Source: Saprospira sp. CCB-QB6 (GTDB lineage: Bacteria; Bacteroidota; Bacteroidia; Chitinophagales; Saprospiraceae). From it: a stretch of DNA of 64,000 nucleotides. The notes beneath the pieces were generated by a model. The model searched no databases. It saw only the letters and a list, made by a program, of their open reading frames with translations, and was not told the origin of the DNA. Below, piece by piece: positions 1 to 64,000 of this stretch; the first letter of the stretch is position 1; each line of letters begins with the position of its first letter. The stretch spans positions 806,001 through 870,000 of the forward strand of contig NZ_CP116808.1 in assembly GCF_028464065.1 (NCBI RefSeq), given 5' to 3'. The translations under genes and the position numbers were made by a program.

Positions 1-2
1 AA

Positions 3-272
3 TGTAAACAGGTCTTGCATTATGTTTTTGACTTTATGGAAAAACACCCTAATGCTAAGTTGACGGTCATCGGGCATACCGATATTTTTGGCGATAAGGA
101 GCGAATGAAAGAACTATCTAAAAGACGTGCTCATAAGGTGCAGCGCTGGCTTTCAATGATGGGCATTTCTCCTTGGCGTATCGAAACGGAGTATTATGGT
201 TTAGAAAAACCCCTTTTGCCTGAAGGCAGCTCGCTCAATCGTCGTGTAGAAATAAAATTAAGCTGCAACTAA
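3..272 (+). CDS. OmpA-family C-terminal domain protein (5' end outside window)
   Basis: The reading frame is open from base 3, so this is the C-terminal end of a longer gene that begins before the window. The visible part is an OmpA-like peptidoglycan-binding domain: it has the 'TVIGHTD' strand, a helix rich in Lys/Arg ('LSKRRAHKVQRWL'), the 'GI.P.RIETEYYGLEKPL' segment and the closing 'LNRRVEIKL' strand. In this family the conserved Asp after GHT and the Arg of NRRVE contact the diaminopimelate of peptidoglycan, which anchors an outer-membrane protein or lipoprotein to the wall. What lies N-terminal (barrel, WD40-like or PorE-type domains are common in Bacteroidota) cannot be seen. A terminator follows at 289-321. 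Confidence 0.85.
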   Translation, partial: CKQVLHYVFDFMEKHPNAKLTVIGHTDIFGDKERMKELSKRRAHKVQRWLSMMGISPWRIETEYYGLEKPLLPEGSSLNRRVEIKLSCN

Positions 273-288
273 TTTGTATATGTACTTT

Positions 289-321
289 GCTCATCCTTGT
301 TTAGTAAGGGTGAGCTTTTTT
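289..321 (+). terminator. Intrinsic terminator of the OmpA-domain gene
   Basis: The stem pairs GCTCA-CCTT with AAGG-TGAGC around a short loop and is followed by six T. It lies 17 nt after the stop codon at 272. Confidence 0.8.
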
Positions 322-360
322 ATATTTTTGGGCCACAGCCAAAAAAGGGCCTTCGGCCTC

Positions 361-401
361 AAAAAAAAGCAGAAACTTTCATTTAGAAAGTTTCTGCTTT
401 T
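361..401 (-). terminator. Terminator at the end of the ftsZ/dcw transcript
   Basis: A perfect 16-bp stem (365-380 with 386-401, arms GCAGAAACTTTC / GAAAGTTTCTGC plus A/T ends) has a 5-nt loop. Read on the minus strand it is followed by a T run. It lies just downstream of the ftsZ stop and may also stop transcription arriving from the left. Confidence 0.85.
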
Positions 402-422
402 CACTGAAGACAAAGAAGTTAA

Positions 423-1814
423 CTAGTCTACATTATCGTGCAAATAAGAATTCCGCTCGTTAATTTCTGGACGGCCATGTTCATCTACTGACCAATTAGA
501 AGACTCTTTTTTATCCTTCTTCTCCTTGCCTTCCAATCGAACTCCTTTACGCATATAAGCGGGTTGATTCTCTAGACGACGAAGTTCTTCGCTATCTCCA
601 AGCTGATAAGGCGGCTCCATATTACGGCGCTGCTGCTTTTGCTCATTTTTAACGAAGGGTTCTTCTCTTTTTTTATCCGAAAAGGGCTCTTTTTCAGAAC
701 CTAGTTCTTGAATCCCTTTTTTTTTACTCAAAAAATTGTAGCTATCATCTTCTCCATCATCCAAAGAAACGCGCTCAATCGTTTTGCGAGGCTGCTTTAC
801 AGGCTCTTCCTGCTTGCGAACCTGCTCGGCCTTAAAGCGAAGTTCGTTCTCTTTTAGAGAAGACTGAAAACCTGTAGCAATAACCGTAACAGCTAGGCTA
901 TCGCCTAAGCTTTCATCATGGCAGTTACCCCAGATCAAGTCAGTACCTTCACCAGCTTCATTCTGCACATATTCCGTAATCTCAAATACCTCATCCATAG
1001 TCACTTGACGTGCACCAGAGGTGATATTCAACAAAATATGTTTAGCTCCTTTGATATCGCTATCTTCGAGTAGTGGTGACTCCAAAGCACTTTCTACTGC
1101 TTCCAAAGCACGGTTTTCACCATCCTTGACCGCTGTACCCATAACCGCTACACCAGAATCGCGCATAACGGTATTTACATCTTCAAAATCTACGTTCACA
1201 TAACCAGGAACCGTAATGATTTCCGCAATACCCTTGGCTGCTGTAGTCAAGATATTATCGGCCTGCGCAAAGGCATCAGAAAGAGAAAGATTACCATAGA
1301 TTTTACGCAACTTATCATTTGAAATAACGATAAGCGTATCTACGTTCTTTTTCAATTCTTCCAATCCTTCTTGAGCTTGCTTGGCCCGACGACGGCCCTC
1401 AAAACCGAAAGGCATGGTCACAATCGCCACTGTCAAAATATCTAACTCACGAGCTGCTTTAGCGATAACAGGAGCAGCTCCTGTACCTGTACCACCACCC
1501 ATACCAGCAGTGACAAATAGCATTTTCGTATTGTGTTGGAAAAACTCTTTGACTTCTTCCAAAGACTCAATGCAAGACTCTCGGCCCACAGCAGGTTTAG
1601 AGCCCGCTCCGCGACCTTCTGTGAGATTGGGACCCAACTGAATTTTTACAGGGATCTTACTTTGATTCATCGCTTGATTATCGGTATTGGAGATCGCAAA
1701 ATCGACCCCCACAATGCCTTGATCAAACATGTAGGCAACAGCATTACTACCTCCACCTCCAACGCCTATTACCTTGATAATAGACTCGTTATCTTCAGGT
1801 ATATTGAATTGCAT
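423..1814 (-). CDS. ftsZ: Cell division protein FtsZ
   Basis: Tubulin-like GTPase that polymerises into the Z ring at midcell. The N-terminal GTPase core shows GVGGGGSNAV near residues 17-26, the tubulin signature GGGTGTG near 105-112 and the NVDFEDV T7 loop near 205. The core is followed by a charged, low-complexity linker of about 130 residues rich in Lys, Glu and Gln, and a short C-terminal tail ending SYLHDNVD, which is typical of Bacteroidota FtsZ. At 463 aa it is longer than the E. coli protein (about 383) because of the linker. It is the last gene of the dcw cluster, 50 nt after ftsA and before a strong terminator. The start is the ATG at 1814. Confidence 0.98.
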   Translation of the reverse strand: MQFNIPEDNESIIKVIGVGGGGSNAVAYMFDQGIVGVDFAISNTDNQAMNQSKIPVKIQLGPNLTEGRGAGSKPAVGRESCIESLEEVKEFFQHNTKMLFVTAGMGGGTGTGAAPVIAKAARELDILTVAIVTMPFGFEGRRRAKQAQEGLEELKKNVDTLIVISNDKLRKIYGNLSLSDAFAQADNILTTAAKGIAEIITVPGYVNVDFEDVNTVMRDSGVAVMGTAVKDGENRALEAVESALESPLLEDSDIKGAKHILLNITSGARQVTMDEVFEITEYVQNEAGEGTDLIWGNCHDESLGDSLAVTVIATGFQSSLKENELRFKAEQVRKQEEPVKQPRKTIERVSLDDGEDDSYNFLSKKKGIQELGSEKEPFSDKKREEPFVKNEQKQQRRNMEPPYQLGDSEELRRLENQPAYMRKGVRLEGKEKKDKKESSNWSVDEHGRPEINERNSYLHDNVD

Positions 1815-1864
1815 AGCAATCTTATTTCACTTTTAAAATAATGGCCTAAAATAGGCATTTTTTC

Positions 1865-3208
1865 CTATAAATCAGCATCGGGATCAGCTTCTAGCCAATT
1901 TTTTGCTCTTTTGACCAAACCAGAAAAACTCCAGCCCTTGTCTTTTTTCTCTAGGCGCTGCTCTGGCTCTTGGTAAAAAGGCGTTTCCTCCGCTTCTTCA
2001 ACAGCAGTATGTTCATAACTACTTTCTAGTTCACGGCTAGTATCTAGCTTACGATTATCAATCCCATTGATAATCAATCCAATTGCTGTTGCATAAATTG
2101 GATTCATCATTTGCTCTTCATAACCATGAGCCAAATGTTCAGAAGGATCGCCCAAACGAACGGTATAGCCCGTATGATACTCCACCAATTCTTTTAAATG
2201 CTTAAGCAAAGAGCCCCCACCAGTCAAAACAATACCTGCAGTAGCCACCTTTCTAGCCAAACCCGAACGGTCAATCTCCCAAACAATGCTGTCCAAAATC
2301 TCTTCCATACGCGCCTGAATGATATGGGCCAAATTGCGCTCCATAATCTCTTTTTCAGGACGTCCCTTTAGGCCCGGAATCGTAATCACTCGGCTATCCT
2401 TGATTTTCTCCGCCATAGCGCAACCAAAACGACGTTTGAGTTTTTCCGCCTGATCACTCATCACTCCACATCCTTCCTTGATGTCTTGAGTCACAATATT
2501 TCCCCCAAAAGGAATGACCGCCGTATGACGGATAATTCCCTCATGAAAAATAGCCAAATCTGTTGTCCCTCCCCCAATATCAATCAATACTACCCCCGCT
2601 TCCATCTCCTCTTCAGTCAATACCGCAGCAGCAGAAGCAATAGGCTCCAAGGTCAAGTTTTCCATCTCTAGAGCCGATTTCTCCACACACTTTTTCAAGT
2701 TCTTAATGGCAGAAACCTGTCCCGTGATGATATGAAAGTTGGCCTCCAAACGAACACCCGCCATTCCAATAGGATCAGCAATACCGCGCTCATTATCAAC
2801 CGTATATTCTTGCGGAATTACATGGATAATCTTGTCGCCAGGGGGCAGCGCCAATTTGTGCATATCCGCAATTAGATCATCTATATCTCCCTGAGAAATT
2901 TCATCCTGTAGGCTATTTCTAGTCAGCATCCCCCGATGTTGCAAGCTCTTAATATGCTGGCCCGCAATTCCCACCTGCACTACATCCACTTCCACACCAG
3001 AGCTACGCTCGGCCTCTTCAATGGCTTCACAAATGGCATTCACCGTTTTCTCAATATTCGATACCACTCCTCTAGAAACACCTAGTGATTCTACACGTCC
3101 TGTACCCAATACCTCCAACTGACCATGCTCATTTTTGCGGCCCGCCATGGCCACAATCTTGGTCGTCCCAATATCTAGCGCTACTACAATTTCGTTCGTC
3201 TGTTTCAT
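1865..3208 (-). CDS. ftsA: Cell division protein FtsA
   Basis: Actin-like ATPase that ties FtsZ filaments to the membrane and recruits the later divisome. The N terminus has the phosphate-1 motif VALDIGTTKIVAMAG. An SHS2/1C region follows, then the phosphate-2 motif 'LIDIGGGTTDLAIF' near residue 208 and the adenosine loop 'IVLTGGGSLLKHL' near 325. The C-terminal extension is charged and ends in an amphipathic stretch (WSFSGLVKRAKNWL), which would be the membrane-targeting helix of the family. At 447 aa the length is normal for Bacteroidota. It lies between ftsQ and ftsZ in the same direction, as in most dcw clusters. Confidence 0.97.
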   Translation of the reverse strand: MKQTNEIVVALDIGTTKIVAMAGRKNEHGQLEVLGTGRVESLGVSRGVVSNIEKTVNAICEAIEEAERSSGVEVDVVQVGIAGQHIKSLQHRGMLTRNSLQDEISQGDIDDLIADMHKLALPPGDKIIHVIPQEYTVDNERGIADPIGMAGVRLEANFHIITGQVSAIKNLKKCVEKSALEMENLTLEPIASAAAVLTEEEMEAGVVLIDIGGGTTDLAIFHEGIIRHTAVIPFGGNIVTQDIKEGCGVMSDQAEKLKRRFGCAMAEKIKDSRVITIPGLKGRPEKEIMERNLAHIIQARMEEILDSIVWEIDRSGLARKVATAGIVLTGGGSLLKHLKELVEYHTGYTVRLGDPSEHLAHGYEEQMMNPIYATAIGLIINGIDNRKLDTSRELESSYEHTAVEEAEETPFYQEPEQRLEKKDKGWSFSGLVKRAKNWLEADPDADL

Positions 3209-3264
3209 TTTATATCAGTGATCTAATTTTAGGTGAAGGCTAGCCAGCTAGCCCTGGGGAATTG

Positions 3265-4053
3265 CTATCTCTTCTTGGCCACTATCTGCCCCTCAAACGC
3301 TAGGTTCAGCAACTTGTACTTCTCCCAACCCTCATAAGGCATGGCCTCTTTGTAAAATATCTTCAACTCATCCAACTTCTCAGCCGTACGCTCCAATGGC
3401 GCCCCAAAATATATTTTGTGATTACCCACTTTCGGAACCAATAAAGCATCGCCCAAGCGATTGATGTGTATTTGCTCGATCTGCTTAGACAATAAAGGAT
3501 CTTCCAAAATCGCCTGAGCCAAAATAAAAGTATGCCGCAAACGATGGTCCTCTAACTCCATAAAACTAGAATTGTACAAACCAATGTCTCCCGTTGCTAC
3601 CAATACCCGAGCCGTGTATTTCGTAGAAAAAGGAATCTGCCGCCCCTGCGCATCCAAATAGTAGGTCTCATCCTCCACATCCATCACCCGCAAAATTGGC
3701 AAACGCTGCTGAATACTAATATTGACATTCGCCATGGCATCTACATAGACATCAGCCTCCTCTATGAAAAGATCTTGCTCTAAAGCCGACTCTATCGCCG
3801 CCACATCAATCTTTTCCAAAGTCTGCCCCTCTACAAAATGTCCAAAGGTCTTCACCAATATATCCCGCACATCATTACTATCCACGAAGGCATTACCCTG
3901 AGCATCATCCGCTATCTGAATGTATACTCTTGGCACCCGACTCTGCTGCCGATAACGTACACCTCCCCATATCAAGAGAACCAATACCACAGCCCCAATG
4001 ATCCAACCCATACGGGCCGCTATCCACTTCAATCTTCCAGGATGTACTTTCAT
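3265..4053 (-). CDS. ftsQ: Cell division protein FtsQ/DivIB
   Basis: Bitopic divisome protein. It has a short basic cytoplasmic N terminus, one transmembrane helix near residues 13-30 (WIIGAVVLVLLIWGGV) and a periplasmic POTRA/FtsQ domain ('VDSNDVRDILVKTF ... LEQDLFIEEADVYVDAMANVNISIQQRLPILRV'). FtsQ is poorly conserved, so the call rests on topology, the 'QR.PI.RV' POTRA strand and its place directly upstream of ftsA. A family A repeat and about 160 bp of further sequence separate it from murC, so it may not be strictly co-transcribed with murC. Confidence 0.9.
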   Translation of the reverse strand: MKVHPGRLKWIAARMGWIIGAVVLVLLIWGGVRYRQQSRVPRVYIQIADDAQGNAFVDSNDVRDILVKTFGHFVEGQTLEKIDVAAIESALEQDLFIEEADVYVDAMANVNISIQQRLPILRVMDVEDETYYLDAQGRQIPFSTKYTARVLVATGDIGLYNSSFMELEDHRLRHTFILAQAILEDPLLSKQIEQIHINRLGDALLVPKVGNHKIYFGAPLERTAEKLDELKIFYKEAMPYEGWEKYKLLNLAFEGQIVAKKR

Positions 4054-4091
4054 ACCTTTTTATCTGTTTCTAAATAGACGTTTTCCTTTTT

Positions 4092-4240
4092 GGGCCTCCG
4101 CAGCAAAGCTGCGGCGCTACGTTGCGGGGCTCGCTATTCGCTCGGCCCTTCAGCGCTACGCGCTTCGGTCTGGCCTTCGGCCACCCCTCCACATCGCTAG
4201 GCCAGTCGCTTCGCTCCTTTGCGGGCGCTACGCGCCCTGC
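4092..4240 (+). repeat. Family A element, copy A1 (between murC and ftsQ)
   Basis: It begins at TTTTTGGGCC and carries, in order, the hairpin CCGCAGCaaaGCTGCGG, the linker GCGCTACGTTGCGGGG, the core GCTCGCTATTCGCTCGGCCC, the variable hairpin AGCGCtacGCGCT, GGTCTGGCCttcGGCC and CATCGCTAGGCC, then a final GGGCGCtacGCGCCC hairpin. It occupies most of the 348-bp gap between murC and ftsQ and is antisense to the cluster. The rest of the gap (4241-4401) is AT-rich with only weak hairpins. Confidence 0.85.
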
Positions 4241-4401
4241 TACATCTTTTGGACCAAAATAAGCTGCTTTAACAAAAAGCACTTGTCTGTCCCAAAGCAA
4301 AAAAACTTTTTCGCCTATTTAAACGCTAAAAGATAGCGTAAAACTTTGGCCTAAACAACGGCTTTCCGCAAAAAATTCCGTTTTCTTTAACTCAAAAAAT
4401 T

Positions 4402-5763
4402 TTATTCGGCTTTACCATAAATTTCTTGGGCTATTTTTGGCACTAAAGCCCCTATATCGCCAGCTCCCAGACTTAACAAAAGCGCTGGCGGCGCTTGGCC
4501 CAATTCTACTAGCAATTCCGCCTTGCTCACTAACTTTTTTTCGCTTAGTTGCATGCGGGCCAAAAGGGCCACAGAATCAATACCCTCTATGGGCTCTTCT
4601 CGAGCTGGATAAATATCTAATAAGTAGAGCTGGTCCAAGCCATCCAAAGCCGCAGCAAAACCATCCATAAAGTCTCTCGTTCGACTAAATAAATGCGGCT
4701 GAAATATGCCTACCAATTTTCGATTAGGAAAAAGACTGCGAGCGGTCCGTATGGCCGCTTTTAATTCGGTGGGATGATGCGCATAATCATCAATGAATAC
4801 TTTGTTGGGCTGCTTGACCACCCACTCAAAGCGGCGCCAAATTCCTCTAAAACTGCGCAAGCCTTGTCGAATTTGCTCTTCTGTAACGCCCAATTCTAAA
4901 GCCACGGCTATAGCAGCCAAAGCATTTTCTACATTATGACGGCCTGGCAAAGAGAAATTGAGGTCCTCCCAGAATCGCTCTGCTAGTTGTGCGTCAAAAA
5001 CGAAGTTGGGGGCCTGTGCCCGAATCCGGCTCGCCTGATAATCGGCGGATTGGCTGGCGCTATAATAGGCTACCTTAGCGCTTAAATCGGCCAGTTTTAG
5101 CTCGGTTCCACGGGCCAAAAAAAGCTGCTTGCTGCAAAGTGCTGCAAACTCATTAAAGCTATCGAGTAGTTGAGTATGCTCTCCATAAATATCTAGATGG
5201 TCCGCATCCGTAGAGGTGATAATGCCAATTTCTGGACGCAGGTGCAAAAAGGAGCGATCAAATTCATCAGCCTCTAAAACCACCCAATCCGAACTGCCAG
5301 CCACAAAGTTGCTTCCTAAATTGTTGGCGATCCCGCCCAAAAAAGCAGTACAATCAATTCCTCCCGTTCTGAGCAAATGGGTCAAAATAGAAGAGGTGCT
5401 GGTTTTGCCATGCGTGCCCGCCACGGCAATGCTCCGCCGCTCTCTAGAAATTAGGCCCAAAAGCTCAGAGCGCTTGAGCAAAGGCGTAGCTGCCGCCTGA
5501 AAATATTGTAGTTCGCTATTTTTGGCGGGAATAGCGGGCGTATATACGGCTAAATCTATATCTGTTGGAATTTGATCGGCTTGCTCTGTATAATGAATTT
5601 GCATGCCTTCTTCGACCAACTTTTTGGTTAGGGCCGTTTCAGTTTTATCATAGCCCAAAACTTGGGCACCCAAATAATTGAAATAGCGGGCTAGGGCACT
5701 CATCCCAATTCCACCAATTCCAACAAAATAGATCTTCTTAATAGAGGCTAAGGCTAATGCCAT
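4402..5763 (-). CDS. murC: UDP-N-acetylmuramate--L-alanine ligase
   Basis: ATP-dependent cytoplasmic ligase that adds L-Ala to UDP-MurNAc, the first amino-acid step of peptidoglycan synthesis. The N-terminal Rossmann motif is FVGIGGIGMSALA. The Mur ligase P-loop is GTHGKTSTSS near residue 113, and the central motif 'LEADEFDRSFLHL' and later 'FIDDYAHHPTE' are characteristic of MurC. I place the start at the ATG at 5763 (453 aa). A TTG 36 nt upstream would extend the frame toward the neighbouring repeat without adding homologous residues. It lies between murG and ftsQ, with family A copies on both sides. Confidence 0.97.
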   Translation of the reverse strand: MALALASIKKIYFVGIGGIGMSALARYFNYLGAQVLGYDKTETALTKKLVEEGMQIHYTEQADQIPTDIDLAVYTPAIPAKNSELQYFQAAATPLLKRSELLGLISRERRSIAVAGTHGKTSTSSILTHLLRTGGIDCTAFLGGIANNLGSNFVAGSSDWVVLEADEFDRSFLHLRPEIGIITSTDADHLDIYGEHTQLLDSFNEFAALCSKQLFLARGTELKLADLSAKVAYYSASQSADYQASRIRAQAPNFVFDAQLAERFWEDLNFSLPGRHNVENALAAIAVALELGVTEEQIRQGLRSFRGIWRRFEWVVKQPNKVFIDDYAHHPTELKAAIRTARSLFPNRKLVGIFQPHLFSRTRDFMDGFAAALDGLDQLYLLDIYPAREEPIEGIDSVALLARMQLSEKKLVSKAELLVELGQAPPALLLSLGAGDIGALVPKIAQEIYGKAE

Positions 5764-5801
5764 GATTCGTTTTTTATTAGGTGTAAGAAGTAGGTCCAAA
5801 T

Positions 5802-5919
5802 GGCCTAGCGATGTGTAGGGGTGGCCGAAGGCCAGACCGAAGCGCGTAGCGCTGAAGGGCCGAGCGAATAGCGAGCCCCGAAACGTAGCGCCGCAAGGCG
5901 AAGCCGCAGCGGAGGCCCC
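5802..5919 (-). repeat. Family A element, copy A2 (between murG and murC)
   Basis: Reverse-oriented copy with CGATGTG end, GGCC-hairpin, variable hairpin AGCGCtacGCGCT, the full core and the GGAGGCCCC edge. The GGGGC edge lies 8 nt after the murG stop codon, in sense with murG. It fills nearly the whole murG-murC gap. Confidence 0.85.
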
Positions 5920-5927
5920 AAAAAATA

Positions 5928-7013
5928 CTACTTAATTAGTTTCAGGACCTCCTGAGCGATTTCTTGAGCAGCCTGAGGTTTGGCCAGACTTTTTGCGGCT
6001 TGTCCTAACTTTTGGATTTCTGTTTCATTTTGCAACAACTCCAGAGCTTGTGGAATCAGTTTTTTTCGGGCTTCTGCATCGGGCAACCAAAGGGCGGCGC
6101 CTTGTTCTGTGAGGGCCTTGGCATTGGCCGTTTGATGATCCTCGGCCACATTGGGCGAGGGGACCAAAATAGCAGCTTTTCCGTTTTCGCAAAGCTCAGA
6201 AAGGGTGAGGGCGCCAGCTCTAGCGATGACCATATCGGCCATGGCATAGGCTAGGTCCATCCGTTGGATGAAGGCCTGAATCTTTAGATTGGGGTATTTT
6301 TGGGCCAAGGGCTCAAACTCCTTGATGTAGAGTTTTCCGGCCTGCCAGAGGACTTGGACCTCTTGTTTTTGCAATTCTTCGACAAAGGGCAAAACACTTT
6401 CGTTGAGGCTGCGGGCACCTAGGCTACCGCCTGTCAGGAAAATGGTTTTTTTGTTGGGCTCGAAGCCATAAAAAGCGAAAGCTTCGGCCCGTTTATCGGA
6501 TTTTTGCAGTAAATCTTTGCGAATGGGATTGCCCGTTTGGACAATCTTATTGGCGGGAAAAAAGCGTTGCATATTGGGATAGGCCACACAAACCTTGTCC
6601 ACGGTTTTGCCTAAGATTTGGTTTGTTTTCCCAGCATAGGAATTTTGTTCATGGACCAAAGTGGGAATCTTCATCATATTGGCCATTTTGACAGCCACGC
6701 CGCTGGCATAGCCCCCCACGCCAATAGCGGCATCGGGTTGAAAATCTCGGATGAGTTTTCGGGCTTTAGACATAGAGGCCCAAATCTTGAAAGGCAGCTT
6801 CCAGTTTTTGAGCAAATTTTGGCGGTTAAAGCCTGCGATAGGGAGGCCCTCAATGCGGTAGCCCGCTTCGGGCACCTTTTGCATTTCCATTTTCCCTTCG
6901 GCTCCTACAAAAAGGAATTCGGCTTCGGGATCGGCCTGTTCTAAGGCTTGGGCGATAGCAATGGCTGGAAAAATATGGCCGCCAGTTCCCCCGCCACTAA
7001 TTAGATATTTCAT
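5928..7013 (-). CDS. murG: UDP-GlcNAc--undecaprenyl-PP-MurNAc-pentapeptide transferase
   Basis: Peripheral inner-membrane GT28 glycosyltransferase that converts lipid I to lipid II. The N-terminal G loop is GGTGGHIFPAIAIAQAL (residues 8-24). The 'HEQNSYAGKTNQ' acceptor-domain motif lies near residue 125, the second G loop 'LTGGSLGARSLNE' near 195, and the donor-site 'IARAGALTLSE' near 264. At 361 aa the length is standard. Its start overlaps the ftsW stop by one base (TAATG), which suggests coupled translation. A family A repeat starts 8 nt after its stop. Confidence 0.98.
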   Translation of the reverse strand: MKYLISGGGTGGHIFPAIAIAQALEQADPEAEFLFVGAEGKMEMQKVPEAGYRIEGLPIAGFNRQNLLKNWKLPFKIWASMSKARKLIRDFQPDAAIGVGGYASGVAVKMANMMKIPTLVHEQNSYAGKTNQILGKTVDKVCVAYPNMQRFFPANKIVQTGNPIRKDLLQKSDKRAEAFAFYGFEPNKKTIFLTGGSLGARSLNESVLPFVEELQKQEVQVLWQAGKLYIKEFEPLAQKYPNLKIQAFIQRMDLAYAMADMVIARAGALTLSELCENGKAAILVPSPNVAEDHQTANAKALTEQGAALWLPDAEARKKLIPQALELLQNETEIQKLGQAAKSLAKPQAAQEIAQEVLKLIK

Positions 7014-8179
7014 TAGGCTGCTTCTTCTTTAGCTTCTTTCTTCGGTTGATTTTTTTCAATATTTCGGCTAACGCTCAGCATTACACCAAAAGAGAGTCCC
7101 GTAAACATCAGAGAGGTTCCCCCCATACTGACAAAGGGGAGGGTGAGTCCTGTTACGGGCATCAAGTTCACATTTACGGCCATATGGGCAAAGGCTTGAA
7201 TCACCATGCTAGCGCAAAGGCCAAAGGCCAGCATAGCGCCGAAGGTTTTGGGACTGCGGTGGACCATTCTAATCGTGCGATAAAGAAGGGCCAAATAAAG
7301 GCAGACCACAAAGATTCCCCCAATAATGCCGTATTCTTCAATGATTATACAATAGATATAATCGGAATAAGAGTGGGGCAAAAAGTGCGCTTGCACCCCA
7401 TTTCCTGGACCAACTCCAAAAAATCCCCCACGAGCAATAGCCATTTTGGCCTGTTCTACCTGAAACACATCGCCAGAGCCTGCGCCATCCATAAAGCTGC
7501 GCAAACGGCTCACCCAAGTATCTACACGGATCCAATCGACAAAATCGGAAAGAATAACGAGCATGGCAAAAAGGCCTACCCCCAGCATAACTAAAGAAAT
7601 CAAGCTGCGAATTTCCACCCGACCGATAAACATCAATAAAATGCAGGTAAAGAAAAGGACCAACGCACTAGACAAATCGGAAGGGGCAATGAGCACACAG
7701 ACCAATAAAACGGGCAAAACCAGCTCTAAGAGCGAACCTTTCTTCTCTTGTAAGAGAGAAATGGTTCGGGCCACATATAAAATGAGTGAAATCTTGGCAA
7801 AGTCAGAGGTTTGGAAAGTAATTCCGACAAAAGGAATCTTAATCCAGCGGGAGGCCCCATTCAGCTCTGTTCCAAAAAACATGGTAAAGAGAAGCATTAG
7901 GACCGATAAGACCAGCATAATTGTGGACCAGCGGGCGTAGCGTTTATAGTGAATCAAATGGGCAATATACATGACCACTACCGAGGCGATAAGCAGCATA
8001 ATATGCTTGACGAGAAAAGACTCGGTACCTACTCCGTTTCGGTTGGCCAGTACCTCGGCCGAGCTATAAACGGTGAGGATAGAAATAATGCCCAAAAGGC
8101 CTAGAACCAACCAAATGACTTGATCGCCTTGTAAAAGGGCGCCAATTCGCTTTTGAAAAACACTCATGCTAGAGCTCAT
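7013..8179 (-). CDS. ftsW: Lipid II polymerase FtsW (SEDS family)
   Basis: Polytopic SEDS glycosyltransferase of septal peptidoglycan synthesis, partner of the PBP FtsI. About ten hydrophobic segments are visible. Typical SEDS signatures include 'GASRWIKIPFVGITFQTSDFAKISLI' in the centre, the 'GPGNGVQAHFLPHSYSDYIYCIIIEEYG' loop and the C-terminal 'NLMPVTGLTLPFVSMGGTS'. At 388 aa it is normal. FtsW and RodA look alike, and the place between murD and murG decides for FtsW. It is 6 nt downstream of murD. Confidence 0.96.
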   Translation of the reverse strand: MSSSMSVFQKRIGALLQGDQVIWLVLGLLGIISILTVYSSAEVLANRNGVGTESFLVKHIMLLIASVVVMYIAHLIHYKRYARWSTIMLVLSVLMLLFTMFFGTELNGASRWIKIPFVGITFQTSDFAKISLILYVARTISLLQEKKGSLLELVLPVLLVCVLIAPSDLSSALVLFFTCILLMFIGRVEIRSLISLVMLGVGLFAMLVILSDFVDWIRVDTWVSRLRSFMDGAGSGDVFQVEQAKMAIARGGFFGVGPGNGVQAHFLPHSYSDYIYCIIIEEYGIIGGIFVVCLYLALLYRTIRMVHRSPKTFGAMLAFGLCASMVIQAFAHMAVNVNLMPVTGLTLPFVSMGGTSLMFTGLSFGVMLSVSRNIEKNQPKKEAKEEAA

Positions 8180-8185
8180 GGTCTA

Positions 8186-9562
8186 CTATTTTTTATTTCG
8201 ATTGATGGCTAAATTCATTTCCATGCTATGGCCTTTTTCTAGAAGTTGACGTTGCTCTTCCAAAATGGCCTTAAATTGATCGCCACGATCGATATAGTTT
8301 TTAAATAGGTCGAAGCTAGCGCAGGCAGGCGACAATAAAATATTATCTCCAGCATTGGCATATAGGCTAGCTAATTTTATGGCCTCTGCCATAGAGGCCG
8401 CTTCCACAATATATTCAGTTTTGGAGCTAAAGGCTTTTGTTATGGGACTATTATCTATCCCCAAACAAACAATAGCTTTTACGGGCTGCCCAATAAAAGG
8501 AAAAAGGCTACTATAATCATTGCCTTTGTCCACTCCGCCAACAATCCAAACTGTGGGCGCTTGCATGGCTTCCAAGGCGTAGTAAACTGCCTCCACATTG
8601 GTGGCTTTACTATCATTGATATATTGAACGCCGCCCAAAACCATTACTTTTTCCAAACGGTGCGGATGGTTTTCAAAGCTATCGAGGCCTTTTTGGGCCA
8701 TTTCCTGAGACATTCCCAGGCATTTGACGGCTTGCAAAGCCATTTTCATGTTCATCAGGTTATGACGGCCTACCAAAGGAAGTTGATCTTGGGCAAAGGC
8801 CCAATCCTCTACCCATAGCTCTTTGGCGTTTAGCTCAGGCCAATCTTGCGCCAAGCAATTGGCATTTGGTCCCTGATAATAGCGCTTTAAACCAGCGGGA
8901 ATATAAGGATCTTCTTTGGGATAGATAAAAGGCTGCTCAGCCGTTTTATTTTGAATGAGGCGCAACTTTGAAGCGAGATAATTATCCATCTCATAACCAT
9001 AACGATCCAAATGATCGGGACTTACATTGGTCAAAATCATCAGTTCTGGAGCCAACTCATAACAGCGATCAAGCTGAAAACTGCTCAGCTCTAGCACCAT
9101 ATATTCATAGTCTTGGCCTTGAGCCAATTGCATGGCCCAACTTTGACCAATGTTTCCTCCTAAGCCCACAGCATATCCCGCCGTTTTGAGCAAATGATAA
9201 AGAAGGGCGGTGGTGGTTGTTTTTCCATTACTGCCCGTAATGCCAATGACTTTGGCCGAGCTATAACGAGCCGCTAGCTCAATCTCATCCCAAATGGGAA
9301 TGCCTGCAGCACTGGCTTTTTGAATCAAAGCGGCCGTATCGGGAATCCCCGGACTTTTAATAATGAGTTGAGCCGCCAAAATGCGGTCTTCGCTATGTCC
9401 GCCCTGCTCAAAAGGGATACCCGCAGCGCGTAAAATATCTGCTCGATCTGCCCGAATACTTCCCGCATCCGAGACAAAGACATTTCCGCCCTTTTTTTGG
9501 GCCAAAAGGGCAGCGCCTAAACCACTTTCCCCGGCGCCCAAAACAACAACTTGTTCCAACAT
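8186..9562 (-). CDS. murD: UDP-N-acetylmuramoyl-L-alanine--D-glutamate ligase
   Basis: Cytoplasmic ATP-dependent ligase that adds D-Glu to UDP-MurNAc-L-Ala. It has the N-terminal dinucleotide-like fold (VVLGAGESGLGAALLA), the ATP loop GSNGKTTTTALLYHLL near residue 110, 'LELSSFQLD' and 'NVSPDHLDRY' in the central domain, and the C-terminal 'INDSKATNVEAV' and 'LLSPACASFDLF' motifs that mark MurD among the Mur ligases. At 458 aa it is typical. Only one nucleotide separates it from the mraY stop, so the two are one transcription unit. Confidence 0.98.
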   Translation of the reverse strand: MLEQVVVLGAGESGLGAALLAQKKGGNVFVSDAGSIRADRADILRAAGIPFEQGGHSEDRILAAQLIIKSPGIPDTAALIQKASAAGIPIWDEIELAARYSSAKVIGITGSNGKTTTTALLYHLLKTAGYAVGLGGNIGQSWAMQLAQGQDYEYMVLELSSFQLDRCYELAPELMILTNVSPDHLDRYGYEMDNYLASKLRLIQNKTAEQPFIYPKEDPYIPAGLKRYYQGPNANCLAQDWPELNAKELWVEDWAFAQDQLPLVGRHNLMNMKMALQAVKCLGMSQEMAQKGLDSFENHPHRLEKVMVLGGVQYINDSKATNVEAVYYALEAMQAPTVWIVGGVDKGNDYSSLFPFIGQPVKAIVCLGIDNSPITKAFSSKTEYIVEAASMAEAIKLASLYANAGDNILLSPACASFDLFKNYIDRGDQFKAILEEQRQLLEKGHSMEMNLAINRNKK

Positions 9563-9563
9563 C

Positions 9564-10817
9564 TTAGCGTATTTTCAAAGTGATGATGGTCAAAACGGCC
9601 AACAAAATACCCACAATCCAAAAGCGGCTAACAATTTTTGATTCATGCATGCCTTGCTTCTGAAAGTGGTGGTGCAAAGGCGACATCAAGAAGATGCGAC
9701 GCCCTTCTCCATATTTCTTTTTGGTATATTTAAAATAGCTCACTTGAATAATGACCGATAGGTTTTCGGCCAAAAAGATTCCACAAAGCAAGGGAATCAA
9801 GAGCTCTTTGCGCAAAATAATGGCAATAGCAGCAATAATGCCCCCCAAAGCCAAACTGCCCGTATCGCCCATAAAAACTTGGGCAGGATAAGCATTGTAC
9901 CATAAAAAGCCAATGCAAGCCCCCAGAAAACAGGCAATAAAAATGGTCATTTCTCCCACATAGGGCAAATAGAGTACCCCCAGATAATCGGCCAAAATGT
10001 TGTTGCCCGATACATAGGCAAAAATCCCCAAAGTAGCCCCAATAATGGCGGAGGTTCCCGCTGCTAAACCATCTATTCCATCCGTTAAGTTGGCTGCATT
10101 CGATACAGCCGTAACAATCAAAATGACGAAGGGGATAAAGAGCAACCAAACCCACTGAGGCGCATTATCGCCCAAAAACCAAAGGAGATCGGCATAATCT
10201 AACTCATTGCCCTTAAAAAAAGGCACATTGGTCATAGTCGATTTCACATAATAAAGCTCTTCTTTATCGCCCAAACGCTCCAGTTGAACCTGAACCGTAT
10301 CAATCACTTCATAGTTGCCTTGGGCCAGTTGTTCCGCATTTACTCGTACCACAACATCAGAATGGAAAAGCATGGTAGCGCCCACAATGGCCCCCAAAAC
10401 GACCTGTCCCAAAATCTTATATTTTCCACTCAAACCCGCCTTAGATCGAGTCAACTTAAAGTAATCATCAATAAAGCCAATGGTCCCCATCCAAACGGTA
10501 GAGAGCAACATCAACTGAATGTAGACATTGCTCAAATCGGCCAATAATAGACAAGGAAAAATAATGGCCATATGGATTAAAATCCCACCCATAGTCGGCG
10601 TTTTGGCCTTGAGCTCCTCACCAGGCAGGCCCAATGCCCGCTGTTTTTCTAGCATCTGCCGCCGCTTGATCCAGCCAATAATGCGGCCCCCCATCAAAAG
10701 CGAAATAATCAGGGAAATAATAATGGCTAAGGCCGCCCGAAAGCTAATAAACTGAAAAAGGCTGGCGCCAGGAAAATCGTACTGTTGTTCTAGATAGTCA
10801 AATAAATGAAATAACAT
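9564..10817 (-). CDS. mraY: Phospho-MurNAc-pentapeptide transferase
   Basis: Integral membrane enzyme that transfers phospho-MurNAc-pentapeptide to undecaprenyl phosphate to form lipid I. Visible signatures are 'KTPTMGGI', the DDYFK Asp pair near residue 117, '[15 protein letters not shown]' near 242, '[19 protein letters not shown]' and the C-terminal '[12 protein letters not shown]'. At 417 aa it is longer than E. coli MraY (360). The extra residues form a hydrophilic insert near residues 155-210, a known variation in Bacteroidota. Its upstream neighbour is not murE or murF but a repeat and a leucine-rich-repeat gene. Confidence 0.98.
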
Positions 10818-10863
10818 AAGCTCTTTTCTGCCTCAAGGACTATGAATAATTTTTCTGTTTTTT

Positions 10864-11008
10864 GGGGCTGCCCCTCGCTTCGCTCGGGTCGGGCTGTTTC
10901 GCAGCTCGCTGATCGCTCGGCCCTTCGCTTTTTTTCGCTTTGCTCAAAAAAGCTCGGTCTGGCCTGCGGCCACTGCTGTCCATCCCTCAGCCAAGGCGCT
11001 GCGCGCCT
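10864..11008 (+). repeat. Family A element, copy A3 (between the LRR gene and mraY)
   Basis: Forward copy of the GGGGCTGCCCC subtype with GGGTCGGGCTG, a core variant reading GCTGATCGCTCGG, and a variable hairpin slot here made of a T run and an A run around TTCGCTTTGCTC. GGTCTGGCCtgcGGCC and CATCCCTCAGCC follow. It is antisense to the surrounding minus-strand genes. Confidence 0.85.
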
Positions 11009-11032
11009 TTTTGGGCCCGTAAATTACAGCAG

Positions 11033-12082
11033 TTAAAAGAGTATTTCACAATCTGGCAGATATTTTCGGCAGTTTTCTTTCTCCTTTTCTAGAAAAGGGT
11101 TGCCTCTGAGGTCCAATTTCTTGAGCTTTTTTAAGCGCTTAAAGGATTTGGGCAGGGATTGCAGCTCATTATGGCTAAGGTCAAGATATTCTAGGTTTTC
11201 CATATATCCCATAGCTTTTGGGACCGACTTTAAGTGAGAATGGGTCAATAAAAGCGTTTTTACAGGACTGTTTTTATAGAATTTTTTAGACGAAACTAAG
11301 CCAAAGCGCATATTGTAGTGACTGCCATCCCCCAAATAACTTGCATTGATATGCTTTAAGTTGGGGAACTGATTGAATAGTTGGTCAATATCTACTAACC
11401 TTGGGTTATGACTAACATCTATATAGCTTAGCTTATAGGCCCTTATGCTGTCTCGACTAGGCAAGAAAATAAAGTCATTATGAGAAAGAATTAAGCTGTC
11501 TAGTTCCTTTAAGTTAAAAAGCGCATCACCTGCAGCAACAATCTTGTTATGACTGAGGTCGAGATATTTTAGATTTGGGAAAACAGCAAATTCTTCATAG
11601 AGCATGCTTAGCTCTGTATGCTTAATGATGAGCTTTTCTAGACTAGGGCTGGCTAATATTTTGGGTGTTAGAGTTGCTGTTTGTTTTTCGAGAGGAATCC
11701 GTTCTGTTAGATAAAATCTTTTTAAGTTTTTTATGGGGTTGTAGCTTAGATCCAAATAGCGAATCTTAGGAGAATAAAGGAATCGCGTAACATCAGCTAT
11801 TTCAAATTGATTATGAGAAGCATCAACCCATTCTAGCTGTTTTGTCTCTAGAAAAGAGCCGAAGGGAAAGTCCCGTAAGTTGTTTTCGCTTAAATTTAGA
11901 TGGGTTAATTGATGGAGCTCTGAAAAACTGGGATCTAACTTATCTAAGTTTTGCTTAGATAAATCTAGACTTTTGGCCTCTTCTTTATGTGCAAAGGCCT
12001 CGGATAGACTGTTGTAACTTTGTGCTTTTAGTTGGGCAAATAGCAGTAGGTAAAGGGCTAAAAAGAGGGTAGTTTTGGGCAT
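11033..12082 (-). CDS. Secreted leucine-rich-repeat protein inserted in the dcw cluster
   Basis: The N terminus is a signal peptide (TTLFLALYLLLFAQLKAQ). The rest is a run of leucine-rich repeats of about 23 residues with the consensus L.YLDLSHN.L..LP, clearest at 'LTHLNLSENNLRDFP', 'LKYLDLSHNKIVA', 'LEYLDLSHNELQSLP' and 'LKKLDLRGNPF'. The protein ends with a Cys-containing cap (CRKYLPDCEILF). LRR solenoids bind other proteins; no enzymatic domain is visible. I see no sorting domain, so a periplasmic or surface location is inferred from the signal peptide only. It stands between murE and mraY, where the standard cluster has nothing or murF, with repeats on both sides. This suggests a later insertion rather than a division role. 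Confidence 0.85.
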   Translation of the reverse strand: MPKTTLFLALYLLLFAQLKAQSYNSLSEAFAHKEEAKSLDLSKQNLDKLDPSFSELHQLTHLNLSENNLRDFPFGSFLETKQLEWVDASHNQFEIADVTRFLYSPKIRYLDLSYNPIKNLKRFYLTERIPLEKQTATLTPKILASPSLEKLIIKHTELSMLYEEFAVFPNLKYLDLSHNKIVAAGDALFNLKELDSLILSHNDFIFLPSRDSIRAYKLSYIDVSHNPRLVDIDQLFNQFPNLKHINASYLGDGSHYNMRFGLVSSKKFYKNSPVKTLLLTHSHLKSVPKAMGYMENLEYLDLSHNELQSLPKSFKRLKKLKKLDLRGNPFLEKEKENCRKYLPDCEILF

Positions 12083-12118
12083 CTTGGTTAATTTTGGAGT
12101 TAAGGACAGGCGGTTAAT

Positions 12119-12391
12119 TTTATGAGGGTTTCAACCCTCATTCATAGATCATTGCGAAGCAATACTAACTGTTGTATGGCTGCTGGTTTTAACCTGCAGC
12201 CACAGCTAGCAGGCGGCGAAGCCGCCGCAGGCAAAGGCCAAATAAAAGCCCTGCCACTTCTATCCTTTGCTTTAATTTCCTGCTATTCTGCGTTATTTTT
12301 CTCCCCCATAGCTACGGCTATGCCTTTAAAAAATGCCTTGACTAGCCTGAAATTTTTATCAAAGGATGGCCGAAGCGCAGAACTTCCATTC
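12119..12391. repeat. Composite of family B hairpins and a family D module
   Basis: Non-coding. It holds the B hairpin GAGGGTTTCAACCCTC (12123 on), a TTGCGAAGCAATAC hairpin, CTGCtggttttaacctGCAG, a GGCGGCgaaGCCGCC hairpin, and from 12230 to about 12303 a roughly 74-nt D module (GGCAAAGGCC...TATCCTTT...TTAATTT...GCTATTCTG). A second copy of the D module lies at 24149-24220. This fills the 617-bp LRR-murE gap together with A4. Confidence 0.7.
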
Positions 12392-12512
12392 GGCCTAGGG
12401 GCCTGCAAGGGTGCCGCGCAGCGGCAGACCTAGGGCGAAATGAAATGAGCCCGCAGGGCCGAGCAGACCTGCGAGCCCTGAAAGGGCCCGGCCGCCGCAG
12501 GCGGCAGGCCCC
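12392..12512 (-). repeat. Family A element, copy A4 (downstream of murE)
   Basis: Reverse copy of the GGGGCCTGCCGCC subtype with core variant GCTCGCAGGTCTGCTCGGCCC and a GGGC...GCCC variable hairpin. It is nearly identical over its length to copy A15 at 48302-48422, apart from changes in the hairpin slots. Confidence 0.8.
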
Positions 12513-12631
12513 AAAATATCAGTAAATGCTAAAGACGAGTTGAAATGAGGACTGCTTCAAATGTTGTCTTTTCCCTTTCCTATTTTTTTGGGTTGACTTA
12601 AGCTAAACGCCCAATTTTTAATTAGATACAG

Positions 12632-12650
12632 AAAAAACAGAACAGTTCTG
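12632..12650 (-). terminator. Possible weak terminator after murE
   Basis: The 13-bp palindrome CAGAACAGTTCTG is followed on the minus strand by TTTTTTC, about 50 nt after the murE stop. The stem is short, so termination would be partial. If it acts, the mraZ-murE and mraY-ftsZ halves would be partly separate transcripts. Confidence 0.4.
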
Positions 12651-12699
12651 ATAGATTCCCTGCAGCCAGTGATTAGGACCAAAGGGAGGCCAAGCAGCG

Positions 12700-14175
12700 C
12701 TAAACAAACTTTGTCAACTGCTCTTCCAAGGCTTGGCGCAACTCTTCTCGATCATCAAAGGGAAGGCGTTCCCCCTTAATTTCTTGGTAGGTTTCATGTC
12801 CCTTGCCCGCCACCAAAATTACGTCCTCGGCTTGGGCCAGTTGGCAGGCCCAGCGGATGGCTTCTCGGCGGTTGACTTGGCGGTAGCTTTGGGCTTGTTG
12901 GGCCTTACTTAGACCCGCCCACATTTCGTCTAGAATGGCTTCGGGCTCTTCAAAGCGGGGATTATCAGAACTCAAGATGAGTAGATCGGAATAAGCTGCC
13001 GCTTTTTGGGCCATGACAGGCCTTTTGCTATGGTCGCGATTGCCCCCACAGCCCACCACCGTAATAATTCGGCCTGTAGATGTGGTCGCTTTTAGGGTTT
13101 GTAAAACCTTTTCTAAGGCATCGGGGGTATGGGCATAATCCACAATGGCTTGCACGGGATTGTTGGGAATGCGAACATATTCAAAGCGGCCTGCTGGTGG
13201 TTTCAGGCCAGAGAGAATGCGTAGCACCTCCGTTTTGGGTTCTTCGAGCAAAATAGCGGTAGCATAGACCGCCAGTAGGTTGTAGGCATTAAAGTCGCCC
13301 ACCAAACTGCAGTGAAATTCTTGGCCATCTAGTTCCAGTTGCAAGCCTGAAAGGCTATTTTCTAGCAAGCGAAAGCGAAAATCGGCCAATTGCTTTTGCG
13401 CATAACGGTAGGCTTTAGCCGAGCAATTTTGGAGCATGACCTCCGCCCGTTTATCGTCGGCATTGACTAGGGCAAAAGCCGAGCTCGGTAGCTGGTCAAA
13501 AAAGCGCTTTTTGGCAAAAATATAATTCTTAAAGGTCTTGTGATAATCGAGATGATCGTGAGAGATATTGCTAAAAACGCCGCCTGTAAAATGAGCGCCA
13601 GCAATGCGGCCTTGCTCGGCAGCATGCGAGCTCACTTCCATGAACACATAATCGCAGGCCGCATCTCGCATTTGGGCCAAAAGGGCTTGCAGCTCAATGG
13701 CATTGGGCGTAGTATGCGTAGATTTTAGTATCTCATCATCAATGCGATTCTCAATAGTGGAAATCAGGCCCACCTTATGGCCTAATTCTTTGAACAGGCG
13801 ATAAAGCAAACTCACCGTGCTTGTCTTTCCATTGGTGCCCGTTACGCCTACCAAAGCCAGTTGTTGGCTGGGCTGCTCATAAAAGTTGGCGGCTAAGGGA
13901 CCTAGAGCATCGGCTACTTTTTCTACCTTAATATAACAGACCTCAGGAGCAATTTCTTTGGGCCATCTTTCGCAAAGTATAGCCGAGCAACCATTAGCCA
14001 AGGCTTGCTCAATATAATCGTGACCATCGACTTGGCTGCCAGGCAGGGCCGCAAAGAGCCAACCCTTTTTGGCTTGCCGAGAATCAAGGCAAAGGCCTGC
14101 TAAAGAAAGCTGGGCGGGGGATTGCCCTTTGTAGTTATAGTTAATGTGGACCAAAAGGTCCTTGAGGGTAGACAT
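12700..14175 (-). CDS. murE: UDP-MurNAc-tripeptide synthetase (meso-DAP adding)
   Basis: Cytoplasmic ATP-dependent ligase that adds the third stem-peptide residue. Visible are the ATP loop GTNGKTSTVSLL near residue 115, 'STHTTPNAIELQ' for UDP-MurNAc-dipeptide binding, 'EVSSHAAEQGR', and the C-terminal 'SSDNPRFEEPE'. The DNPR motif is the one associated with meso-diaminopimelate rather than lysine. At 491 aa it is standard. It lies 9 nt after ftsI in the same direction and ends before a long repeat-filled gap. Confidence 0.97.
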   Translation of the reverse strand: MSTLKDLLVHINYNYKGQSPAQLSLAGLCLDSRQAKKGWLFAALPGSQVDGHDYIEQALANGCSAILCERWPKEIAPEVCYIKVEKVADALGPLAANFYEQPSQQLALVGVTGTNGKTSTVSLLYRLFKELGHKVGLISTIENRIDDEILKSTHTTPNAIELQALLAQMRDAACDYVFMEVSSHAAEQGRIAGAHFTGGVFSNISHDHLDYHKTFKNYIFAKKRFFDQLPSSAFALVNADDKRAEVMLQNCSAKAYRYAQKQLADFRFRLLENSLSGLQLELDGQEFHCSLVGDFNAYNLLAVYATAILLEEPKTEVLRILSGLKPPAGRFEYVRIPNNPVQAIVDYAHTPDALEKVLQTLKATTSTGRIITVVGCGGNRDHSKRPVMAQKAAAYSDLLILSSDNPRFEEPEAILDEMWAGLSKAQQAQSYRQVNRREAIRWACQLAQAEDVILVAGKGHETYQEIKGERLPFDDREELRQALEEQLTKFV

Positions 14176-14184
14176 ATAAAAAAC

Positions 14185-16344
14185 TTATCCGAGAACGAGA
14201 GTAATAGTTTGAACAGATTGAATGCTGCGACCAGCAGGCACCGATTGCGATTTGACTTTTCCTACCCCCAACACCCTAACACGCAGTCGGTTGTTTTCTA
14301 GTAAGAAAAGGGCATCTTTGAGGCCCATGCCCACTACATTGGGCACCACATCCTTTTGCACATTTCTGCTGCGAAGGAGAATAGAATCATTGCGAATCAT
14401 TCCGACCGACCAAGGAGTAGCAGAACTATCTGCAAAAGGAAGATTTAGCTCTTTCATGATATAGTCGAGATCTTCTTTTTGGCCAATGGGCAAGCGAGGC
14501 AAGGTAGCGTCGGTATAAACTGCCTCATCGGCATTTATGGCCTTATGAGAACCCAACGAAAGCGAATAACAATAGTCTGCAATCTTTCTGAAAACAGGGG
14601 CAGCCACACGGCCCCCATAAAAACCAGAACGAGGATTGGTAATCACTACCACGCAAGCATAGGCAGGATTATCGGCAGGGAAAAAGCCTGCAAAAGAAGC
14701 CCTATAGCGTTTGGCTTCGCCCTTTTGCTTATGGGCCTTATAGTTCATGATGGCCGTACCCGTTTTGCCCGCAATATCATAGCGAGGGGTATAAATGCTG
14801 TGTGCAGTACCCTTAGGCGAAGCAACCACTCGTTTAAGCATATCGGTAGCAGCTTGGATTGTCGCTTCGGAAGCTATCCGGCGCTTAACCACCTTAGGGG
14901 GTATCGTTTTGACCACAGAGCCATAAGAGCGAATCTCGGTTACAATTTGTGGCTTCATCATCTGGCCCCCATTGGCCACAGCCGAGTAAAAAGTCAACAT
15001 TTGTAGGGGCGTGAGTTCTGACTCATAGCCGATAGACATCCAAGGAATAGTAATTCCACTCCAGTCGCTATTATTCGGATCTTTAATATAAGGCTCGCGC
15101 TCCCCATCAATATCTACATTAGTAGATTGGGTCAAGACCATATCTGATAGCTTTTGGATAAACTGGCTTTGGGCCTCCTTACTTTTATTGTAGTACTTAT
15201 GCGTTAATTTGGCAATCCCCACATTAGAAGAAATCTCAAAGGCTTTGCCTACAGTGGTTAGTCGCAAGCCATGATAAGAGGCATCTTCCATGGTTTCATC
15301 ATAGAATTGCCAGCGTCCTTCATTGAGGTTGACGGTATCGCTGGGCTTAACATAACCATCTTCCATTAGGGCCATAATGGAAGCCAACTTGAAGGTAGAA
15401 CCAGGCTCGGTCCGTTCTCCAACTGCATAGTTATAGTTTTCCCAAAACTCTGTTCGTTCCTTATTAAAACCAATATTGGCAATGGCCTTAATTGCTCCAG
15501 TTTTTACATCCATCACAATGGCGCAACCATGCTCTCCCTCATATTGCTGAAGGCTTTCGAGTAAGGCGCGTTCCGTAACATCTTGAATATTGACATCAAT
15601 TGTAGTGACAATATCCTGTCCTGCACGGGGCTCAATTTTAGAAATATCATCTACGGGCACCCAAAGGTCTTTGCTTAGGCGCTGCATATATTGTTTGCCT
15701 TGTTCTCCAGCCAATACATCATCAAAAGAGCGCTCTAACCCCACGGATAGCGTATCTGTACCCGTTGCCGTTTCCACAGTTCGGCTATAGCCAATCGTAC
15801 GATGGGCCAACATCTTAAAGGGATATTGGCGCTTGGCCATTTGCTCGACAATCAGGCCACTCTTCAGGCGGTCTCCCATAGAAAAAATGGGAAATTCCTT
15901 AATTTTTTGGAGTAGAATATAGCTTACATTAGGCAAAATAGGATGATAACGACGGCTGCTATCTCTGGCATTGATAAGCTCTTGGCGACAAAGCCCCGGC
16001 GTTTTATCCGTATAAACATAGGTGGCTAAACAAGTGGCTAGGGTATCCACATATTTATCAAAGGTATCTCTAGGCACTACTTTGGTATCCCAATGCACCT
16101 TAAAATAGGGGAGGGAGGTGGCCAAAAGGCTGCCGTCATCGGCTAAGATATTTCCTCTGGGGGCCTTAACATCCTTCAAGGCAATATGCTCTTGCTCGGC
16201 CTTCTCTCGGAGTTGGCTGCCCTCAAAGTACTGAATGCTCGCAATACGGCCCATAATGAGGATGCCGATAAAGCCCATAATGGCGAAGGTGATATAAATT
16301 CGCCATAGCACATCCTGTTTGGGCGTCAGTTTAGTGATTTTCAT
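14185..16344 (-). CDS. ftsI: Septal transpeptidase FtsI (PBP with PASTA domain)
   Basis: Class B penicillin-binding protein that cross-links septal peptidoglycan. One transmembrane helix (residues 12-31) precedes a dimerisation/pedestal region. The transpeptidase domain has the active Ser in 'EPGSTFKLAS' (near residue 318), 'SSNVGIAK' as the SxN motif and 'AGKTGTA' as the KTG motif. The C-terminal 60 residues form a PASTA domain (VVPNVVGMGLKDALFLLENN...), usual in Bacteroidota FtsI and absent from E. coli FtsI. At 719 aa it fits the PASTA-bearing version. It is flanked by ftsL and murE. Confidence 0.96.
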   Translation of the reverse strand: MKITKLTPKQDVLWRIYITFAIMGFIGILIMGRIASIQYFEGSQLREKAEQEHIALKDVKAPRGNILADDGSLLATSLPYFKVHWDTKVVPRDTFDKYVDTLATCLATYVYTDKTPGLCRQELINARDSSRRYHPILPNVSYILLQKIKEFPIFSMGDRLKSGLIVEQMAKRQYPFKMLAHRTIGYSRTVETATGTDTLSVGLERSFDDVLAGEQGKQYMQRLSKDLWVPVDDISKIEPRAGQDIVTTIDVNIQDVTERALLESLQQYEGEHGCAIVMDVKTGAIKAIANIGFNKERTEFWENYNYAVGERTEPGSTFKLASIMALMEDGYVKPSDTVNLNEGRWQFYDETMEDASYHGLRLTTVGKAFEISSNVGIAKLTHKYYNKSKEAQSQFIQKLSDMVLTQSTNVDIDGEREPYIKDPNNSDWSGITIPWMSIGYESELTPLQMLTFYSAVANGGQMMKPQIVTEIRSYGSVVKTIPPKVVKRRIASEATIQAATDMLKRVVASPKGTAHSIYTPRYDIAGKTGTAIMNYKAHKQKGEAKRYRASFAGFFPADNPAYACVVVITNPRSGFYGGRVAAPVFRKIADYCYSLSLGSHKAINADEAVYTDATLPRLPIGQKEDLDYIMKELNLPFADSSATPWSVGMIRNDSILLRSRNVQKDVVPNVVGMGLKDALFLLENNRLRVRVLGVGKVKSQSVPAGRSIQSVQTITLVLG

Positions 16345-16353
16345 GGCGTAACA

Positions 16354-16695
16354 TTATTCTTTTTTAACTTCAATTTTCTTTGGCTTGCCTTTAAGCGGCT
16401 TGAGCCCCAAATGCTCAGAGCGCTGAGAGACTCTAGAAAGCATACTCTCGTACATCAGATCTGATTTACGGGCATTACTTTCCCAACTTACCTTTTTGAG
16501 TTCTCCTTGCAGCTCTCGAATCTCTTTAACGGTCTCTACCGCATAATGCGAGTTCGCAATATAGATGATCCCTAAAAGGGCCAAAAAAAAGATAAAGTTG
16601 ATATTTTGGAAGAGCATAAAAGCCAGCGCCTGCAACTGCGTCATCAAAGGGGGAAGCTTAAACTCTCTTCTTTGTTTCTTTTTAGCATGAGCCAT
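16354..16695 (-). CDS. ftsL: FtsL-like divisome protein
   Basis: Small bitopic protein of 113 aa from the ATG at 16695, which directly follows the rsmH stop (16697). A longer frame runs upstream into rsmH and is not needed. It has a basic N terminus (AHAKKKQRREFKLPP), one transmembrane helix (residues 35-52, FQNINFIFFLALLGIIYIAN), a short coiled-coil-like stretch (ETVKEIRELQGELKKVSWE) and a basic tail. FtsL proteins have almost no sequence conservation. The call rests on topology and on the fixed place between rsmH and ftsI, where Bacteroidota carry a 'FtsL-like' gene. Confidence 0.8.
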   Translation of the reverse strand: MAHAKKKQRREFKLPPLMTQLQALAFMLFQNINFIFFLALLGIIYIANSHYAVETVKEIRELQGELKKVSWESNARKSDLMYESMLSRVSQRSEHLGLKPLKGKPKKIEVKKE

Positions 16696-16696
16696 A

Positions 16697-17605
16697 TTAG
16701 TCGGCAATTTTTTCTGCAATTCTAAGTTTGGCCGAGCGCGCTCTGGGGTTCTGAGCAATCTCCTCGGCAGAGGGTAAAATGGGCTTTCGATTAACGGCCT
16801 TTAAGGGTTTGTAAAAGCGACCGTAAACATCTTTTTCGGGCTCTTTGTCAAAGCAACCGTTTTTCACCCACTGCTTGACCAAACGGTCCTCTAAAGAATG
16901 ATAAGTTAAGACCACCAAACGCCCCCCCGGCTTGAGCATTTCTGTTGCTTCTTGCAACATTTCTTTTAGGGCCTCTACTTCTTCATTGACCTCCATCCGA
17001 AGGGCCTGAAAAAGCTGAGATAAATAACGGTTTTGCTTGCCCCGAATAATCGGCTGAATGATCTGAAGCAACTGCTCCACCCGCTCAATTTTTTGCCGCT
17101 GCCTAGCCTTTACAATCGTTTGCGCCAAGGTTTTAGCATTGCGCAATTCCCCATAAAGCGAAAAAATATGTTGTAATTCCTCTTCTCTATAGGTATTCAA
17201 GATGTATCGGGCATCTTTCTCGCCATCCTGACTCATCCGCATATCCAACTCCGCCTCAAAACGAAAAGAAAATCCACGATCCGCCGTGTCAATCTGATGA
17301 GAAGAAATTCCCAAATCAGCCAAAACAGCATCTACCTCCCGAACCGCCTCCAAACGCAAAGAGCGCTTAAAGTAACGAAAGTTGAAGGGCAGCAATTCAA
17401 AACGAGAGTCCTCTGGTACATTGGCCTGAGCATCAGGGTCTTGATCAAAACCAAAAAGGCGACCGCCCTCTAGCTGTCGCAAAATCTCCCGGCTGTGTCC
17501 ACCACCACCAAAAGTTACATCTACATAAGTTCCACCAGGTACCAAATTCATGGCTTCTACACAAGGCAGGCGCAAAACCGCCTCATGATAATCATAATCA
17601 GACAT
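16697..17605 (-). CDS. rsmH: 16S rRNA (cytosine(1402)-N(4))-methyltransferase
   Basis: SAM-dependent methyltransferase that methylates C1402 of 16S rRNA in the ribosomal P site. It shows the SAM loop 'VDVTFGGGGHSREIL' near residue 30, 'GFDQDPDA', 'ADLGISSHQIDTADRGFSFR' and the C-terminal 'VVLTYHSLEDRLVKQW' and 'NPRARSAKLRIAEK' motifs of the MraW family. At 302 aa the length is standard. Its start overlaps the mraZ 3' end by 8 nt and its stop is one base before ftsL, so these genes are tightly coupled. Confidence 0.98.
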   Translation of the reverse strand: MSDYDYHEAVLRLPCVEAMNLVPGGTYVDVTFGGGGHSREILRQLEGGRLFGFDQDPDAQANVPEDSRFELLPFNFRYFKRSLRLEAVREVDAVLADLGISSHQIDTADRGFSFRFEAELDMRMSQDGEKDARYILNTYREEELQHIFSLYGELRNAKTLAQTIVKARQRQKIERVEQLLQIIQPIIRGKQNRYLSQLFQALRMEVNEEVEALKEMLQEATEMLKPGGRLVVLTYHSLEDRLVKQWVKNGCFDKEPEKDVYGRFYKPLKAVNRKPILPSAEEIAQNPRARSAKLRIAEKIAD

Positions 17606-18059
17606 TTGACTTCTTCTCTATTTTTCCCATGACTTGCTCCGCCAAATTGGCAAAGTCGCCAGGTTCTTCTTGCAAAAGGTTATCGTAAATGGATTTGGCC
17701 CAAATCTCTATGCGATTGAAATAGGCAAAGAGCACCAACTCTTTCTCTATCTGAGCATAATCCAATAAGGCTTTGGGCAAAAGCAAACGCTGCTGTTTAT
17801 CCAGTTGCTGGGGACTCGCCCCCCTGAAAAAATAACGTACAAAGTTGCGATTCTGCCGCTGATATAAATTCAACTGCTGCAGCTCTTCCGTAATGCTCTG
17901 CCAAGCCGCCTGCGGATAAAGGGTTAAACAAGTTTCAAATCCCCGATTCAATACAAATCCTTCGCTTTCTGCCGCCGGATATTGGGCCAATAAGGCTGCT
18001 GGCAAACGGAAACGCCCCTTTGCATCAATTTTACAGCTATATTCTCCCAAAAATTGCAT
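17598..18059 (-). CDS. mraZ: Transcriptional regulator MraZ
   Basis: First gene of the cluster. MraZ has two SpoVT-AbrB-like half domains. The first is seen as 'LGEYSCKIDAKGRFRLPAALL' (residues 3-23), the second as 'RGASPQQLDKQQRLLLPKALLDYA' (near residues 80-102). In E. coli MraZ binds direct repeats of about TGGGN upstream of its own gene and represses the dcw operon. Here a matching set of GTGGG repeats lies about 125 nt upstream (18185-18222). At 153 aa it is normal. Confidence 0.96.
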   Translation of the reverse strand: MQFLGEYSCKIDAKGRFRLPAALLAQYPAAESEGFVLNRGFETCLTLYPQAAWQSITEELQQLNLYQRQNRNFVRYFFRGASPQQLDKQQRLLLPKALLDYAQIEKELVLFAYFNRIEIWAKSIYDNLLQEEPGDFANLAEQVMGKIEKKSNV

Positions 18060-18184
18060 GAAAACGAATTTGAAACCGACCGCTTAATTTATTCTAGCAC
18101 AATTAGTTTAAGTATCTCTAAAAAAGACATTTGTTTGCACTAGCTCCTCTAGCCAATCAGACTTGGCCCAAAATATTATTTTTT

Positions 18185-18222
18185 CCCACTTTTTCCCACT
18201 TTTAGCTTCCATTTTTCCCCAC
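18185..18222 (-). promoter_or_regulatory. Candidate MraZ-box operator upstream of mraZ
   Basis: On the minus strand the sequence holds GTGGGAAAAA twice in direct tandem, so GTGGG recurs with a 10-nt period (18195-18199 and 18185-18189). A third GTGGG lies further upstream (18218-18222), with a degenerate ATGGA between. GTGGG spaced by 5 nt is the arrangement known for E. coli MraZ boxes. No clear promoter could be placed between this and the mraZ start. Confidence 0.6.
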
Positions 18223-18305
18223 TGCTTGCCCTTTTAACAATCATCACTTTTTTGCGAATAGCCTTCTTGTTTTTCAATCAGTTACCCACTCTTTTTTAAG
18301 GGCTT

Positions 18306-18460
18306 GGGGCCTCCGCCTCGCTATGCTCGTCGGCGCTACGTTGCGCAGCTCGCTATTACTTGCTTCGCTGCGTCGGCTCCCGTTGGTCGGGTCGCTCGGC
18401 CCTGCGCGGGCTGCGCCCGCTGGGTCTGGCCCTAGGGCCACTGCTGCACATCGCTAGGCC
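18306..18460 (+). repeat. Family A element, copy A5 with interrupted core
   Basis: Forward copy with GGGGCCTCCGC, GCGCTACGTTGCGCAGCTCGCTATT, then about 34 extra nt before the core resumes as CGCTCGGCCCTGCG. The GCGGGCtgcGCCCGC hairpin, GGTCTGGCCctaGGGCC and CATCGCTAGGCC follow. It is the only copy here with an insertion in the core. Confidence 0.8.
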
Positions 18461-18528
18461 GCTCATCCTTTGTTTTTCTTTTGGCTGTTTTCTTCGGCGG
18501 TTCATTTCATGAGGGTTTCAACCTACAT

Positions 18529-18658
18529 GGCTTAGGGATGGAAAAGGGGGCGGCGCAGCCGCAGACCTAGCAAAATGAGCGTAGCGAATTTTGCGCAGGG
18601 CCGAGCAGACCTGCGAGCCCTGACACAGCCCGGCCCGCCCGAAGGGCGGGCAAGCCCC
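18529..18658 (-). repeat. Family A element, copy A6
   Basis: Reverse copy of the GGGGCTTGCCCGCC subtype (CCCGCCCttcGGGCGGG hairpin, GGGCTGTGTCAGGGCTCGCAG). The variable hairpin pairs CAAAAT with ATTTTG. It is the near-identical inverted partner of A7 at 23223-23375. Just before it (18510-18526) is a degenerate B hairpin, GAGGGTTTCAACCTAC. Confidence 0.85.
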
Positions 18659-18690
18659 AAAAAAACAGCTTTATAGAGCGTTTAAAAGAC

Positions 18691-18706
18691 TATACAAAAT
18701 TGTATA
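18691..18706. promoter_or_regulatory. Perfect 16-bp palindrome upstream of the M43 protease gene
   Basis: TATACAAAATTGTATA has 7-bp arms around a central AA and ends 27 nt before the protease start codon. Its size and place fit a dimeric repressor site overlapping a promoter. No regulator can be named. Confidence 0.4.
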
Positions 18707-18733
18707 TTGCAGTTCAATCCAAAATTCATTATT

Positions 18734-20284
18734 ATGTTTCGATTATATCATTTTTTTACAGCCTTACTTTTGCCTAGTCTAATTTGGGCACAACAACCTA
18801 GTCATTTAAATTGTGAGACTAGTCATGAGGCACAAGCCCTTGGCATAGAACGTCTAGCGGAAAACCGTCGTATGGCGCCTCAATTATTGGCTGAATGGCA
18901 ACAGCAGTTACAAAGCCGCAATAGTTTTGATAGTACGGTCTATGTGCCAATTACCTTTCATCGGGTAGCTAAAGGAGATGGCACAGGAGCAGTTACTTAT
19001 CAGCAATTGTATGACAACCTTTGCGCGATCAATGGTTTTTATGCGGATATGAATATTGTCTTTTATATCAATGAAATTAATGAGATTCGGTCTGAGCAGT
19101 TGTATGTAAATGAGGCAAACACTTCAGATTATATTCGCTCCTTACACAAGCGTCTTGGGGTAGTGAATATTTACGTAGGGGGTCCTTATCAACAGGGCAG
19201 CAGTTATGGGGCATATTATGCTCCCAACTTTGATTGGATTTTTGCTTGGAATAATCAAATTGCTGGAGGAACGACCCTGACCCATGAGTTAGGGCATTAC
19301 TTTACCTTGGCCCATACTTTTTATGGTTGGGAGGGAATGGAATATGCCACGGCAGCAGTGGCTAATAAGGCTCCTCAGATGGGAAGCAATGGCCGTCCGA
19401 TAGAAAAAGTAATACGTGGCCAAACAGGAGAAAACTGTCAATGGGCGGCAGATGGATTTTGTGATACGCCTCCAGATTATGCTTCTGGTGGAGGAGGCTG
19501 TAGCTTTACGGAAACTTGGAGAGATCCGGATAGCATTATAATTGATGCAACAACGAACACACCTTTAATTAGCAATCACATGAGCTATTTTTCTTGTCGG
19601 AGCAGCTTTACGGCTCAGCAGCAAGAAGCCATTATGTTGGATATGCTTTCTAGAGGTCAGCATTATAATACGGCTCCTCCTCATTTGACAGCTGATGGGG
19701 TAGCTAGCCTAAGTTTTCCAGAAGATGGAGGCTTAGTTCCCAATGTGGGGCAAGCTGTTGAATTGCGTTGGCAGGCAGCCAATGCGGCCCATGCTTATTG
19801 GGTAATTGTAGAAAAAGTAACCCCCAATAGCTGTATTCCAACAGGTCAAACACAAGAATTTTTGGCCAATGACACCTCTGTTTGGGTAAATTTAGATCCA
19901 GGGCAATATTATCGTTGGAGTGTTCGGGCAATGGGGGCACAAGACCCTTGTAATTATAATGCGACTCCTTGGGCTTGTTTCCGTACTGAATCTTGGGCGA
20001 CTGCAGTAAACGCTACAACTAATTTGGCGGCGCCCAAATTATGGCCCAACCCACAAGCCGCTGGGCAAGAGCTCATTTTATCTGTAGAAACAGCAGAAAG
20101 TCAAAAGGCCAATATTCAAATCTATAATAGCTTAGGCCAATTGCTTTCTAGCCAAGCTCTTTCGATACAAGCTGGTGAGCAGCTTTTGCGCATTGGTACT
20201 CAAGATTTGCAGGCGGGACACTATTGGCTCAATTTGCAAATGGAAGGTAAAAATAAGCAACTGCCTTTTGTCTTAGTCCACTAA
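18734..20284 (+). CDS. Secreted M43-type (pappalysin-like) metalloprotease with T9SS sorting domain
   Basis: Zinc endopeptidase predicted to be exported through Sec and then T9SS. The signal peptide is residues 1-19 (ends WAQ). The zinc site HELGHYFTLAH gives ligands His184, His188 and His194 with catalytic Glu185, and 'HMSYFSCR' further on would supply the Met-turn; both match family M43. Cysteines surround the site (CQWAADGFCDTPPDY...CSF). A Fn3/lectin-like segment follows, then a type A sorting domain of about 80 residues (KLWPNPQAAGQELIL...LQAGHYWLNLQ). I chose the ATG at 18734, which starts the signal peptide directly; an in-frame TTG lies 27 nt upstream. Substrates are unknown. Confidence 0.9.
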   Translation: MFRLYHFFTALLLPSLIWAQQPSHLNCETSHEAQALGIERLAENRRMAPQLLAEWQQQLQSRNSFDSTVYVPITFHRVAKGDGTGAVTYQQLYDNLCAINGFYADMNIVFYINEINEIRSEQLYVNEANTSDYIRSLHKRLGVVNIYVGGPYQQGSSYGAYYAPNFDWIFAWNNQIAGGTTLTHELGHYFTLAHTFYGWEGMEYATAAVANKAPQMGSNGRPIEKVIRGQTGENCQWAADGFCDTPPDYASGGGGCSFTETWRDPDSIIIDATTNTPLISNHMSYFSCRSSFTAQQQEAIMLDMLSRGQHYNTAPPHLTADGVASLSFPEDGGLVPNVGQAVELRWQAANAAHAYWVIVEKVTPNSCIPTGQTQEFLANDTSVWVNLDPGQYYRWSVRAMGAQDPCNYNATPWACFRTESWATAVNATTNLAAPKLWPNPQAAGQELILSVETAESQKANIQIYNSLGQLLSSQALSIQAGEQLLRIGTQDLQAGHYWLNLQMEGKNKQLPFVLVH

Positions 20285-20397
20285 AAAAGGATGGGGCCAA
20301 TTGGTTTTTTAAGAGATAAACTATATTTTTACCGCTGATCTATTAAGATTTCATTAGCAAACTAGGTCATTTGGCCCTACTATAATTCCTTTAGAAT

Positions 20398-20652
20398 ATG
20401 TCTAGAAAACAATATGCTCCCCCCGGCGGATCACATGAAAAGAAGTTGAGTCGCCGCGAGAAGAAGAAAATGCGTAAAGAAAACCCCTTGCAACCACTAG
20501 AACAAACGACAGAAGTGGTAAAAGAGGACAACATGATGATTACAGCTCCAGATGAAGAAGACCGCAAGCAATTGCGCATGTTGACCATCATTGCCGTAGT
20601 TAGTCTTTTTGCCTTAATGTTCTTGATGTATTTTGTATTCATCTCGACCTAA
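20398..20652 (+). CDS. Small single-pass membrane protein, function unknown
   Basis: 84 aa. A basic, Lys/Arg-rich N-terminal half (SHEKKLSRREKKKMRKE) is followed by an acidic patch (DEEDRK) and one C-terminal transmembrane helix (MLTIIAVVSLFALMFLMYFVFI). With the positive charges N-terminal, the bulk of the protein should be cytoplasmic, as in tail-anchored proteins. I do not recognise the family. A good terminator 20 nt after the stop and its own intergenic space support it as a real gene. Confidence 0.7.
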   Translation: MSRKQYAPPGGSHEKKLSRREKKKMRKENPLQPLEQTTEVVKEDNMMITAPDEEDRKQLRMLTIIAVVSLFALMFLMYFVFIST

Positions 20653-20671
20653 TAGGGGAATTTTAAAGACG

Positions 20672-20708
20672 AAAGAGCCAGCCTTTTAAGGTTTGGCTCT
20701 TTTTTTTA
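20672..20708 (+). terminator. Intrinsic terminator after the small membrane protein gene
   Basis: The stem pairs AAAGAGCCA-CCTT with AAGG-TTGGCTCTTT, and the T run continues to 20707. Confidence 0.85.
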
Positions 20709-20772
20709 TTCCTGCTCTCAAGTCCTCACTCAGTTTTTCAATCACTTCTTCCACTAAGGGAAAAAATATGTG

Positions 20773-20780
20773 TAGTTTTG
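20773..20780 (+). promoter_or_regulatory. Candidate -7 element for the glycosyltransferase-ribBA unit
   Basis: TAGTTTTG matches the Bacteroidota -7 consensus TAnnTTTG and lies 18 nt before the ATG at 20799, so the leader would be very short. A -33 TTG is not clear. Confidence 0.5.
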
Positions 20781-20798
20781 CGGCCTAAAAGCAGCTAA

Positions 20799-22004
20799 AT
20801 GATATTTGGAATAGGGCTTACGATTTTTTTGCTTTCCTCTTTTGCCGTGGTGTACACTTATGTACTCTACCCTCTTTTGCTGCGCATTTTGGGCCAAGGT
20901 AAAGGACTAAAAGGAGCAGTTTACTCTGCAGAAGATTCTGAGCTCCCTATTGTGGCCGTGCTCATGGCCGCTCATAATGAAGAGCTAGTTATTGAGCAAA
21001 AGATGCAACAGCTATTAGCAGCCCAATATCCAAAGCAAAAGCTGCATATTTACCTAGGTTCTGATTGTTCCACAGATGCCACAAATGCTATTCTGCAAGC
21101 CTATGCAGAGCAATATCCAGAACGGGTCCATTTTTTCCCCTTCCAAGAGCGACAAGGCAAACCCGCAATCATCAACCAATTAGCTGAAGCCGCCCAAAAA
21201 CAATCGGCTGAAGTGCTACTGATTACCGATGCTAACGTGATGCCTCAGCCCAAGAGCATTTACGAGCTGCTCAAACATTTTAAGCAAGAGGATATTATCT
21301 TGGTGGATAGCAATATTCAGCATTATGATAGTGAGGCAGAGGGGATTGGCCGCAATGAACAGGGTTACATTTCTCAAGAAGTACAAACTAAATATAGAGA
21401 GGGCGTCATTTGGGGCCGAACACTAGGTCCATTGGGAGGCTTTTTTGCTTTGCGAGCCAGCCACTTCTCCCCTATTCCCAAAGGCTATTTAGTCGATGAC
21501 TTTTATTGGGCCATGAAGGCCTTTGAACAGGGCGGACGGGCCATTAGCGAGCTCAAAGCCATTTGTCTAGAAGATGTATCAGGCAATTTGGCCGGAGAAT
21601 TCCGCCGAAAGGTCCGCATAGCCAGCGGCAATTATAAGAACCTAGCCACCTTTAAGCATTTACTCTTGCCCCAATGGGGAAGTTTGGCCTTTGTTTTTTG
21701 GTCCCATAAGGTCCTGCGTTGGCTAGGCCCTGTTTTTATGTTGTTAAGTTGGAGCAGTTTAGCCCTGCTCAACCTACTAGATGACAACTTAATTTGGCTC
21801 CTCTTGTTTACAGCACAGAACCTATTATTCTTTATTGTTCCATTGCTCGATTGGCTATTAGAGCAAATGGGCATACATCAGAAGTACCTGCGGTACATCC
21901 GATATTTTTTAGCCATGAATATTGCCCTAGTGAAGGGATTTATCAACTATATAAAAGGAGTCAAAACCAATGTCTGGCAACCAACAAAACGAAAGCTTGG
22001 ATAG
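20799..22004 (+). CDS. Membrane-bound family 2 glycosyltransferase
   Basis: One N-terminal transmembrane helix precedes a GT-A catalytic domain of family GT2 and at least two to three C-terminal membrane helices ([39 protein letters not shown]). Motifs seen are '[16 protein letters not shown]' for the nucleotide-binding start, '[11 protein letters not shown]', '[10 protein letters not shown]' as the DxD-like metal site, and '[15 protein letters not shown]' as the ED-like base region. The overall build resembles processive or polysaccharide-assembly transferases, but acceptor and sugar cannot be told. Its 3' end overlaps ribBA by 35 nt, so the two are co-transcribed although functionally unrelated. 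Confidence 0.88.
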
Positions 22005-23217
22005 AAAACTGGATAGTATTGAAGCTGCCATTCAGGATATCCGCGATGGAAAAATCATTATCGTCGTTGATGATGAGGACCGCGAAAACGAAGGAGATTT
22101 TATTTGCGCAGCAGAAAAAGTAACTCCAGAACTGGTCAACTTTATGGCCACACACGGAAGAGGACTAATCTGTACGCCACTAACCGAAGACCGTTGTAAA
22201 GAGCTTAACCTTAAGCCTATGGTGCAAACCAATACTTCGCATCATGAAACGGCCTTTACCATTTCTGTCGACCTGATTGGCCATGGCTGTAGCACAGGAA
22301 TCTCTGCCTACGATCGCTCTACCGGAATTCGCTTGCTGACCGATCCCAACACTAGCTGGACCGACTACGCCCGCCCAGGCCATATCTTTCCCCTTATTGC
22401 TAAAGATGGTGGCGTTTTGCGCCGCGCTGGACATACCGAAGCTGCTGTAGATCTAGCCCGCTTGGCTGGCTTGGCGCCCGCTGGCGTTTTGGTCGAAATC
22501 CTCAATGAAGACGGAACAATGGCCCGCCTACCCGATTTACTAAAAGTGGCCGAACAGTTCGACCTAAAAATCATCTCGATTGCCGACTTGATTAAATACC
22601 GAGTAGAAAACGAAAAATTGGTAGAGCGCCTTATCGATGTGCAAATGCCTACCGAATATGGCGATTTTCAATTGATCGCCTTTGAAGATAAAACCAGAAA
22701 TGAAACGCATTTAGCCCTCAAAAAAGGCGACTGGAAAGCCGATGAGCCCGTCTTGGTTCGGGTCCACTCTTCTTGCCAAACAGGCGATATCTTGGGCTCT
22801 TTGCGCTGCGATTGTGGCCCCCAACTGCATGCAGCCATGAAACAAATTGAAGCCGAAGGCAAAGGACTTTTGCTCTATATTATGCAAGAGGGCCGCGGCA
22901 TTGGTCTACTCAATAAGCTCAAGGCCTACAAACTACAAGAGCAGGGCTATGATACCGTAGAAGCTAACCTGATGCTCGGCTTCAAAGCAGATGAACGCGA
23001 TTATGGCATCGGGGCCCAAATCCTCAGAGAACTAAAAATTAGCAAAATGCGCCTGATGACCAACAACCCCACCAAGCGCATTGGCCTGATTGGCTACGGT
23101 CTAGAAATCGTAGAAAATGTAGAGCTCGAAATTGAACCCAACGAACATAATGAGTTCTATCTCTTTACCAAAAGAGACAAAATGGGCCATAATATTCTAG
23201 ATAAGAAGAAGTCCTAG
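21970..23217 (+). CDS. ribBA: Bifunctional DHBP synthase / GTP cyclohydrolase II
   Basis: Catalyses the two entry steps of riboflavin synthesis: ribulose-5-phosphate to dihydroxybutanone phosphate (N-terminal half), and GTP ring opening (C-terminal half, from about residue 215). RibB motifs are '[13 protein letters not shown]' and '[33 protein letters not shown]'. RibA shows the zinc/active-site motif '[21 protein letters not shown]' with its three Cys, 'QEGRGIGL' and '[10 protein letters not shown]'. At 415 aa it is standard. The start at 21970 lies inside the glycosyltransferase gene but has an AAAGGAG ribosome site 9 nt upstream, a strong one for this lineage, which settles it. No FMN riboswitch is visible. 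Confidence 0.97.
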
Positions 23218-23222
23218 GATTT

Positions 23223-23375
23223 GGGGCTTGCCCGCCCTTCGGGCGGGCCGGGCTGTGTCAGGGCTCGCAGGTCTGCTCGGCCCTGCGCAAAATTCGCTTT
23301 GCTCATTTTGCTGGGTCTGCGGCTTCGCCGCCCCCTTTTCCATCCCTCAGCCTGCGGGCGCTTCGCGCCCTGTCC
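23223..23375 (+). repeat. Family A element, copy A7 (directly after ribBA)
   Basis: The GGGGC edge lies 5 nt after the ribBA stop, in sense. It contains CCCGCCCttcGGGCGGG, GGGCTGTGTCAGGGCTCGCAG, the variable hairpin CAAAAT...ATTTTG, CGGCttcGCCG, CATCCCTCAGCC and GGGCGCttcGCGCCC. It is near-identical, in inverted orientation, to A6 4.6 kb upstream. Confidence 0.85.
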
Positions 23376-23380
23376 ACCGC

Positions 23381-23416
23381 AAAAAAGCCCTGCCGATAAA
23401 GCAAAAGGGCTTTTTT
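23381..23416 (+). terminator. Intrinsic terminator after ribBA and copy A7
   Basis: AAAAAAGCCC pairs with GGGCTTTTTT around a 16-nt loop and has a T run. It ends any ribBA transcript that has read through the repeat, so A7 would be part of the ribBA mRNA 3' UTR. Confidence 0.7.
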
Positions 23417-23433
23417 GCTTTCTTATAATTTTT

Positions 23434-23441
23434 TATCTTTG
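23434..23441 (+). promoter_or_regulatory. Candidate -7 element for the DUF151 gene
   Basis: TATCTTTG matches TAnnTTTG exactly. A TTTG-like T run with TTG at 23415-23417 gives a 16-nt spacer, a little short of the usual. The start codon is 35 nt downstream. Confidence 0.55.
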
Positions 23442-23475
23442 TGGCCTTTGCTGTTCAAACACAACAAATCACCAA

Positions 23476-24066
23476 ATGAAAAAAGTAGAGTTAGAAATTG
23501 TAGCCCTTTCACATAGTTTGGCCCAATCGCAAAATTATGCCGTGGTTTTGGGCGAAATGGGCGGCAGTCGCCGTTTGCCTATTGTTATTGGCGGATTTGA
23601 AGCTCAGGCTATTGCTGTGGCTATGGAGGGAATGCAGGCCAGCCGGCCCATGACCCACGATCTTTTCCGAAATACGATTGAAACCTTAGACGTAGAGCTC
23701 AAAGAGGTTATTATTAGTAATTTGGTGGATGGCATTTTTTATGCAAATTTGATTTTTGTTCAAAATGGCAAAACCATAGAAATTGACTCTAGAAGTTCTG
23801 ATGCTTTGGCCCTAGCCGTTCGTTTTGAATGCCCTGTATATACTTATGAGTTTATTTTGGAGCAAGCAGGTATTGTGCTAGAAGAAGAGACCGAAAGAGA
23901 GATGGAAGAGGCCAAAAATCGCCGTCAGGAGCAACAAAAAACACGCTCTTTAGAGGATTTGAGTATGGAGGAGCTAGAGCGCAAGCTCGATGAAGTGCTG
24001 CAAGCTGAAAACTACGAGCAGGCGGCAAAAATTAGAGATGAAATGAACCGCCGAGGCGCCAACTAA
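23476..24066 (+). CDS. DUF151 / bifunctional-nuclease-family protein with UVR motif
   Basis: 196 aa from the ATG at 23476. An upstream in-frame extension encodes only family A repeat and is rejected. The N-terminal 130 residues are a BFN domain ('ALSHSLAQSQNYAVVLGEMGGSRRLPIVIGGFEAQAIA', 'DVELKEVIISNLVDGIFYANLIF', 'IDSRSSDALALAVRFECPVY'), the family of Thermotoga TM0160. After an acidic, Glu-rich linker comes a UvrB/UvrC-type helical hairpin ('SMEELERKLDEVLQAENYEQAAKIRDEMNRR'). The same two-domain build is common in Bacteroidota. Nuclease activity is reported for plant relatives; a role here is unproven. Confidence 0.92.
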   Translation: MKKVELEIVALSHSLAQSQNYAVVLGEMGGSRRLPIVIGGFEAQAIAVAMEGMQASRPMTHDLFRNTIETLDVELKEVIISNLVDGIFYANLIFVQNGKTIEIDSRSSDALALAVRFECPVYTYEFILEQAGIVLEEETEREMEEAKNRRQEQQKTRSLEDLSMEELERKLDEVLQAENYEQAAKIRDEMNRRGAN

Positions 24067-24089
24067 GCGTCAATTGGTCCAGTATAGAA

Positions 24090-24122
24090 AAGCCGCTCTC
24101 CCGTTGGGGAGAGCGGCTTATT
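24090..24122 (+). terminator. Intrinsic terminator after the DUF151 gene
   Basis: AAGCCGCTCTCCC pairs with GGGAGAGCGGCTT (12-13 bp) over a 4-nt loop, followed by a short ATT-rich tail. Confidence 0.75.
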
Positions 24123-24148
24123 GCGTTTAGAAAGGGGCGCTGCGCCTT

Positions 24149-24220
24149 GGCAAAGGCCAAATGGGAATCCTGCTACGTCTATCCTTTGATTTAATTTTCA
24201 GCTATTCTGACTTATTTTCT
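24149..24220. repeat. Family D module, second copy
   Basis: About 72 nt sharing GGCAAAGGCCAAAT, the CCTGC-AC-TCTATCCTTTG block, TTTAATTTTC and GCTATTCTG with 12230-12303. In both places it sits on the non-GGGG side of a family A copy. Confidence 0.55.
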
Positions 24221-24221
24221 T

Positions 24222-24365
24222 GGCCCAGCGCTGCGCAGCGGTGGCCCGAAGGGCCAGACCCAGTTTTTTTGAGCGCAGCGAAAAAAAACGCAGGGCCGAG
24301 CGAAGAGCGAGCCGCGCAGCATAGCGGCGGCCGACCTAGGCGAAGCCTAGCCGGCCGCGGGCCCC
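24222..24365 (-). repeat. Family A element, copy A8
   Basis: Reverse copy whose GGGGC edge lies 8 nt past the stop codon of the minus-strand gene at 24374. The edge module (GGCCGACCTAGG, CCTAGCCGGCCGCGGGCCCC) is shared almost exactly with A16 at 50309-50447. The variable hairpin is a T run/A run stem around GCGCAGCG. Confidence 0.85.
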
Positions 24366-24373
24366 AAAACAAA

Positions 24374-27300
24374 CTAATTAATTTTAGAGAAACGCAATGT
24401 TTTTTGGTAGCTACCGCCTTCGCTTTTGATGCAAATAAAATATTGACCAGCGGGCAAATTGGCTAGGGGCATTAACTCAAACTCTTGGATCCCCGCTTGG
24501 AGGTCAAGTTGATTCACTTTGGCCACTTTGCGGCCTAAAACATCAATAATCGTTACTTCTAGCGACATCTCTTTGAGCAATTGCAAGCGCAAAAAGGCAG
24601 TAGATCGGCTCGGGTTGGGGTAAAGGGTCAGGAAATTTGGGGTTTGATTCTCTTTATAGCGAAAGTGCCGTTGTTCGCAAATCTGTTCTGTTTGGCCATT
24701 GATTTTTTCTAGAATCAGGCGATAATAGTAATCTTTATTGGGCCATAGAATTTGAGGTTCTTGCCAGTGGTAACTTTGTTGGCCTCTATAATTGCCTTGA
24801 GAGGGAATACGGGCCAGCGTTTGGAAGTCGCCATTTTCACTAGCTCTTTCGATGCGGATATAAGCGTTGTCTTCCTCTTGGCCGAGGGTCCAAAAGAGTT
24901 GGGGTTGACCTAATTGACTATTTTCTAGTTGAAAATCTTGGCAATTGGCGGATAAGAGTATACAACTAATCGTAATATCATTGCTAACGGCACAGGTTCC
25001 ATCGGTTGCGGTAACTTGGTAAGTGGTGCTTGCCCCTAGAGGGCTAGCAGTAGGATTAGAAATAGATGGATCGGAAAGCGTTGCGGCTGGTGACCAGCTA
25101 TAATTACTAGCTGAAGAGCGTTGATAATCTACGCTAGCGGCGGTCAGGCAAGAGTAATTGCCCGAGCAACTAAAATTGACATTACTGTTGGGGACAAGGC
25201 TTAAGGCAACTTGGCCATCATCATTCCAGCTATTCCAGCTTGCAGTAGGGATAGCCACCGTATTGCAAAAGCCGGGAGACCCACAATCGGAATAGGTAGC
25301 ACCAGCTGTTAGCTCATTAAAAATTCCTAAGCTAAGGCCATCTTCTCCAAAGAGTTCGACACCTTCAGTGCTAGAACCATAGTCTCCTTCTAGGCAAAAC
25401 TCTAGGGTTACATTGCTAGTGGCATCAGGCACGCTATTATCAAATAGGAGTTGGTGGGTATAGTTAAGGGTACTGCCAGAGCAATCGCCTCCAGTACCAG
25501 CTGCTGTACAGTAACTGAGTTCCATACGTAAAGAGTCATCTCCACAAAGACTTTCATTGATTCCGCCTTGATCTGTAGCCACAAAGCTAATACTCCCATT
25601 AGCGGCCCAGCCATCTAGTTGAGCGTCGGTTAGGGTAATTGTGGTAGTATGTACAGTTCCACACTGAGTTCCAGATCCACCGATACTCCCCAAAGCGGCG
25701 CCATTTTCATCGCTAATATCCCAGATTTCATTGCTTCCATTAAGGTCTCCAAAAGCATAAATAGTTAGGGTTCCTCCGCCGGAAGCGCCAGTGGGAGTAG
25801 CGTTAAAGGTCATTGTTGTTACATCGCTAAGGTTGGGATCGGGGTCGATATAGCTAATAGCTTCATTGTAGCAACTACTAACCGTAGAAATTGGCATAGC
25901 TTCACTATAAGTTGTAGCTCCGCAATAAGAGAGAGTGATAGATACAGAATCCTCTGTACAAAGGCTAGGATTAACCGATGAAGAACCAACAGATCGGAAG
26001 CTAACAGTTCCGTCTGCGGCCCAAGTTGCTAATTGGGCTTGCGTAACAGCAATTGTTTGGCATTCTGCGGCTCCGCATTGGGTAGGGCCAGAAGTAGAGG
26101 CAATTGTTGTGAGTGTATTTCCATTTTCATCTAGAATATCCCAGTACTCTGTGGTACCGTCAATATCTCCTTGTACGCAAATATCTAGAGTTGCGCCAGC
26201 TGTCGGAGCGTTAGCTATTCCGGTAAAGCTATGTGTATTATCGAGTGTTAATGAGGGATTAGCAACAACATTTCGAAAAGAGACACAATTAGAGTTGCTT
26301 AGTGGGACACCATTTATGAGCAATTGGGCATTTAGTTGAACGGGGGGATCTCCAGTACAGTAGTCTGTGGTACTTGCAGTAACATCTACTTGAATACTTT
26401 GATCTATAATATTAACAGCATTAGTTGCTGTACAGCCTGTTGCATTATCGGTAAAAGTTACTCGGTAGGTAGTTGGTGAATTAACCGTAGCGGTTGGGCT
26501 TTGGCAGTTGGTACAAGAAAGGCCTGTTGAAGGTCCCCATACATAGGTTCCGGCTGTACCTGAATTTGCAGATAAGGGGGTAGTTAGTGTTTGAGTGGGG
26601 CATTTTTCTACATTTTGGTTCGTTAGACGAACGGTGGGTAGTTGGACGGTATAGCCAAGAACTTGAAAGCCAGGAATAGGGCAAGAATTATCTTCAAAAG
26701 TAAGGGTAAAGTTATAGCTCGCTAGGGCTCCATTAGGCACAGTCCAGTTAACGTCAATATAGGCTGGATTAACATTATCCACAATTGTAGTTGTAGCAGC
26801 AGGGAGGCTACTACTCACTGTTTCTGAGATTTGGATAAGGTCTGTAGCATCGGGATCTTGGGCTTCGACCCTAAAGCTCATATTATTGCCTTCACAGGTA
26901 TAAAAGGTAGTTCCGGTAAGTGAAGCTCCAGTGATATTACTGACGGGATTTACGGTAAGAACATTATTACTACAGTTAATGACTACGACCTGCATATCTC
27001 GGATACTATGTCCAATAAGCACCCCATTTCTAAATTCCTCGACTAAAACTGCAATAGCGGCAATTTGTGTCCCACTAGGAGTAATACTAATTTGTCCTGT
27101 ATTAGAATTGAATCCAAAAGATCCAGTAGTGCTCATGGGTTGAGTTGCGGTAAATCCACCATTAAAAGTAATGCCTACACCAGCATTATCAAGGGGGGTA
27201 ATCATACTATAGGCAATAGAATCTCCTTCTGCATCAATAACACCATGATTGTACTCAAAAGGAACACCTTCACAAATATAGGGCACAGGTGGAGTAGTAA

Positions 27301-27777
27301 AAGTTGGGGAGCTATTGCAGCCACCATCTACATTATTAAGCAAGGCTTCAATATACATATAAGCTGATCCAGGGCTTGTAATGTTGGTAACGGCATTATT
27401 TCGATTTCCCGTTCGGTAGGATAAGATCCAATCGGTGCAAGCTGCGGGTAGTGTAACTACGCCACTATATTGGTAGACTTCAATTCCCTGTAAGCTTCCA
27501 CCATTACAACTAGAATTAGCTAATTCTGCAGGACAAAGAGGGGAGGCTTCAGCAAATGATATCTGTGTTAGTGTGACAGAGGTTGACAGCCCACAAGAGA
27601 CCGAATTAATGTTAATACTAGCTGAAGAGGGTGCTGATACACCAGCACAGTCTCGATAGAATTGCAGATTGACTTCATACTGATTGGCCCCTAAGCAAAC
27701 ATAGGTAAGATCAGCTCCTACAATATGGGTAGCATGGCTGTATAGGGGGGAATAACAAAAGGCATAGGAAGCTCCAT
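24374..27777 (-). CDS. Very large secreted surface protein with T9SS sorting domain; 5' end apparently frameshifted
   Basis: The long intact frame has its first in-frame ATG near 27358. By eye the same frame continues upstream without a stop to about 27790 and encodes 'HATHIVGADLTYVCLGANQ', the start of the mature form of a family of giant Bacteroidota surface proteins. The expected signal peptide is not in that frame. An ATG at 27777 in another frame (MELPMPFVIPP) would join it only if the run of six G at 27745-27750 changed by one or two bases. Further on are a PKD-like segment with paired Cys, three repeats of about 115 residues with the motif GD-NG--E-WDI-DENG, a Fn3-like domain and an 85-residue type A sorting domain (LYPNPSRSTAFLRLQLL...LPAGQYFICIKSEG). 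Either a pseudogene or a homopolymer sequencing error; function likely adhesion. Confidence 0.75.
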
Positions 27778-28119
27778 GTAGCTCTAGTCAATAGGCTCAT
27801 TAGTAGTTAATTAAGTTAGGTAAATATATTTTAAGACTTGGATTTTGGCTTGGATGCAGCAAAATATAGAATTATAAATACATCTCTATAAAAACCGTCG
27901 AGCAAGTCTTAATAAAATTTAAAATTAGCTTAATTAGCCACTTAAAAGTTAATGATTAGACAGTCTAAAATAATTTAGAGGACTATTGATAAGGACTTAA
28001 ATATTCTCCATTTTATAAAATTTATAAGTTCACATTTTAACTAAAAAAGTCTTTTTAATGGTAAAAAATTTCCCCCTTTATTTTTTTTATAATAAAACAG
28101 TCCCCACCACAAAGATTCT

Positions 28120-28245
28120 AAGTCGGCTCCCAAAAGTGCGTAGCACACAGTTTTAATGACTGAAGGGAATAACGACTGAGCAGAACTAAGAGCCCCAACA
28201 ACAAGCCCTTTAGGACAGAGCTCGACGAGCAAAGGGTATAACTAT
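28120..28245. repeat. Family C element, two tandem degenerate units
   Basis: Two imperfect units each run from a GCTCCCAAAA / GCCCCAACAA-like start to AAGGGaATAAC / AAGGGtATAAC. The second unit (ACAACAAGCCCT...TCGACGAGC-AAGGG) matches 62815-62860 beside copy A20. The rest of 27780-28479 is AT-rich, with no gene I can support; a 63-codon minus-strand frame here simply reads through the repeat. Confidence 0.5.
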
Positions 28246-28434
28246 AACCATAGTCAGCTAGGTTAGCCATGACTCCTAAAGCCTAGCAAGATAATTTTGA
28301 ATTAAGTTGAAAGCTATAAAGAAAATAGTCTGCATCAACTGTTAATATAGGCTATTATTTACCAATAAGCTATTAACTTATAAAAGTTAAGCGCTATATT
28401 TAAAATTTGTCCCCCATTTGTCTTTTAAAATCCA

Positions 28435-28442
28435 TAGATTTG
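28435..28442 (+). promoter_or_regulatory. Candidate -7 element for the SprB-repeat adhesin gene
   Basis: TAGATTTG matches TAnnTTTG and lies 37 nt before the ATG at 28480. Two upstream TTTG motifs exist (28406 and 28417), but neither has ideal spacing. Confidence 0.5.
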
Positions 28443-28479
28443 GATACATTCTCATTTCAACTAACAAAAACAGAATTAA

Positions 28480-31400
28480 ATGACTAGAATTCAGACTTTT
28501 GCATTCTTGCTGTTTAGCCTTTTCTTTTGGCAACAAGCGGGTGCACAAATCTTCTTTACGGAGAATTTTGAGGGTTTAACCGGCAGCAATGGCTTGCCGA
28601 CAAACTGGACAGAATCAGGCTTATCTACGGATGGTATTTATTATGTAGGTGATTCTGCAGATGCTGATGCGGGAGGGTATTGGCCTGTACCCAATCACAC
28701 TCTTTTTGCACAGAGCAACGATGACCTTTGTGATTGTGACAAATCTGAGGATCGACTCATTTTGCCTGTACAGAACTTTGCTACACGTTCAGGTGGGGTT
28801 GAGTTAATTGCAGACTTATACATGGATGGCAATTACGGAAGTACTGGACAGATTGAGATTAGTACCGACGGCGGAAGCAGTTGGGCCCCTATTTATGTTA
28901 TGACTGCAGATTCTCTCTGGCAAAATAATATTACTATTTCGCTTAACGCTTATGCCAATAATAGCAGTGTACTCATTGCTTTTCGGTATAATGATAGTGG
29001 AAGTTGGGCCTCTGGTTTAGGTGTTGACAATGTTCGTTTAAATCAAACAGCTTCTGCTGATGAGCTTTTAATTTCGGATATTTTGCCTGCGGAATACACA
29101 ATAATTCCTGAAAACCAGGCAAGTGCGATTCCTGTAAGTACAACCATTGCCAATATCGGTGGTAATACTGCAGCAACAATCAATATTACGACAAATGTCT
29201 ATGATTTTGCCGCTCCTACTACCCCTATTCAGACCTATAGCAACACAGCAACAAATCTTACAGCTGGTTCTACGACTACGGTTAGCATGGGAGCCTTTAC
29301 ACCTCCTACACAATCAAGCTATATTTTCGAGCACATTATCACAGGTCCTACTGGAAGTACGGCTAATGATACTGCCCGTTATGGCCTAACTATTTCAAAT
29401 AATGAATATGCTCGTGATGCGGGTAGCCCAACAAACCTTGTTGGTGCTGGTACTGGCGCAGTTGCAATTGTTGGTAATCTATATGATATTAGAGCCACTA
29501 CCCAACTAGACTCAGCTTTGTTTTTCTTAGACTTAGATGATACCTATCTTGGAGATACAGTTCGCCTTGTTGTTGTACAAACTACTGCAGGTGTACCTAA
29601 TGGTACTATTCTTGGTCAATCAGCCCCCTATGCTATTACAGCGGCTGACACCACTTCTGGCGGGACAATTTTTGTTCTTCCTATTACAAATACTACTGGT
29701 GGAGCCCTTAGCCTTACCCCCGGCCAATATTTAGTTGGTGTAGAAGAATCAATTACTATGGATGGTTTAGGCCTCCTTTGTGACCCCAATATCTATACAC
29801 CTAATACTGTTTTTGCCAACATTAATGGGGGGGCATTTCAACCACTTAATGACCTAATTACGGCAGGTTTCCCCTACTCTCCTGTTATTCGTCCTTATCT
29901 TAATACAAACTGCACAGTTACAGCAACAGCTAGCGCTACTAACGCTACTTGTACGGCTAGTGATGGTTCTGCTACTGCCACTCCCGCCAATGGTGCTGCA
30001 CCCTACACTTACCTTTGGTCAAACGCTGCAACTACGCAAACAATCAGTGGTTTGGCAGCTGGAACTTATGATGTAACGATTACAGATGCTTCAGGTTGTG
30101 TAGCTACTGCCTCTGCTACTGTTAACCAAACTACAGTTGCTCTTACAGGTACTGCTACAGCAACTAACGCTACTTGTGGAAATGCTAACGGTTCGGCTAC
30201 AGCTACTGTCAGTAATGGTACTGCTCCTTATACCTACAGCTGGAGCAATGGCGCAACTACTGCCACTATTACAGGCCTTATGGCAGGTACTTATAATGTA
30301 ACATTTACTGATGCTAATGGCTGTGAAGGTACAGCTAGCGCTACAGTTAACAGCCCTGCAGGTCCTAGTGCTAGCACTAGCGCTACAGATGCTACTTGTA
30401 CAGCAGCCAACGGTTCGGCTACAGTTACCGCTACTGGTGGTGCTACTCCTTACACTTACCTTTGGTCTAATAACCAAACTACCGCCACAGCTACAGCTCT
30501 AGTAGCAGGCACTTACAATGTTACTGTAACAGACAACAACGGTTGTGCCGTAACTGGTAGCGCCACAGTAAGCAGCACAACAGGTACCGTTAGCGGAACA
30601 ACTTCTAGCATTAACTCTAGTTGTGGTGCAGCCAATGGTTCAGCTACAGTTACCGCTACTGGTGGTGCTACTCCTTATAGCTACAACTGGAGCAATGGCG
30701 AAACTACAGCTACAGCTTCTAACCTTTCTGCTGGCACTTATACAGTTACGATTACCGATGCAAACGGTTGCCAAGGTACTGCTACCGCAACTGTAAGCAA
30801 CCCCAACGCACCTACAGCTACTGCCGCTGTAACTTCTAACTACAACGGATCTGAACTTAGCTGTAACGGTGCTAGCGATGCAGAAGCTACTGTTACTCCT
30901 GCTGGTGGCACTGCTCCTTATACCTATATCTGGTCTAATGGACAAACTACTGCCGCAGCTACAGGACTTGCGGCAGGCAACCAAACTGTAACTGTTACCG
31001 ATAACAACGGCTGTGCCGTAAGCACTATCGTAACCGTTACTGCTCCCGCTCTAGTTGATGCAACTGTTGATATGACAGGTACTATGGACGCCTCTTGCTT
31101 CTCTAACAATGACGGTATGGCAACAATCACAGCCTCTGGTGGAACTCCCGGTTACACTTACGCTTGGTCTAATAATGCCAACACTGCCGCTATCAATAAC
31201 ATCGGCGCAGGTACTTACACCGTTACTGTTACCGATGCTAACGGCTGTACAGATGATGCTACTGTAACTATTTCTCAACCTACAGCTATCGTAAATAGCA
31301 TGGCTGTGACTGACCTTACTTGTAGTGGTAGCGCAGATGGAGCTATCACCGCCAACACTTCTGGTGGATCAGCCCCTTATACCTACAACTGGAGCAATGG

Positions 31401-32007
31401 TGCTACTACTGCTAACCTTACTGCTCTTGCTGCTGGCACTTACACGGTTACAATCTCTGACCTTAACGGTTGCGAATTGGTAGCCAATGCTACTGTTAAC
31501 GCCAATGTTGCTATTACTCTCGATACTACCATTACAGGTACTTCTGTAGTAGGAGCTAGCGACGGAAGCATTGACCTTACCGTAACTGGTGGTACAGCTC
31601 CCTATACTTACAGCTGGTCTAATGGCGCAACTACCGCTAACGTAACTAACTTAGTCGCTGGCCTTTACAGCGTTACTGTAACTGACGCTAACGGCTGTAA
31701 TACTAGCCTCACTGTTAATGTTCCCGATGGCCCCGTTGCTGTTCTAGCCACTAACGCCAATATCAATATTAGCGTATTCCCCAACCCTGTGGAATCTGTA
31801 GCTAAATTGACTATCGAACTTAACAAAGCTAGCGATGTGAAAATCGAATTGAGCAATGCCGCTGGTCAAGTGATCCGTAGCTTCCAAGCTAAACAAGTCC
31901 TTAACCAACAGTTCGATATCGACATGAGTGAATTGCCCGCCGGCGTTTACTTCCTACGTGTTGCCGATCAAGAAGCTAGCAATAGCTACCGCATCAGCAA
32001 AAAGTAA
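28480..32007 (+). CDS. Giant secreted adhesin with eight SprB repeats and T9SS sorting domain
   Basis: 1175 aa. The signal peptide (residues 1-22, ending GAQ) is followed by a MAM/cleaved-adhesin-like jelly-roll domain (FFTENFEGLTGSNGLPTNWTESG ... VDNVRL, about residues 25-190), a 'CARDB-like' and a further beta domain to about 470. Then come eight tandem SprB-type repeats of 73-81 residues, each with C--ANGSAT-T..G.APYTYLWSNG.TTAT...L.AGTYTVTVTDANGC. The end is a type A sorting domain (ISVFPNPVESVAKLTIEL...LPAGVYFLRV). SprB of Flavobacterium is the mobile adhesin of gliding motility, so a role in surface attachment, gliding or prey contact is inferred. Repeats 3 and 4 are almost identical in DNA over about 50 bp. 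Confidence 0.92.
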   Translation: MTRIQTFAFLLFSLFFWQQAGAQIFFTENFEGLTGSNGLPTNWTESGLSTDGIYYVGDSADADAGGYWPVPNHTLFAQSNDDLCDCDKSEDRLILPVQNFATRSGGVELIADLYMDGNYGSTGQIEISTDGGSSWAPIYVMTADSLWQNNITISLNAYANNSSVLIAFRYNDSGSWASGLGVDNVRLNQTASADELLISDILPAEYTIIPENQASAIPVSTTIANIGGNTAATINITTNVYDFAAPTTPIQTYSNTATNLTAGSTTTVSMGAFTPPTQSSYIFEHIITGPTGSTANDTARYGLTISNNEYARDAGSPTNLVGAGTGAVAIVGNLYDIRATTQLDSALFFLDLDDTYLGDTVRLVVVQTTAGVPNGTILGQSAPYAITAADTTSGGTIFVLPITNTTGGALSLTPGQYLVGVEESITMDGLGLLCDPNIYTPNTVFANINGGAFQPLNDLITAGFPYSPVIRPYLNTNCTVTATASATNATCTASDGSATATPANGAAPYTYLWSNAATTQTISGLAAGTYDVTITDASGCVATASATVNQTTVALTGTATATNATCGNANGSATATVSNGTAPYTYSWSNGATTATITGLMAGTYNVTFTDANGCEGTASATVNSPAGPSASTSATDATCTAANGSATVTATGGATPYTYLWSNNQTTATATALVAGTYNVTVTDNNGCAVTGSATVSSTTGTVSGTTSSINSSCGAANGSATVTATGGATPYSYNWSNGETTATASNLSAGTYTVTITDANGCQGTATATVSNPNAPTATAAVTSNYNGSELSCNGASDAEATVTPAGGTAPYTYIWSNGQTTAAATGLAAGNQTVTVTDNNGCAVSTIVTVTAPALVDATVDMTGTMDASCFSNNDGMATITASGGTPGYTYAWSNNANTAAINNIGAGTYTVTVTDANGCTDDATVTISQPTAIVNSMAVTDLTCSGSADGAITANTSGGSAPYTYNWSNGATTANLTALAAGTYTVTISDLNGCELVANATVNANVAITLDTTITGTSVVGASDGSIDLTVTGGTAPYTYSWSNGATTANVTNLVAGLYSVTVTDANGCNTSLTVNVPDGPVAVLATNANINISVFPNPVESVAKLTIELNKASDVKIELSNAAGQVIRSFQAKQVLNQQFDIDMSELPAGVYFLRVADQEASNSYRISKK

Positions 32008-32036
32008 TTTAGCCCCTTTTTAAGGTGCACCAATCT

Positions 32037-32071
32037 GACGCCTCTCCTATCTTGGAGGGGCGTCTTTTTTT
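32037..32071 (+). terminator. Intrinsic terminator after the adhesin gene
   Basis: GACGCCTCTCC pairs with GGAGGGGCGTC and is followed by seven T. The T run runs straight into the GGGGC edge of copy A9. Confidence 0.9.
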
Positions 32072-32287
32072 GGGGCTGCCCCTTCCGCCGAGTTGAAACT
32101 CAGCGCAAAGCGGTATCGCTTTGCGAAGCGATACAAAATGAGGGTTGAAACCCTCATGAGTTTCCGGTCGGGTCGGGCTGTATCGCAGCTCGCTATTCGC
32201 TCGGCCCTGCGCGGGCTTCGCCCGCTGGGTCTGGCCTACGGCCACTGCTGTCCATCCCTCAGCCTGCGGCGGCTTCGCCGCCTGTCC
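32072..32287 (+). repeat. Family A element, long copy A9
   Basis: Long form. GGGGCTGCCCC is followed by a GAGTTGAAACTC hairpin, a TCGCTTTGCGAAGCGA hairpin and the B hairpin GAGGGTTGAAACCCTC. After these come GGGTCGGGCTG, the core, GCGGGCttcGCCCGC, GGTCTGGCCtacGGCC, CATCCCTCAGCC and GGCGGCttcGCCGCC. A14 and A18 have the same build. Confidence 0.9.
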
Positions 32288-32305
32288 CATCCAATTGGAC
32301 CCAAA

Positions 32306-32337
32306 AAGGCCCCAAAAGCAAATGCTTTTGGGGCCTT
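32306..32337. terminator. Bidirectional terminator hairpin between A9 and the 140-aa gene
   Basis: A perfect stem, AAGGCCCCAAAAGCA with TGCTTTTGGGGCCTT, has a 2-nt centre. It sits between converging transcripts; T runs are weak on both sides. Confidence 0.6.
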
Positions 32338-32358
32338 CCCTACCATTTTTTTAGGCTT

Positions 32359-32781
32359 CTACTCTTGAGCTTCCAACTTCAAATTCCAGTCAATCTGAAA
32401 ATCTTCCAAATTGCTGCTCTTCTCCGCCAAAGCCTCAAACTCCTCAAAAAAGACCGTGTTGCGCTTAAATACTAACTCAAAATTGCGATAGGCCACAAAA
32501 GAAAATGTCCCTAAAGCAATCATAAATGCCGCACAAATTAACCATATGGCCCCAAAACTCCCCCAATGCCCCAAGAAAAAAGAATAAGCCGAACCCACCA
32601 TACTAATAGCCAGCACCGCTCCCATAAAAAAATAACGCCCTCTCTGCCCCTTCTGATACTCTTTCTGAGCCTTAGAACCCATCAGACGCTTCTTAATCTT
32701 GTCGTAATTTTCTGGGCGACGCTTGTAAGTCAAATACAAACGAGCCACCTCTTCTTGATTGAAATCTATATCGAAAACCAT
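32359..32781 (-). CDS. Small membrane protein with two transmembrane helices, function unknown
   Basis: 140 aa. An N-terminal cytoplasmic part rich in Lys/Arg/Tyr (LYLTYKRRPENYDKIKKRLMGSKAQKEYQKGQRGR) is followed by two adjacent membrane helices (YFFMGAVLAISMVGSAYSFFLG; FGAIWLICAAFMIALGTFSFVAYR) with a very short loop, and a charged C-terminal tail. The build is like many small hairpin membrane proteins of Bacteroidota, and I do not recognise a family. It stands alone, with a terminator hairpin downstream and a divergent phosphatase gene upstream. Confidence 0.7.
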   Translation of the reverse strand: MVFDIDFNQEEVARLYLTYKRRPENYDKIKKRLMGSKAQKEYQKGQRGRYFFMGAVLAISMVGSAYSFFLGHWGSFGAIWLICAAFMIALGTFSFVAYRNFELVFKRNTVFFEEFEALAEKSSNLEDFQIDWNLKLEAQE

Positions 32782-32856
32782 AGCATAAATTTGATTTATT
32801 GGGCCAGCTAAGGTAGGGATTTTTCTATTTTTTAAGGGTGATATAGACTACTTAAT

Positions 32857-32864
32857 TATATTTG
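32857..32864 (+). promoter_or_regulatory. Candidate -7 element for the PhoD-like gene
   Basis: TATATTTG is an exact TAnnTTTG match, 33 nt before the ATG at 32897. Confidence 0.6.
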
Positions 32865-32896
32865 CAGACTTGTACAACAGCTAACATTAAATTAAC

Positions 32897-34165
32897 ATGC
32901 GAACTCAACTCTGTAATCCTTTTTTCTACCTTCTCTCCCTTCTCTTTTTTTCCTTTTCTCTACTCGCTCAAGACCAACTCTTAGACTATAAAGTAATTAG
33001 CGGACCAATGCCTGGGCACTATACCGACTCTACCGCTAGCTTCTGGATCTTGGTCCAAAAAAAACCCGCTCTACAAAAGAAAAACCGCCTAACTGCAGTC
33101 CTCAACAAACTAGAACAAGAATTTAGCAGTATTAGTTATCAAGACGAGCCACTTTGGAAAGACAAACGAGTAGTTCGTGTGCTGGCCAAGAAAACCCCAA
33201 AAAATACGCCCCCAAAAGATAGCTTTAGCTTTCTCACGGGCTCCTGCGCTTTCCAATATCCCCTTATTCTAAATATGTTTGGTAAACGCCGACGCTACAA
33301 TAAGATTTTTAATAAAATGGCCCAAACAGAGGCCGAATTTATGGTTTGGACTGGCGACAATGTCTATTATGTTCTTGGCCAATGGAATTCTTACAAGGGG
33401 ATGGTCAAAAAGAACCTGCGTTCTAGAGAACGCAAACCCATCAATCATTTTTTACAATCTTGTCCCCAATATGCTACTTGGGATGATCATGATTATGGTC
33501 CAAATAATAGCGATGCTAATTTCCCTCTAAAAGATACCGCCCTAAATGTCTTTAAAAAGGTTTGGGCCAACCCCTATTATGGAGAAGAAGACAACCCTGG
33601 AGTTTATAGCCATTTTAGCCAAGAGAATTGCGACTTTTTCCTGCTAGACTCTCGTTATTATTGTATAACTGATGGAGCAGAAGAAGATCGAACGCTCTTT
33701 GGCAAAAAACAAATGGATTGGCTCAAAAGACAACTCAAACAAGCCAAAGGTGATTTTAAATTCATCTTTTCAGGTACGCAACTTTGGCCCAAACTAGATA
33801 AAGGGGATCATTGGGACCATTTTCCCGCTGAGCGAAAAGATTTCTTAGATTTTCTCCAAAAAGAAAAGATCAAAGGCGTAGTAGTGATTAGTGGAGACCG
33901 ACATTATAGCGAGCTCAATTGCCTGAAGCGTGAAGATAATTACCCACTTTATGAATATACCTGCTCTCCCCTCACGAGCTTTACCGACCCTTATTACTCC
34001 AAAGTGAATGATTGCCGAGAAGAGGGCACTTTTGTCCGCAAACAAAATTATGGCCTCTTAACTATTCTTGGCCAAGGCTTAGCGCGCATTTGCCGCATCC
34101 AAACCTTTAATCGAAAAGGCCAACTACTTTGGCAAAGAGAAATTGCCCTAAAGGATTTGCAATAA
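32897..34165 (+). CDS. Secreted PhoD-like alkaline phosphatase / phosphodiesterase
   Basis: The signal peptide is residues 1-24 (YLLSLLFFSFSLLAQ). The metallophosphatase core of the PhoD family shows the metal-binding motifs 'MVWTGDNVYYV', 'ATWDDHDYGPNNSD', 'DFFLLDSRYY' and 'VVISGDRHYSEL', which provide the Asp/His/Asn ligands of a two-metal centre (Fe/Ca in B. subtilis PhoD). At 422 aa it is shorter than classical PhoD, as in the Bacteroidota versions that lack the N-terminal domain. It would release phosphate from organic esters or teichoic-acid-like polymers outside the inner membrane. No Pho regulatory site was recognised. Confidence 0.9.
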   Translation: MRTQLCNPFFYLLSLLFFSFSLLAQDQLLDYKVISGPMPGHYTDSTASFWILVQKKPALQKKNRLTAVLNKLEQEFSSISYQDEPLWKDKRVVRVLAKKTPKNTPPKDSFSFLTGSCAFQYPLILNMFGKRRRYNKIFNKMAQTEAEFMVWTGDNVYYVLGQWNSYKGMVKKNLRSRERKPINHFLQSCPQYATWDDHDYGPNNSDANFPLKDTALNVFKKVWANPYYGEEDNPGVYSHFSQENCDFFLLDSRYYCITDGAEEDRTLFGKKQMDWLKRQLKQAKGDFKFIFSGTQLWPKLDKGDHWDHFPAERKDFLDFLQKEKIKGVVVISGDRHYSELNCLKREDNYPLYEYTCSPLTSFTDPYYSKVNDCREEGTFVRKQNYGLLTILGQGLARICRIQTFNRKGQLLWQREIALKDLQ

Positions 34166-34166
34166 A

Positions 34167-34203
34167 AAACGGCCACAGCAATAATTTGCTGTGGCCGTTT
34201 GGC
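34167..34203 (+). terminator. Terminator-like hairpin after the PhoD-like gene
   Basis: AAACGGCCACAGCA pairs with TTGCTGTGGCCGTTT right after the stop codon. The T tail is short. Confidence 0.65.
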
Positions 34204-34240
34204 CTTAGGGCCATTTTGGTCCAACACTTAAACGGTTTTG

Positions 34241-34385
34241 CAGGGACGCGCAGCGGCCCGCAGGCCTAGCGATCTGTAGCAGTGGCCGTTAGGCCAGACC
34301 CAGCGGGCGAAGCCCGCGCAGGGCCGAGCGAATAGCGAGCTGCGGAACGTAGCGCCGCAAGGCCGTAGGCCGCAGCGGAGGCCCC
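34241..34385 (-). repeat. Family A element, copy A10
   Basis: Reverse copy with full core, the variable hairpin GCGGGCttcGCCCGC, GGCCtaacGGCC, a CGATCTG end and GGAGGCCCC edge 29 nt after the stop of the minus-strand gene at 34415. Confidence 0.85.
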
Positions 34386-34414
34386 AAAACAGCCTTTGCT
34401 TCTAGTTGTTCAAT

Positions 34415-35278
34415 TTACTTTTTTTTCTTTTTGCTAAAGATGCTCCCCATAGCAACGCCGCCCACAGAAAACAGAGTGCGATCGGTCAAGCCTTCTAGCT
34501 CGGCCCCTTCGCCCAGTTTGTAGTAGCGACGAATGTCAAAAGTGAGCATAAAGTCATTGAGGGGCACTTCAATTTTGAGGCCTGCAGCAGCAAAAGCTCT
34601 AGCGCTAGCCTGCATATTATCGAGCTGAATGGCGGTAGGATCTTTGAGAAAAGCTTCTTCAAAAGCCATATTTTGGTCCAAGATAAAGAGCAAGTCGAGT
34701 TGCGGGTTAGCGGTAATGCCAAAAGTACCGCCCATAATTTTGCGTAAAATGCCAAATTTACCGCCCATATTGAGGCTCAGGCTCGTAAAGCCCGTTTGGT
34801 TGCTGACCGACTCTTCAATTTGATAGGGTACGACAATCACATCAATAAAAGCCTGAGCAAAACGCTTAGAATTCCCTTCTAAAAGACCCTTTTTTTCCTT
34901 TTCGCTCAAAACGGTATAGCGAGCGCCAAACTGCAGGCGAAAATCATTATCCTGAAAGGCCAATTTTCTAAAATCCAGTGAATCTCGGCCCTCCAAAAGG
35001 GTATTGATAAAAGGGTGCACCTTAAAATTAAGGGCCAAAGTATTGATCTTCTTGCGACCATCGGCCACTTTTTCCTTCAAATTATAATTGGCATCCAAGG
35101 CCAAAACTCCAGAGGCGGCCCCAGAGGCTTTAAACAAGCCGTAGAGGTTCCCCCCACCTGCTCCAGAAAACTGAAAAATGTTTTCTGTAGGATTAAACAG
35201 CATATCGACAGGCGTAGGATGCTGAGCGAAAACTTGACCTGAAAGCAGCAGGCCAATGGCAAAAAGTAGATTTTTCAT
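34415..35278 (-). CDS. Exported protein of unknown function, possible outer-membrane barrel
   Basis: 287 aa from the ATG at 35278, which begins a clean signal peptide (MKNLLFAIGLLLSGQVFAQ); an upstream in-frame extension of ten residues adds nothing. The mature part alternates short amphipathic strands (NTLALNFKVHP, FRLQFGARYTVL, AFIDVIVVPYQ, LSLNMGGKFGIL, GLKIEVPLNDFMLTFDIRRYYKL), as in beta-barrel or periplasmic beta proteins. It ends in a poly-Lys tail (SKKKKK), which is odd for a barrel, whose last residue is usually aromatic. It follows the M23-domain gene by 36 nt in the same direction, so an operon is likely. I do not recognise the family. Confidence 0.7.
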   Translation of the reverse strand: MKNLLFAIGLLLSGQVFAQHPTPVDMLFNPTENIFQFSGAGGGNLYGLFKASGAASGVLALDANYNLKEKVADGRKKINTLALNFKVHPFINTLLEGRDSLDFRKLAFQDNDFRLQFGARYTVLSEKEKKGLLEGNSKRFAQAFIDVIVVPYQIEESVSNQTGFTSLSLNMGGKFGILRKIMGGTFGITANPQLDLLFILDQNMAFEEAFLKDPTAIQLDNMQASARAFAAAGLKIEVPLNDFMLTFDIRRYYKLGEGAELEGLTDRTLFSVGGVAMGSIFSKKKKK

Positions 35279-35314
35279 AGGTATAGGTGAGTTAAATAGA
35301 GAAAACAACTTAAA

Positions 35315-36016
35315 CTACAAGAGTGGGCTGTTCAAAATCAAGTTGGGGTCAGGGCTATTCCGCTTCATTTCAGCTAATTGACGAGCCGAGCAAACCCCAG
35401 GATAATCGCCAGAATGTCCCTGCAAATCTATAATAATTTGAAAATGCAAATGCGGCAACCAACCTCCATTTTCGCGCAAACTACCCAATTTACCGATTTC
35501 TGCCCCATCTCTTAAGCGTTGGCCTGGCTGTAGCTCCTCAATAGAAGCCTTAGACAGATGGCCATACAAAGTATAAAATTTGGGACAATTAAAAGGTTGG
35601 TGCTCTAAAATAATCACTCCTCCATAATTCCCTTCCTCTTCCAGATAGCCCTTGCTGTGTACCTTGGCCGCTAGAGGTGTGCGCACCCGCGTCCCCACGC
35701 GCATCCAAATATCTATGCCCAAATGTATGCAGCGTTCATCCAAAGGATCTGCCTCTGGATTAAACAAGCCCTTATCTCGATACAAATTTCGGCGCTCCAA
35801 ATAGCCTCCAATCGCCATAAAACTACTGGTAACATCTAAGCGCTCTTGAATATAATTTTGCAAGTCTTTTTGGGTCTTAATCTCGGCCATTCTCGGATTA
35901 TTTTCCGATAAATCCACGGCCACAGCATACTCTCGATTGGGCGAAAAAGTCACAACATTGCCAAACATGCCCTTCTTTGGGCCTACCCAAGCCAAAAAAT
36001 CATCTACTCTTGCCAT
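35315..36016 (-). CDS. Stand-alone M23-fold peptidase-like protein without signal peptide
   Basis: 233 aa. The C-terminal half is an M23 (LytM/lysostaphin) fold with 'CIHLGIDIWMRVGTRVRTPLAAKVHS' carrying the HxGxD zinc motif, 'FYTLYGHLS' and 'LPHLHFQIIIDL'. The residues after it (GDYPGVCSARQLAEMKRNSPDPNLIL) match the end of the M23 module found in the middle of phosphotransferase-M23-aminotransferase fusion proteins. No signal peptide or membrane helix is seen, so a wall-hydrolase role is doubtful and a cytoplasmic role is likely. The N-terminal 100 residues are not recognisable. It precedes the exported-protein gene at 34415. Confidence 0.8.
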   Translation of the reverse strand: MARVDDFLAWVGPKKGMFGNVVTFSPNREYAVAVDLSENNPRMAEIKTQKDLQNYIQERLDVTSSFMAIGGYLERRNLYRDKGLFNPEADPLDERCIHLGIDIWMRVGTRVRTPLAAKVHSKGYLEEEGNYGGVIILEHQPFNCPKFYTLYGHLSKASIEELQPGQRLRDGAEIGKLGSLRENGGWLPHLHFQIIIDLQGHSGDYPGVCSARQLAEMKRNSPDPNLILNSPLL

Positions 36017-36100
36017 AGGTCTCTATTTAACTGGTTATTAGATATAAATTTGCGTTTAAAAATAAGTTATTACTTTTAAATAAACAAATCATTTTTATTT

Positions 36101-36190
36101 GGGTCCTCCGCCTCGCTGCGGTCGTTGAACTGCGGCCTAAAGGCCTTGTTCTGGTCTGGCCTAACGGCCACTGCTACAGATCGCTAGGCC
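36101..36190 (+). repeat. Family A element, truncated copy A11 lacking the core
   Basis: Keeps the GGGtCCTCCGCCTCGCTGCGG edge, GGCCtaaaGGCC, GGTCTGGCCtaacGGCC and GATCGCTAGGCC, but the GCTCGCTATTCGCTCGGCCC core is missing and replaced by TCGTTGAACTGC. It is likely a decaying copy. The remainder of the 330-bp gap up to 36346 is AT-rich and carries the parC promoter. Confidence 0.7.
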
Positions 36191-36314
36191 TGTTCTAGCT
36201 CCAATAAAAGGCTTTCTCTAAAAGAAAGGCAACAAAAGTTTGCAACTAAAAACAAAAAGTTGTAAAATAAGCGCAAGGATGGGCTAAAACTTCGCAAAAA
36301 CCAAACATTAAGCG

Positions 36315-36322
36315 TATATTTG
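36315..36322 (+). promoter_or_regulatory. Candidate -7 element for parC
   Basis: TATATTTG matches TAnnTTTG exactly, 24 nt before the ATG at 36347. A TTCG at 36291 gives a 20-nt spacer. Confidence 0.6.
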
Positions 36323-36346
36323 GCCCCTATTGGAAAATAAAACAAT

Positions 36347-38884
36347 ATGTCAGAAGAAATAGAAAAGGACGTACAGGAGCAAAAGCCACAGCGGAACCAA
36401 TTGGGCGAGATGTACAAAGATTATTTTTTGGACTACGCCTCTTATGTAATCTTAGAGCGGGCCGTACCCGCTGTAGAAGATGGCTTTAAACCCGTTCAGA
36501 GACGGATTTTACATGCTATGCACAGCATGGATGATGGTCGCTTTCATAAGGTGGCTAATATTATTGGCCAAACCATGCAGTATCACCCACATGGGGATGC
36601 TGCTATTGGTGATGCCTTGGTCAATTTGGGCCAAAAGGACCTCTTGATTGATTGTCAGGGAAACTGGGGAGATAACCGTACAGGAGACCGAGCAGCCGCC
36701 CCACGTTATATTGAGGCCCGCTTGTCTAAATTTGCCAAAACGGTTGTTTTTAATCCTAAAACGACCAATTATCAACTGGCTTATGATGGACGAAAAAAAG
36801 AGCCCATCCATTTGCCTGTTAAATTTCCCCTTTTGTTGGCCCAGGGCGTAGAAGGTATTGCCGTTGGTTTGTCTACCAAGATTCTCCCTCACAACTTTGT
36901 CGAGCTAATTAAGGGCTCAATCGCCATTTTGAGAGGGAAAAAGACCCAACTCCTACCCGATTTCCCCACAGGCGGAATGATGGACGCCTCTAACTATAAT
37001 GGTGGAAAAAGAGGAGGGAAAATCCGTTTGCGGGCAGAAATAGAAATTGTAGACCGTAAGACCTTGGCTATTCGCCAGATTCCTTATGGTTGCACGACCT
37101 CTAGCTTGATCGATAGTATTATCAAGGCCAATAGCAAGCAGAAAATCAAGATCAAAAAGGTGGTGGATAACACGGCCAAAGATGTAGAGATTTTGATCGA
37201 GCTGCCTAGTAATAGCTCGCCTGAAATTACAATGGACGCCCTTTATGCCTTTACGGATTGTGAGCTTTCTATTTCGCCTAATGCCTGTGTCATCCAAGGT
37301 GATAAACCCATTTTTGTTACGGTCGATAAACTTTTGGAAATTGCCACTCAGCAAACCAAAGACCTTTTAGAATGGGAGCTTAAAATTCGGGAGCAAGAAC
37401 TGCTAGATAAATGGCATTTGGCCTCTTTAGAAAAGATTTTCATCGAAAATCGCATCTATCAATTGATTGAGGATTGCGAAAGTTGGGAGGAGGTTCTAGA
37501 GACGATAGATAAGGCTATGCAGCCTTTTGTCAAACAGCTTTGGCGACCAATAACCCAAGAGGATATCATCCGCTTGACCGAAATTAAAATTAAGCGGATC
37601 TCTAAATATAATAAGTTCCAAGCCGATGAATACCTCAAAAAATTAGAGGATGAGCTGGCTGATGTTCGCCATGATTTGGCCAACTTGGTGGATTATGCTA
37701 TTGAGTATTACAAAGGCCTGCTTAAAGACTTTGGCAAAGACAAAGAACGCAAAACAAAAATTACCACCTTTGATAATATTGATGCCGTAGAAGTGGTCGT
37801 CAATAATGCCAAGCTCTATATCAACCGCAAAGAAGGTTTTATGGGCTATGGCCTCAAAAAAGATGAGTTTATTGAAGAATGCTCAGATTTGGATGATGTT
37901 ATCGTTTTTCATAAGGATGGTAGCTATACCGTAACCAAAATTGCAGAGAAGGTCTTTATTGGTAAAAACCCCTTACATGTGGCTATTTGGCGTAAAGGCG
38001 ATGAACGCATGATTTATAATGTGGTTTATGCTGATTTGGACAAAGGAGCCAATTACGTCAAACGCTTTGCCGTAACAGCCATTACCAGAGATCGCCAATA
38101 TCCTATTGCCAACCAAGTGGAAAAGGCCAAAATCTTACACTTTTCGGCTAATCCCAATGGAGAAGCCGAACTCTTGCATATTCAACTCAGCCAGGCTTGT
38201 AAGGCCAAGAAAAAAGATTTCGAATACGATTTTGCTGATTTGGCGGTTAAGGGGCGTTCAGCTAGAGGGAATCTCTTGAGCAAATACCCTATTCGCAAGA
38301 TTCAGGTAAAACGTCAGGGAGAATCTACTTTGGGTGCACTGCAAATTTGGTTTGAGCCAGAAACTGGCCGTCTCAATAGCTCTGGTTATGGGCAACTATT
38401 GGGTGATTTTGAAGAAGAAGACCGTATCTTGGCCCTTTATCAAGATGGTAGTTATGAGATGACTAACTATGAATTGAGCAATCGCTTTGAAGCCGAAGAA
38501 CTACTGTTGGTTCAAAAATGGGATGCCGAGCAGCCCATCACGGCCCTTTACTTTGATGGCGAACGCAAAACGACCTTTGTTAAGCGCTTCCTCATTGAAA
38601 CCACAACCCTTAATAGCCGCTTTGAGTATTTGCCGAATGATCATCGCTCGACCAAATTACTTTGGGCTAGCACACATCCAGCTCCAGAAGTTAGCTTTGA
38701 ACAAAGAGAGGGACGTAACTATAGCGCCAACAAAGCAAAATTAGCCGAAATTGCAGATGTGACAGGTTGGAAAGCCTTAGGTAGTAAACTACATGATGAC
38801 AAAATTCGCAATCTAAAAGATCTGAGTCCAGCAATCACCGCTGCTAACGAAGAAAAAGACGATAACCAAAAAGCCTTATTCTAA
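36347..38884 (+). CDS. parC: DNA topoisomerase IV subunit A (GyrA/ParC family)
   Basis: Type IIA topoisomerase subunit that cuts and rejoins both DNA strands during decatenation. The N-terminal breakage-reunion domain shows 'YASYVILERAVPAVEDGFKPVQRRILHAM', 'YHPHGDAAIGDALV' and the catalytic tyrosine (about Tyr121) in 'AAAPRYIEARLS'. A coiled coil ('EYLKKLEDELADVRHDLANLVDYAIEYYK') closes the core at about 490. The C-terminal part is a degenerate beta-pinwheel without a GyrA box, so ParC rather than GyrA is preferred. At 845 aa it is typical for Bacteroidota ParC. No parE lies nearby in the window. Its own promoter and terminator make it monocistronic. Confidence 0.9.
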   Translation: MSEEIEKDVQEQKPQRNQLGEMYKDYFLDYASYVILERAVPAVEDGFKPVQRRILHAMHSMDDGRFHKVANIIGQTMQYHPHGDAAIGDALVNLGQKDLLIDCQGNWGDNRTGDRAAAPRYIEARLSKFAKTVVFNPKTTNYQLAYDGRKKEPIHLPVKFPLLLAQGVEGIAVGLSTKILPHNFVELIKGSIAILRGKKTQLLPDFPTGGMMDASNYNGGKRGGKIRLRAEIEIVDRKTLAIRQIPYGCTTSSLIDSIIKANSKQKIKIKKVVDNTAKDVEILIELPSNSSPEITMDALYAFTDCELSISPNACVIQGDKPIFVTVDKLLEIATQQTKDLLEWELKIREQELLDKWHLASLEKIFIENRIYQLIEDCESWEEVLETIDKAMQPFVKQLWRPITQEDIIRLTEIKIKRISKYNKFQADEYLKKLEDELADVRHDLANLVDYAIEYYKGLLKDFGKDKERKTKITTFDNIDAVEVVVNNAKLYINRKEGFMGYGLKKDEFIEECSDLDDVIVFHKDGSYTVTKIAEKVFIGKNPLHVAIWRKGDERMIYNVVYADLDKGANYVKRFAVTAITRDRQYPIANQVEKAKILHFSANPNGEAELLHIQLSQACKAKKKDFEYDFADLAVKGRSARGNLLSKYPIRKIQVKRQGESTLGALQIWFEPETGRLNSSGYGQLLGDFEEEDRILALYQDGSYEMTNYELSNRFEAEELLLVQKWDAEQPITALYFDGERKTTFVKRFLIETTTLNSRFEYLPNDHRSTKLLWASTHPAPEVSFEQREGRNYSANKAKLAEIADVTGWKALGSKLHDDKIRNLKDLSPAITAANEEKDDNQKALF

Positions 38885-38907
38885 ATAAAGCTATGGTCCA
38901 AAGCTAG

Positions 38908-38940
38908 AAAAGCCCCAAGCGAATCGCTTGGGGCTTTTTT
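38908..38940 (+). terminator. Intrinsic terminator after parC
   Basis: AAAGCCCCAAGCGA pairs with TCGCTTGGGGCTTT and is followed by six T. Confidence 0.9.
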
Positions 38941-38947
38941 GCGTTTA

Positions 38948-39086
38948 GCAGGCGGCGAAGCCGCCGCAGGCTGAGGGATGGAAAAGGGTGGCCCGAAGGG
39001 CCAGACCCAGCCAGCTTGCTGGCGCAGGGCCGAGCGACCTGCGAGCCCTGACACAGCCCGACCCGCCCAAAGGGCGGGGCAGCCCC
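38948..39086 (-). repeat. Family A element, copy A12
   Basis: Reverse copy with GGCGGCgaaGCCGCC, GGCTGAGGGATGG, the variable hairpin GCCAGCaaGCTGGC, a shortened core (GCTCGCAGGTCGCTCGGCCC), GGGCTGTGTCAGG and GGGGCTGCCCC. The edge lies 8 nt after the stop of the minus-strand gene at 39095. Confidence 0.85.
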
Positions 39087-39094
39087 ACCTAAGA

Positions 39095-40654
39095 CTAATT
39101 CATTGGACTAGCACTACTAATTTGTAGATCTCTTAGGCGCTCCAACAAAAGCGTCCAAAGATGGCTATAATCAATCACCTCAAACTCATCAATCATACCT
39201 CTATAACGGAAAGGTTCCTCGGCCAAACGGTCTAAATATTTCTGATAAATACCAATTTGGGCAAAGTCAAAATTAGCCTTAGATAGTTGATAAAGCAGGC
39301 GAATAAACTGTATGGTTCGGTAGTGTTCTTCGCGGCGCAGACGGCGATTAGCAATTTCTTTTAGGTACTCGGCCTTGGCCGCAGCGGCCTCAAGGTCCAA
39401 CATTTCCAGATGGAAGAGTAACTGAGCAATTAGGTGACTTACTTTGAGCATGCGCTCTGACTTGCTAAACGCTAAGGGGTCGCTCAAAAACTTGTGTAGG
39501 CGGAAACGCTTACGGCGTTTAGCTCGGCTATTTTTAGGCTCAATGTCTTTAAGCACAGGATAAAACTGGTGCAAGTAGCTCAAATAAATTTCAAAAGCAT
39601 TCCATTTTTCCTGTTCCTCTCTTTCCAAACGGTCAAAACGGGGATCTCCAACCACTTCGTAGAAAATCTGCTGGGATTGCTCATAGTGTTCGCCATGTAG
39701 CGTCAGTAAAAAGAAAAACTCCATCAGTTGAAACCAGCTATCGGTCTCTTGCAAAGCCATAGCCTGCTTATACAATCCAGGAGCCATACTAGGCGTATAT
39801 TGGCCCGTATGCAAAAGTGCCGACAACTTTTTAATCGTGATTTCGGCAAACTTATCATCTCGGTAGAACTCTGGATGTTCTGCAACATAATGTTCACTAT
39901 CCTGGCAAACGCCCATCATCTGCTCATAATTTTGCAGCATTTCATAACGATAAGCCCAAACCATATAGCGATGATAATGCACAATAGGCGATTGATATAA
40001 TTCGGCTAAGCCCTCTAGCGCCTGACAGTATACATTGATTCGGCTAGCCAAGTCTTGGTTCTTAGAGTGTGGCTTATAATAATTGATCACCACGCGTTGA
40101 TACAATTCCTCTGAGCGAATCTCAGCATCTAATACATTTTGGTATTCTTTGCACAATTGATCATAGTCTTCATATAACCGCTCATTTTCTTCCCGCAAAG
40201 CATAATGCTCGCGTAGAATACGCGCACAGTTTACAATTACATCAGCAAACTGAAACTTCTGTGCTGTGGTCATCAGCTGACGAGCCAAATAAGCCGCAGT
40301 GTCATAAGCTTTGTTAGATAAGAGAATCTTGATCAGTGTCCAATCTTTATTAGACGAAAAATAAGCCCGATTATAATCTGAAGTAGAGGGCAAATTAACA
40401 TCTAAAAAGAATAAGGTGTTGAGCAATCGTTTTTTAAATCTAGACTTTAGCTGCCGATATTTATCATCAGTTGAGGGGCTACCATATAAAAATTCGGCTG
40501 CTTCCTCATCTGTCTCAAATTTATCCTCAACAACAGCTTCATAAAAGTCATTAAATTTACTACTCTTCTGACTAAGAGAATAGTCATCAAAAATCTCTAT
40601 CTTCTTGACTTTCTTCTTGGTAACGATCTTCGCTATTTCTAATATATGTTTCAT
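39095..40654 (-). CDS. Large alpha-helical protein, function unknown
   Basis: 519 aa, no signal peptide or membrane segment, almost entirely predicted helix with many Tyr, Glu, Arg and Gln residues. Repeated helix-pair units with aromatic-alanine spacing (e.g. AYLARQLMTTAQKFQFADVIVNCARILREHYALREENERLYEDYDQL) suggest a TPR-like or alpha-solenoid scaffold. The N-terminal 30 residues are Lys-rich (VTKKKVKKIEIFDDY). I do not recognise a named family; proteins like this are known only as hypothetical in Bacteroidota. It appears monocistronic, with a terminator upstream of it belonging to the next gene and a repeat 8 nt after its stop. Confidence 0.75.
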   Translation of the reverse strand: MKHILEIAKIVTKKKVKKIEIFDDYSLSQKSSKFNDFYEAVVEDKFETDEEAAEFLYGSPSTDDKYRQLKSRFKKRLLNTLFFLDVNLPSTSDYNRAYFSSNKDWTLIKILLSNKAYDTAAYLARQLMTTAQKFQFADVIVNCARILREHYALREENERLYEDYDQLCKEYQNVLDAEIRSEELYQRVVINYYKPHSKNQDLASRINVYCQALEGLAELYQSPIVHYHRYMVWAYRYEMLQNYEQMMGVCQDSEHYVAEHPEFYRDDKFAEITIKKLSALLHTGQYTPSMAPGLYKQAMALQETDSWFQLMEFFFLLTLHGEHYEQSQQIFYEVVGDPRFDRLEREEQEKWNAFEIYLSYLHQFYPVLKDIEPKNSRAKRRKRFRLHKFLSDPLAFSKSERMLKVSHLIAQLLFHLEMLDLEAAAAKAEYLKEIANRRLRREEHYRTIQFIRLLYQLSKANFDFAQIGIYQKYLDRLAEEPFRYRGMIDEFEVIDYSHLWTLLLERLRDLQISSASPMN

Positions 40655-40730
40655 GTGTTACGGGGATTGATTTATTGTTAGCTTAATTGTTAGTGCCTAT
40701 GTCACATTTAACAAGTACAAAATAACAAAA

Positions 40731-40757
40731 AAAGGAGGCTTTACCAACCTCCTTTTT
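40731..40757 (-). terminator. Intrinsic terminator after the aldehyde dehydrogenase gene
   Basis: GGAGG and CCTCC (plus A/T pairs) form an 8-bp stem. Read on the minus strand it is followed by seven T. Confidence 0.75.
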
Positions 40758-40868
40758 CTTGATTAATTTATAAATTGACTAACTATTTAGATAAAATCCA
40801 CATTACACCCTCCACAATAAGCTAATTAACAATGATTTATATTTTAAGCTTTTTTTAAGCCTAACTAG

Positions 40869-42230
40869 TTATGAACGCAAAATAGACTTGATATTAACAA
40901 ATTCTTTTATTCCATTTGCAGCCAACTCACGTCCCAAACCAGACTGCTTAACTCCCCCAAAAGGGGTATGTGGAGCAGATCGCATCAATTGATTTATAGC
41001 TAAAGTGCCTACTTCTAATGAGGGGGCAAACATTAAGGCCCGCTCTTCATCAGCCCAAAGAGCAGCTCCTAAGCCATAAATACTATCATTGGCTAGCTCA
41101 ATAGCTTCTGCTGCATCTTCTACCTCAAAAAAGCTGAGAACTGGCCCAAATAACTCTTCGGAATAAGCTGGAGCCCCCTTTGGCGCTTGCCCCAAAATGA
41201 CTGGACTAAACAAGGCCCCCTCTCCTTTTCCGCCATCCAACAACAACTGAGCACCAGCCGCTAAACTATCTTTTTGCTGCTGGGCCAACTCCAAAGCCAA
41301 ATCTTCTCGCGCCATGCAACTGAGGTCCAAATTATCCGCAATAGGATCCCCCTGGCGCAATTGAGCAATCTCATACTTCAAAGCATCTAAGAAATCTGCC
41401 GCCAAAGACCGCTCTACAATAAAGCGCTTGGCCGCTATACAGGTCTGCCCATTGTTGCCAAATCTAGACTGTACACCCGCCTTGGCCGCCGCCTCCAAAT
41501 CAGCCCCTTCCAATACAATAAAAGGATCCGAGCCCCCTAATTCCAACACCATTTTCTTCATGCTGCCCCCAGCCAAGGCCCCGACAGCTAATCCCGCTCT
41601 TCGACTGCCCGTTAAGGATACCCCAGCCACCACTGGCCCCTTGATTAAGGCCGCCGTTTGCTCCAAATTGGCAAAACTGTTCTGAAATACCCCCTCCGGA
41701 AAACCAGCCTGCTCAAATAACCGAGCTATGGCCATGGCCGAACGAGGCACATTGGGCGCATGCTTGAGCAAACTGACATTGCCCGCCAATAAGGTCGGTA
41801 CCGAAAAACGTAAGACCTGCCAAAACGGAAAGTTCCAAGGCATGATCTGTAAAATCACTCCCAAAGGCTCATAACAAACCATATTACGACTCTCTGGCGC
41901 ATAATCTACCGCATGCGGCGCCAACATGCTCGGCCCAAATTCTACATAATACCGAATCAACCAAGCACATTTTTCTATCTCCGCCAATGCCTGACGCAAT
42001 GGCTTGCCCATCTCCTGACTAACCACTAAGGCCAATTCCTCTTTTTGCGCCAATAACTGCTGCTCCAAAGCCAAAAATAAAGCCTGACGCTCTGCCATAG
42101 CTACCCGCCGCCAATGCCGAAAAGCAAGCTCCGCTTTCTTCAACTGCTGCTCTAGCTCAGAGGCTTTCACAAAATCATATTCTCCATACAACTCTCCTGT
42201 ATATGGATTTCTAGATCTAAACTGATTCAT
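40869..42230 (-). CDS. NAD(P)-dependent aldehyde dehydrogenase (succinate-semialdehyde type)
   Basis: 453 aa from the ATG at 42230; a 42-residue upstream extension is translated family A repeat and is rejected. It oxidises an aldehyde to the acid. The cofactor fold motif 'MPWNFPFWQVLRF' (residues 128-140) and 'SLTGSRRAG', the general base Glu in 'LELGGSDPFIV' and the catalytic Cys in 'NNGQTCIAAKRF' are all present, as is 'EELFGPVLSFFEV'. The short N terminus (NPYTGELYGEYDF) and total length fit the GabD-like succinate-semialdehyde dehydrogenases of about 455 aa. Substrate cannot be fixed from sequence alone. Confidence 0.9.
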   Translation of the reverse strand: MNQFRSRNPYTGELYGEYDFVKASELEQQLKKAELAFRHWRRVAMAERQALFLALEQQLLAQKEELALVVSQEMGKPLRQALAEIEKCAWLIRYYVEFGPSMLAPHAVDYAPESRNMVCYEPLGVILQIMPWNFPFWQVLRFSVPTLLAGNVSLLKHAPNVPRSAMAIARLFEQAGFPEGVFQNSFANLEQTAALIKGPVVAGVSLTGSRRAGLAVGALAGGSMKKMVLELGGSDPFIVLEGADLEAAAKAGVQSRFGNNGQTCIAAKRFIVERSLAADFLDALKYEIAQLRQGDPIADNLDLSCMAREDLALELAQQQKDSLAAGAQLLLDGGKGEGALFSPVILGQAPKGAPAYSEELFGPVLSFFEVEDAAEAIELANDSIYGLGAALWADEERALMFAPSLEVGTLAINQLMRSAPHTPFGGVKQSGLGRELAANGIKEFVNIKSILRS

Positions 42231-42245
42231 TCTTTTCTGTTTTTT

Positions 42246-42404
42246 GGGGGCTGCCCCGCCCTGCGGGCGGGTCGGGCTGTTTCGCAGCTCGCTATTCGCT
42301 CGGCCCTGCGCCGCCAAAGGCGGCTGGGTCTGGCCCTTCGGGCCACTGCTGTCCATCCCTCAGCCGGTCGCTGCGCTCCCCTGCGGCGGCCAAGCCGCCT
42401 GTTC
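42246..42404 (+). repeat. Family A element, copy A13
   Basis: Forward copy starting 15 nt upstream of the aldehyde dehydrogenase ATG (antisense to it). GGGGCTGCCCC, GCCCtgcGGGC, GGGCTGTTTCGCAG, the full core, the variable hairpin GCCGCCaaaGGCGGC, GGCCcttcGGGCC, CATCCCTCAGCC and a final GGCGGCcaaGCCGCC. Confidence 0.9.
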
Positions 42405-42410
42405 CACTAA

Positions 42411-42441
42411 AAAATAAAGGCCTTCCAAATTGGAAGGCCTT
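42411..42441 (-). terminator. Intrinsic terminator after the HscA-like gene
   Basis: AAGGCCTTCCA pairs with TGGAAGGCCTT; on the minus strand a T-rich tail follows. Confidence 0.85.
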
Positions 42442-42447
42442 CGCTAT

Positions 42448-44337
42448 TTAATCAAATTTTTGTTCTTCTATTTTCTTTCCCGCTACGGCCTTGGCAATAC
42501 TCTGGTCCATAGCCCGCTCGGCCATGGGACGAGCATATTGGTTAAGCTCTTCCATCCGCTGCTGAATGAGGTCCTTATCCTCTCCCCCACAAGCTTGGGC
42601 CAAACTAGCCGCCCGATTCTGCATGCCCACAATCTCTTCCTCTGATAAAATGGCCTCGTTCTGCCCAATGAATTTATCTGTCGCCAATAATACCGATTCC
42701 GCCTCTGTTCTGGCCTCTATCAAAGCCTTGATGGCCATATCTTCCTTGGCGTTTTTAATAGAATCCAATAGCATTCTTCCCATCTCTTCCTCAGAAATAC
42801 CATAAGGCGATCGCATTTCTACTAGTTGCTCAACCCCAGAACGCAATTCCTTGGCCCGCACTTTTAATATGCCATCCGCATTCAATAAAAAGTGAATTTC
42901 TATCTTGGGCATGCCTGCCGCCATGGGCGGTATCCCCTTCAATACAAATTCCCCTAGCTTGCGGTTGTTGGCCACCAATTCCCGCTCTCCCTGATAAACC
43001 GCTACTTTTAGCTTGACCTGCCCATCTACAGAAGTAGTATACTGACGGCCAGCTTTCATCGGCACTTTGGAGTTTCTAGGGATGATGACGTCCATCAAAC
43101 CACCTACGGTCTCTATCCCTAATGATAAAGGCGTTACATCTAATAATAAGATGTCTTTTTGATTGCCCGCCAATACATCCGCCTGTATGGCTGCCCCTAG
43201 AGCCACGACCTCATCGGGATGTAGCTCGTCTTTGGGCGCTTGACCAAAGAATTTAGCCACTGCCTCTTTGACTATGGGCATGCGAGTAGAACCACCCACT
43301 AAAACCACTTCGTCAATATCGGTCAGACTCAATTCCGCATCTTTGAGGGCCTGCTCACAAGCCTTGAGGCTCCGCTGAATCAATTCTGCTGTCAATTGGA
43401 CCAATTCCGCTTTGTTTAAACGCAAAACTTGTCCCCCTAACTCCCCCTCAAATTCATCGGCCTGAGATAGGCTCTTCTTGGCCTCTTCGGCCAAAAGGCG
43501 CAGTTCCTGCGCAAAAGCCCGATCCTCTTGCAAGCGCTGCTCGCTCCAGTTGGCGCCCTCGGCCCAATGCTTTAAGATGGCCCGGTCTACATCATCGCCC
43601 CCCAAAAAGGTGTCGCCATGCGTAGCCAAAACTTCAAATATCCCATTGTCAATACTCAGGATAGACACATCAAAGGTGCCCCCGCCCAAATCATAAACGG
43701 CAATGGTCTTTTGCTCATCTGGATCTAAACCAATCCCATAGGCCAAACTAGCCGCTGTTGGCTCATTGACAATTCGCAAGACATCTAATCCAGCCAATTT
43801 ACCCGCATCGCGAGTGGCCTGCCGCTGCGAATCATTAAAATAAGCAGGAACGGTAATGACCGCCTTCTGTACCGGTTGCTTCAATAGCTTTTCGGCCCGC
43901 TCTTTCAAACTTTTGAGAATGACGGCCGACAATTCGATGGGATTGTAAAACTTATTGCCCAAACGAACCTTCAACAAGCCATCTTCTTGCTCATTGGGGA
44001 TAATTTCATAGCTAAAAAAGCCCTGATAATCCTTGAGGTCCCCATAAGATTTGCCCAAAAGCCGCTTGACCGAGAAAATGGTGTTCGCTGGATCTTTGAC
44101 CAACATCTCTTTGGCCGATTGGCCCACTAAGGGTTCTCCCTCTTGCCAATGAATTACAGAAGGGACCAAGCTATGCTTGGCCGATTCCTCTTTTAAACAT
44201 TCGGCTTTGCCCTCGGCATTGATGTAGGCCAACAAACTGTTGGTGGTCCCCAAATCAATCCCAATAATGAGCTCGCCTTTTTTGGTTTTATCTTTTTCTA
44301 CCTGCCCTGATTGCAGGTTGATTCCTATTTTTGCCAT
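42448..44337 (-). CDS. hscA: Hsp70-family chaperone, HscA-like
   Basis: ATP-dependent chaperone, probably for iron-sulfur cluster proteins. Hsp70 signatures: 'IIGIDLGTTNSLLAYI' (after a 20-residue N-terminal extension with 'INLQSGQVEK'), 'VPAYFNDSQRQATRDAGKLAGLDVLRIVNEPTAASLAYG', 'YDLGGGTFDVSIL' and 'VVLVGGSTRMPIV'. The substrate-binding domain follows from about residue 395. At 629 aa it ends without the long EEVD-like or acidic tail of DnaK, and the N-terminal extension matches the HscA type seen in Bacteroidota. No iscS/iscU/hscB is adjacent, so HscA rather than DnaK is a family-level inference. An AAGGAAG ribosome site precedes the start. Confidence 0.85.
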   Translation of the reverse strand: MAKIGINLQSGQVEKDKTKKGELIIGIDLGTTNSLLAYINAEGKAECLKEESAKHSLVPSVIHWQEGEPLVGQSAKEMLVKDPANTIFSVKRLLGKSYGDLKDYQGFFSYEIIPNEQEDGLLKVRLGNKFYNPIELSAVILKSLKERAEKLLKQPVQKAVITVPAYFNDSQRQATRDAGKLAGLDVLRIVNEPTAASLAYGIGLDPDEQKTIAVYDLGGGTFDVSILSIDNGIFEVLATHGDTFLGGDDVDRAILKHWAEGANWSEQRLQEDRAFAQELRLLAEEAKKSLSQADEFEGELGGQVLRLNKAELVQLTAELIQRSLKACEQALKDAELSLTDIDEVVLVGGSTRMPIVKEAVAKFFGQAPKDELHPDEVVALGAAIQADVLAGNQKDILLLDVTPLSLGIETVGGLMDVIIPRNSKVPMKAGRQYTTSVDGQVKLKVAVYQGERELVANNRKLGEFVLKGIPPMAAGMPKIEIHFLLNADGILKVRAKELRSGVEQLVEMRSPYGISEEEMGRMLLDSIKNAKEDMAIKALIEARTEAESVLLATDKFIGQNEAILSEEEIVGMQNRAASLAQACGGEDKDLIQQRMEELNQYARPMAERAMDQSIAKAVAGKKIEEQKFD

Positions 44338-44402
44338 AGCTGTATATCTTCCTTTTTCAAAGGGTGTTTTGTCCCTTTATAATAGAACTGCGCCCCTTTT
44401 GT

Positions 44403-45281
44403 TTAATACCGCAGCGTTTTTAGCATGCGGGCCAAACTCTCTCGCCAATGGGGAATCTGCAAACCAAAGTCATTCTTGATTTTGCCCTTATGCAATAGAG
44501 AGAAGGCGGGACGTTTTGCGGGGGTGGGGTAGTCTTTAGTATCTATGGGCTGAAGCGCACAGTCTATCTTGGCCAAATCAAAGATGGCATGAGCAAAGTC
44601 GTACCAGCTCGCCACCCCTTCATTACTATAATGATAGAGGCCAGAAGGCGACTCCTCTTGGCCCAAAATGCGCAGAATGGCCTCAGCCAAATCTCCCGCA
44701 AAGGTGGGGCTACCAATCTGATCCGCTACCACCGATAAACTCGGGCGCTCCTGGCCCAAACGCAACATGGTTTTTACAAAATTATGCCCGATCGAAGAGT
44801 ATACCCATGCTGTGCGAATGATTAGAGCATCGGGCTGCTCGGCCAAAACGGCCTGCTCTCCCGCTAGCTTTGTGCGACCATAGACGCCCTGCGGATCTGT
44901 AGCAGCTGTCTCCCGAATAGGACCAGAAGCCGTACCCGCATAAACATAATCGGTAGAGATATGCACCAATTTGGCCCCAACGGCTGCCGCAGCCTTAGCT
45001 AAATTGCGCGGCCCTTCTACATTGACCAACTGGGCCAATTCTTCCTGTTCTTCGGCCTTGTCTACCGCAGTATAGGCCGCACAATTGATGCAATAATCTA
45101 TCTTATATTGCTGCATATAGCGACTAACCGCCTCGGCATCCGTGATGTCTAAGGTAGACTGATCGGTGAAATGGTATTGGCCGCCTGCCAAAAGACGCAA
45201 GGCCTTTTGATTCATGACCAAGGCCTGTATTTCGCTTCCCAATTGGCCCTCGGCCCCTGTAATAAGTATATTCTTAATCAT
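44403..45281 (-). CDS. rfbD: dTDP-4-dehydrorhamnose reductase
   Basis: Short-chain dehydrogenase of extended type that makes dTDP-L-rhamnose with NAD(P)H, the last step of the pathway. The Rossmann motif is 'LITGAEGQLGSEI' (residues 6-18). 'DYCINCAAYTAVDKAEEQ', 'VHISTDYVYAG' (Ser/Thr of the triad) and 'VYGRTKLAGEQAV' (YxxxK, Tyr and Lys catalytic) follow. At 292 aa it is standard. It lies 7 nt after rfbC in the same direction. rfbA and rfbB are not in the window. Confidence 0.95.
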   Translation of the reverse strand: MIKNILITGAEGQLGSEIQALVMNQKALRLLAGGQYHFTDQSTLDITDAEAVSRYMQQYKIDYCINCAAYTAVDKAEEQEELAQLVNVEGPRNLAKAAAAVGAKLVHISTDYVYAGTASGPIRETAATDPQGVYGRTKLAGEQAVLAEQPDALIIRTAWVYSSIGHNFVKTMLRLGQERPSLSVVADQIGSPTFAGDLAEAILRILGQEESPSGLYHYSNEGVASWYDFAHAIFDLAKIDCALQPIDTKDYPTPAKRPAFSLLHKGKIKNDFGLQIPHWRESLARMLKTLRY

Positions 45282-45287
45282 AATTGT

Positions 45288-45833
45288 CTAGGCTTTTCTG
45301 TGTTGGCCAAAATGAGGTAATTCTAGGTCCTTTTCAGAGAGGATAGCTTGCGCCAAATCTATCTGCCAATCAATATTCAATTGGGGATCATCGTAGCGGA
45401 TGCCCCCCTCACTGGCTTTATGATAAAAGTTATCGCATTTGTAAAAGAACTCTGCCGTTTCACTCAAGACAACATAACCATGCGCAAAACCACGAGGCAC
45501 ATACAACTGCCGTTTGTTTTCCGCCGAAAGCTCTACCCCATAATGTTCGCCATAAGTGGGCGAATCGGGACGAAGGTCGACCACTACATCTAGTACTTTG
45601 CCTTCTAGCACACGGACCAATTTGGCTTGCGCCTGCTCGCCAACCTGATAGTGCAAGCCCCGAAGCACCCCGTAGGTCGAACGGGCCTGATTATCTTGCA
45701 CAAAGGGGCGTTCAATACCCGCCTCGGCAAAGGTTTGGGCATTAAAGGCCTCAAAAAAGTAGCCGCGATCATCCTCAAAAACACGAGGTTCAAAAATGAG
45801 GAGATCAGCGATAGGTGTTTTAATGAAAGGCAT
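45288..45833 (-). CDS. rfbC: dTDP-4-dehydrorhamnose 3,5-epimerase
   Basis: Cupin-fold epimerase acting between the dehydratase and the reductase of dTDP-rhamnose synthesis. It has 'FEPRVFEDDRGYFFEAFN', 'RPFVQDNQARSTYGVLRGLHYQ' with the catalytic His of LRGLHYQ, 'VRVLEGKVLDVVVDLR' and 'LYVPRGFAHGYVVLSETAEFFYKCDNFY' with the catalytic Tyr region. At 181 aa it is standard for RmlC. It lies between the exported-protein gene at 45838 and rfbD with gaps of only a few bases, so the three form one unit. Rhamnose would serve surface polysaccharide. Confidence 0.96.
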   Translation of the reverse strand: MPFIKTPIADLLIFEPRVFEDDRGYFFEAFNAQTFAEAGIERPFVQDNQARSTYGVLRGLHYQVGEQAQAKLVRVLEGKVLDVVVDLRPDSPTYGEHYGVELSAENKRQLYVPRGFAHGYVVLSETAEFFYKCDNFYHKASEGGIRYDDPQLNIDWQIDLAQAILSEKDLELPHFGQHRKA

Positions 45834-45837
45834 AGAC

Positions 45838-46407
45838 TTATTTTTTTTGCTGCTGGAGGCAATCCAATTGGTCCTTAAAAAAATCGAGATAATAAATGCG
45901 ATAGCTTTGCGTCCCGGCCGACCATTGCAGACTCAGCTCGGAGATTTCATGCTTGCGCAGCCATTTTTGGTCTTTCTTCTTGAGCGGAAAACGGCAAATG
46001 TAAACACTTTCTTTGCCTTGCGCCTGCCGTTTGGCCCCCAAGGGCGAATATAATGTATAACTGCGGCCATCCATGGCCGTAAGTTCTAGTTTTGCCTTGG
46101 GCGGCAAGAAGCCAAAGCTCTTATCGGCTTCCTGGTCCAATAAACGGATTTCTAACTCCATCAAAAGCTTGCCCTCACTCTCTCGCAAAAAGCCCGAAGC
46201 CGATAGATAATCTTCATTGGGAAAAAATCGACGGTATTCTGTGGGCGTGTAGCTGAAAAACCAGCGACTAGGCAAACGCTTTTCCGCCCGACCCGTGAAA
46301 TCATCCTGGGCCAGGGTTTCCCATTCACAACTGCCCAATAAGGGCTGGGCAGAAAGCCAACTACTCCCCAATAGGGCCAAGGAAAACAATAAGCACTTAA
46401 GCGGCAT
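45838..46407 (-). CDS. Exported protein of unknown function upstream of rfbC
   Basis: 189 aa from the ATG at 46407; a TTG two codons upstream is possible. The signal peptide (MPLKCLLFSLALLGSSWLSAQ) precedes a mature part that opens 'CEWETLAQDDFTG...LPSRWFFSYTPTEYRRFF', reminiscent of the start of a carbohydrate-binding or laminarinase-like jelly roll ('DDFTG..LPSRW'). No catalytic residues of a glycosidase are visible. It has two Cys, one at the mature start and one near the end (DQLDCLQQQKK), which might pair. It lies 4 nt upstream of rfbC, so it is probably co-expressed with rhamnose synthesis. Confidence 0.7.
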   Translation of the reverse strand: MPLKCLLFSLALLGSSWLSAQPLLGSCEWETLAQDDFTGRAEKRLPSRWFFSYTPTEYRRFFPNEDYLSASGFLRESEGKLLMELEIRLLDQEADKSFGFLPPKAKLELTAMDGRSYTLYSPLGAKRQAQGKESVYICRFPLKKKDQKWLRKHEISELSLQWSAGTQSYRIYYLDFFKDQLDCLQQQKK

Positions 46408-46454
46408 AGACAATAGATAATAGGGTCCGGTGGATAATGTATGGCCTTGCGGCG

Positions 46455-46690
46455 AACAGGCGGCGCAGCCGCCGCAAAGGCGCGAAGCGCCGCGGCTGAG
46501 GGATGGACAGCAGGGCCGCCATCGGCGGCAGCCCCAGCGGCTGCAAGCCGCGCAGGGCCGAGCGAACAGCGAGCTGCGAAACAGCCCGACCCGAGCGAGA
46601 ACTCATGAGGGTTTTAACCCTCATTTTGTATCGCTTCGCAAAGCGATACCGCTTTGCGCTGGGTTTCAACCCGGCGGAAGGGGCAGCCCC
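46455..46690 (-). repeat. Family A element, long copy A14
   Basis: Reverse copy of the long form: GGCGGCgcaGCCGCC, GGCTGAGGGATGG, the variable hairpin GCGGCTgcaAGCCGC, a core variant with GAACAGCG, then B hairpin GAGGGTTTTAACCCTC, TCGCTTCGCAAAGCGA, GGGTTTCAACCC and GGGGCAGCCCC. Its edge lies 8 nt after the cysS stop. It matches A9 and A18 closely over the B/TCGC block. Confidence 0.9.
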
Positions 46691-46698
46691 AAATTCTT

Positions 46699-48222
46699 CT
46701 AGGACTTAATCTTGCTCCAGCTACTGCCTTCTTTGCCGTCCTTGATTTGTAGTCCAAGGACTTGGAGGGCGTCCCGAATCTGATCGCTTTTTGCCCAGTC
46801 CTTATTGGCTCTTGCTTCTTGGCGCTGTTCGATAATCATCTGCATCAAGCCATCTAACAAGGCCTTATCTTCATCTGATTGGCCGATGAGGGCTTCTTTT
46901 TGCAAGCCAAAGACATCAAAAACGATGGCGCTAAAATCCTTTTTGAGGCGGGCCAAGGTTTCGGGCGCAATGCTGCCCAAATCTTGTTGGCCATTGCTAA
47001 ACTTCTGAATATCGCTGACCAAGCCAAAGATTTTAGCGAGTGCCTTGGGCGTATTGAGGTCCTCATCGAGCTCCGCAAAAGCGCCATCCAATAGCTTATT
47101 GATTTTGATATCTAGGCCCTTAGCCAAGTCCGAAAGCTGAGTTTGCTCCAAAGCCATCAAAGCTTCATGGGCTTCCATTAGGCGCTGATAGCCTTTTTCG
47201 GCAGCCAAAAGGGCATCCTCCGTAATGTTGAGGGTAGAGCGATAGTGCGCCTGCAACATAAAGAAGCGGATAACCATAGGGCTATAGGGCTTGCTCATTA
47301 GCGGATTGCTGCCCGCAAAAAGCTCCTTGGGCAAGATCGAATTACCCTTGCTCTTGCTCATTTTCTTGCCATTGAGCAACAACATATTGGCGTGCATCCA
47401 GTAATTGACGGGCTGGCAGTTGCAAGCGCCCCAATTCTGGGCGATTTCATTTTCGTGATGCGGAAATTGTAGGTCCATCCCGCCCCCATGAATGTCAAAG
47501 GTTTTGCCCAAATACTTGGTACTCATGGCCGAGCATTCTAGATGCCAGCCCGGAAAACCTTCGCCCCAGGGCGAGGGCCAGCGCATAATATGTGTAGGCG
47601 AAGCCTTTACCCAGATGGCGAAATCAGAAGGCGAGCGCTTTTCGTCTTGGTTCTTGAGGTCATCGCGGCTTTCCGACATTAGGTCTTCAACCAATTTGCC
47701 CGACAGTTGGCCATAGCCTTTATCCTCCGCAATGAGTTTTTGGCTATCAAAATAAACCGATCCATTGACCTCATAGCCATAGCCATTATCCAAAATATCT
47801 TGGACCATCTGGATTTGCTCCACAATATGGCCCGTAGCCGTAGGCTCAATGCTAGGCGGCAAAATATTGAGTTGGTTCATCACCTCATGAAAGAGGTAAG
47901 TATACTTTTGCACAATCTCCATAGGCTCTAGCTCCTCTAAGCGAGCCCGTTGCTCAATCTTGCTATCGGCGGCGGTGTCTACATCCCCTTCTAGGTGGCC
48001 CACATCCGTAATATTGCGCACATAACGGACCTTATAGCCCTTATGCAACAAATAGCGATAGAGCAAATCAAAGCTAAAAAAGGTCCGACAATTCCCTAAA
48101 TGCACCTCATTGTAAACGGTTGGTCCACAGACATATAAGCCAACTTTCTTTCCGTTGGGGTCTATGGGCGTAAATTCCTCTAGGGTCCGACTTAGCGAAT
48201 TGTAAATTTTTAATGCGTTCAT
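46699..48222 (-). CDS. cysS: Cysteinyl-tRNA synthetase
   Basis: Class I aminoacyl-tRNA synthetase charging tRNA-Cys. 'YVCGPTVYNEVHLGNCRTFFSFD' contains the zinc-binding Cys and the HIGH motif in the form HLGN. 'GWHLECSAMSTKYLG' and 'HGGGMDLQFPHHENEIAQNW' supply the further zinc ligands, and 'KMSKSKGNS' is the KMSKS loop. The C-terminal DALR-like domain ends at 'WAKSDQIRDALQVLGLQIKDGKEGSSW'. At 507 aa it is normal. I use the ATG at 48222 (MNALKIYNSL); fifteen upstream residues in frame add no homology and lie over the likely promoter. Monocistronic, with family A copies at both ends. Confidence 0.97.
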   Translation of the reverse strand: MNALKIYNSLSRTLEEFTPIDPNGKKVGLYVCGPTVYNEVHLGNCRTFFSFDLLYRYLLHKGYKVRYVRNITDVGHLEGDVDTAADSKIEQRARLEELEPMEIVQKYTYLFHEVMNQLNILPPSIEPTATGHIVEQIQMVQDILDNGYGYEVNGSVYFDSQKLIAEDKGYGQLSGKLVEDLMSESRDDLKNQDEKRSPSDFAIWVKASPTHIMRWPSPWGEGFPGWHLECSAMSTKYLGKTFDIHGGGMDLQFPHHENEIAQNWGACNCQPVNYWMHANMLLLNGKKMSKSKGNSILPKELFAGSNPLMSKPYSPMVIRFFMLQAHYRSTLNITEDALLAAEKGYQRLMEAHEALMALEQTQLSDLAKGLDIKINKLLDGAFAELDEDLNTPKALAKIFGLVSDIQKFSNGQQDLGSIAPETLARLKKDFSAIVFDVFGLQKEALIGQSDEDKALLDGLMQMIIEQRQEARANKDWAKSDQIRDALQVLGLQIKDGKEGSSWSKIKS

Positions 48223-48250
48223 ACTAGCTTTGATTCGAATGTTAAGGCGG

Positions 48251-48281
48251 CAAGATACAGACTTCAACTTGCTTTTACAAA
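48251..48281 (-). promoter_or_regulatory. Candidate promoter of cysS
   Basis: On the minus strand TTTG (48278-48281) and TATCTTG (48251-48257) are separated by 20 nt. The second is one base short of a TAnnTTTG match. It lies about 30 nt before the ATG at 48222. Confidence 0.4.
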
Positions 48282-48301
48282 CCTTCTGTTTTTAATTTTT
48301 T

Positions 48302-48422
48302 GGGGCCTGCCGCCTTCGGCGGCCGGGCCCTTGCAGGGCTCGCAGGTCTGCTCGGCCCTGCGGGCTCCACTTCGTTTCGCCCTCGGTCTGCCGCTGCGGC
48401 CACCCTTTCAGGCCCCTAGGCC
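48302..48422 (+). repeat. Family A element, copy A15
   Basis: Forward copy, antisense to cysS. GGGGCCTGCCGCCttcGGCGGC, GGGCCCTTGCAGG, core variant GCTCGCAGGTCTGCTCGGCCC, a GGGC...GCCC variable hairpin, GGTCTGCCG and GGCCCCTAGGCC. It is the near twin of A4. The rest of the gap to 48573 is AT-rich, with no gene seen. Confidence 0.85.
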
Positions 48423-48573
48423 AAATGGGAACCCTTCGCTTCTGCCATCCCTGCGGGTTGAAAACTTTTTTTAGCAAAGCCATGCATACATTATAGATTG
48501 AACAGACGTTCTTCAAAACATGGAGCTCCTACTTAATAAAAAATCTTTTTCACCATCAATCATTCTTTGATTT

Positions 48574-49818
48574 ATGCAACAGAACTATGTCAAGTCCTTA
48601 TTTGGGGCCCTCTTACTCCTATGCGCTAGCCAGCTCTGGGGACAAACAAATTGTACACTTACCGCCAGCAGCAGCCATACCGAAACTAGCTGTTATGCGG
48701 GCAATGATGGATCGGCTACGGCCCATGCTAGTTCGGGCACAGCACCCTACAGCTATACCTGGTCCGATGGACAAACAACGGCCACAGCCGTCAACCTTAC
48801 TGCTGGTAGCTACAGTGTTACGGTTATGGATGTAAATGGCTGTACCGCCACAACATCCGCTACTATTACATCACCTACAGCTCTTAGTGGGGCCATTAGC
48901 AGTAGTCCAGAAAGCTGTGCAGGCTTAGACGGAACGGCCAGCATCAGCCCTTCGGGAGGAACAGGCTCTTACAGCTATCAATGGTCTAGTGGGCATACTA
49001 GCGCCAGTATTGGCAGCCTCAACTCTGGTAGTTATGAGATTACGTTTACCGATGCTAATGGTTGTAGCAGCATCAGCCAAGCCTTGGTCGGAAATAGCTG
49101 TGCTTCTTGTTCGCTTACAGTGAGTAGCAACCCCATAAATGCCAGTTGTTTTGGCCAAAATGACGGTGCCGCTTCGCTCAATATTAGCTCAGGTTCTGCC
49201 CCTTACCAATACCTTTGGTCTGATGGACAAACAAGCGCAACAGCTAGCAATCTCATGGCCGGTAACTATAATGTTACAGTTATGGATGCAGATGGCTGTA
49301 CCGCCACAACATCCGCTAATATTACATCGCCTACGGCCCTTAGTGTAAACATTGTCAGTAGTCCCGAAAACCTAGGCCATGATGGCTCGGCTAGCGCAAC
49401 AGCCAGCGGCGGAACGCCTCCTTATACCTACCTTTGGTCTGATGGACAAACAACCGCAACAGCCACTAATCTAGCTGCTGGAAACTATACGCTTACAATT
49501 AGCGATGCTAATGCTTGTACTTATAGCAGCAGCACAAACATCGACGCCCCTACTGCAGTATCAACTTATTGGGCCGAAGCATTTAATATTTTTCCCAACC
49601 CCAATTCGGGGAATATGCAACTAGAACTTCGCCTAAACCAAAGCAGCTCTGCAGAGCTACAGATATATAATGTATTGGGTCGCAAAATGTATCAACAAAC
49701 TTTAGAGGGCCAGCAGACTGATCTTAGCCTTTCTTTTGATTGGCCCGCAGGCAACTACTTCCTACAAATAGCTACAGCCGAAGGACAATGGACCAAAAAA
49801 TTTGTCATTCGCCGATAA
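48574..49818 (+). CDS. Secreted SprB-repeat protein with T9SS sorting domain
   Basis: 414 aa. The signal peptide is residues 1-23 (LFGALLLLCASQLWGQ). Four SprB-type repeats of about 76 residues follow directly, each with C---NDGSA-A-ASSGTAPYSY-WSDGQTTATA-NL-AG-Y-VTVMD-NGC. Repeats 1 and 3 are near-identical at the DNA level. Repeat 4 reads PENLGHDGSA and has lost the Cys that the other repeats carry. A type A sorting domain (FNIFPNPNSGNMQLELRL...WPAGNYFLQIATAEG) closes the protein. It is a smaller relative of the adhesin at 28480, without its N-terminal domains. Cell-surface adhesion is inferred. Confidence 0.9.
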   Translation: MQQNYVKSLFGALLLLCASQLWGQTNCTLTASSSHTETSCYAGNDGSATAHASSGTAPYSYTWSDGQTTATAVNLTAGSYSVTVMDVNGCTATTSATITSPTALSGAISSSPESCAGLDGTASISPSGGTGSYSYQWSSGHTSASIGSLNSGSYEITFTDANGCSSISQALVGNSCASCSLTVSSNPINASCFGQNDGAASLNISSGSAPYQYLWSDGQTSATASNLMAGNYNVTVMDADGCTATTSANITSPTALSVNIVSSPENLGHDGSASATASGGTPPYTYLWSDGQTTATATNLAAGNYTLTISDANACTYSSSTNIDAPTAVSTYWAEAFNIFPNPNSGNMQLELRLNQSSSAELQIYNVLGRKMYQQTLEGQQTDLSLSFDWPAGNYFLQIATAEGQWTKKFVIRR

Positions 49819-49891
49819 GCTCTTAGAGCAGATTCAACTGCCTCTAAACAATAACTGGCCTGTAGGTTAAAAGCTACTGGACCTGAAATCT

Positions 49892-49927
49892 AAGTCCCTG
49901 CCTTCTATCTTAGAAGCAGGGGCTTTT
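49892..49927 (+). terminator. Hairpin terminator after the SprB-repeat gene
   Basis: AAG-CCCTGC-TTCTA pairs with TAGAAGCAGGG-CTT, followed by TTTT. A near copy occurs at 50193-50228. Both may be repeat-family members (E) as well as terminators. Confidence 0.6.
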
Positions 49928-50216
49928 AAGTTGTTAGGCCTTTGCCTGCGGCCCTTCAAGCCTGCTATATGGGCCTGTAGGTTAAAACCCGCAGCCAGAC
50001 AACAGGACCATTCTACATCCATAGCGTGGAGGGTTAAAACCCTCCACAGCTTTTAACGGTCCTCATAGCCGCTGCATTTATGATTTAGGCAGCATATAAG
50101 ATGTTTATTTATGGAGGGTTTCAACCCTCCATTTTACATTAAAATGCATTCGTTAATTGGCTGTAGGTTTTAACCTACAGGCTGGATATACACAAGCCCC
50201 TGCCTTCTATCTCAGA
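49928..50216. repeat. Cluster of family B hairpins
   Basis: Non-coding. Successive hairpins of the form stem-GGTTTTAACC or GGTTTCAACC-stem occur: TGTAGGTTAAAACC (49976), GGAGGGTTAAAACCCTCC (50029), GGAGGGTTTCAACCCTCC (50114) and CTGTAGGTTTTAACCTACAG (50161). All share the GGGTT-AACCC core with different outer bases. Nothing else is seen in this stretch. Confidence 0.6.
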
Positions 50217-50290
50217 AGCAGGGGCTTTTAAGCCGCTGCGGCGAGCAAGATGATGGCCCAACAAGATTGGCTGCGGCCTTTAGGCTGCAG
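50217..50290. repeat. Family E module, copy 1
   Basis: GCAGGGGCTTTTAAGCCGCTGCGGC, then AACAAGATTGGCTGCGGCC, TTTAGGCTGCAG. It matches 55526-55598 with a few differences over about 73 nt, a stretch beyond any hairpin. Confidence 0.6.
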
Positions 50291-50308
50291 ATAGCGGCGA
50301 AGCCGCAG

Positions 50309-50447
50309 CAGGCCCAGCGCTGCGGAGGGGGGGCCGCAGGCCAGACCGAGGGCGAAACGAAGTGGAGCCCGCAGGGCCGAGCAGAACTGCGAGCCCCGCA
50401 GCATAGCGGCGGCCGACCTAGGCAAAGCCTAGCCGGCCGCGGGCCCC
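50309..50447 (-). repeat. Family A element, copy A16
   Basis: Reverse copy with GGCC module, GGGC...GCCC variable hairpin, core variant with GAGCAGAACTGCGAGC, and the CCTAGGC/GCCTAGG edge module shared with A8. GGGGCCC edge faces the lipoprotein gene start 86 nt on. Confidence 0.85.
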
Positions 50448-50533
50448 AAAAAAACCTTATCTTGAGTAGCCAAACAGAAAAAATTGGCATCTATTCAATA
50501 GAAAATTAGGAGAACCATAAAAAACAAAAGCCT

Positions 50534-51628
50534 ATGAAATCCCCCTTCTTTTTAATGTTGGCCTTGTTGCTGACTTTATTTTCGGCTTGTACGGGACAGG
50601 CCCCCAAGGATATCCAAGGAAATTGGTATTTGGAGCATGTTCTGGTAGACGGACAAAAAATAGTGGTAAATCGGGCCAACAGCCTACGTATTCGTGAAGA
50701 AGGCATGAGTCTTTTTTGGTCTCGGAATCATAGCCGTACGGAAGTAAGCTGGTCGGGCAATACGGCCAAAACCAAAGATTATGGCTGGATGACCACCTCA
50801 ATGTGCTGCGATTCGGAGCTAGATAATCAGTTGCAGGGATTGTTGGGCGGTGACTTTAAAATCCTTCGACAGCAAAAAGATAGTTTGATTGTGCAAACGG
50901 GAAAGAGCGAATGGCATTTTAGCCGCAACCGTTTGCCGCTAGAGCTAAGCGAAAGCAGTTGGTTGATTGAGGAGGTCCGTGAAAAAGCAACGGGTGATAG
51001 TTGGCAGCCGCCTCTCCCCTATCGTTTGGACTTTCAGGCCGAGGGCTATCGCTTCTTTTTGGAGGCCAATAGCTGCTGGCAGACTTGCGAATATGCAGAG
51101 GGCCGTATTTTGCCCAATGAAACGGGCAGTTGTACCGAGGCCTGTTGCGATGCGCCCAGAACCGAGTGGCTAAAAGCCATGCGCTTGGATAGCTTGACTT
51201 ATAGCTTGAGTAATAATCAATTGCGTTTGAGCTCTGCAAATTATGAGCTCATTGCCCAGCCCCTCAGAGGCTTGCAAGCAGAGGCCAAACCCCTGCCCGC
51301 CGAAAAGCTCAAGGGCTTGCGTTGGGAATTGGATAGTTATAGTGATGGGATGATGGCCAGCGTTCATGCCATGCAGCATATTTTCTCTTTTGAAGAAGGG
51401 CAGGGCGCCATTAGCTGGAAGGGCGAGCGCTGCCAGAAAGATTGTGCGTTTAAGGGGCAAACCCTAAGTTTAAAAAGCTGTGCAGCGGGCTGTTGCCCCC
51501 AAAGCGCTGGCGAAATTAGCGAGCAATTTGAGGGCGAATTTCAGGTCTTTAGCGAAGGTGATCAGATTGTTTTGCGCAAAGGCGAAGTAGAGTACAAACT
51601 GCGTCCTATTCGGGATGATAAATTTTAA
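50534..51628 (+). CDS. Lipoprotein with three META-like (HslJ-type) domains, function unknown
   Basis: 364 aa. The signal peptide ends in a lipobox (TLFSAC, Cys19), so it is probably anchored in the outer or inner membrane. Three similar units of about 105 residues follow, each beginning with 'G-W-LE' or 'L-SSWLIEEV'/'LKGLRWELDSY' and carrying a Cys-rich end (SMCCDSE; SCWQTCEY-GSCTEACC; ERCQKDCAF-SCAAGCC). The fold looks like META/HslJ domains or lipocalin-type 'heat-shock lipoprotein' beta domains, which is a resemblance and not a firm assignment. Its last 23 bases overlap the end of the convergent acylase gene. Confidence 0.75.
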   Translation: MKSPFFLMLALLLTLFSACTGQAPKDIQGNWYLEHVLVDGQKIVVNRANSLRIREEGMSLFWSRNHSRTEVSWSGNTAKTKDYGWMTTSMCCDSELDNQLQGLLGGDFKILRQQKDSLIVQTGKSEWHFSRNRLPLELSESSWLIEEVREKATGDSWQPPLPYRLDFQAEGYRFFLEANSCWQTCEYAEGRILPNETGSCTEACCDAPRTEWLKAMRLDSLTYSLSNNQLRLSSANYELIAQPLRGLQAEAKPLPAEKLKGLRWELDSYSDGMMASVHAMQHIFSFEEGQGAISWKGERCQKDCAFKGQTLSLKSCAAGCCPQSAGEISEQFEGEFQVFSEGDQIVLRKGEVEYKLRPIRDDKF

Positions 51629-53678
51629 GGGCCGCCTTCATCACCTTAATCTTATCCATCTCAATTGTTTTGAGTGTTCGTTTTTCCAGAGCCTCCACCT
51701 GATTCTTATACGCTTGAATCTGGGGGCTTTGGAAATAGGGCAAAAGGGTTTGAATTTCAGCAGGGCCATTCTCATCAAAGCGGACAAAGTGGATATAAGT
51801 ATCGCCAAAAGTGGGGACCAACTGCCCTGCGGCATTGGGCATATCGTAATAAGTAGGGCTAAGCATATCGGGAAAGCCAGAAGTGGGCTGCCATTCTTCG
51901 CCTCTTTGGTAGCGGGCTAGCTCGCCAATAGGGACCAAGAGTTTATTATGATGTTTATAGAGATAGCGGCTGGCTTTTTCGAGCCCAGCGAGTAGTTCGG
52001 TGGTACTAATTTCTGGGCCTGAAATAAAGACCTCATCGCCATAGCCTTTTTCCTTAAAGATATATTGGAAAGTCAGTAGGACCAAGCCTGCGCGGGGGTC
52101 TGTGGCATCTGCGGACAAGGACCAGTTTTGCAATTCTTTTAGGGGTTTGCGTAGGTGGGGATAATCTTCGGGTTTCAGCTCATAAATAAATCGGATAGAC
52201 TGATAGAAAGGAGAAGCCTTAGAGAGTTGTTGATCGAACTTAATGGCTTTAAAGTCGGTCCAACTAAGCAGGCCCATTTCAGCTTCGATCAATTCGAGAA
52301 AGCGATGCGCTCGATTATTCAGGCCAGGGCGAAGATCGGTATAAGGGACCTGCATATCTTCATGTACAGAATCGCAGCTAGCGATTGTGGGGGTATTGTT
52401 GGTATTGAACAAATAGCCGCATTTGGGGTTTTCTAACAAAGGTTTCTCTTCTAGATCGAGGTAATTGGTCCAACAATTTTCTTTTTTGCCCAAAAGGATA
52501 CCGCTATAATCAAAACTATCGGGTCGTTGGGGAATCATTCCATTACAGAGATAAAGCAGATTATCTTCTTTATCGGCATAAACAATATTGAATAAGGGCA
52601 AAGAATTGAGGCGCAGAGCTTGTTTAAAGGCGGCTAGGTTTTGGGCTTTCCCCATTTCGTAGAACTGTTGGCCGGCGGCAAGGGCATTTAAGGCGGGGCT
52701 GCGCAGGGCATAATACTTTCCGTTGGGGGCTTTAAAAGTGGGGCCGAATTCGGACCAATAGGTTTTTCTTCTGACGGGAATGACGATTTTGCCGAGTTTG
52801 ACTTTGAGCCAGAAGCGGCGAGTTTCTAATTTTTTGTAGCCATCATCCCAGAGGTATTGTTTTTTCTTTTTGGGGTGCATTTGGAGTTCAAAAACATCGA
52901 GTTGGTCCAAATAATTAAAGGTATGTCCCCAGCCTAAATGCTCATTATTTCCCATAAACACGCTTGTTCCTCCTTGAAAAAGGGCCCCTGTAATATTCCA
53001 ACCTTCTTCAGAGCAAAGATGAGCCTCATAAAAAGAGAGGGGACCTTGGAGCATAAAGTGGGGGTTAATTGCCAGATAGGTTTGTTGGCTGGCGGTTCGG
53101 CTTTTGCTCATAGCGTAGGCATTGGAGCCTAGGGGAGCTTCTTGGCGAAAAGCGCCAGGTTCTCGACCAGCCATAATATCGCCTAGGGCTTCGGGTAAAC
53201 CTGCTAGAGCCACAAAAGACAAAACATAGGCCTTCAGCATATCTTTTTCCGTTAGGGGAAAGGCTCGTTTCAGCAAGATTCTATCGGGATTTTTTTTAGC
53301 AAATGTATTTACTGCTGTGACATAAGCAGAGAGGAGTTCCATAAACTCAGGGCTAATCTTCTCTTTTTGTTCTTGGTAGAGGCCCTCTAGGTTAATAGCT
53401 TGGACAAAATAATCAAAGGCGGCCCCCTCTTTCCCCTTATAGCGCCCCATTAAACCTTTAGTAATAAGGACAGTCTCCTGCAGTGCCTCAAAGTTATCCT
53501 CTGCATTGGCCCAAGCTAAGCCGTAAACCACTTCAGGATTAGTTGGGGCAAAGATATGAGGCATACCAAAGCTATCTCGAACAATATCGATTTGTTGGGG
53601 TTCTATTTTTCGTTGTGAAAACAAAGCAGAAACACAAAAAACCAATAATAAGAGTAACATAGTTTTTCTAAACAACAT
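51606..53678 (-). CDS. Penicillin acylase family (S45) hydrolase, exported
   Basis: 690 aa from the ATG at 53678, whose product starts with a signal peptide (LFRKTMLLLLLVFCVSALFSQ); an ATG 39 nt upstream is possible. Ntn-hydrolase precursor: after an alpha-chain region ('VRDSFGMPHIFAPTNPEVVYGLAWANAEDNF'), the autoprocessing site is Gly-Ser in 'APLGSNAYAMS', with Ser185 as nucleophile and new N terminus. 'NPHFMLQGPLSFYEAHL' and 'GNNEHLGWGHTFNYLDQLDVF' are family motifs of the beta chain. Such enzymes cleave amide bonds of beta-lactams or acyl-homoserine lactones (quorum quenching); substrate here unknown. Confidence 0.9.
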   Translation of the reverse strand: MLFRKTMLLLLLVFCVSALFSQRKIEPQQIDIVRDSFGMPHIFAPTNPEVVYGLAWANAEDNFEALQETVLITKGLMGRYKGKEGAAFDYFVQAINLEGLYQEQKEKISPEFMELLSAYVTAVNTFAKKNPDRILLKRAFPLTEKDMLKAYVLSFVALAGLPEALGDIMAGREPGAFRQEAPLGSNAYAMSKSRTASQQTYLAINPHFMLQGPLSFYEAHLCSEEGWNITGALFQGGTSVFMGNNEHLGWGHTFNYLDQLDVFELQMHPKKKKQYLWDDGYKKLETRRFWLKVKLGKIVIPVRRKTYWSEFGPTFKAPNGKYYALRSPALNALAAGQQFYEMGKAQNLAAFKQALRLNSLPLFNIVYADKEDNLLYLCNGMIPQRPDSFDYSGILLGKKENCWTNYLDLEEKPLLENPKCGYLFNTNNTPTIASCDSVHEDMQVPYTDLRPGLNNRAHRFLELIEAEMGLLSWTDFKAIKFDQQLSKASPFYQSIRFIYELKPEDYPHLRKPLKELQNWSLSADATDPRAGLVLLTFQYIFKEKGYGDEVFISGPEISTTELLAGLEKASRYLYKHHNKLLVPIGELARYQRGEEWQPTSGFPDMLSPTYYDMPNAAGQLVPTFGDTYIHFVRFDENGPAEIQTLLPYFQSPQIQAYKNQVEALEKRTLKTIEMDKIKVMKAALKIYHPE

Positions 53679-53842
53679 AGGCGAATATCTGGTATATAGA
53701 TTTTTAAATACAATCATATTATGCTATTTTGCGCCCCGCCTCAAATCTAATGAACACCACATTCTTGCTCTTAAGAATAACTATTTTCCTAAAGCAAGTT
53801 TCATCATGTTGGCTTTAGCCACACACAGCACACTATAAAAAT

Positions 53843-54439
53843 ATGGGAAGAAAAAGTAAGGCAGAAGAAAGAAAAAAGGAAATTCTAGAGCATTTCTACA
53901 AAGTCATGTTAACCGAAGGCTTTGAAAATAGCTCTATTGCTAAAATTGCCAAAAGCATGGAAGTTAACCCCAGCTTACTCATCCACTACTTCAAAAGTAA
54001 GGAAGATATGGTTGTGGGTTTAGTTGACTTTCTTTTAGAACGTTATGAGGATGCCTTTCTCAATATGGTTATTGCCAAAAAGGACCCTCAAGAGCAGTTT
54101 GATATGGTGGTTGACATTCTCTTTGGCCACGCTTGGATGCAGATGTCTGACCAACATTCTGTTTTTTACGCTTGTTATTATCTCAGTTCTCGACATGACC
54201 AAATTCGGGAACGTTTTCAGCAGATGTACAATCGCTTTAAGGAGGTCTTGGTAGAGCTAGCCGATCGTTGGCTAGAGGCAGGGGTAATCAAAGACTTCTC
54301 GCCTTGTCAGATAGCCGAGTATATGATTATGCTCAATGAGGGACTTACTTATTATGAGGGAGTTTATCGCGATCCCGAGGCCTTTGTCCTTCGTTGCGAA
54401 TACCTTCAAAAGATGGTTCGCAAAACATTAACGGCTTAA
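53843..54439 (+). CDS. TetR-family transcriptional regulator
   Basis: 198 aa. The N-terminal helix-turn-helix domain of about 47 residues ('RKKEILEHFYKVMLTEGFENSSIAKIAKSMEVNPSLLIHYFKSKEDMVVGLVDFLL') is a clear TetR type; the turn reads 'NSSIAKIAKSMEVNPSLLIHYF'. The C-terminal all-helical ligand domain is not assignable. It stands alone, divergent from the acylase gene (165 nt between start codons), so autoregulation and control of the acylase are possible. A long perfect hairpin follows the stop codon. Effector unknown. Confidence 0.92.
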   Translation: MGRKSKAEERKKEILEHFYKVMLTEGFENSSIAKIAKSMEVNPSLLIHYFKSKEDMVVGLVDFLLERYEDAFLNMVIAKKDPQEQFDMVVDILFGHAWMQMSDQHSVFYACYYLSSRHDQIRERFQQMYNRFKEVLVELADRWLEAGVIKDFSPCQIAEYMIMLNEGLTYYEGVYRDPEAFVLRCEYLQKMVRKTLTA

Positions 54440-54460
54440 TTAGTTGTCCTTTTTGGGCCT

Positions 54461-54500
54461 GCGGCCGAGCTAGGATTTTCCTAGCTCGGCCGCTGCTCTT
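54461..54500 (+). terminator. Strong terminator hairpin after the TetR gene, resembling a minimal family A edge
   Basis: GCGGCCGAGCTAGGA pairs perfectly with TCCTAGCTCGGCCGC over a 3-nt loop, then TGCTCTTTT. It is preceded by TTTTTGGGCCT, the same junction that starts family A copies. Confidence 0.7.
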
Positions 54501-54525
54501 TTGTGGGGCTAAATTTAGAAAAGTC

Positions 54526-55230
54526 CTAAAGTTGCTTTTCTAAGTTTTTAAGTTCTTGGCTACTTAGTTCTCGCCATTGACCTTTGGGCAGTTGGTCCAG
54601 TTCAATATTCATAATGCGTACCCTTTTGAGGGTACGCACCTCATAGCCTAGGTACTCGCACATCCGCCGAATTTGCCGATTGAGTCCTTGCTTCAAGATA
54701 ATGCGAAAGCGTTTGGGCCCAAGTTGTTCTACTTGGGCCTTTTTTGTGGTTTGGCCCAAGATAGGCAAGCCCCCAGCCATACGCTGCACAAATCGGCTAT
54801 TGATGGGCTTATCTACCGTAACGATATATTCTTTTTCATGGCCATTTTCTACCCGTAAAATGGGGTTGACCATATCGCCATCATTCGTAAGTAAAATGAG
54901 GCCCGTAGAGGCCTTATCTAGGCGGCCAATGGGAAAAATACGCTCCTTATGCCCAATAAAATCGACAATATTGCTGCGATCTCTACGGTCGGTAGTACAG
55001 GTTACGCCTGCTGGCTTATGAAAGGCGATATATAGTTTTTGGGGGGCATTGGGCAGGGCCTTGCCATCTAGCAGCACCTCATCTCCGGGCGACACTCGGT
55101 TTCCTTTTTTGGCCAATTGCCCGTTAATTTTCAAGCGGCCCTCTTCGATCCAACGATCGGCCTCTCGTCTAGAGCAAATCCCTTTGCTGCTAATATATTT
55201 ATTGAGGCTAATGCTATTATCTTGACTCAT
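54526..55230 (-). CDS. rluF: 23S rRNA pseudouridine synthase, RluF/RluB type
   Basis: 234 aa. An N-terminal S4 RNA-binding domain ('ISLNKYISSKGICSRREADRWIEEGRLKINGQLAKKGNRVSPGDEV') precedes the RsuA-like synthase domain with the catalytic Asp in 'PIGRLDKASTGLILLTNDGD'. 'NGHEKEYIVTVDKP', 'LKQGLNRQIRRMCEYLGYEV' and 'LKRVRIMNIEL' follow. Among the RsuA group the 'CTTDRRDRSNIVDFIGHKERIFPIGRLD' segment is most like RluF (U2604 of 23S rRNA in E. coli); RluB or RluE cannot be excluded. It stands alone between a converging terminator and copy A17. Confidence 0.88.
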   Translation of the reverse strand: MSQDNSISLNKYISSKGICSRREADRWIEEGRLKINGQLAKKGNRVSPGDEVLLDGKALPNAPQKLYIAFHKPAGVTCTTDRRDRSNIVDFIGHKERIFPIGRLDKASTGLILLTNDGDMVNPILRVENGHEKEYIVTVDKPINSRFVQRMAGGLPILGQTTKKAQVEQLGPKRFRIILKQGLNRQIRRMCEYLGYEVRTLKRVRIMNIELDQLPKGQWRELSSQELKNLEKQL

Positions 55231-55322
55231 ATCTGTTGCTAATTTTCGGCCCTAAGATACGGCAGAAAATGAAAAGGAGGAGGAAAAGCCTTCAACTTCC
55301 GTTTTGGAGTTTTTTTTCTTTT

Positions 55323-55443
55323 GGGGCCTCCGCTGCGGCCTGCGGCCTTGCGGCGCTACGTTTCGCAGCTCGCTATTCGCTCGGCCCTGCGGCCTAACGG
55401 CCTTGGTCTGCGGCTGCGCCGCACTGCTGCACATCGCTAGGCC
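55323..55443 (+). repeat. Family A element, copy A17
   Basis: Forward copy: GGGGCCTCCGC hairpin, GCGCTACGTTTCGCAG, the full core, the variable hairpin GGCCtaacGGCC, GGTCTG, CGGCtgcGCCG, CATCGCTAGGCC. Degenerate D-like sequence follows to about 55510. Confidence 0.9.
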
Positions 55444-55525
55444 AAATGGAAGTCCTGCGCTTCGGCTATTTTTGCTAAGCCAAAATCCGCTAAGCCTGAA
55501 AATAGACGTCCTCCATAAAATCATA

Positions 55526-55598
55526 AGCAGGGGCTTTTAAGCCGCTGCGGCAAGAAAAATGAGGACCAACAAGATTGGCTGCGGCCTTTAGGCTGCAG
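55526..55598. repeat. Family E module, copy 2
   Basis: Matches 50217-50290: GCAGGGGCTTTTAAGCCGCTGCGGC, AACAAGATTGGCTGCGGCC, TTTAGGCTGCAG, differing mainly in the AT-rich middle. Confidence 0.6.
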
Positions 55599-55609
55599 TA
55601 AACTGATTT

Positions 55610-55740
55610 ATAAAAGATTGCGAAGCAATACCACTATTGCTGTAGGTTTCAACCTAAGTTGAATTCATGAGGGTTTTAACCCTCATTCATATAAGGTTGC
55701 GAAGCAATACCATCTGGCTGTAGGTTTCAACCTACAGTAA
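55610..55740. repeat. Tandem family B composite unit
   Basis: Two tandem composites. Each consists of a TTGCGAAGCAA hairpin with ATACCA after it, then CTGTAGGTTTCAACCTACAG (the first one decayed to AACCTAAG), separated by the GAGGGTTTTAACCCTC hairpin. The same order of parts is seen at 12123-12200. No gene here. Confidence 0.6.
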
Positions 55741-55743
55741 AAA

Positions 55744-55952
55744 GGGCCGAAGGCCCGCAGGCTGAGGGATGGGCAGCAGTGGCCGAAGGCCAGACCCAGC
55801 CGCCTTTGGCGGCGCAGGGCCGAACGATCAGCGAGCTGCGAGACAGCCCGACCCGACCGATAATTCATGAGGGTTTCAACCCTCATTTTGTATCGCTTCG
55901 CAAAGCGATACCGCTTTGCGCTGGGTTTCAACCTAGCGGAAGGGGCAGCCCC
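55744..55952 (-). repeat. Family A element, long copy A18
   Basis: Reverse long form with GGGCCgaaGGCCC, GGCTGAGGGATGG, GGCCgaaGGCC, the variable hairpin GCCGCCtttGGCGGC, core variant GATCAGCGAGC, then GAGGGTTTCAACCCTC, TCGCTTCGCAAAGCGA and GGGTTTCAACC, ending GGGGCAGCCCC. It is 55 nt after the porT-like stop. Confidence 0.9.
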
Positions 55953-56007
55953 AAAAAAAGGCCCTCCACAAGAAAGTGAAGGGCCAGTTATCTTTTATTG
56001 GCTTTAT

Positions 56008-56736
56008 TTAGCCTTCAAAATGGACCGAGATGGTAATTCCTTGGGCAAAAAGCTTATCGATGGTTCGAGAGTAAATCAACTGATCGTTTCGGCTGTGGAT
56101 ATTATTGATGCCGTGCGAAAACTTGATTTCGGGTGAGAGGATAAAGTAGGGAAAGAAAAACTGCAGGCCTACTCCATACTCGATGAGGATGTCGCTACTT
56201 TGGATGCGGACCAAATCTTCGGCCTTGCGGGCTCTAGAATTGGAGGCCAAATCGAGGCTATACTTGGCCCCCACAATAAAGAAAGCGCGGACATCGTGAT
56301 AGGGTTTCGATTTGTAGCGAAACTGGATGGGGAAATCGAGGAAAACCGATTCGATATTTCGGCTAATGACCTCTTGCGTGGGCAGGGTGTACTCTAGGCG
56401 GCGCTCGGCAAAAGAGAGGGTCGGCAAATTGAAGCGCAGATCCATATTTTCGCCAAACTTAATATTGGTCACGATTCCGAGGTTGAAACCGGGGCCATTA
56501 GAAGATTGGATCAGGCGAATGCTATCGTTTTGGATCAGCGTTTCGGAGCGTTGAATTTGGTAGCGCGAGCTATTGTAGCCCAGGGTAATTCCAAAATAAT
56601 AAGTCTTTTTGGAAAAAGCGTAATAGTTGAAGGTTCCTCTTTGGGCAGACAAGCTAGGCCCAAAAAGGAGGAGGGCCATTATGCAGGTTTGCAAGCCGAG
56701 TAGAGCGAACAAATTCCGGTGGTGAGTGGCTGGCAT
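56008..56736 (-). CDS. porT: PorT-like type IX secretion/gliding outer-membrane protein
   Basis: 242 aa. A signal peptide (LFALLGLQTCIMALLLFGPSLSAQ) precedes an eight-strand barrel-like protein with alternating strands ('TYYFGITLGYNSSRYQIQ', 'GPGFNLGIVTNIKFGENMDLRFNLPTLSFAERRLEY', 'ESVFLDFPIQFRYKS', 'RAFFIVGAKYSLDLASN', 'YGVGLQFFFPYFILSPEIKFSHGI') ending 'GITISVHFEG'. This matches the PorT/SprT family, required for T9SS in Porphyromonas and Flavobacterium. The gene overlaps ubiE by 58 nt, or just touches it (TAATG) if the second ATG at 56679 is used. ubiE-porT linkage is common in Bacteroidota. Its presence fits the T9SS cargo genes of this window. Confidence 0.8.
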   Translation of the reverse strand: MPATHHRNLFALLGLQTCIMALLLFGPSLSAQRGTFNYYAFSKKTYYFGITLGYNSSRYQIQRSETLIQNDSIRLIQSSNGPGFNLGIVTNIKFGENMDLRFNLPTLSFAERRLEYTLPTQEVISRNIESVFLDFPIQFRYKSKPYHDVRAFFIVGAKYSLDLASNSRARKAEDLVRIQSSDILIEYGVGLQFFFPYFILSPEIKFSHGINNIHSRNDQLIYSRTIDKLFAQGITISVHFEG

Positions 56737-57431
56737 TTCGTATCAGTTAGTCCAAGTTTAAGCAATAAGTTTTCAAAGTCTTTTCCTTCGGGAAAAGCCT
56801 GCACTGACTCATAGAGGTAGGCATAGGCTTTCTGATCCTTGGAGGTCAGGCGGCCAATACCGGGCAGAATGCTACTGAAGTAAAAGTTGTAAACTTGCTT
56901 AATAGGAAAGACTTTAGGTTTGGAGAATTCGAGGACCACGCATTTTCCGCCGGGGCGCAAGACTCGTACCATTTCTTTGAGGCCAGCTTCTACGTTGGCG
57001 AAGTTGCGTACTCCAAAAGCAACGATGACGGCATCGAAACTATTGTCTTCAAAGGGCAGATGTTCAGAATCGCCTTCTTCGAGGACAATAATTTTATCGA
57101 GGCCTTTTTTAGTAATTTTTTTGCGGCCCACTTCGAGCATACCTACAGAAATATCTACGCCAATAATTTCTTGGGGAGAAAGTTGTTTGTAGGCCTCTAG
57201 GGCGAGGTCGGCAGTTCCTGTAGCCACATCTAAAATGCGTTTAGGCTGAATATCTTGGAGTTCTGCAATGGCTTTGCGGCGCCAGCTCTTATCTATATTG
57301 AGTGAAAGGAAGTGATTGAGGAAATCGTAGGTCTTCGAAATGTTGTTAAACATTTTGGAAACCTGGGCCTTTTTCTCAGCTTCTACTTCATAGGGCTTGA
57401 CCTCTTCCGATTTTATCTTTTGAACACTCAT
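56679..57431 (-). CDS. ubiE: Demethylmenaquinone methyltransferase (UbiE/MenG)
   Basis: SAM-dependent methyltransferase for the last step of menaquinone synthesis, the quinone of Bacteroidota. It shows 'KMFNNISKTYDFLNHFLSLNIDKSWRRKAI' (the UbiE signature), the SAM motif 'ILDVATGTADLAL', 'GVDISVGMLEVGRKKI', 'FEDNSFDAVIVAFGVRNFANVEAGLKEMVRVLRPGGKCVVLEFSKP' and the C-terminal 'LPGIGRLTSKDQKAYAYLYESVQAFP'. At 250 aa it is standard. It is transcribed with porT in the same direction and is divergent from engB. Confidence 0.97.
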   Translation of the reverse strand: MSVQKIKSEEVKPYEVEAEKKAQVSKMFNNISKTYDFLNHFLSLNIDKSWRRKAIAELQDIQPKRILDVATGTADLALEAYKQLSPQEIIGVDISVGMLEVGRKKITKKGLDKIIVLEEGDSEHLPFEDNSFDAVIVAFGVRNFANVEAGLKEMVRVLRPGGKCVVLEFSKPKVFPIKQVYNFYFSSILPGIGRLTSKDQKAYAYLYESVQAFPEGKDFENLLLKLGLTDTKCQPLTTGICSLYSACKPA

Positions 57432-57531
57432 ATCAATTTTACTATTTTGTGAACGGAAAACAATTGAGTTGCCTCATTTGCCCTGGCAAATGCGCTACAA
57501 AGGTAACAGGAATAGCCCAATAAAGGTTGAT

Positions 57532-58140
57532 ATGATTATAAAAACTGCAGAATACCTCATTAGTGTGCCCAAAGTAGAGTTGGCACCGCATTCCGATCGC
57601 CCCGAATACGCCTTTATTGGTCGTTCTAATGTGGGGAAATCTTCGCTCATCAATATGCTAACGGGCCACAGCAAATTGGCCTTAACTTCTGGCCGCCCAG
57701 GGAAAACCCGAATGATTAACTATTTCGACATCAATAAAGAGTGGTATTTGGTCGATTTACCGGGCTATGGCTACGCCCAAACGGGTAAGCAAAGACGGCA
57801 AAATTGGCGCAAAATGATTGAGGAGTATTTCTTACTTCGGATTTCTATGCAATGTGCTTTTCTGCTCATTGATAGTGGGGTTCCCCCTCAAGATATTGAT
57901 ATTGAGTTTGCCAATTGGTTGGGCGAAAATCAAATCCCTTTTGTGATTGTCTTTACCAAAACAGATAAGAAAAAAGCCCGTCAGGGCGATAACTATATTC
58001 GGGCCTTCAAACAAAAATTGGGCGAATACTGGGAGCAAATTCCGCCCTGCTACCTCAGTTCTGCCGAAAGCAAAAGAGGCCGAGAGGAATTGCTAGAGTT
58101 TATCGAATCGGTCAATGCCAATTTCGAACCTCTGCATTAA
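57532..58140 (+). CDS. engB: Ribosome-biogenesis GTPase EngB/YsxC
   Basis: GTPase acting in 50S assembly. It has G1 'GRSNVGKSSLINML', G2 region 'TSGRPGKTRMINYF', G3 'VDLPGYGYA', G4 'VFTKTDK' and G5 'SSAESKRG', with the short N-terminal strand 'TAEYLISVPKVELAPHSDRPEYAFI' typical of YsxC. 202 aa from the ATG at 57532; the frame is open for 21 codons upstream, but these are not homologous. It runs with the MATE gene downstream (31 nt gap). Confidence 0.96.
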   Translation: MIIKTAEYLISVPKVELAPHSDRPEYAFIGRSNVGKSSLINMLTGHSKLALTSGRPGKTRMINYFDINKEWYLVDLPGYGYAQTGKQRRQNWRKMIEEYFLLRISMQCAFLLIDSGVPPQDIDIEFANWLGENQIPFVIVFTKTDKKKARQGDNYIRAFKQKLGEYWEQIPPCYLSSAESKRGREELLEFIESVNANFEPLH

Positions 58141-58171
58141 GCCATCTCCTTCTCTCAGCTAGCCTTTTTTT

Positions 58172-59494
58172 ATGATCACTTACAAGAGAATTTTTCAAAT
58201 TTCTATGCCCATTATGGTGGGCTCTGCGGTACAAAATCTCATTACCCTAACCGATACCATTTTTTTGGGTCGGGTGGGCAAAGTGGAGCTAGGCGCTATT
58301 GGTTTAGTGGGCGTTTTTTATTTGCTCATCACCTCTATTGGCTACAGTTTTACGAAGGCAGGCCAAATTATGATCGCCCGCCGAATTGGGTCGGAACAAG
58401 AAGAAGAGGTGGGTCCACAAGTACATGCTATGGGCATTTTTGCTTTTTTGCTCGCCCTACTCATGTTTTTACTTTTAGCTTTTGGTAGCCGGACCTTTTT
58501 TGGCTGGTTTGTGACCGATCCCGATATTTACGAGGCCTGTATTGCCTATCTCGATTATCGCTGTTATGGGGTCTTTTTCTCTTATCTAGGCGTGGCCTTT
58601 GTAGCCATGTATACAGGCTTAGCCCGAACGACCGTAATTATTTATAATGCTGTCGTTATGGGTATCGCCAATACGATTCTCAATTATGGGCTCATTTTTG
58701 GCCATTTTGGCCTGCCCGAAATGGGGATTTCTGGAGCCGCCCTAGCCTCTACCCTAGCCGAGGTCTTGGCCTTTGGCGTTTTTATTATTTATGTGCTTCT
58801 CGATAAAAAATGCCATGATTACCAACTCTTTAAATGGCCAGAACTAGATATTGAGCTCATTAAGGCCCAACTTCGCCTTTCTGGCCCCATCGTCCTCCAA
58901 TCTATTGCTAGCGTGGGCAGTTGGTTTGTCTTTTTCGCCCTGATCGAACAGCTGGGCCAAAAAGAATTGGCCGTTTCCAATATCATTCGAGCAGCTTACA
59001 TGATCTATATGATTCCCGCCTGGGGCTTTTCTTCCGGCATCAACACCATCGTTAGCCAACTCATCGGTAAAGAACAAACGCGCTTTGTGATGACGGCCAT
59101 CTACAAAACGGCCATCCTCTGTTTTATGGTTACTATGGCCGTCACTAGTTCTGTAGTCATCGCCCCCGATTATATTTTGCGCATCGGCACCGACGATCCC
59201 GTCCTCATCCGAGAAGCCAGCAAATTAGTCTGGGTTTTAGTTACCCTAATCACGCTTTATAGCTTCAGTACCATCTATTTTAACGGCCTAGTGGGTACTG
59301 GCGCCACCAAACAATCCCTACTCATCCAGGTCTCTTCGGTCCTACTCTATATGCTCTACGCCTATATTGTGGTGGGCATTTTCCGCGCCAGCCTAGAATG
59401 GGCCTGGATGACCGAAACGGTCTACTGGATCGCCTGTTTGGCCGCCTCTGCTTGGTATCTCCGCAGCCAAAAATGGGTAAAAATCAAGATTTAG
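58172..59494 (+). CDS. MATE-family multidrug/cation efflux transporter
   Basis: 440 aa, about twelve transmembrane helices in two six-helix halves. The first half begins 'FQISMPIMVGSAVQNLITLTDTIFLGRVG', the usual MATE start ('P.....Q.....D...G'), and the second half begins 'LSGPIVLQSIASVGSWFVFFALIEQLGQKELAVSNIIRAAYM'. It would export drugs or metabolites in exchange for Na+ or H+. The family (NorM/DinF type) is clear; the substrate is not. It lies 31 nt after engB in the same direction. Its stop codon is 7 nt before copy A19. Confidence 0.93.
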   Translation: MITYKRIFQISMPIMVGSAVQNLITLTDTIFLGRVGKVELGAIGLVGVFYLLITSIGYSFTKAGQIMIARRIGSEQEEEVGPQVHAMGIFAFLLALLMFLLLAFGSRTFFGWFVTDPDIYEACIAYLDYRCYGVFFSYLGVAFVAMYTGLARTTVIIYNAVVMGIANTILNYGLIFGHFGLPEMGISGAALASTLAEVLAFGVFIIYVLLDKKCHDYQLFKWPELDIELIKAQLRLSGPIVLQSIASVGSWFVFFALIEQLGQKELAVSNIIRAAYMIYMIPAWGFSSGINTIVSQLIGKEQTRFVMTAIYKTAILCFMVTMAVTSSVVIAPDYILRIGTDDPVLIREASKLVWVLVTLITLYSFSTIYFNGLVGTGATKQSLLIQVSSVLLYMLYAYIVVGIFRASLEWAWMTETVYWIACLAASAWYLRSQKWVKIKI

Positions 59495-59501
59495 TTTTTT
59501 T

Positions 59502-59652
59502 GGGGCCTCCGCTGCGGCTTCGCCTTGCGGCGCTACGCTTTGGGGCTCGCTATTCGCTCGGCCCTTCGCCAGCTCCGCTGGCTCGGTCTGGCCCAAAGGC
59601 CACCCCGCCGCATCGCTAGGCCATTTGGCCTACGGCCAGGGCGGCGTTGCCG
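59502..59652 (+). repeat. Family A element, copy A19
   Basis: The GGGGC edge is 7 nt after the MATE stop, in sense. GGGGCCTCCGC hairpin, GCGCTACGCTTTGGGG, the full core, the variable hairpin GCCAGCtccGCTGGC, GGCCcaaaGGCC, CATCGCTAGGCC and a GGGCGGCgttGCCGCCC end that runs into a poly-C tract. Confidence 0.9.
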
Positions 59653-59664
59653 CCCCCCCCCCCC
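59653..59664. repeat. Poly-C tract (12 C) before the lipoprotein gene
   Basis: C12 directly followed by A6, ending 30 nt before the ATG at 59695. It is the longest homopolymer noticed in the window, likely grown from the C-ended arm of the last A19 hairpin. Its place between a possible promoter region and a start codon is that of a slipped-strand (phase-variable) site. Confidence 0.7.
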
Positions 59665-59694
59665 AAAAAAGAATTTTTTGTTTTGAACAAAATA

Positions 59695-60156
59695 ATGCTC
59701 TTTCTGCTTTCGGCCTTCAGCCTTTGGGCTTGCCAAAATACAACATCAAAAAATGAAATTCCCGAAGCAGAAGCAGAACTGCTCCGCAGCTTCCAAAACT
59801 TCAATCCCGAAAGTCAACAGTTTTTTGATGGGGCCGCCAAACTACAATGTGCCTGCCTACTCGAACAAGAAGGCCCCCTAACCCAACTCCCAACTACAGG
59901 CCCAATAGATAGCAGTCAACAACAAATTATTCTGCAGTACCAAAACTGCAATGCCGATAGCCCCGCTCCCTCAGCAGAAGTTTTTGCCAAAATTTCGGAG
60001 GACCTCCAAAAGTTTTCTGGCGCTTCTGTTCCTGGTGGAAGCAGTGACCAAAAAATGCAAGCGCTCTCTACCGCTTTGCTTCGCTTACATTGCCCCGAAC
60101 AACAAGAGTTAGCCAAAAAATTGAACAGCCTAATGAGCCAAAAGATAGGCGAATAA
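59695..60156 (+). CDS. Lipoprotein, function unknown (CxCL family, first of pair)
   Basis: 153 aa from the ATG at 59695; an upstream in-frame extension is a run of prolines from the poly-C tract. The signal peptide ends with a lipobox (FSLWAC). The mature part is soluble and mostly helical, with 'AAKLQCACLLEQE' (a CxCL motif), 'IILQYQNCNADS' and 'LRLHCPEQQELAKKL'. The same arrangement of a CxC(L) motif, a mid Cys and a late 'CP.QQ' recurs in the protein at 60314, so the two are probably paralogues from a local duplication. Function unknown. Confidence 0.75.
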   Translation: MLFLLSAFSLWACQNTTSKNEIPEAEAELLRSFQNFNPESQQFFDGAAKLQCACLLEQEGPLTQLPTTGPIDSSQQQIILQYQNCNADSPAPSAEVFAKISEDLQKFSGASVPGGSSDQKMQALSTALLRLHCPEQQELAKKLNSLMSQKIGE

Positions 60157-60170
60157 AATATTCTAAGATC

Positions 60171-60212
60171 AGGGGCTCGAACTTTTTTTTTAGTTCGAGT
60201 CCCTATTTTTTT
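60171..60212 (+). terminator. Intrinsic terminator between the paralogous lipoprotein genes
   Basis: AGGGGCTCGAACT pairs with AGTTCGAGTCCCT around an eight-T loop and is followed by seven T. Confidence 0.85.
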
Positions 60213-60313
60213 AAGTAACCAAACAGCTTAAACAGCATTCAATAAAATAAAATTTGGTAGTTTAGCGCACAAGCAAAATAACCCCTGAAATTTGGACCAT
60301 CAAATCTTCAGCA

Positions 60314-60886
60314 ATGAATCTACACAACTACTCAATTTTATTTCTTCTCCTCATTTTTTCCTGCAACTCTCCCAAACCACCCCCGGCCCCCATCAAACGA
60401 ATGAGGCCAACCAGCCGACAACTACAAATTGACAGTGCCCCAATAGCACTAAGCCTAGAAGAATTACCCGATAGCGCCCAAATTGCAGTAGAAACTCTGG
60501 CCCAAAAAAGCTGCGATTGCCTTACTCATTTTCAAGATAGTTTAAACCTATTTCTACAAGAGGCAAATGTCAGCTTGGCCAAAATCAAAAGCGACTCTAG
60601 TTTAGAGCATCCCGCCGATCTTTTACAGCAAATTGTACATCACCCACAGCTTTCTGCTGCCCTTAGTTTTGGACAATGCCTAAGCATTGCACAAAGTCAA
60701 AGCCCTGAACTTTTGGCCAGTATTCAAGCCAAACAAAACCAACAACTCTCTCTACAAGAACTCCTTAAGCTAGAACTCCCCCTAATTGAGGAACAAATGG
60801 CCCAAAACTGCCCAAAACAACAGCCCCTCTTCAAGGCCTTCAATGAATTTGGCCAAGCCATGAATAGCTTTCAAAAAGGGCAATAA
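60314..60886 (+). CDS. Lipoprotein, function unknown (CxCL family, second of pair)
   Basis: 190 aa. The signal peptide ends with a lipobox (LLIFSC, Cys18) followed by a Pro-rich tether (SPKPPPAPIKRMRP). The helical domain contains 'AQKSCDCLTHFQDSLNLFL' (CxCL), 'LSFGQCLSIAQ' and 'QNCPKQQPLFKAFNEF', matching the cysteine layout of the preceding lipoprotein. The conserved Cys pair could form a disulfide or bind a cofactor; nothing more can be said from sequence. It is preceded by a terminator and so likely has its own promoter. Confidence 0.75.
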   Translation: MNLHNYSILFLLLIFSCNSPKPPPAPIKRMRPTSRQLQIDSAPIALSLEELPDSAQIAVETLAQKSCDCLTHFQDSLNLFLQEANVSLAKIKSDSSLEHPADLLQQIVHHPQLSAALSFGQCLSIAQSQSPELLASIQAKQNQQLSLQELLKLELPLIEEQMAQNCPKQQPLFKAFNEFGQAMNSFQKGQ

Positions 60887-60890
60887 AAAA

Positions 60891-60917
60891 CGCTAGATAG
60901 CAAATGCTAGCTAGCGC
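60891..60917 (-). terminator. Terminator hairpin serving the small Lys/Cys-rich gene
   Basis: CGCTAG-TAGCA pairs with TGCTA-CTAGCG with one mismatch. On the minus strand it is followed by six T. It lies 50 nt past the stop of the small minus-strand gene at 60968 and supports that gene. Confidence 0.65.
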
Positions 60918-60967
60918 TAAGGGGTAAAGTTATGACTAGAATTTAAACCTTAAAAAAAACGAGCGGC

Positions 60968-61117
60968 CTAGTTTTCGGGGCACTTCTTACAACGTTTGCC
61001 TTTTTTCTTCTTGTATTTTTTACAACACTTTTTTTTGAGCTGAAACTCAATAATAGGTAACTCAAAAAAACCCTGCTTGGGTAGCTCTATGGCTTGTGGA
61101 ATCTGTAACTTTTGCAT
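60968..61117 (-). CDS. Small Lys/Cys-rich protein
   Basis: 49 aa from the ATG at 61117 (MQKLQIPQAIELPKQG...); an alternative ATG would add 15 residues. The C-terminal half is highly basic with four Cys: 'LKKKCCKKYKKKKGKRCKKC'. The two pairs, CC and C-x2-C, could hold zinc or a metal cluster and the many Lys could bind nucleic acid. No signal peptide. A terminator follows on the same strand, which argues for a real transcript. No family recognised, and it may still be spurious. Confidence 0.5.
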   Translation of the reverse strand: MQKLQIPQAIELPKQGFFELPIIEFQLKKKCCKKYKKKKGKRCKKCPEN

Positions 61118-61258
61118 CTTATCAATAGTCAGTATACAAATAGGATCAACTATCGAGAGCAAATATAACCCTTTATTTAGATTTAGTACAGATAAAAACG
61201 ATTTTTAAGCGCTTATTTTGTGTCAAATAGCTGTATTTTGGGCCAAAATCATAAAATT

Positions 61259-61996
61259 ATGCTCTATTTGGTCCCTACACCTATTGGCAACCTAGAAGAT
61301 ATGACCTATCGCTCGGTTCGCATCCTAAAGGAAGTAGATTATATTTTGGCCGAAGACACCCGCAGTTCTCGACCACTTTTGCAGCATTATGCCATTGATC
61401 AGCCACTTTACGCTCATCATGCTCATAATGAGCAAGAAAGTAGCCTACAAGTTGTCAATGATCTCAAAGCAGGCAAAAGTGTGGCCCTTATTTCTGATGC
61501 GGGCACTCCTGGAATTTCTGATCCTGGTTTTTATTTATTGCGGGCCTGTGTGGCAGAAGGTTTGGCCGTAAGTTGTTTGCCAGGGGCCTCGGCGGTTATC
61601 CCCGCTCTTGTTGGTGCTGGCCTCGCCTGTGATCGTTTTCATTTTGAGGGTTTTTTACCACATAAAAAAGGGCGGCAAACCCGCTTAGATTATCTAGCCG
61701 ATTTGCCGAATACCTTTGCGCTTTATGAATCGCCCCATCGTTTAGAAAAATGTTTGGAGCAATTGGCCCAAGTTTGTGGCGAAGAGCGCCAAGCCGTAGT
61801 TTGCCGTGAACTCTCTAAAAAGTTTGAAAGCTTTCATAGAGGTAATTTGGCCGAGCTACAAGCCTTTTTTAAGGCCCAACCCGATAAAGTTCGGGGCGAG
61901 ATTGTGATTGTAGTAGAAGGACAAACCCAAAAGAAAACAAAGAAAGACAAGTACGCTAAATTTAAGAAAGCGCCTAAGCGACCAGAACTTGACTAA
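61259..61996 (+). CDS. rsmI: 16S rRNA 2'-O-ribose C1402 methyltransferase
   Basis: SAM-dependent TP-methylase-fold enzyme that 2'-O-methylates C1402, the same base whose N4 is modified by RsmH (16697-17605). It shows 'LYLVPTPIGNLEDMTYRSVRILKEVDYILAEDTRSSRPLLQHY', 'ALISDAGTPGISDPGFYLLRACVAEGL', 'CLPGASAVIPALVGAGLACDRFHFEGFLP' and 'YESPHRLEKCL', all RsmI signatures. 245 aa from the ATG at 61259. It ends in a Lys-rich tail (KTKKDKYAKFKKAPKRPELD) that many RsmI proteins lack. The last 4 bases overlap the end of the convergent exonuclease gene. Confidence 0.96.
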   Translation: MLYLVPTPIGNLEDMTYRSVRILKEVDYILAEDTRSSRPLLQHYAIDQPLYAHHAHNEQESSLQVVNDLKAGKSVALISDAGTPGISDPGFYLLRACVAEGLAVSCLPGASAVIPALVGAGLACDRFHFEGFLPHKKGRQTRLDYLADLPNTFALYESPHRLEKCLEQLAQVCGEERQAVVCRELSKKFESFHRGNLAELQAFFKAQPDKVRGEIVIVVEGQTQKKTKKDKYAKFKKAPKRPELD

Positions 61997-62739
61997 CTAT
62001 CGGCACTTTCAAAAATGAGGGCCAAAGGATCTTCTAGCATAAAACGCAATAGCACTTGAGCCGTAGCAAAAACATCTTTTTTGCAATAGACCTCAATACG
62101 GTCCAAATCGCCATCTTCCCAATAACTTCGGCCCACTTGGCTGCCATCAATACCATCTTTGGGCGTGGGAATACCAAAAATACCGCAAAGCAATTTGAGC
62201 GAAGTATAGGCCTTATAATCCCCAAATTTCCAGAGCGTCATAGTATCTAAAAAATGGTGGAGTTCCCAAGGTTTTTTGCCATAAATTTGAAGGGGAGCGG
62301 GCAAGGGTAAGCCTTGTACAATCAGGCGGCGACAGATATAAGGCATATCAAACTCTTTGATATTATGGCCACAAATATACTGCTGTCCTTTGCGCTGAAA
62401 ATACTTGCTGAGCATAGCGGAGAAATCTTGGAGTAATGCTTTTTCGTCATCTCCATAAAACGACTTGAGGCGGAGCTTATATTGGCCCGTCTCATTTTTT
62501 ATATATACACCAACCGTAATGCAAACTATTTTGCCAAATTCGGCATAAATACCTGCTTTTTCGGGATAATAATCTGCTGGGCTCATTTTTTCTTCTTCGG
62601 CTAAGCGACGCTGTAAAGCCTCTGCTTTGAGGTCCCAGAGTTTTTGCATGCTAGGGTTAAGGTCCGCATAACTAGCTGCACCAGAAACGGTTTCAATATC
62701 AAGCACTAAGGTATGCTCTAAAATACTTTTGGGTAACAT
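61993..62739 (-). CDS. Predicted 3'-5' exonuclease of the PolB-exonuclease family
   Basis: DEDD-type exonuclease domain protein of 248 aa. The N-terminal ExoI motif is 'TLVLDIETVSG' with Asp and Glu ligands. ExoII lies in 'ICGHNIKEFDMPYICRRL' and ExoIII near 'IEVYCKKDVFATAQVLL'. The long 'PADYYPEKAGIYAEFGKIVCITVGV' stretch and total length match the Bacteroidota family annotated as DNA polymerase B-like 3'-5' exonuclease (PF10108 type). It probably trims or proofreads nucleic acid; the partner is unknown. Convergent with rsmI, with a 4-bp overlap. Confidence 0.9.
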   Translation of the reverse strand: MLPKSILEHTLVLDIETVSGAASYADLNPSMQKLWDLKAEALQRRLAEEEKMSPADYYPEKAGIYAEFGKIVCITVGVYIKNETGQYKLRLKSFYGDDEKALLQDFSAMLSKYFQRKGQQYICGHNIKEFDMPYICRRLIVQGLPLPAPLQIYGKKPWELHHFLDTMTLWKFGDYKAYTSLKLLCGIFGIPTPKDGIDGSQVGRSYWEDGDLDRIEVYCKKDVFATAQVLLRFMLEDPLALIFESADS

Positions 62740-62810
62740 ATATTTTTTATTTTAGGAATAAATTGCCCAGAGGGCTAGGGATTGGGCCAGAAAAAAGCGG
62801 GGACATTTGG

Positions 62811-62997
62811 CCACAACAAGCCCTCAGGGCGCAGTTCGACAACCGAAGGGAGTAACCGATGTGGAGCAGTGGCCGAAGGCCAAATGGCCTAGCGATGTGA
62901 AGGGGTGGCCGAAGGCCAGACCGAGCCAGCTTGCTGGCGAAGGGCCGAGCGAAGAGCGAGCCCCGCAACGTAGCGCCCGCCGCAGGCGGGAGGCCCC
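62811..62997 (-). repeat. Family A element A20 with family C extension
   Basis: 62887-62997 is a reverse family A copy: CGATGTG, GGCCgaaGGCC, the variable hairpin GCCAGCttGCTGGC, core variant GAAGAGCGAGC, GCAACGTAGCG, CCCGCCgcaGGCGGG, GGAGGCCCC. 62811-62886 is a family C unit (ACAACAAGCCCT...TCGACAACCGAAGGGAGTAAC) like that at 28120-28245. GGGG edge faces the TPM-domain gene 52 nt on. Confidence 0.8.
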
Positions 62998-63049
62998 AAA
63001 ACACCAACATAAGTCTATTTTTTTGTATTTGCTTTAGTTTTATAAAATT

Positions 63050-63922
63050 ATGCAAAAAACCTTACAATATTTAATATTTTGTTTACTATTATGTTGTAAC
63101 ATATCAATCTATGGACAATATCCAGCGCCGCCGCAGCCTGCTGAATATGCGGTAGATTATGCCAATTTGTTGACTGCAGATGAAGAGCAGCAATTGGAAG
63201 TTTTTTTGAAGGCGGCCTATTCGAGGAATCGGGAAAAGATCCAGTTGGTGGTGGTTACGGTCCCGAATTTGGCGGGCCAAAACATCAAGGAATATGCGAA
63301 TGGGCTGGCGAGAAGCTGGGGAATTGGTGATGCAGAGCGCAATGATGGATTTTTGTTCCTGATTGCAAAGGAGGAGCGGCAGGCGCGTTTGGAAGTGGGT
63401 TATGGTTTGGAGGAAAAGTACCCTGATTTGCTTTGCCAAGAGATTTTGGATCTGACGATTTTGCCCGCCTTAAAGGATGGCGATTATTTTAAGGGAGTTT
63501 GGGAAGGCAGCCAAAGTATTTTGGTTAAAGGAGGCTTTAAATTACCGGCTAATGGCTATCCCAATAAGGGTTGGAATCGGTCCTTAACGATTATGGCCAT
63601 TCTCTTTTTTTCGGTAATTTTTATAGTTATTATTCTGGGGGTTTATCAGGCCTTAAAGCGTCCTTCGCCAGCCCCCAAAGTGCCTCAAAAGGTTTATCAA
63701 GCGCCTTTAAAACAAGGTATACAACGAAAAAGAAAACATAAACATCCGCAAAAAAAGCCTAAAAAACAGCAAACAATTAAGCCTAAAGCGAGCAGCTACC
63801 CCAAGCTAGAGCAGAAAAAGCAGCGGCCAAGTTATTCTGATTACGCTGATTATTCCGATTATTCGGACAGTAGTTTTGGCGGTGGTGATTTTGGTGGTGG
63901 TGGCGCTGATGGTTTTTGGTAA
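63050..63922 (+). CDS. TPM-domain protein (YgcG/TPM-phosphatase fold), membrane anchored
   Basis: 290 aa. The signal peptide (residues 1-22) ends 'SIYGQ'. The TPM domain (residues 28-165) shows 'AVDYANLLTADEEQQLEVFLKAAYSRNREKIQLVVVTVPNLAGQNIKEYANGLARSWGIGDAERNDGFLFLIAKEERQARLEVGYGLEEKYPDLLCQEILD'. A transmembrane helix follows (LTIMAILFFSVIFIVIILGVYQAL), then a Lys/Pro/Gln-rich cytoplasmic tail, a short (YSDY) run and a Gly-rich end, 'SSFGGGDFGGGGADGFW', which is common in this family. The TPM fold has phosphatase activity in plants and is linked to photosystem repair; the bacterial role is unclear. Confidence 0.9.
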   Translation: MQKTLQYLIFCLLLCCNISIYGQYPAPPQPAEYAVDYANLLTADEEQQLEVFLKAAYSRNREKIQLVVVTVPNLAGQNIKEYANGLARSWGIGDAERNDGFLFLIAKEERQARLEVGYGLEEKYPDLLCQEILDLTILPALKDGDYFKGVWEGSQSILVKGGFKLPANGYPNKGWNRSLTIMAILFFSVIFIVIILGVYQALKRPSPAPKVPQKVYQAPLKQGIQRKRKHKHPQKKPKKQQTIKPKASSYPKLEQKKQRPSYSDYADYSDYSDSSFGGGDFGGGGADGFW

Positions 63923-63937
63923 AACACAGACATCCTT

Positions 63938-64000
63938 ATGAAAAACATAATCCTTTTTTGTACTCTCTTTTTTGCCCTTCATTTGGGGGCGCAAGTTCCT
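63938..64000 (+). CDS. Start of a secreted protein gene (3' end outside window)
   Basis: Only the first 21 codons are in the window. They encode a signal peptide, MKNIILFCTLFFALHLGAQVP, with the usual AQ cleavage site. It starts 15 nt after the TPM-domain gene stop in the same direction, so the two probably form an operon; a TPM-domain partner is often found in this position, but nothing more can be inferred. Confidence 0.7.
   Translation, partial: MKNIILFCTLFFALHLGAQVP

Follow-up and report, generated by a model that had tools for sequence, protein, structure and literature searches.

A high-copy intergenic repeat family of Saprospira with nested covarying helices and fast-changing hairpin slots

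Introduction

The integron attC site is a single imperfect hairpin with conserved end boxes, and it is one of several described elements with which the repeat family reported here can be compared. Bacterial MITEs, among them Correia/NEMIS, ERIC, RUP and the Caulobacter CerM-associated repeats, are reviewed in PMC2229807. Work on REPINs and the REP-RAYT system (PMC3116915, PMC2817692, PMC3733652) describes hairpins present in hundreds of copies, in which compensatory changes keep pairing above sequence, and proposes a single-stranded DNA intermediate. Here, we analyse a repeat of Saprospira sp. CCB-QB6 against this background.

Results

Occurrence and copy number

An earlier note on the window (the whole 64,000-nt stretch of DNA analysed here) described about 20 copies of an intergenic repeat between positions 4092 and 62997, made of shared linkers and hairpin slots. 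A covariance model (R1), trained on 31 copies that all came from outside the window, bears out this count. It retrieved 20 matches, i.e. 19 full copies (E ≤ 1.1e-10) and one remnant (36101-36190, E 0.044), and the outermost matches (4091-4203 and 62886-62997) agree with the span. The linkers and slots are present as described. The coordinates below are those of the model matches, the strand is the one that folds, and types 2 to 4 were assigned by eye.

4091..4203, − strand: element copy (R1 103.3 bits, E 2.3e-20)
5802..5919, + strand: element copy; at the orthologous site of S. grandis Lewin the frame is the same and the slot hairpins are different
10864..10992, − strand: element copy, type 2 (GGCTG/CAGCC)
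12392..12512, + strand: element copy, type 4
18306..18460, − strand: element copy, core with additional sequence
18529..18658, + strand: element copy
23223..23352, − strand: element copy, beginning right after the stop codon of ORF 21970-23217
24222..24365, + strand: element copy, type 3
32141..32264, − strand: element copy; the preceding T-run is that of a terminator-like hairpin, and the match spans part of a long slot 1
34263..34385, + strand: element copy; slots differ in the orthologues of three strains
36101..36190, − strand: degenerate remnant (R1 E 0.044); site compared between strains
38969..39086, + strand: element copy
42247..42365, − strand: element copy, type 2 here, whereas three other strains have type 1 at this site
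46494..46621, + strand: element copy; its long slot 1 contains a REP-like GAGGGTT..AACCCTC module
48302..48422, − strand: element copy, type 4
50311..50447, + strand: element copy, type 3
55323..55443, − strand: element copy
55760..55883, + strand: element copy; the preceding T-run is that of a terminator-like hairpin
59502..59622, − strand: element copy
62886..62997, + strand: element copy, the exemplar (R1 108.3 bits, E 1.8e-21)

Scanning 344 kb of the same genome with the covariance model gave 102 copies (one per 3.4 kb), which extrapolates to approximately 1,200-1,240 copies in the chromosome. The core 20-mer occurs exactly seven times in the window and 13 times when up to three mismatches are allowed, against none in 100 shuffles. 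Genome-wide there are 325 exact occurrences, in near equal numbers on the two strands (165 + and 160 −), and none of the reversed control. Rfam has no match above the gathering score in the window. When five loci were searched at a weak threshold, the sole match overlapping an element was HOTTIP_3 in one locus (L222; 17.9 bits against a cut-off of 50, E 0.084), which is not credible. No description of the repeat turned up in the literature searched. Like the earlier note, we found no name for this family.

A nested fold that covaries across genera

The repeat had been written on the opposite strand; the supported fold lies on the reverse one. It measures roughly 110-130 nt in Saprospira and comprises nested long-range helices (P1, P3 and P4), together with three hairpin slots that vary and a core hairpin that is conserved. 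In the proposed architecture, P1 would close a junction carrying slot 1 and the long helix P3. From P3, P4 would lead on to an inner junction from which slot B, P5 (whose loop contains slot A) and the core hairpin branch. In the exemplar, some 55-100 nt separate the two arms of each of P1, P3 and P4. The parts of this copy, all on the + strand, are as follows.

62886..62890 (GGCCT) and 62991-62995 (AGGCC), + strand: left and right arms of P1 (helix 1 across genera: 92.7% of cells paired, 5/5 pairs changed on both sides)
62892..62898 and 62968-62974, + strand: arms of P3, which include G.A and T.G pairs on this strand (helix 2: 80.1% paired)
62902..62905 and 62961-62964, + strand: arms of P4 (three variable pairs, Watson-Crick in 224/246 copies; 99.4% of cells across genera)
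62907..62917, + strand: slot B hairpin GGCC-GAA-GGCC, with a GNA loop
62925..62938, + strand: slot A hairpin, within the P5 loop
62942..62961, + strand: conserved core, the reverse complement of GCTCGCTCTTCGCTCGGCCC
62976..62990, + strand: slot 1 hairpin CCCGCC-GCA-GGCGGG, between P3 and P1

This architecture changes the meaning of some linkers. GCGCTACG..CATCGCTAGGCC and GGGCTGT..CATCCCTCAGCC are present, but as the two sides of covarying helices rather than as independent linkers, and by eye there are at least five such types. Ahead of slot 1, the folded strand carries GTAGCG, ATAGCG or CAGCCC depending on the type (also by eye).

We quantified pairing in the 246 copies that remained from 312 fuzzy cores once 66 lacking a recognisable 3' end had been left out. 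P4 is fully Watson-Crick in 224 of them; among the first 147 parsed copies the count is 132, against a mean of 48.5 and a maximum of 70 in 1,000 shuffles. Slot A forms a perfect hairpin of at least 4 bp in 191 of 242 copies, compared with 54 of 242 after its letters were shuffled once, and in the remaining 51 the loop is longer or imperfect, or the copy was parsed wrongly. In the 147 copies, the adjusted mutual information reaches 0.85 between the arms of P3 and 0.78 between those of P4, whereas the left arm of P4 shares little with the core (0.09), slot A (0.12) or slot B (0.10). Hence, nested partners stay matched while the intervening sequence is shuffled.

The same pattern holds across genera. 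From 48 selected Saprospira copies, 36 entered a first alignment together with seven from other genera; a second one omitted 12 of these 43, namely eight of the GGCTG type (placed one column off by MAFFT), L157, L168:14170, the window copy at 48302 and L036. Among 41 distinct copies, 88.6% of the cells are paired (65.6% in shuffles) and 33 of 35 pairs have changed on both sides. Covariation is 0.490 against 0.146 in shuffled and at most 0.071 in slid alignments, where cells count sequences rather than events and kinship is ignored. Parsing P4 from sequence anchors instead gives 27 of 36 copies paired (shuffle mean 4.7, maximum 11). The helices thus covary in a nested manner, and the fold is spread across many genera. 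Selected structure, which the earlier note had proposed from the slots, is borne out by strong covariation there, beyond both controls, and also in long-range helices that it had not described. Its other suggestion, a mechanism that writes palindromes, is insufficient alone because the arms of P1, P3 and P4 are distant and the sequence between them is shuffled; nor does it account for conservation across genera.

Slot hairpins turn over rapidly at conserved sites

Comparison of orthologous loci in sister strains showed that the element is mostly kept and that its slot hairpins differ. Among 383 anchored comparisons (reciprocals counted twice), 354 have an element in the same orientation, 25 lack a core and four have it inverted; in 46 further ones the anchors were too far apart. 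By eye, several of the cases without a core have the anchor inside the element or a false core in a gene. One case, in the window's genome, resembles a genuine insertion behind a stop codon, its ends being unclear.

In the 129 orthologous comparisons that could be parsed (52 could not), the frame type is unchanged in 106, P4 in 81, slot B in 43, slot 1 in 35, slot A in 31 and the whole interior in six. P4 differs in the other 48, and both versions are paired in 36 of these. At sites with flanks 96.8% identical, slot A is unchanged at 14 of 35. Slot hairpins therefore turn over fast at conserved Saprospira sites.

Such turnover might occur without any selection, if template switching (quasi-palindrome correction) perfected palindromes and gene conversion spread them. 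Differences that keep a pair by changing both arms (16 of 379 slot comparisons, some of them clearly involving a different hairpin of the same length) exceed one-arm differences (nine), and slot-1 loops in G488, another Saprospiraceae genus, are hypervariable (20 distinct loops in 26 copies), as this explanation predicts. We nevertheless consider it improbable: replacement by a different hairpin is commoner (131 of 379 comparisons), the frame is constant across genera, and P1, P3 and P4 pair over shuffled sequence.

Relatives with the marks of a mobile element

In G488, the core lies within units that have terminal inverted repeats at their ends; it was present in all ten units that we picked for paired ends among the first matches listed. 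The ends are imperfect 20-bp repeats, whose pattern has 442 matches at up to two mismatches and none when reversed. Target duplications of 8 bp flank these units, with no mismatch in seven and one mismatch in three, while flanks compared at 6, 7, 9 or 10 bp show at least three mismatches in all ten. Terminal inverted repeats and target duplications in relatives imply that the family is mobile-element derived. An insertion with 8-bp duplication does not in itself require an internal single-stranded fold. Saprospira copies show no excess of target duplications (shared 8-mers in 21 of 240, shuffle mean 19.5). A search for transposases in G488 with PF00872 and PF12762 gave no match; ISL3 is represented there by one 413-aa frame and one fragment, and the element ends are absent within the surrounding 3.7 and 3.1 kb. 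A reverse-transcriptase origin was rejected: the genome has one RVT_1 gene, and copies are no more frequent near it than the general density predicts.

Another possibility is that the slots are REPs and the whole belongs to the REP/BIME or REPIN-type palindromes, which a RAYT (Y1 transposase) would mobilise. REPIN spacers likewise keep pairing while their sequence changes (PMC3116915). The genome has three Y1 transposase genes, each with its own hairpin repeats alongside (by eye), and one of these hairpin types occurs inside slot 1 of some copies. However, the repeats beside the three genes differ from the core element (by eye), and the closest core copies lie several hundred bases off or do not occur in the Y1 loci retrieved. 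The relatives have terminal inverted repeats with 8-bp duplications, which to our knowledge Y1 transposition does not make, and a multi-branched fold does not resemble a lone REP hairpin. We give this origin little credence.

Genomic context

We placed the copies relative to genes with a simple ORF caller, which left 99 of 276 unplaced. There are 53 copies per 93 convergent gaps, 91 per 237 tandem gaps and 33 per 108 divergent gaps. Tandem gaps hold 54 copies oriented with the genes and 37 against, and with 33 of the 177 placed copies situated in divergent gaps, orientation follows no clear rule with respect to genes. The T-run that the earlier note took as the opening of the element can be part of the flanking sequence. 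In 58 of 285 copies a terminator-like hairpin runs up to it, compared with 8% in shuffles (the T-run was unrecognised in 27 of 312). Both this hairpin and the enrichment in convergent gaps would fit gene-end devices, terminators or mRNA stabilisers, retained for the host. Yet 227 of 285 copies lack such a hairpin, copies also occupy divergent gaps, and the T-run precedes the element, which therefore has no terminal U-run on either strand. A gene-end role is very improbable.

DNA or RNA

GNA is the favoured triloop. On the reverse strand, GNA accounts for 77 and TNC for three of 156 distinct triloops, and GNRA for two and TNCG for one of 61 tetraloops. Other genera show 12 GNA and one TNC among 29 triloops, and a direct scan found one GNRA tetraloop, in L131. 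DNA mini-hairpins with GNA or GNNA loops are described as extraordinarily stable (PMC4686876), and the resemblance makes us lean towards a fold that acts as single-stranded DNA.

The main alternative is that the reverse strand gives a structured RNA, either a small RNA or a cis-acting one, that was spread by a mobile element and keeps its pairing because the RNA works. It would fit the covariation seen in many genera, the invariance of the core and the conservation of unpaired linkers. It would also fit the excess of G.T over A.C on the reverse strand (23 vs 9, outside four fixed non-canonical pairs). G.A exceeds T.C there too (41 vs 4), and both counts, which support this strand as the folding one, come from an alignment that had been fitted to an RNA model of that same strand. 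The corresponding count in Saprospira slot hairpins is uninformative, with few mismatches (11 G.T, 3 A.C) and most forward G.T cases lying upstream of the element. Folded as RNA, the reverse strand beats shuffles in four of four copies (z of −2.02, −2.46, −1.56 and −2.28); as DNA (−0.56, −2.69, −0.45 and −0.25), three of the four fold no better than shuffles. Predicted folding energies thus do not support DNA over RNA, and they slightly raise the odds of this alternative at the expense of the explanation that we favour. Against RNA stand the rarity of GNRA and UNCG tetraloops, the lack of a clear orientation rule (54 vs 37 in tandem gaps, 33/177 divergent) and of an Rfam match in the window. 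We regard it as possible, though on balance unlikely.

Single-sequence folding of the forward strand of four copies gave z values of −0.29, −3.06, −0.72 and −1.99. When both strands of four copies were folded, the reverse strand scored lower than the forward in all four under RNA and DNA parameters alike. Raw RNA energies do not decide between the strands, each being the more stable one in 12 of 24 copies. The reverse strand is supported as the folding one, though less firmly than the fold itself.

Discussion

With slightly less than even confidence, we favour an old non-autonomous, MITE-like family of Saprospiraceae whose conserved part is a selected single-stranded fold, most likely DNA or a cruciform rather than RNA. 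Slot turnover would reflect short-tract exchange, by gene conversion or strand annealing, among the ~1,200 copies. The conserved linkers would guide this exchange, and breakage of extruded hairpins perhaps starts it. Copies with broken pairs would be eliminated, since the element would need its folded strand, most probably in the form of single-stranded DNA or a cruciform, while it spreads. In Saprospira, insertion would have nearly ceased, leaving exchange dominant. A bolder proposal, which we find rather doubtful, is that folded single-stranded DNA elements recombine by sub-structure: stem-closed units (a slot, or the P4 interior) would be exchanged whole and nested pairs seldom separated, as though recombination followed the fold. 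The GNA-loop hairpins would be extruded and cut as its substrate and would also be what is handed on.

At ~120 nt and one per 3.4 kb, these elements would make up 3-4% of the genome. They offer many replicate loci per strain at which sequence is free and pairing is held, a natural test bed for how structure, and not sequence, is preserved. Comparing strains can separate selection on structure from gene conversion and palindrome repair. Were the folded strand DNA, these elements would be a selected single-stranded DNA architecture of a kind rarely met in nature; were it RNA, they would be an unnamed and very abundant structured RNA. Annotators should also be aware that covariation among paralogous copies can stem from a mobile element.

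Relationship to known systems

The Saprospira repeat resembles REPINs and the REP-RAYT system in its hundreds of hairpin-bearing copies, its compensatory changes and its proposed single-stranded DNA intermediate. It differs in that, by eye, it seems to have no constant GTAG-type tag; no cognate RAYT was found, the G488 units carry target duplications of 8 bp, and three junction-borne slots take the place of one hairpin. HEARO-type high-copy structured RNAs also have a conserved fold spread by mobile elements, but our repeat has no Rfam match in the window and no credible one at the five loci. Like MITEs, it is short, non-coding, intergenic, foldable and of high copy number, and its G488 units have terminal inverted repeats and target-site duplications. 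Its multi-branched fold across genera, its nested covarying helices and the replacement of hairpin slots at fixed sites set it apart, and we know of no MITE with such a build. With the integron attC site, finally, which differs in being a single imperfect hairpin with end boxes, it would share the principle that the folded single strand matters while the sequence is variable.

Architecture and covariation of the repeat

Repeat family A is a mobile-derived repeat with a covarying, multi-branched single-strand fold. On the folded strand, the layout is GGCCTA-GCGATGTG-..-core GGGCCGAGCGAATAGCGAGC-..-AACGTAGCG-slot 1-AGGCCCC. Helix P1 closes the element with the pair types GGCCT/AGGCC, GGCTG/CAGCC and GGCCC/GGGCC, and with GGACC/GGTCC in another genus. 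In an alignment of 31 copies, one pair position of P3 is C-G in 25 and G-C in 6, and another is T.G in 16, T-A in 9 and C-G in 6. P4 consists of three variable pairs and one almost invariant G-C. Slot A, in the loop of P5, is absent in five of the 31 aligned copies, where by eye this loop is GNA or GNNA (GCA twice, GTA, GGTA and GATA).

The earlier note had claimed that pairing is kept while sequence is not, and had proposed a covariance model as a check; the tests that follow support kept pairing. With P4 letters extracted via sequence anchors only, P4 was fully Watson-Crick in 132 of 147 copies (shuffles: mean 48.5, maximum 70 in 1,000) and in 224 of 246 in the enlarged set; of the 22 copies that fall short, 6 have GGG/CGC and 5 have GGG/TGC. 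Adjusted mutual information was 0.78 for P4L-P4R and 0.85 for P3L-P3R, and features between the P4 arms are almost independent of P4 (0.09-0.12). The GCA class of P4 has a TGC partner in 71/71 copies, despite 65 distinct inner combinations.

Across genera, 42 matches (41 distinct) were found in 40 of the 41 loci searched. In this set, whose alignment is fitted to the covariance model, 88.6% of cells are paired, against 65.6% (sd 0.8) in shuffles; covariation is 0.490, vs 0.041-0.071 in slid controls. An anchor-only check, with 5/41 copies unparsed and several mis-parsed as judged by eye, found P4 fully paired in 27/36 (shuffle mean 4.7, maximum 11), or 30/36 with G.T allowed (mean 9.2, maximum 16).

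Copy number, distribution and context

The covariance model gives 20 elements in the window (G000:C1:806001-870000), in line with the approximately 20 counted earlier by reading. In 344 kb of the 4.24 Mb genome it yields 102 matches at E <= 1e-6, which extrapolates to ~1,240 elements per chromosome. By exact search, the core 20-mer occurs 325 times in this genome and 139 times in S. grandis Lewin, whose plasmid also carries exact cores (L074, L113). Fuzzy cores occur once per 3.0-3.4 kb in stretches of four Saprospira genomes (genus sample searched: six genomes). Among Saprospiraceae, matches at E <= 1e-4 occur in at least 26/150 genomes (22/112 genera), the window's own counted, in a survey with stricter filters that scored up to 24 candidates per genome. 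The order sample has matches in 7/198 genomes, one of them (G591) from a different family of that order. The exact core was found in 1/395 phylum-sample genomes, the window's own. An Acidimicrobiales MAG (L102) contains one exact core, but by eye the surrounding element is absent.

Among the 177 placeable copies (of 276), 53 lie in convergent gene gaps, 91 in tandem gaps and 33 in divergent gaps, for gap totals of 93, 237 and 108, respectively. Tandem copies run along the gene direction in 54 cases and oppose it in 37. In 58/285 copies, a terminator-like hairpin has its end at the T-run (shuffles 8%).

Other features were noted near or inside copies:
Window 46592-46624, 55854-55886, 12109-12141 and 18496-18528: REP-like GAGGGTT..AACCCTC module
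Locus L053 640-960 and window ~62811-62858: another nested module, CGGTTACTCCCTTCGG..GTCGAACTGCG..CTTGTTGTSG, whose hairpin varies
Locus L200 826-2523: RVT_1 reverse transcriptase domain frame, 565 aa

The first module is nested in slot 1 of some copies, with GGTATCGCTTTGCGAAGCGATAC adjoining, and 3/4 strains retain its long form at the 46555 site. The second can replace the P3 arm or trail the 3' end of the element. The RVT_1 frame has an element on either side, matching the expectation from density. Three Y1 (RAYT-like) transposase genes (L197, L198 and L199, at G000:C1 ~2.877, 3.624 and 3.945 Mb) each adjoin, by eye, their own hairpin repeats (GAGGGTTTTAACCCTC; GGGCTGAAGCCCTTGTT; CCTAGGGCCTTGGCCCTAGG). 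Two genes of the window (28480-32007 and 48574-49818) have a common DNA repeat of period ~220-240 bp (~75 aa), which recurs within and between them. In genome G489, an element (L206 185-291) lies between tRNA genes of an array, in a locus with 11 tRNA matches above cut-off.

A mobile relative in another genus

In G488, from another Saprospiraceae genus, the core lies inside 10/10 units picked for paired end repeats among the matches listed. These units have 8-bp duplications, exact in 7/10 and with one mismatch in 3/10; alternative lengths within 6-10 do not fit. Judged by eye, unit L260 has inserted into another copy. In 16 copies drawn from the top-scoring matches, 99/118 core columns are without any departure; the most variable stretch is the slot-1 loop, and one unpaired linker base departs in 9/16. 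There are 20 distinct slot-1 loops among 26 copies (L231-L246, L251-L260), with a mostly constant core, and at least three versions of the slot A/B region within one frame, by eye. A search of G488 for three Pfam transposase families found no partner for the units, and shared 8-mers (21/240; shuffle mean 19.5) did not demonstrate target duplications in Saprospira.

Turnover at fixed sites

Hairpin replacement in the repeat is very fast. Comparison of orthologous sites, suggested by the earlier note, found a same-orientation element kept in 354/383 anchored comparisons. In the 129 that were parsed (52 more were unparsed), frame type was unchanged in 106, P4 in 81, slot A in 31, slot B in 43 and slot 1 in 35, and everything was identical in 6. 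Both versions were paired in 36 of the 48 comparisons in which P4 differs. Frame type was kept less often against DSM 2844 (17/32). Between WHT and Lewin, whose flanks are 96.8% identical, slot A was unchanged in 14/35.

Table. Slot-by-slot outcome in 379 comparisons, which are not independent events (slot A; slot B; slot 1)
Identical: 31; 43; 33
Another hairpin substituted: 42; 60; 29
Loop-only change: 8; 15; 12
Both-arm change: 4; 5; 7
One-arm change: 3; 0; 6
Change outside hairpin: 2; 2; 2
Slot without perfect 4-bp hairpin: 39; 4; 32

Slot replacement would come from exchange between copies, and copies with unpaired arms would be purged.

Folded strand and acting form

The supported fold is on the strand opposite to that read in the earlier note, as suggested by the odd pairs and the folding z-scores. 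Leaving out four fixed non-canonical pairs, odd pairs on the reverse strand are G.A 41 vs T.C 4, and G.T 23 vs A.C 9. The z-score is lower for the reverse strand in 4/4 copies. Judged by raw RNA energy, 24 copies split evenly, 12 for each strand. Folded as RNA, the reverse strand beats shuffles in four copies (z -1.56 to -2.46); folded as DNA, it does so in 1/4 (z -2.69; the other three -0.25 to -0.56).

Single-stranded DNA is the leading candidate for the acting form, a reading that we hold with reduced confidence because the reverse strand beats shuffles as RNA and mostly not as DNA. Distinct Saprospira hairpins have 156 triloops (GNA 77, TNC 3) and 61 tetraloops (GNNA 5, GNRA 2, TNCG 1); other genera have 29 triloops (GNA 12, TNC 1) and 24 tetraloops (GNNA 4). 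A direct loop scan of the 42 cross-genus copies gave GNA 21, TNC 1, GNRA 1 and TNCG 0. One published account describes extraordinary stability in DNA for GNA and GNNA loops on G-C stems (PMC4686876), and another describes the same for GNNA loops (PMC8373063).
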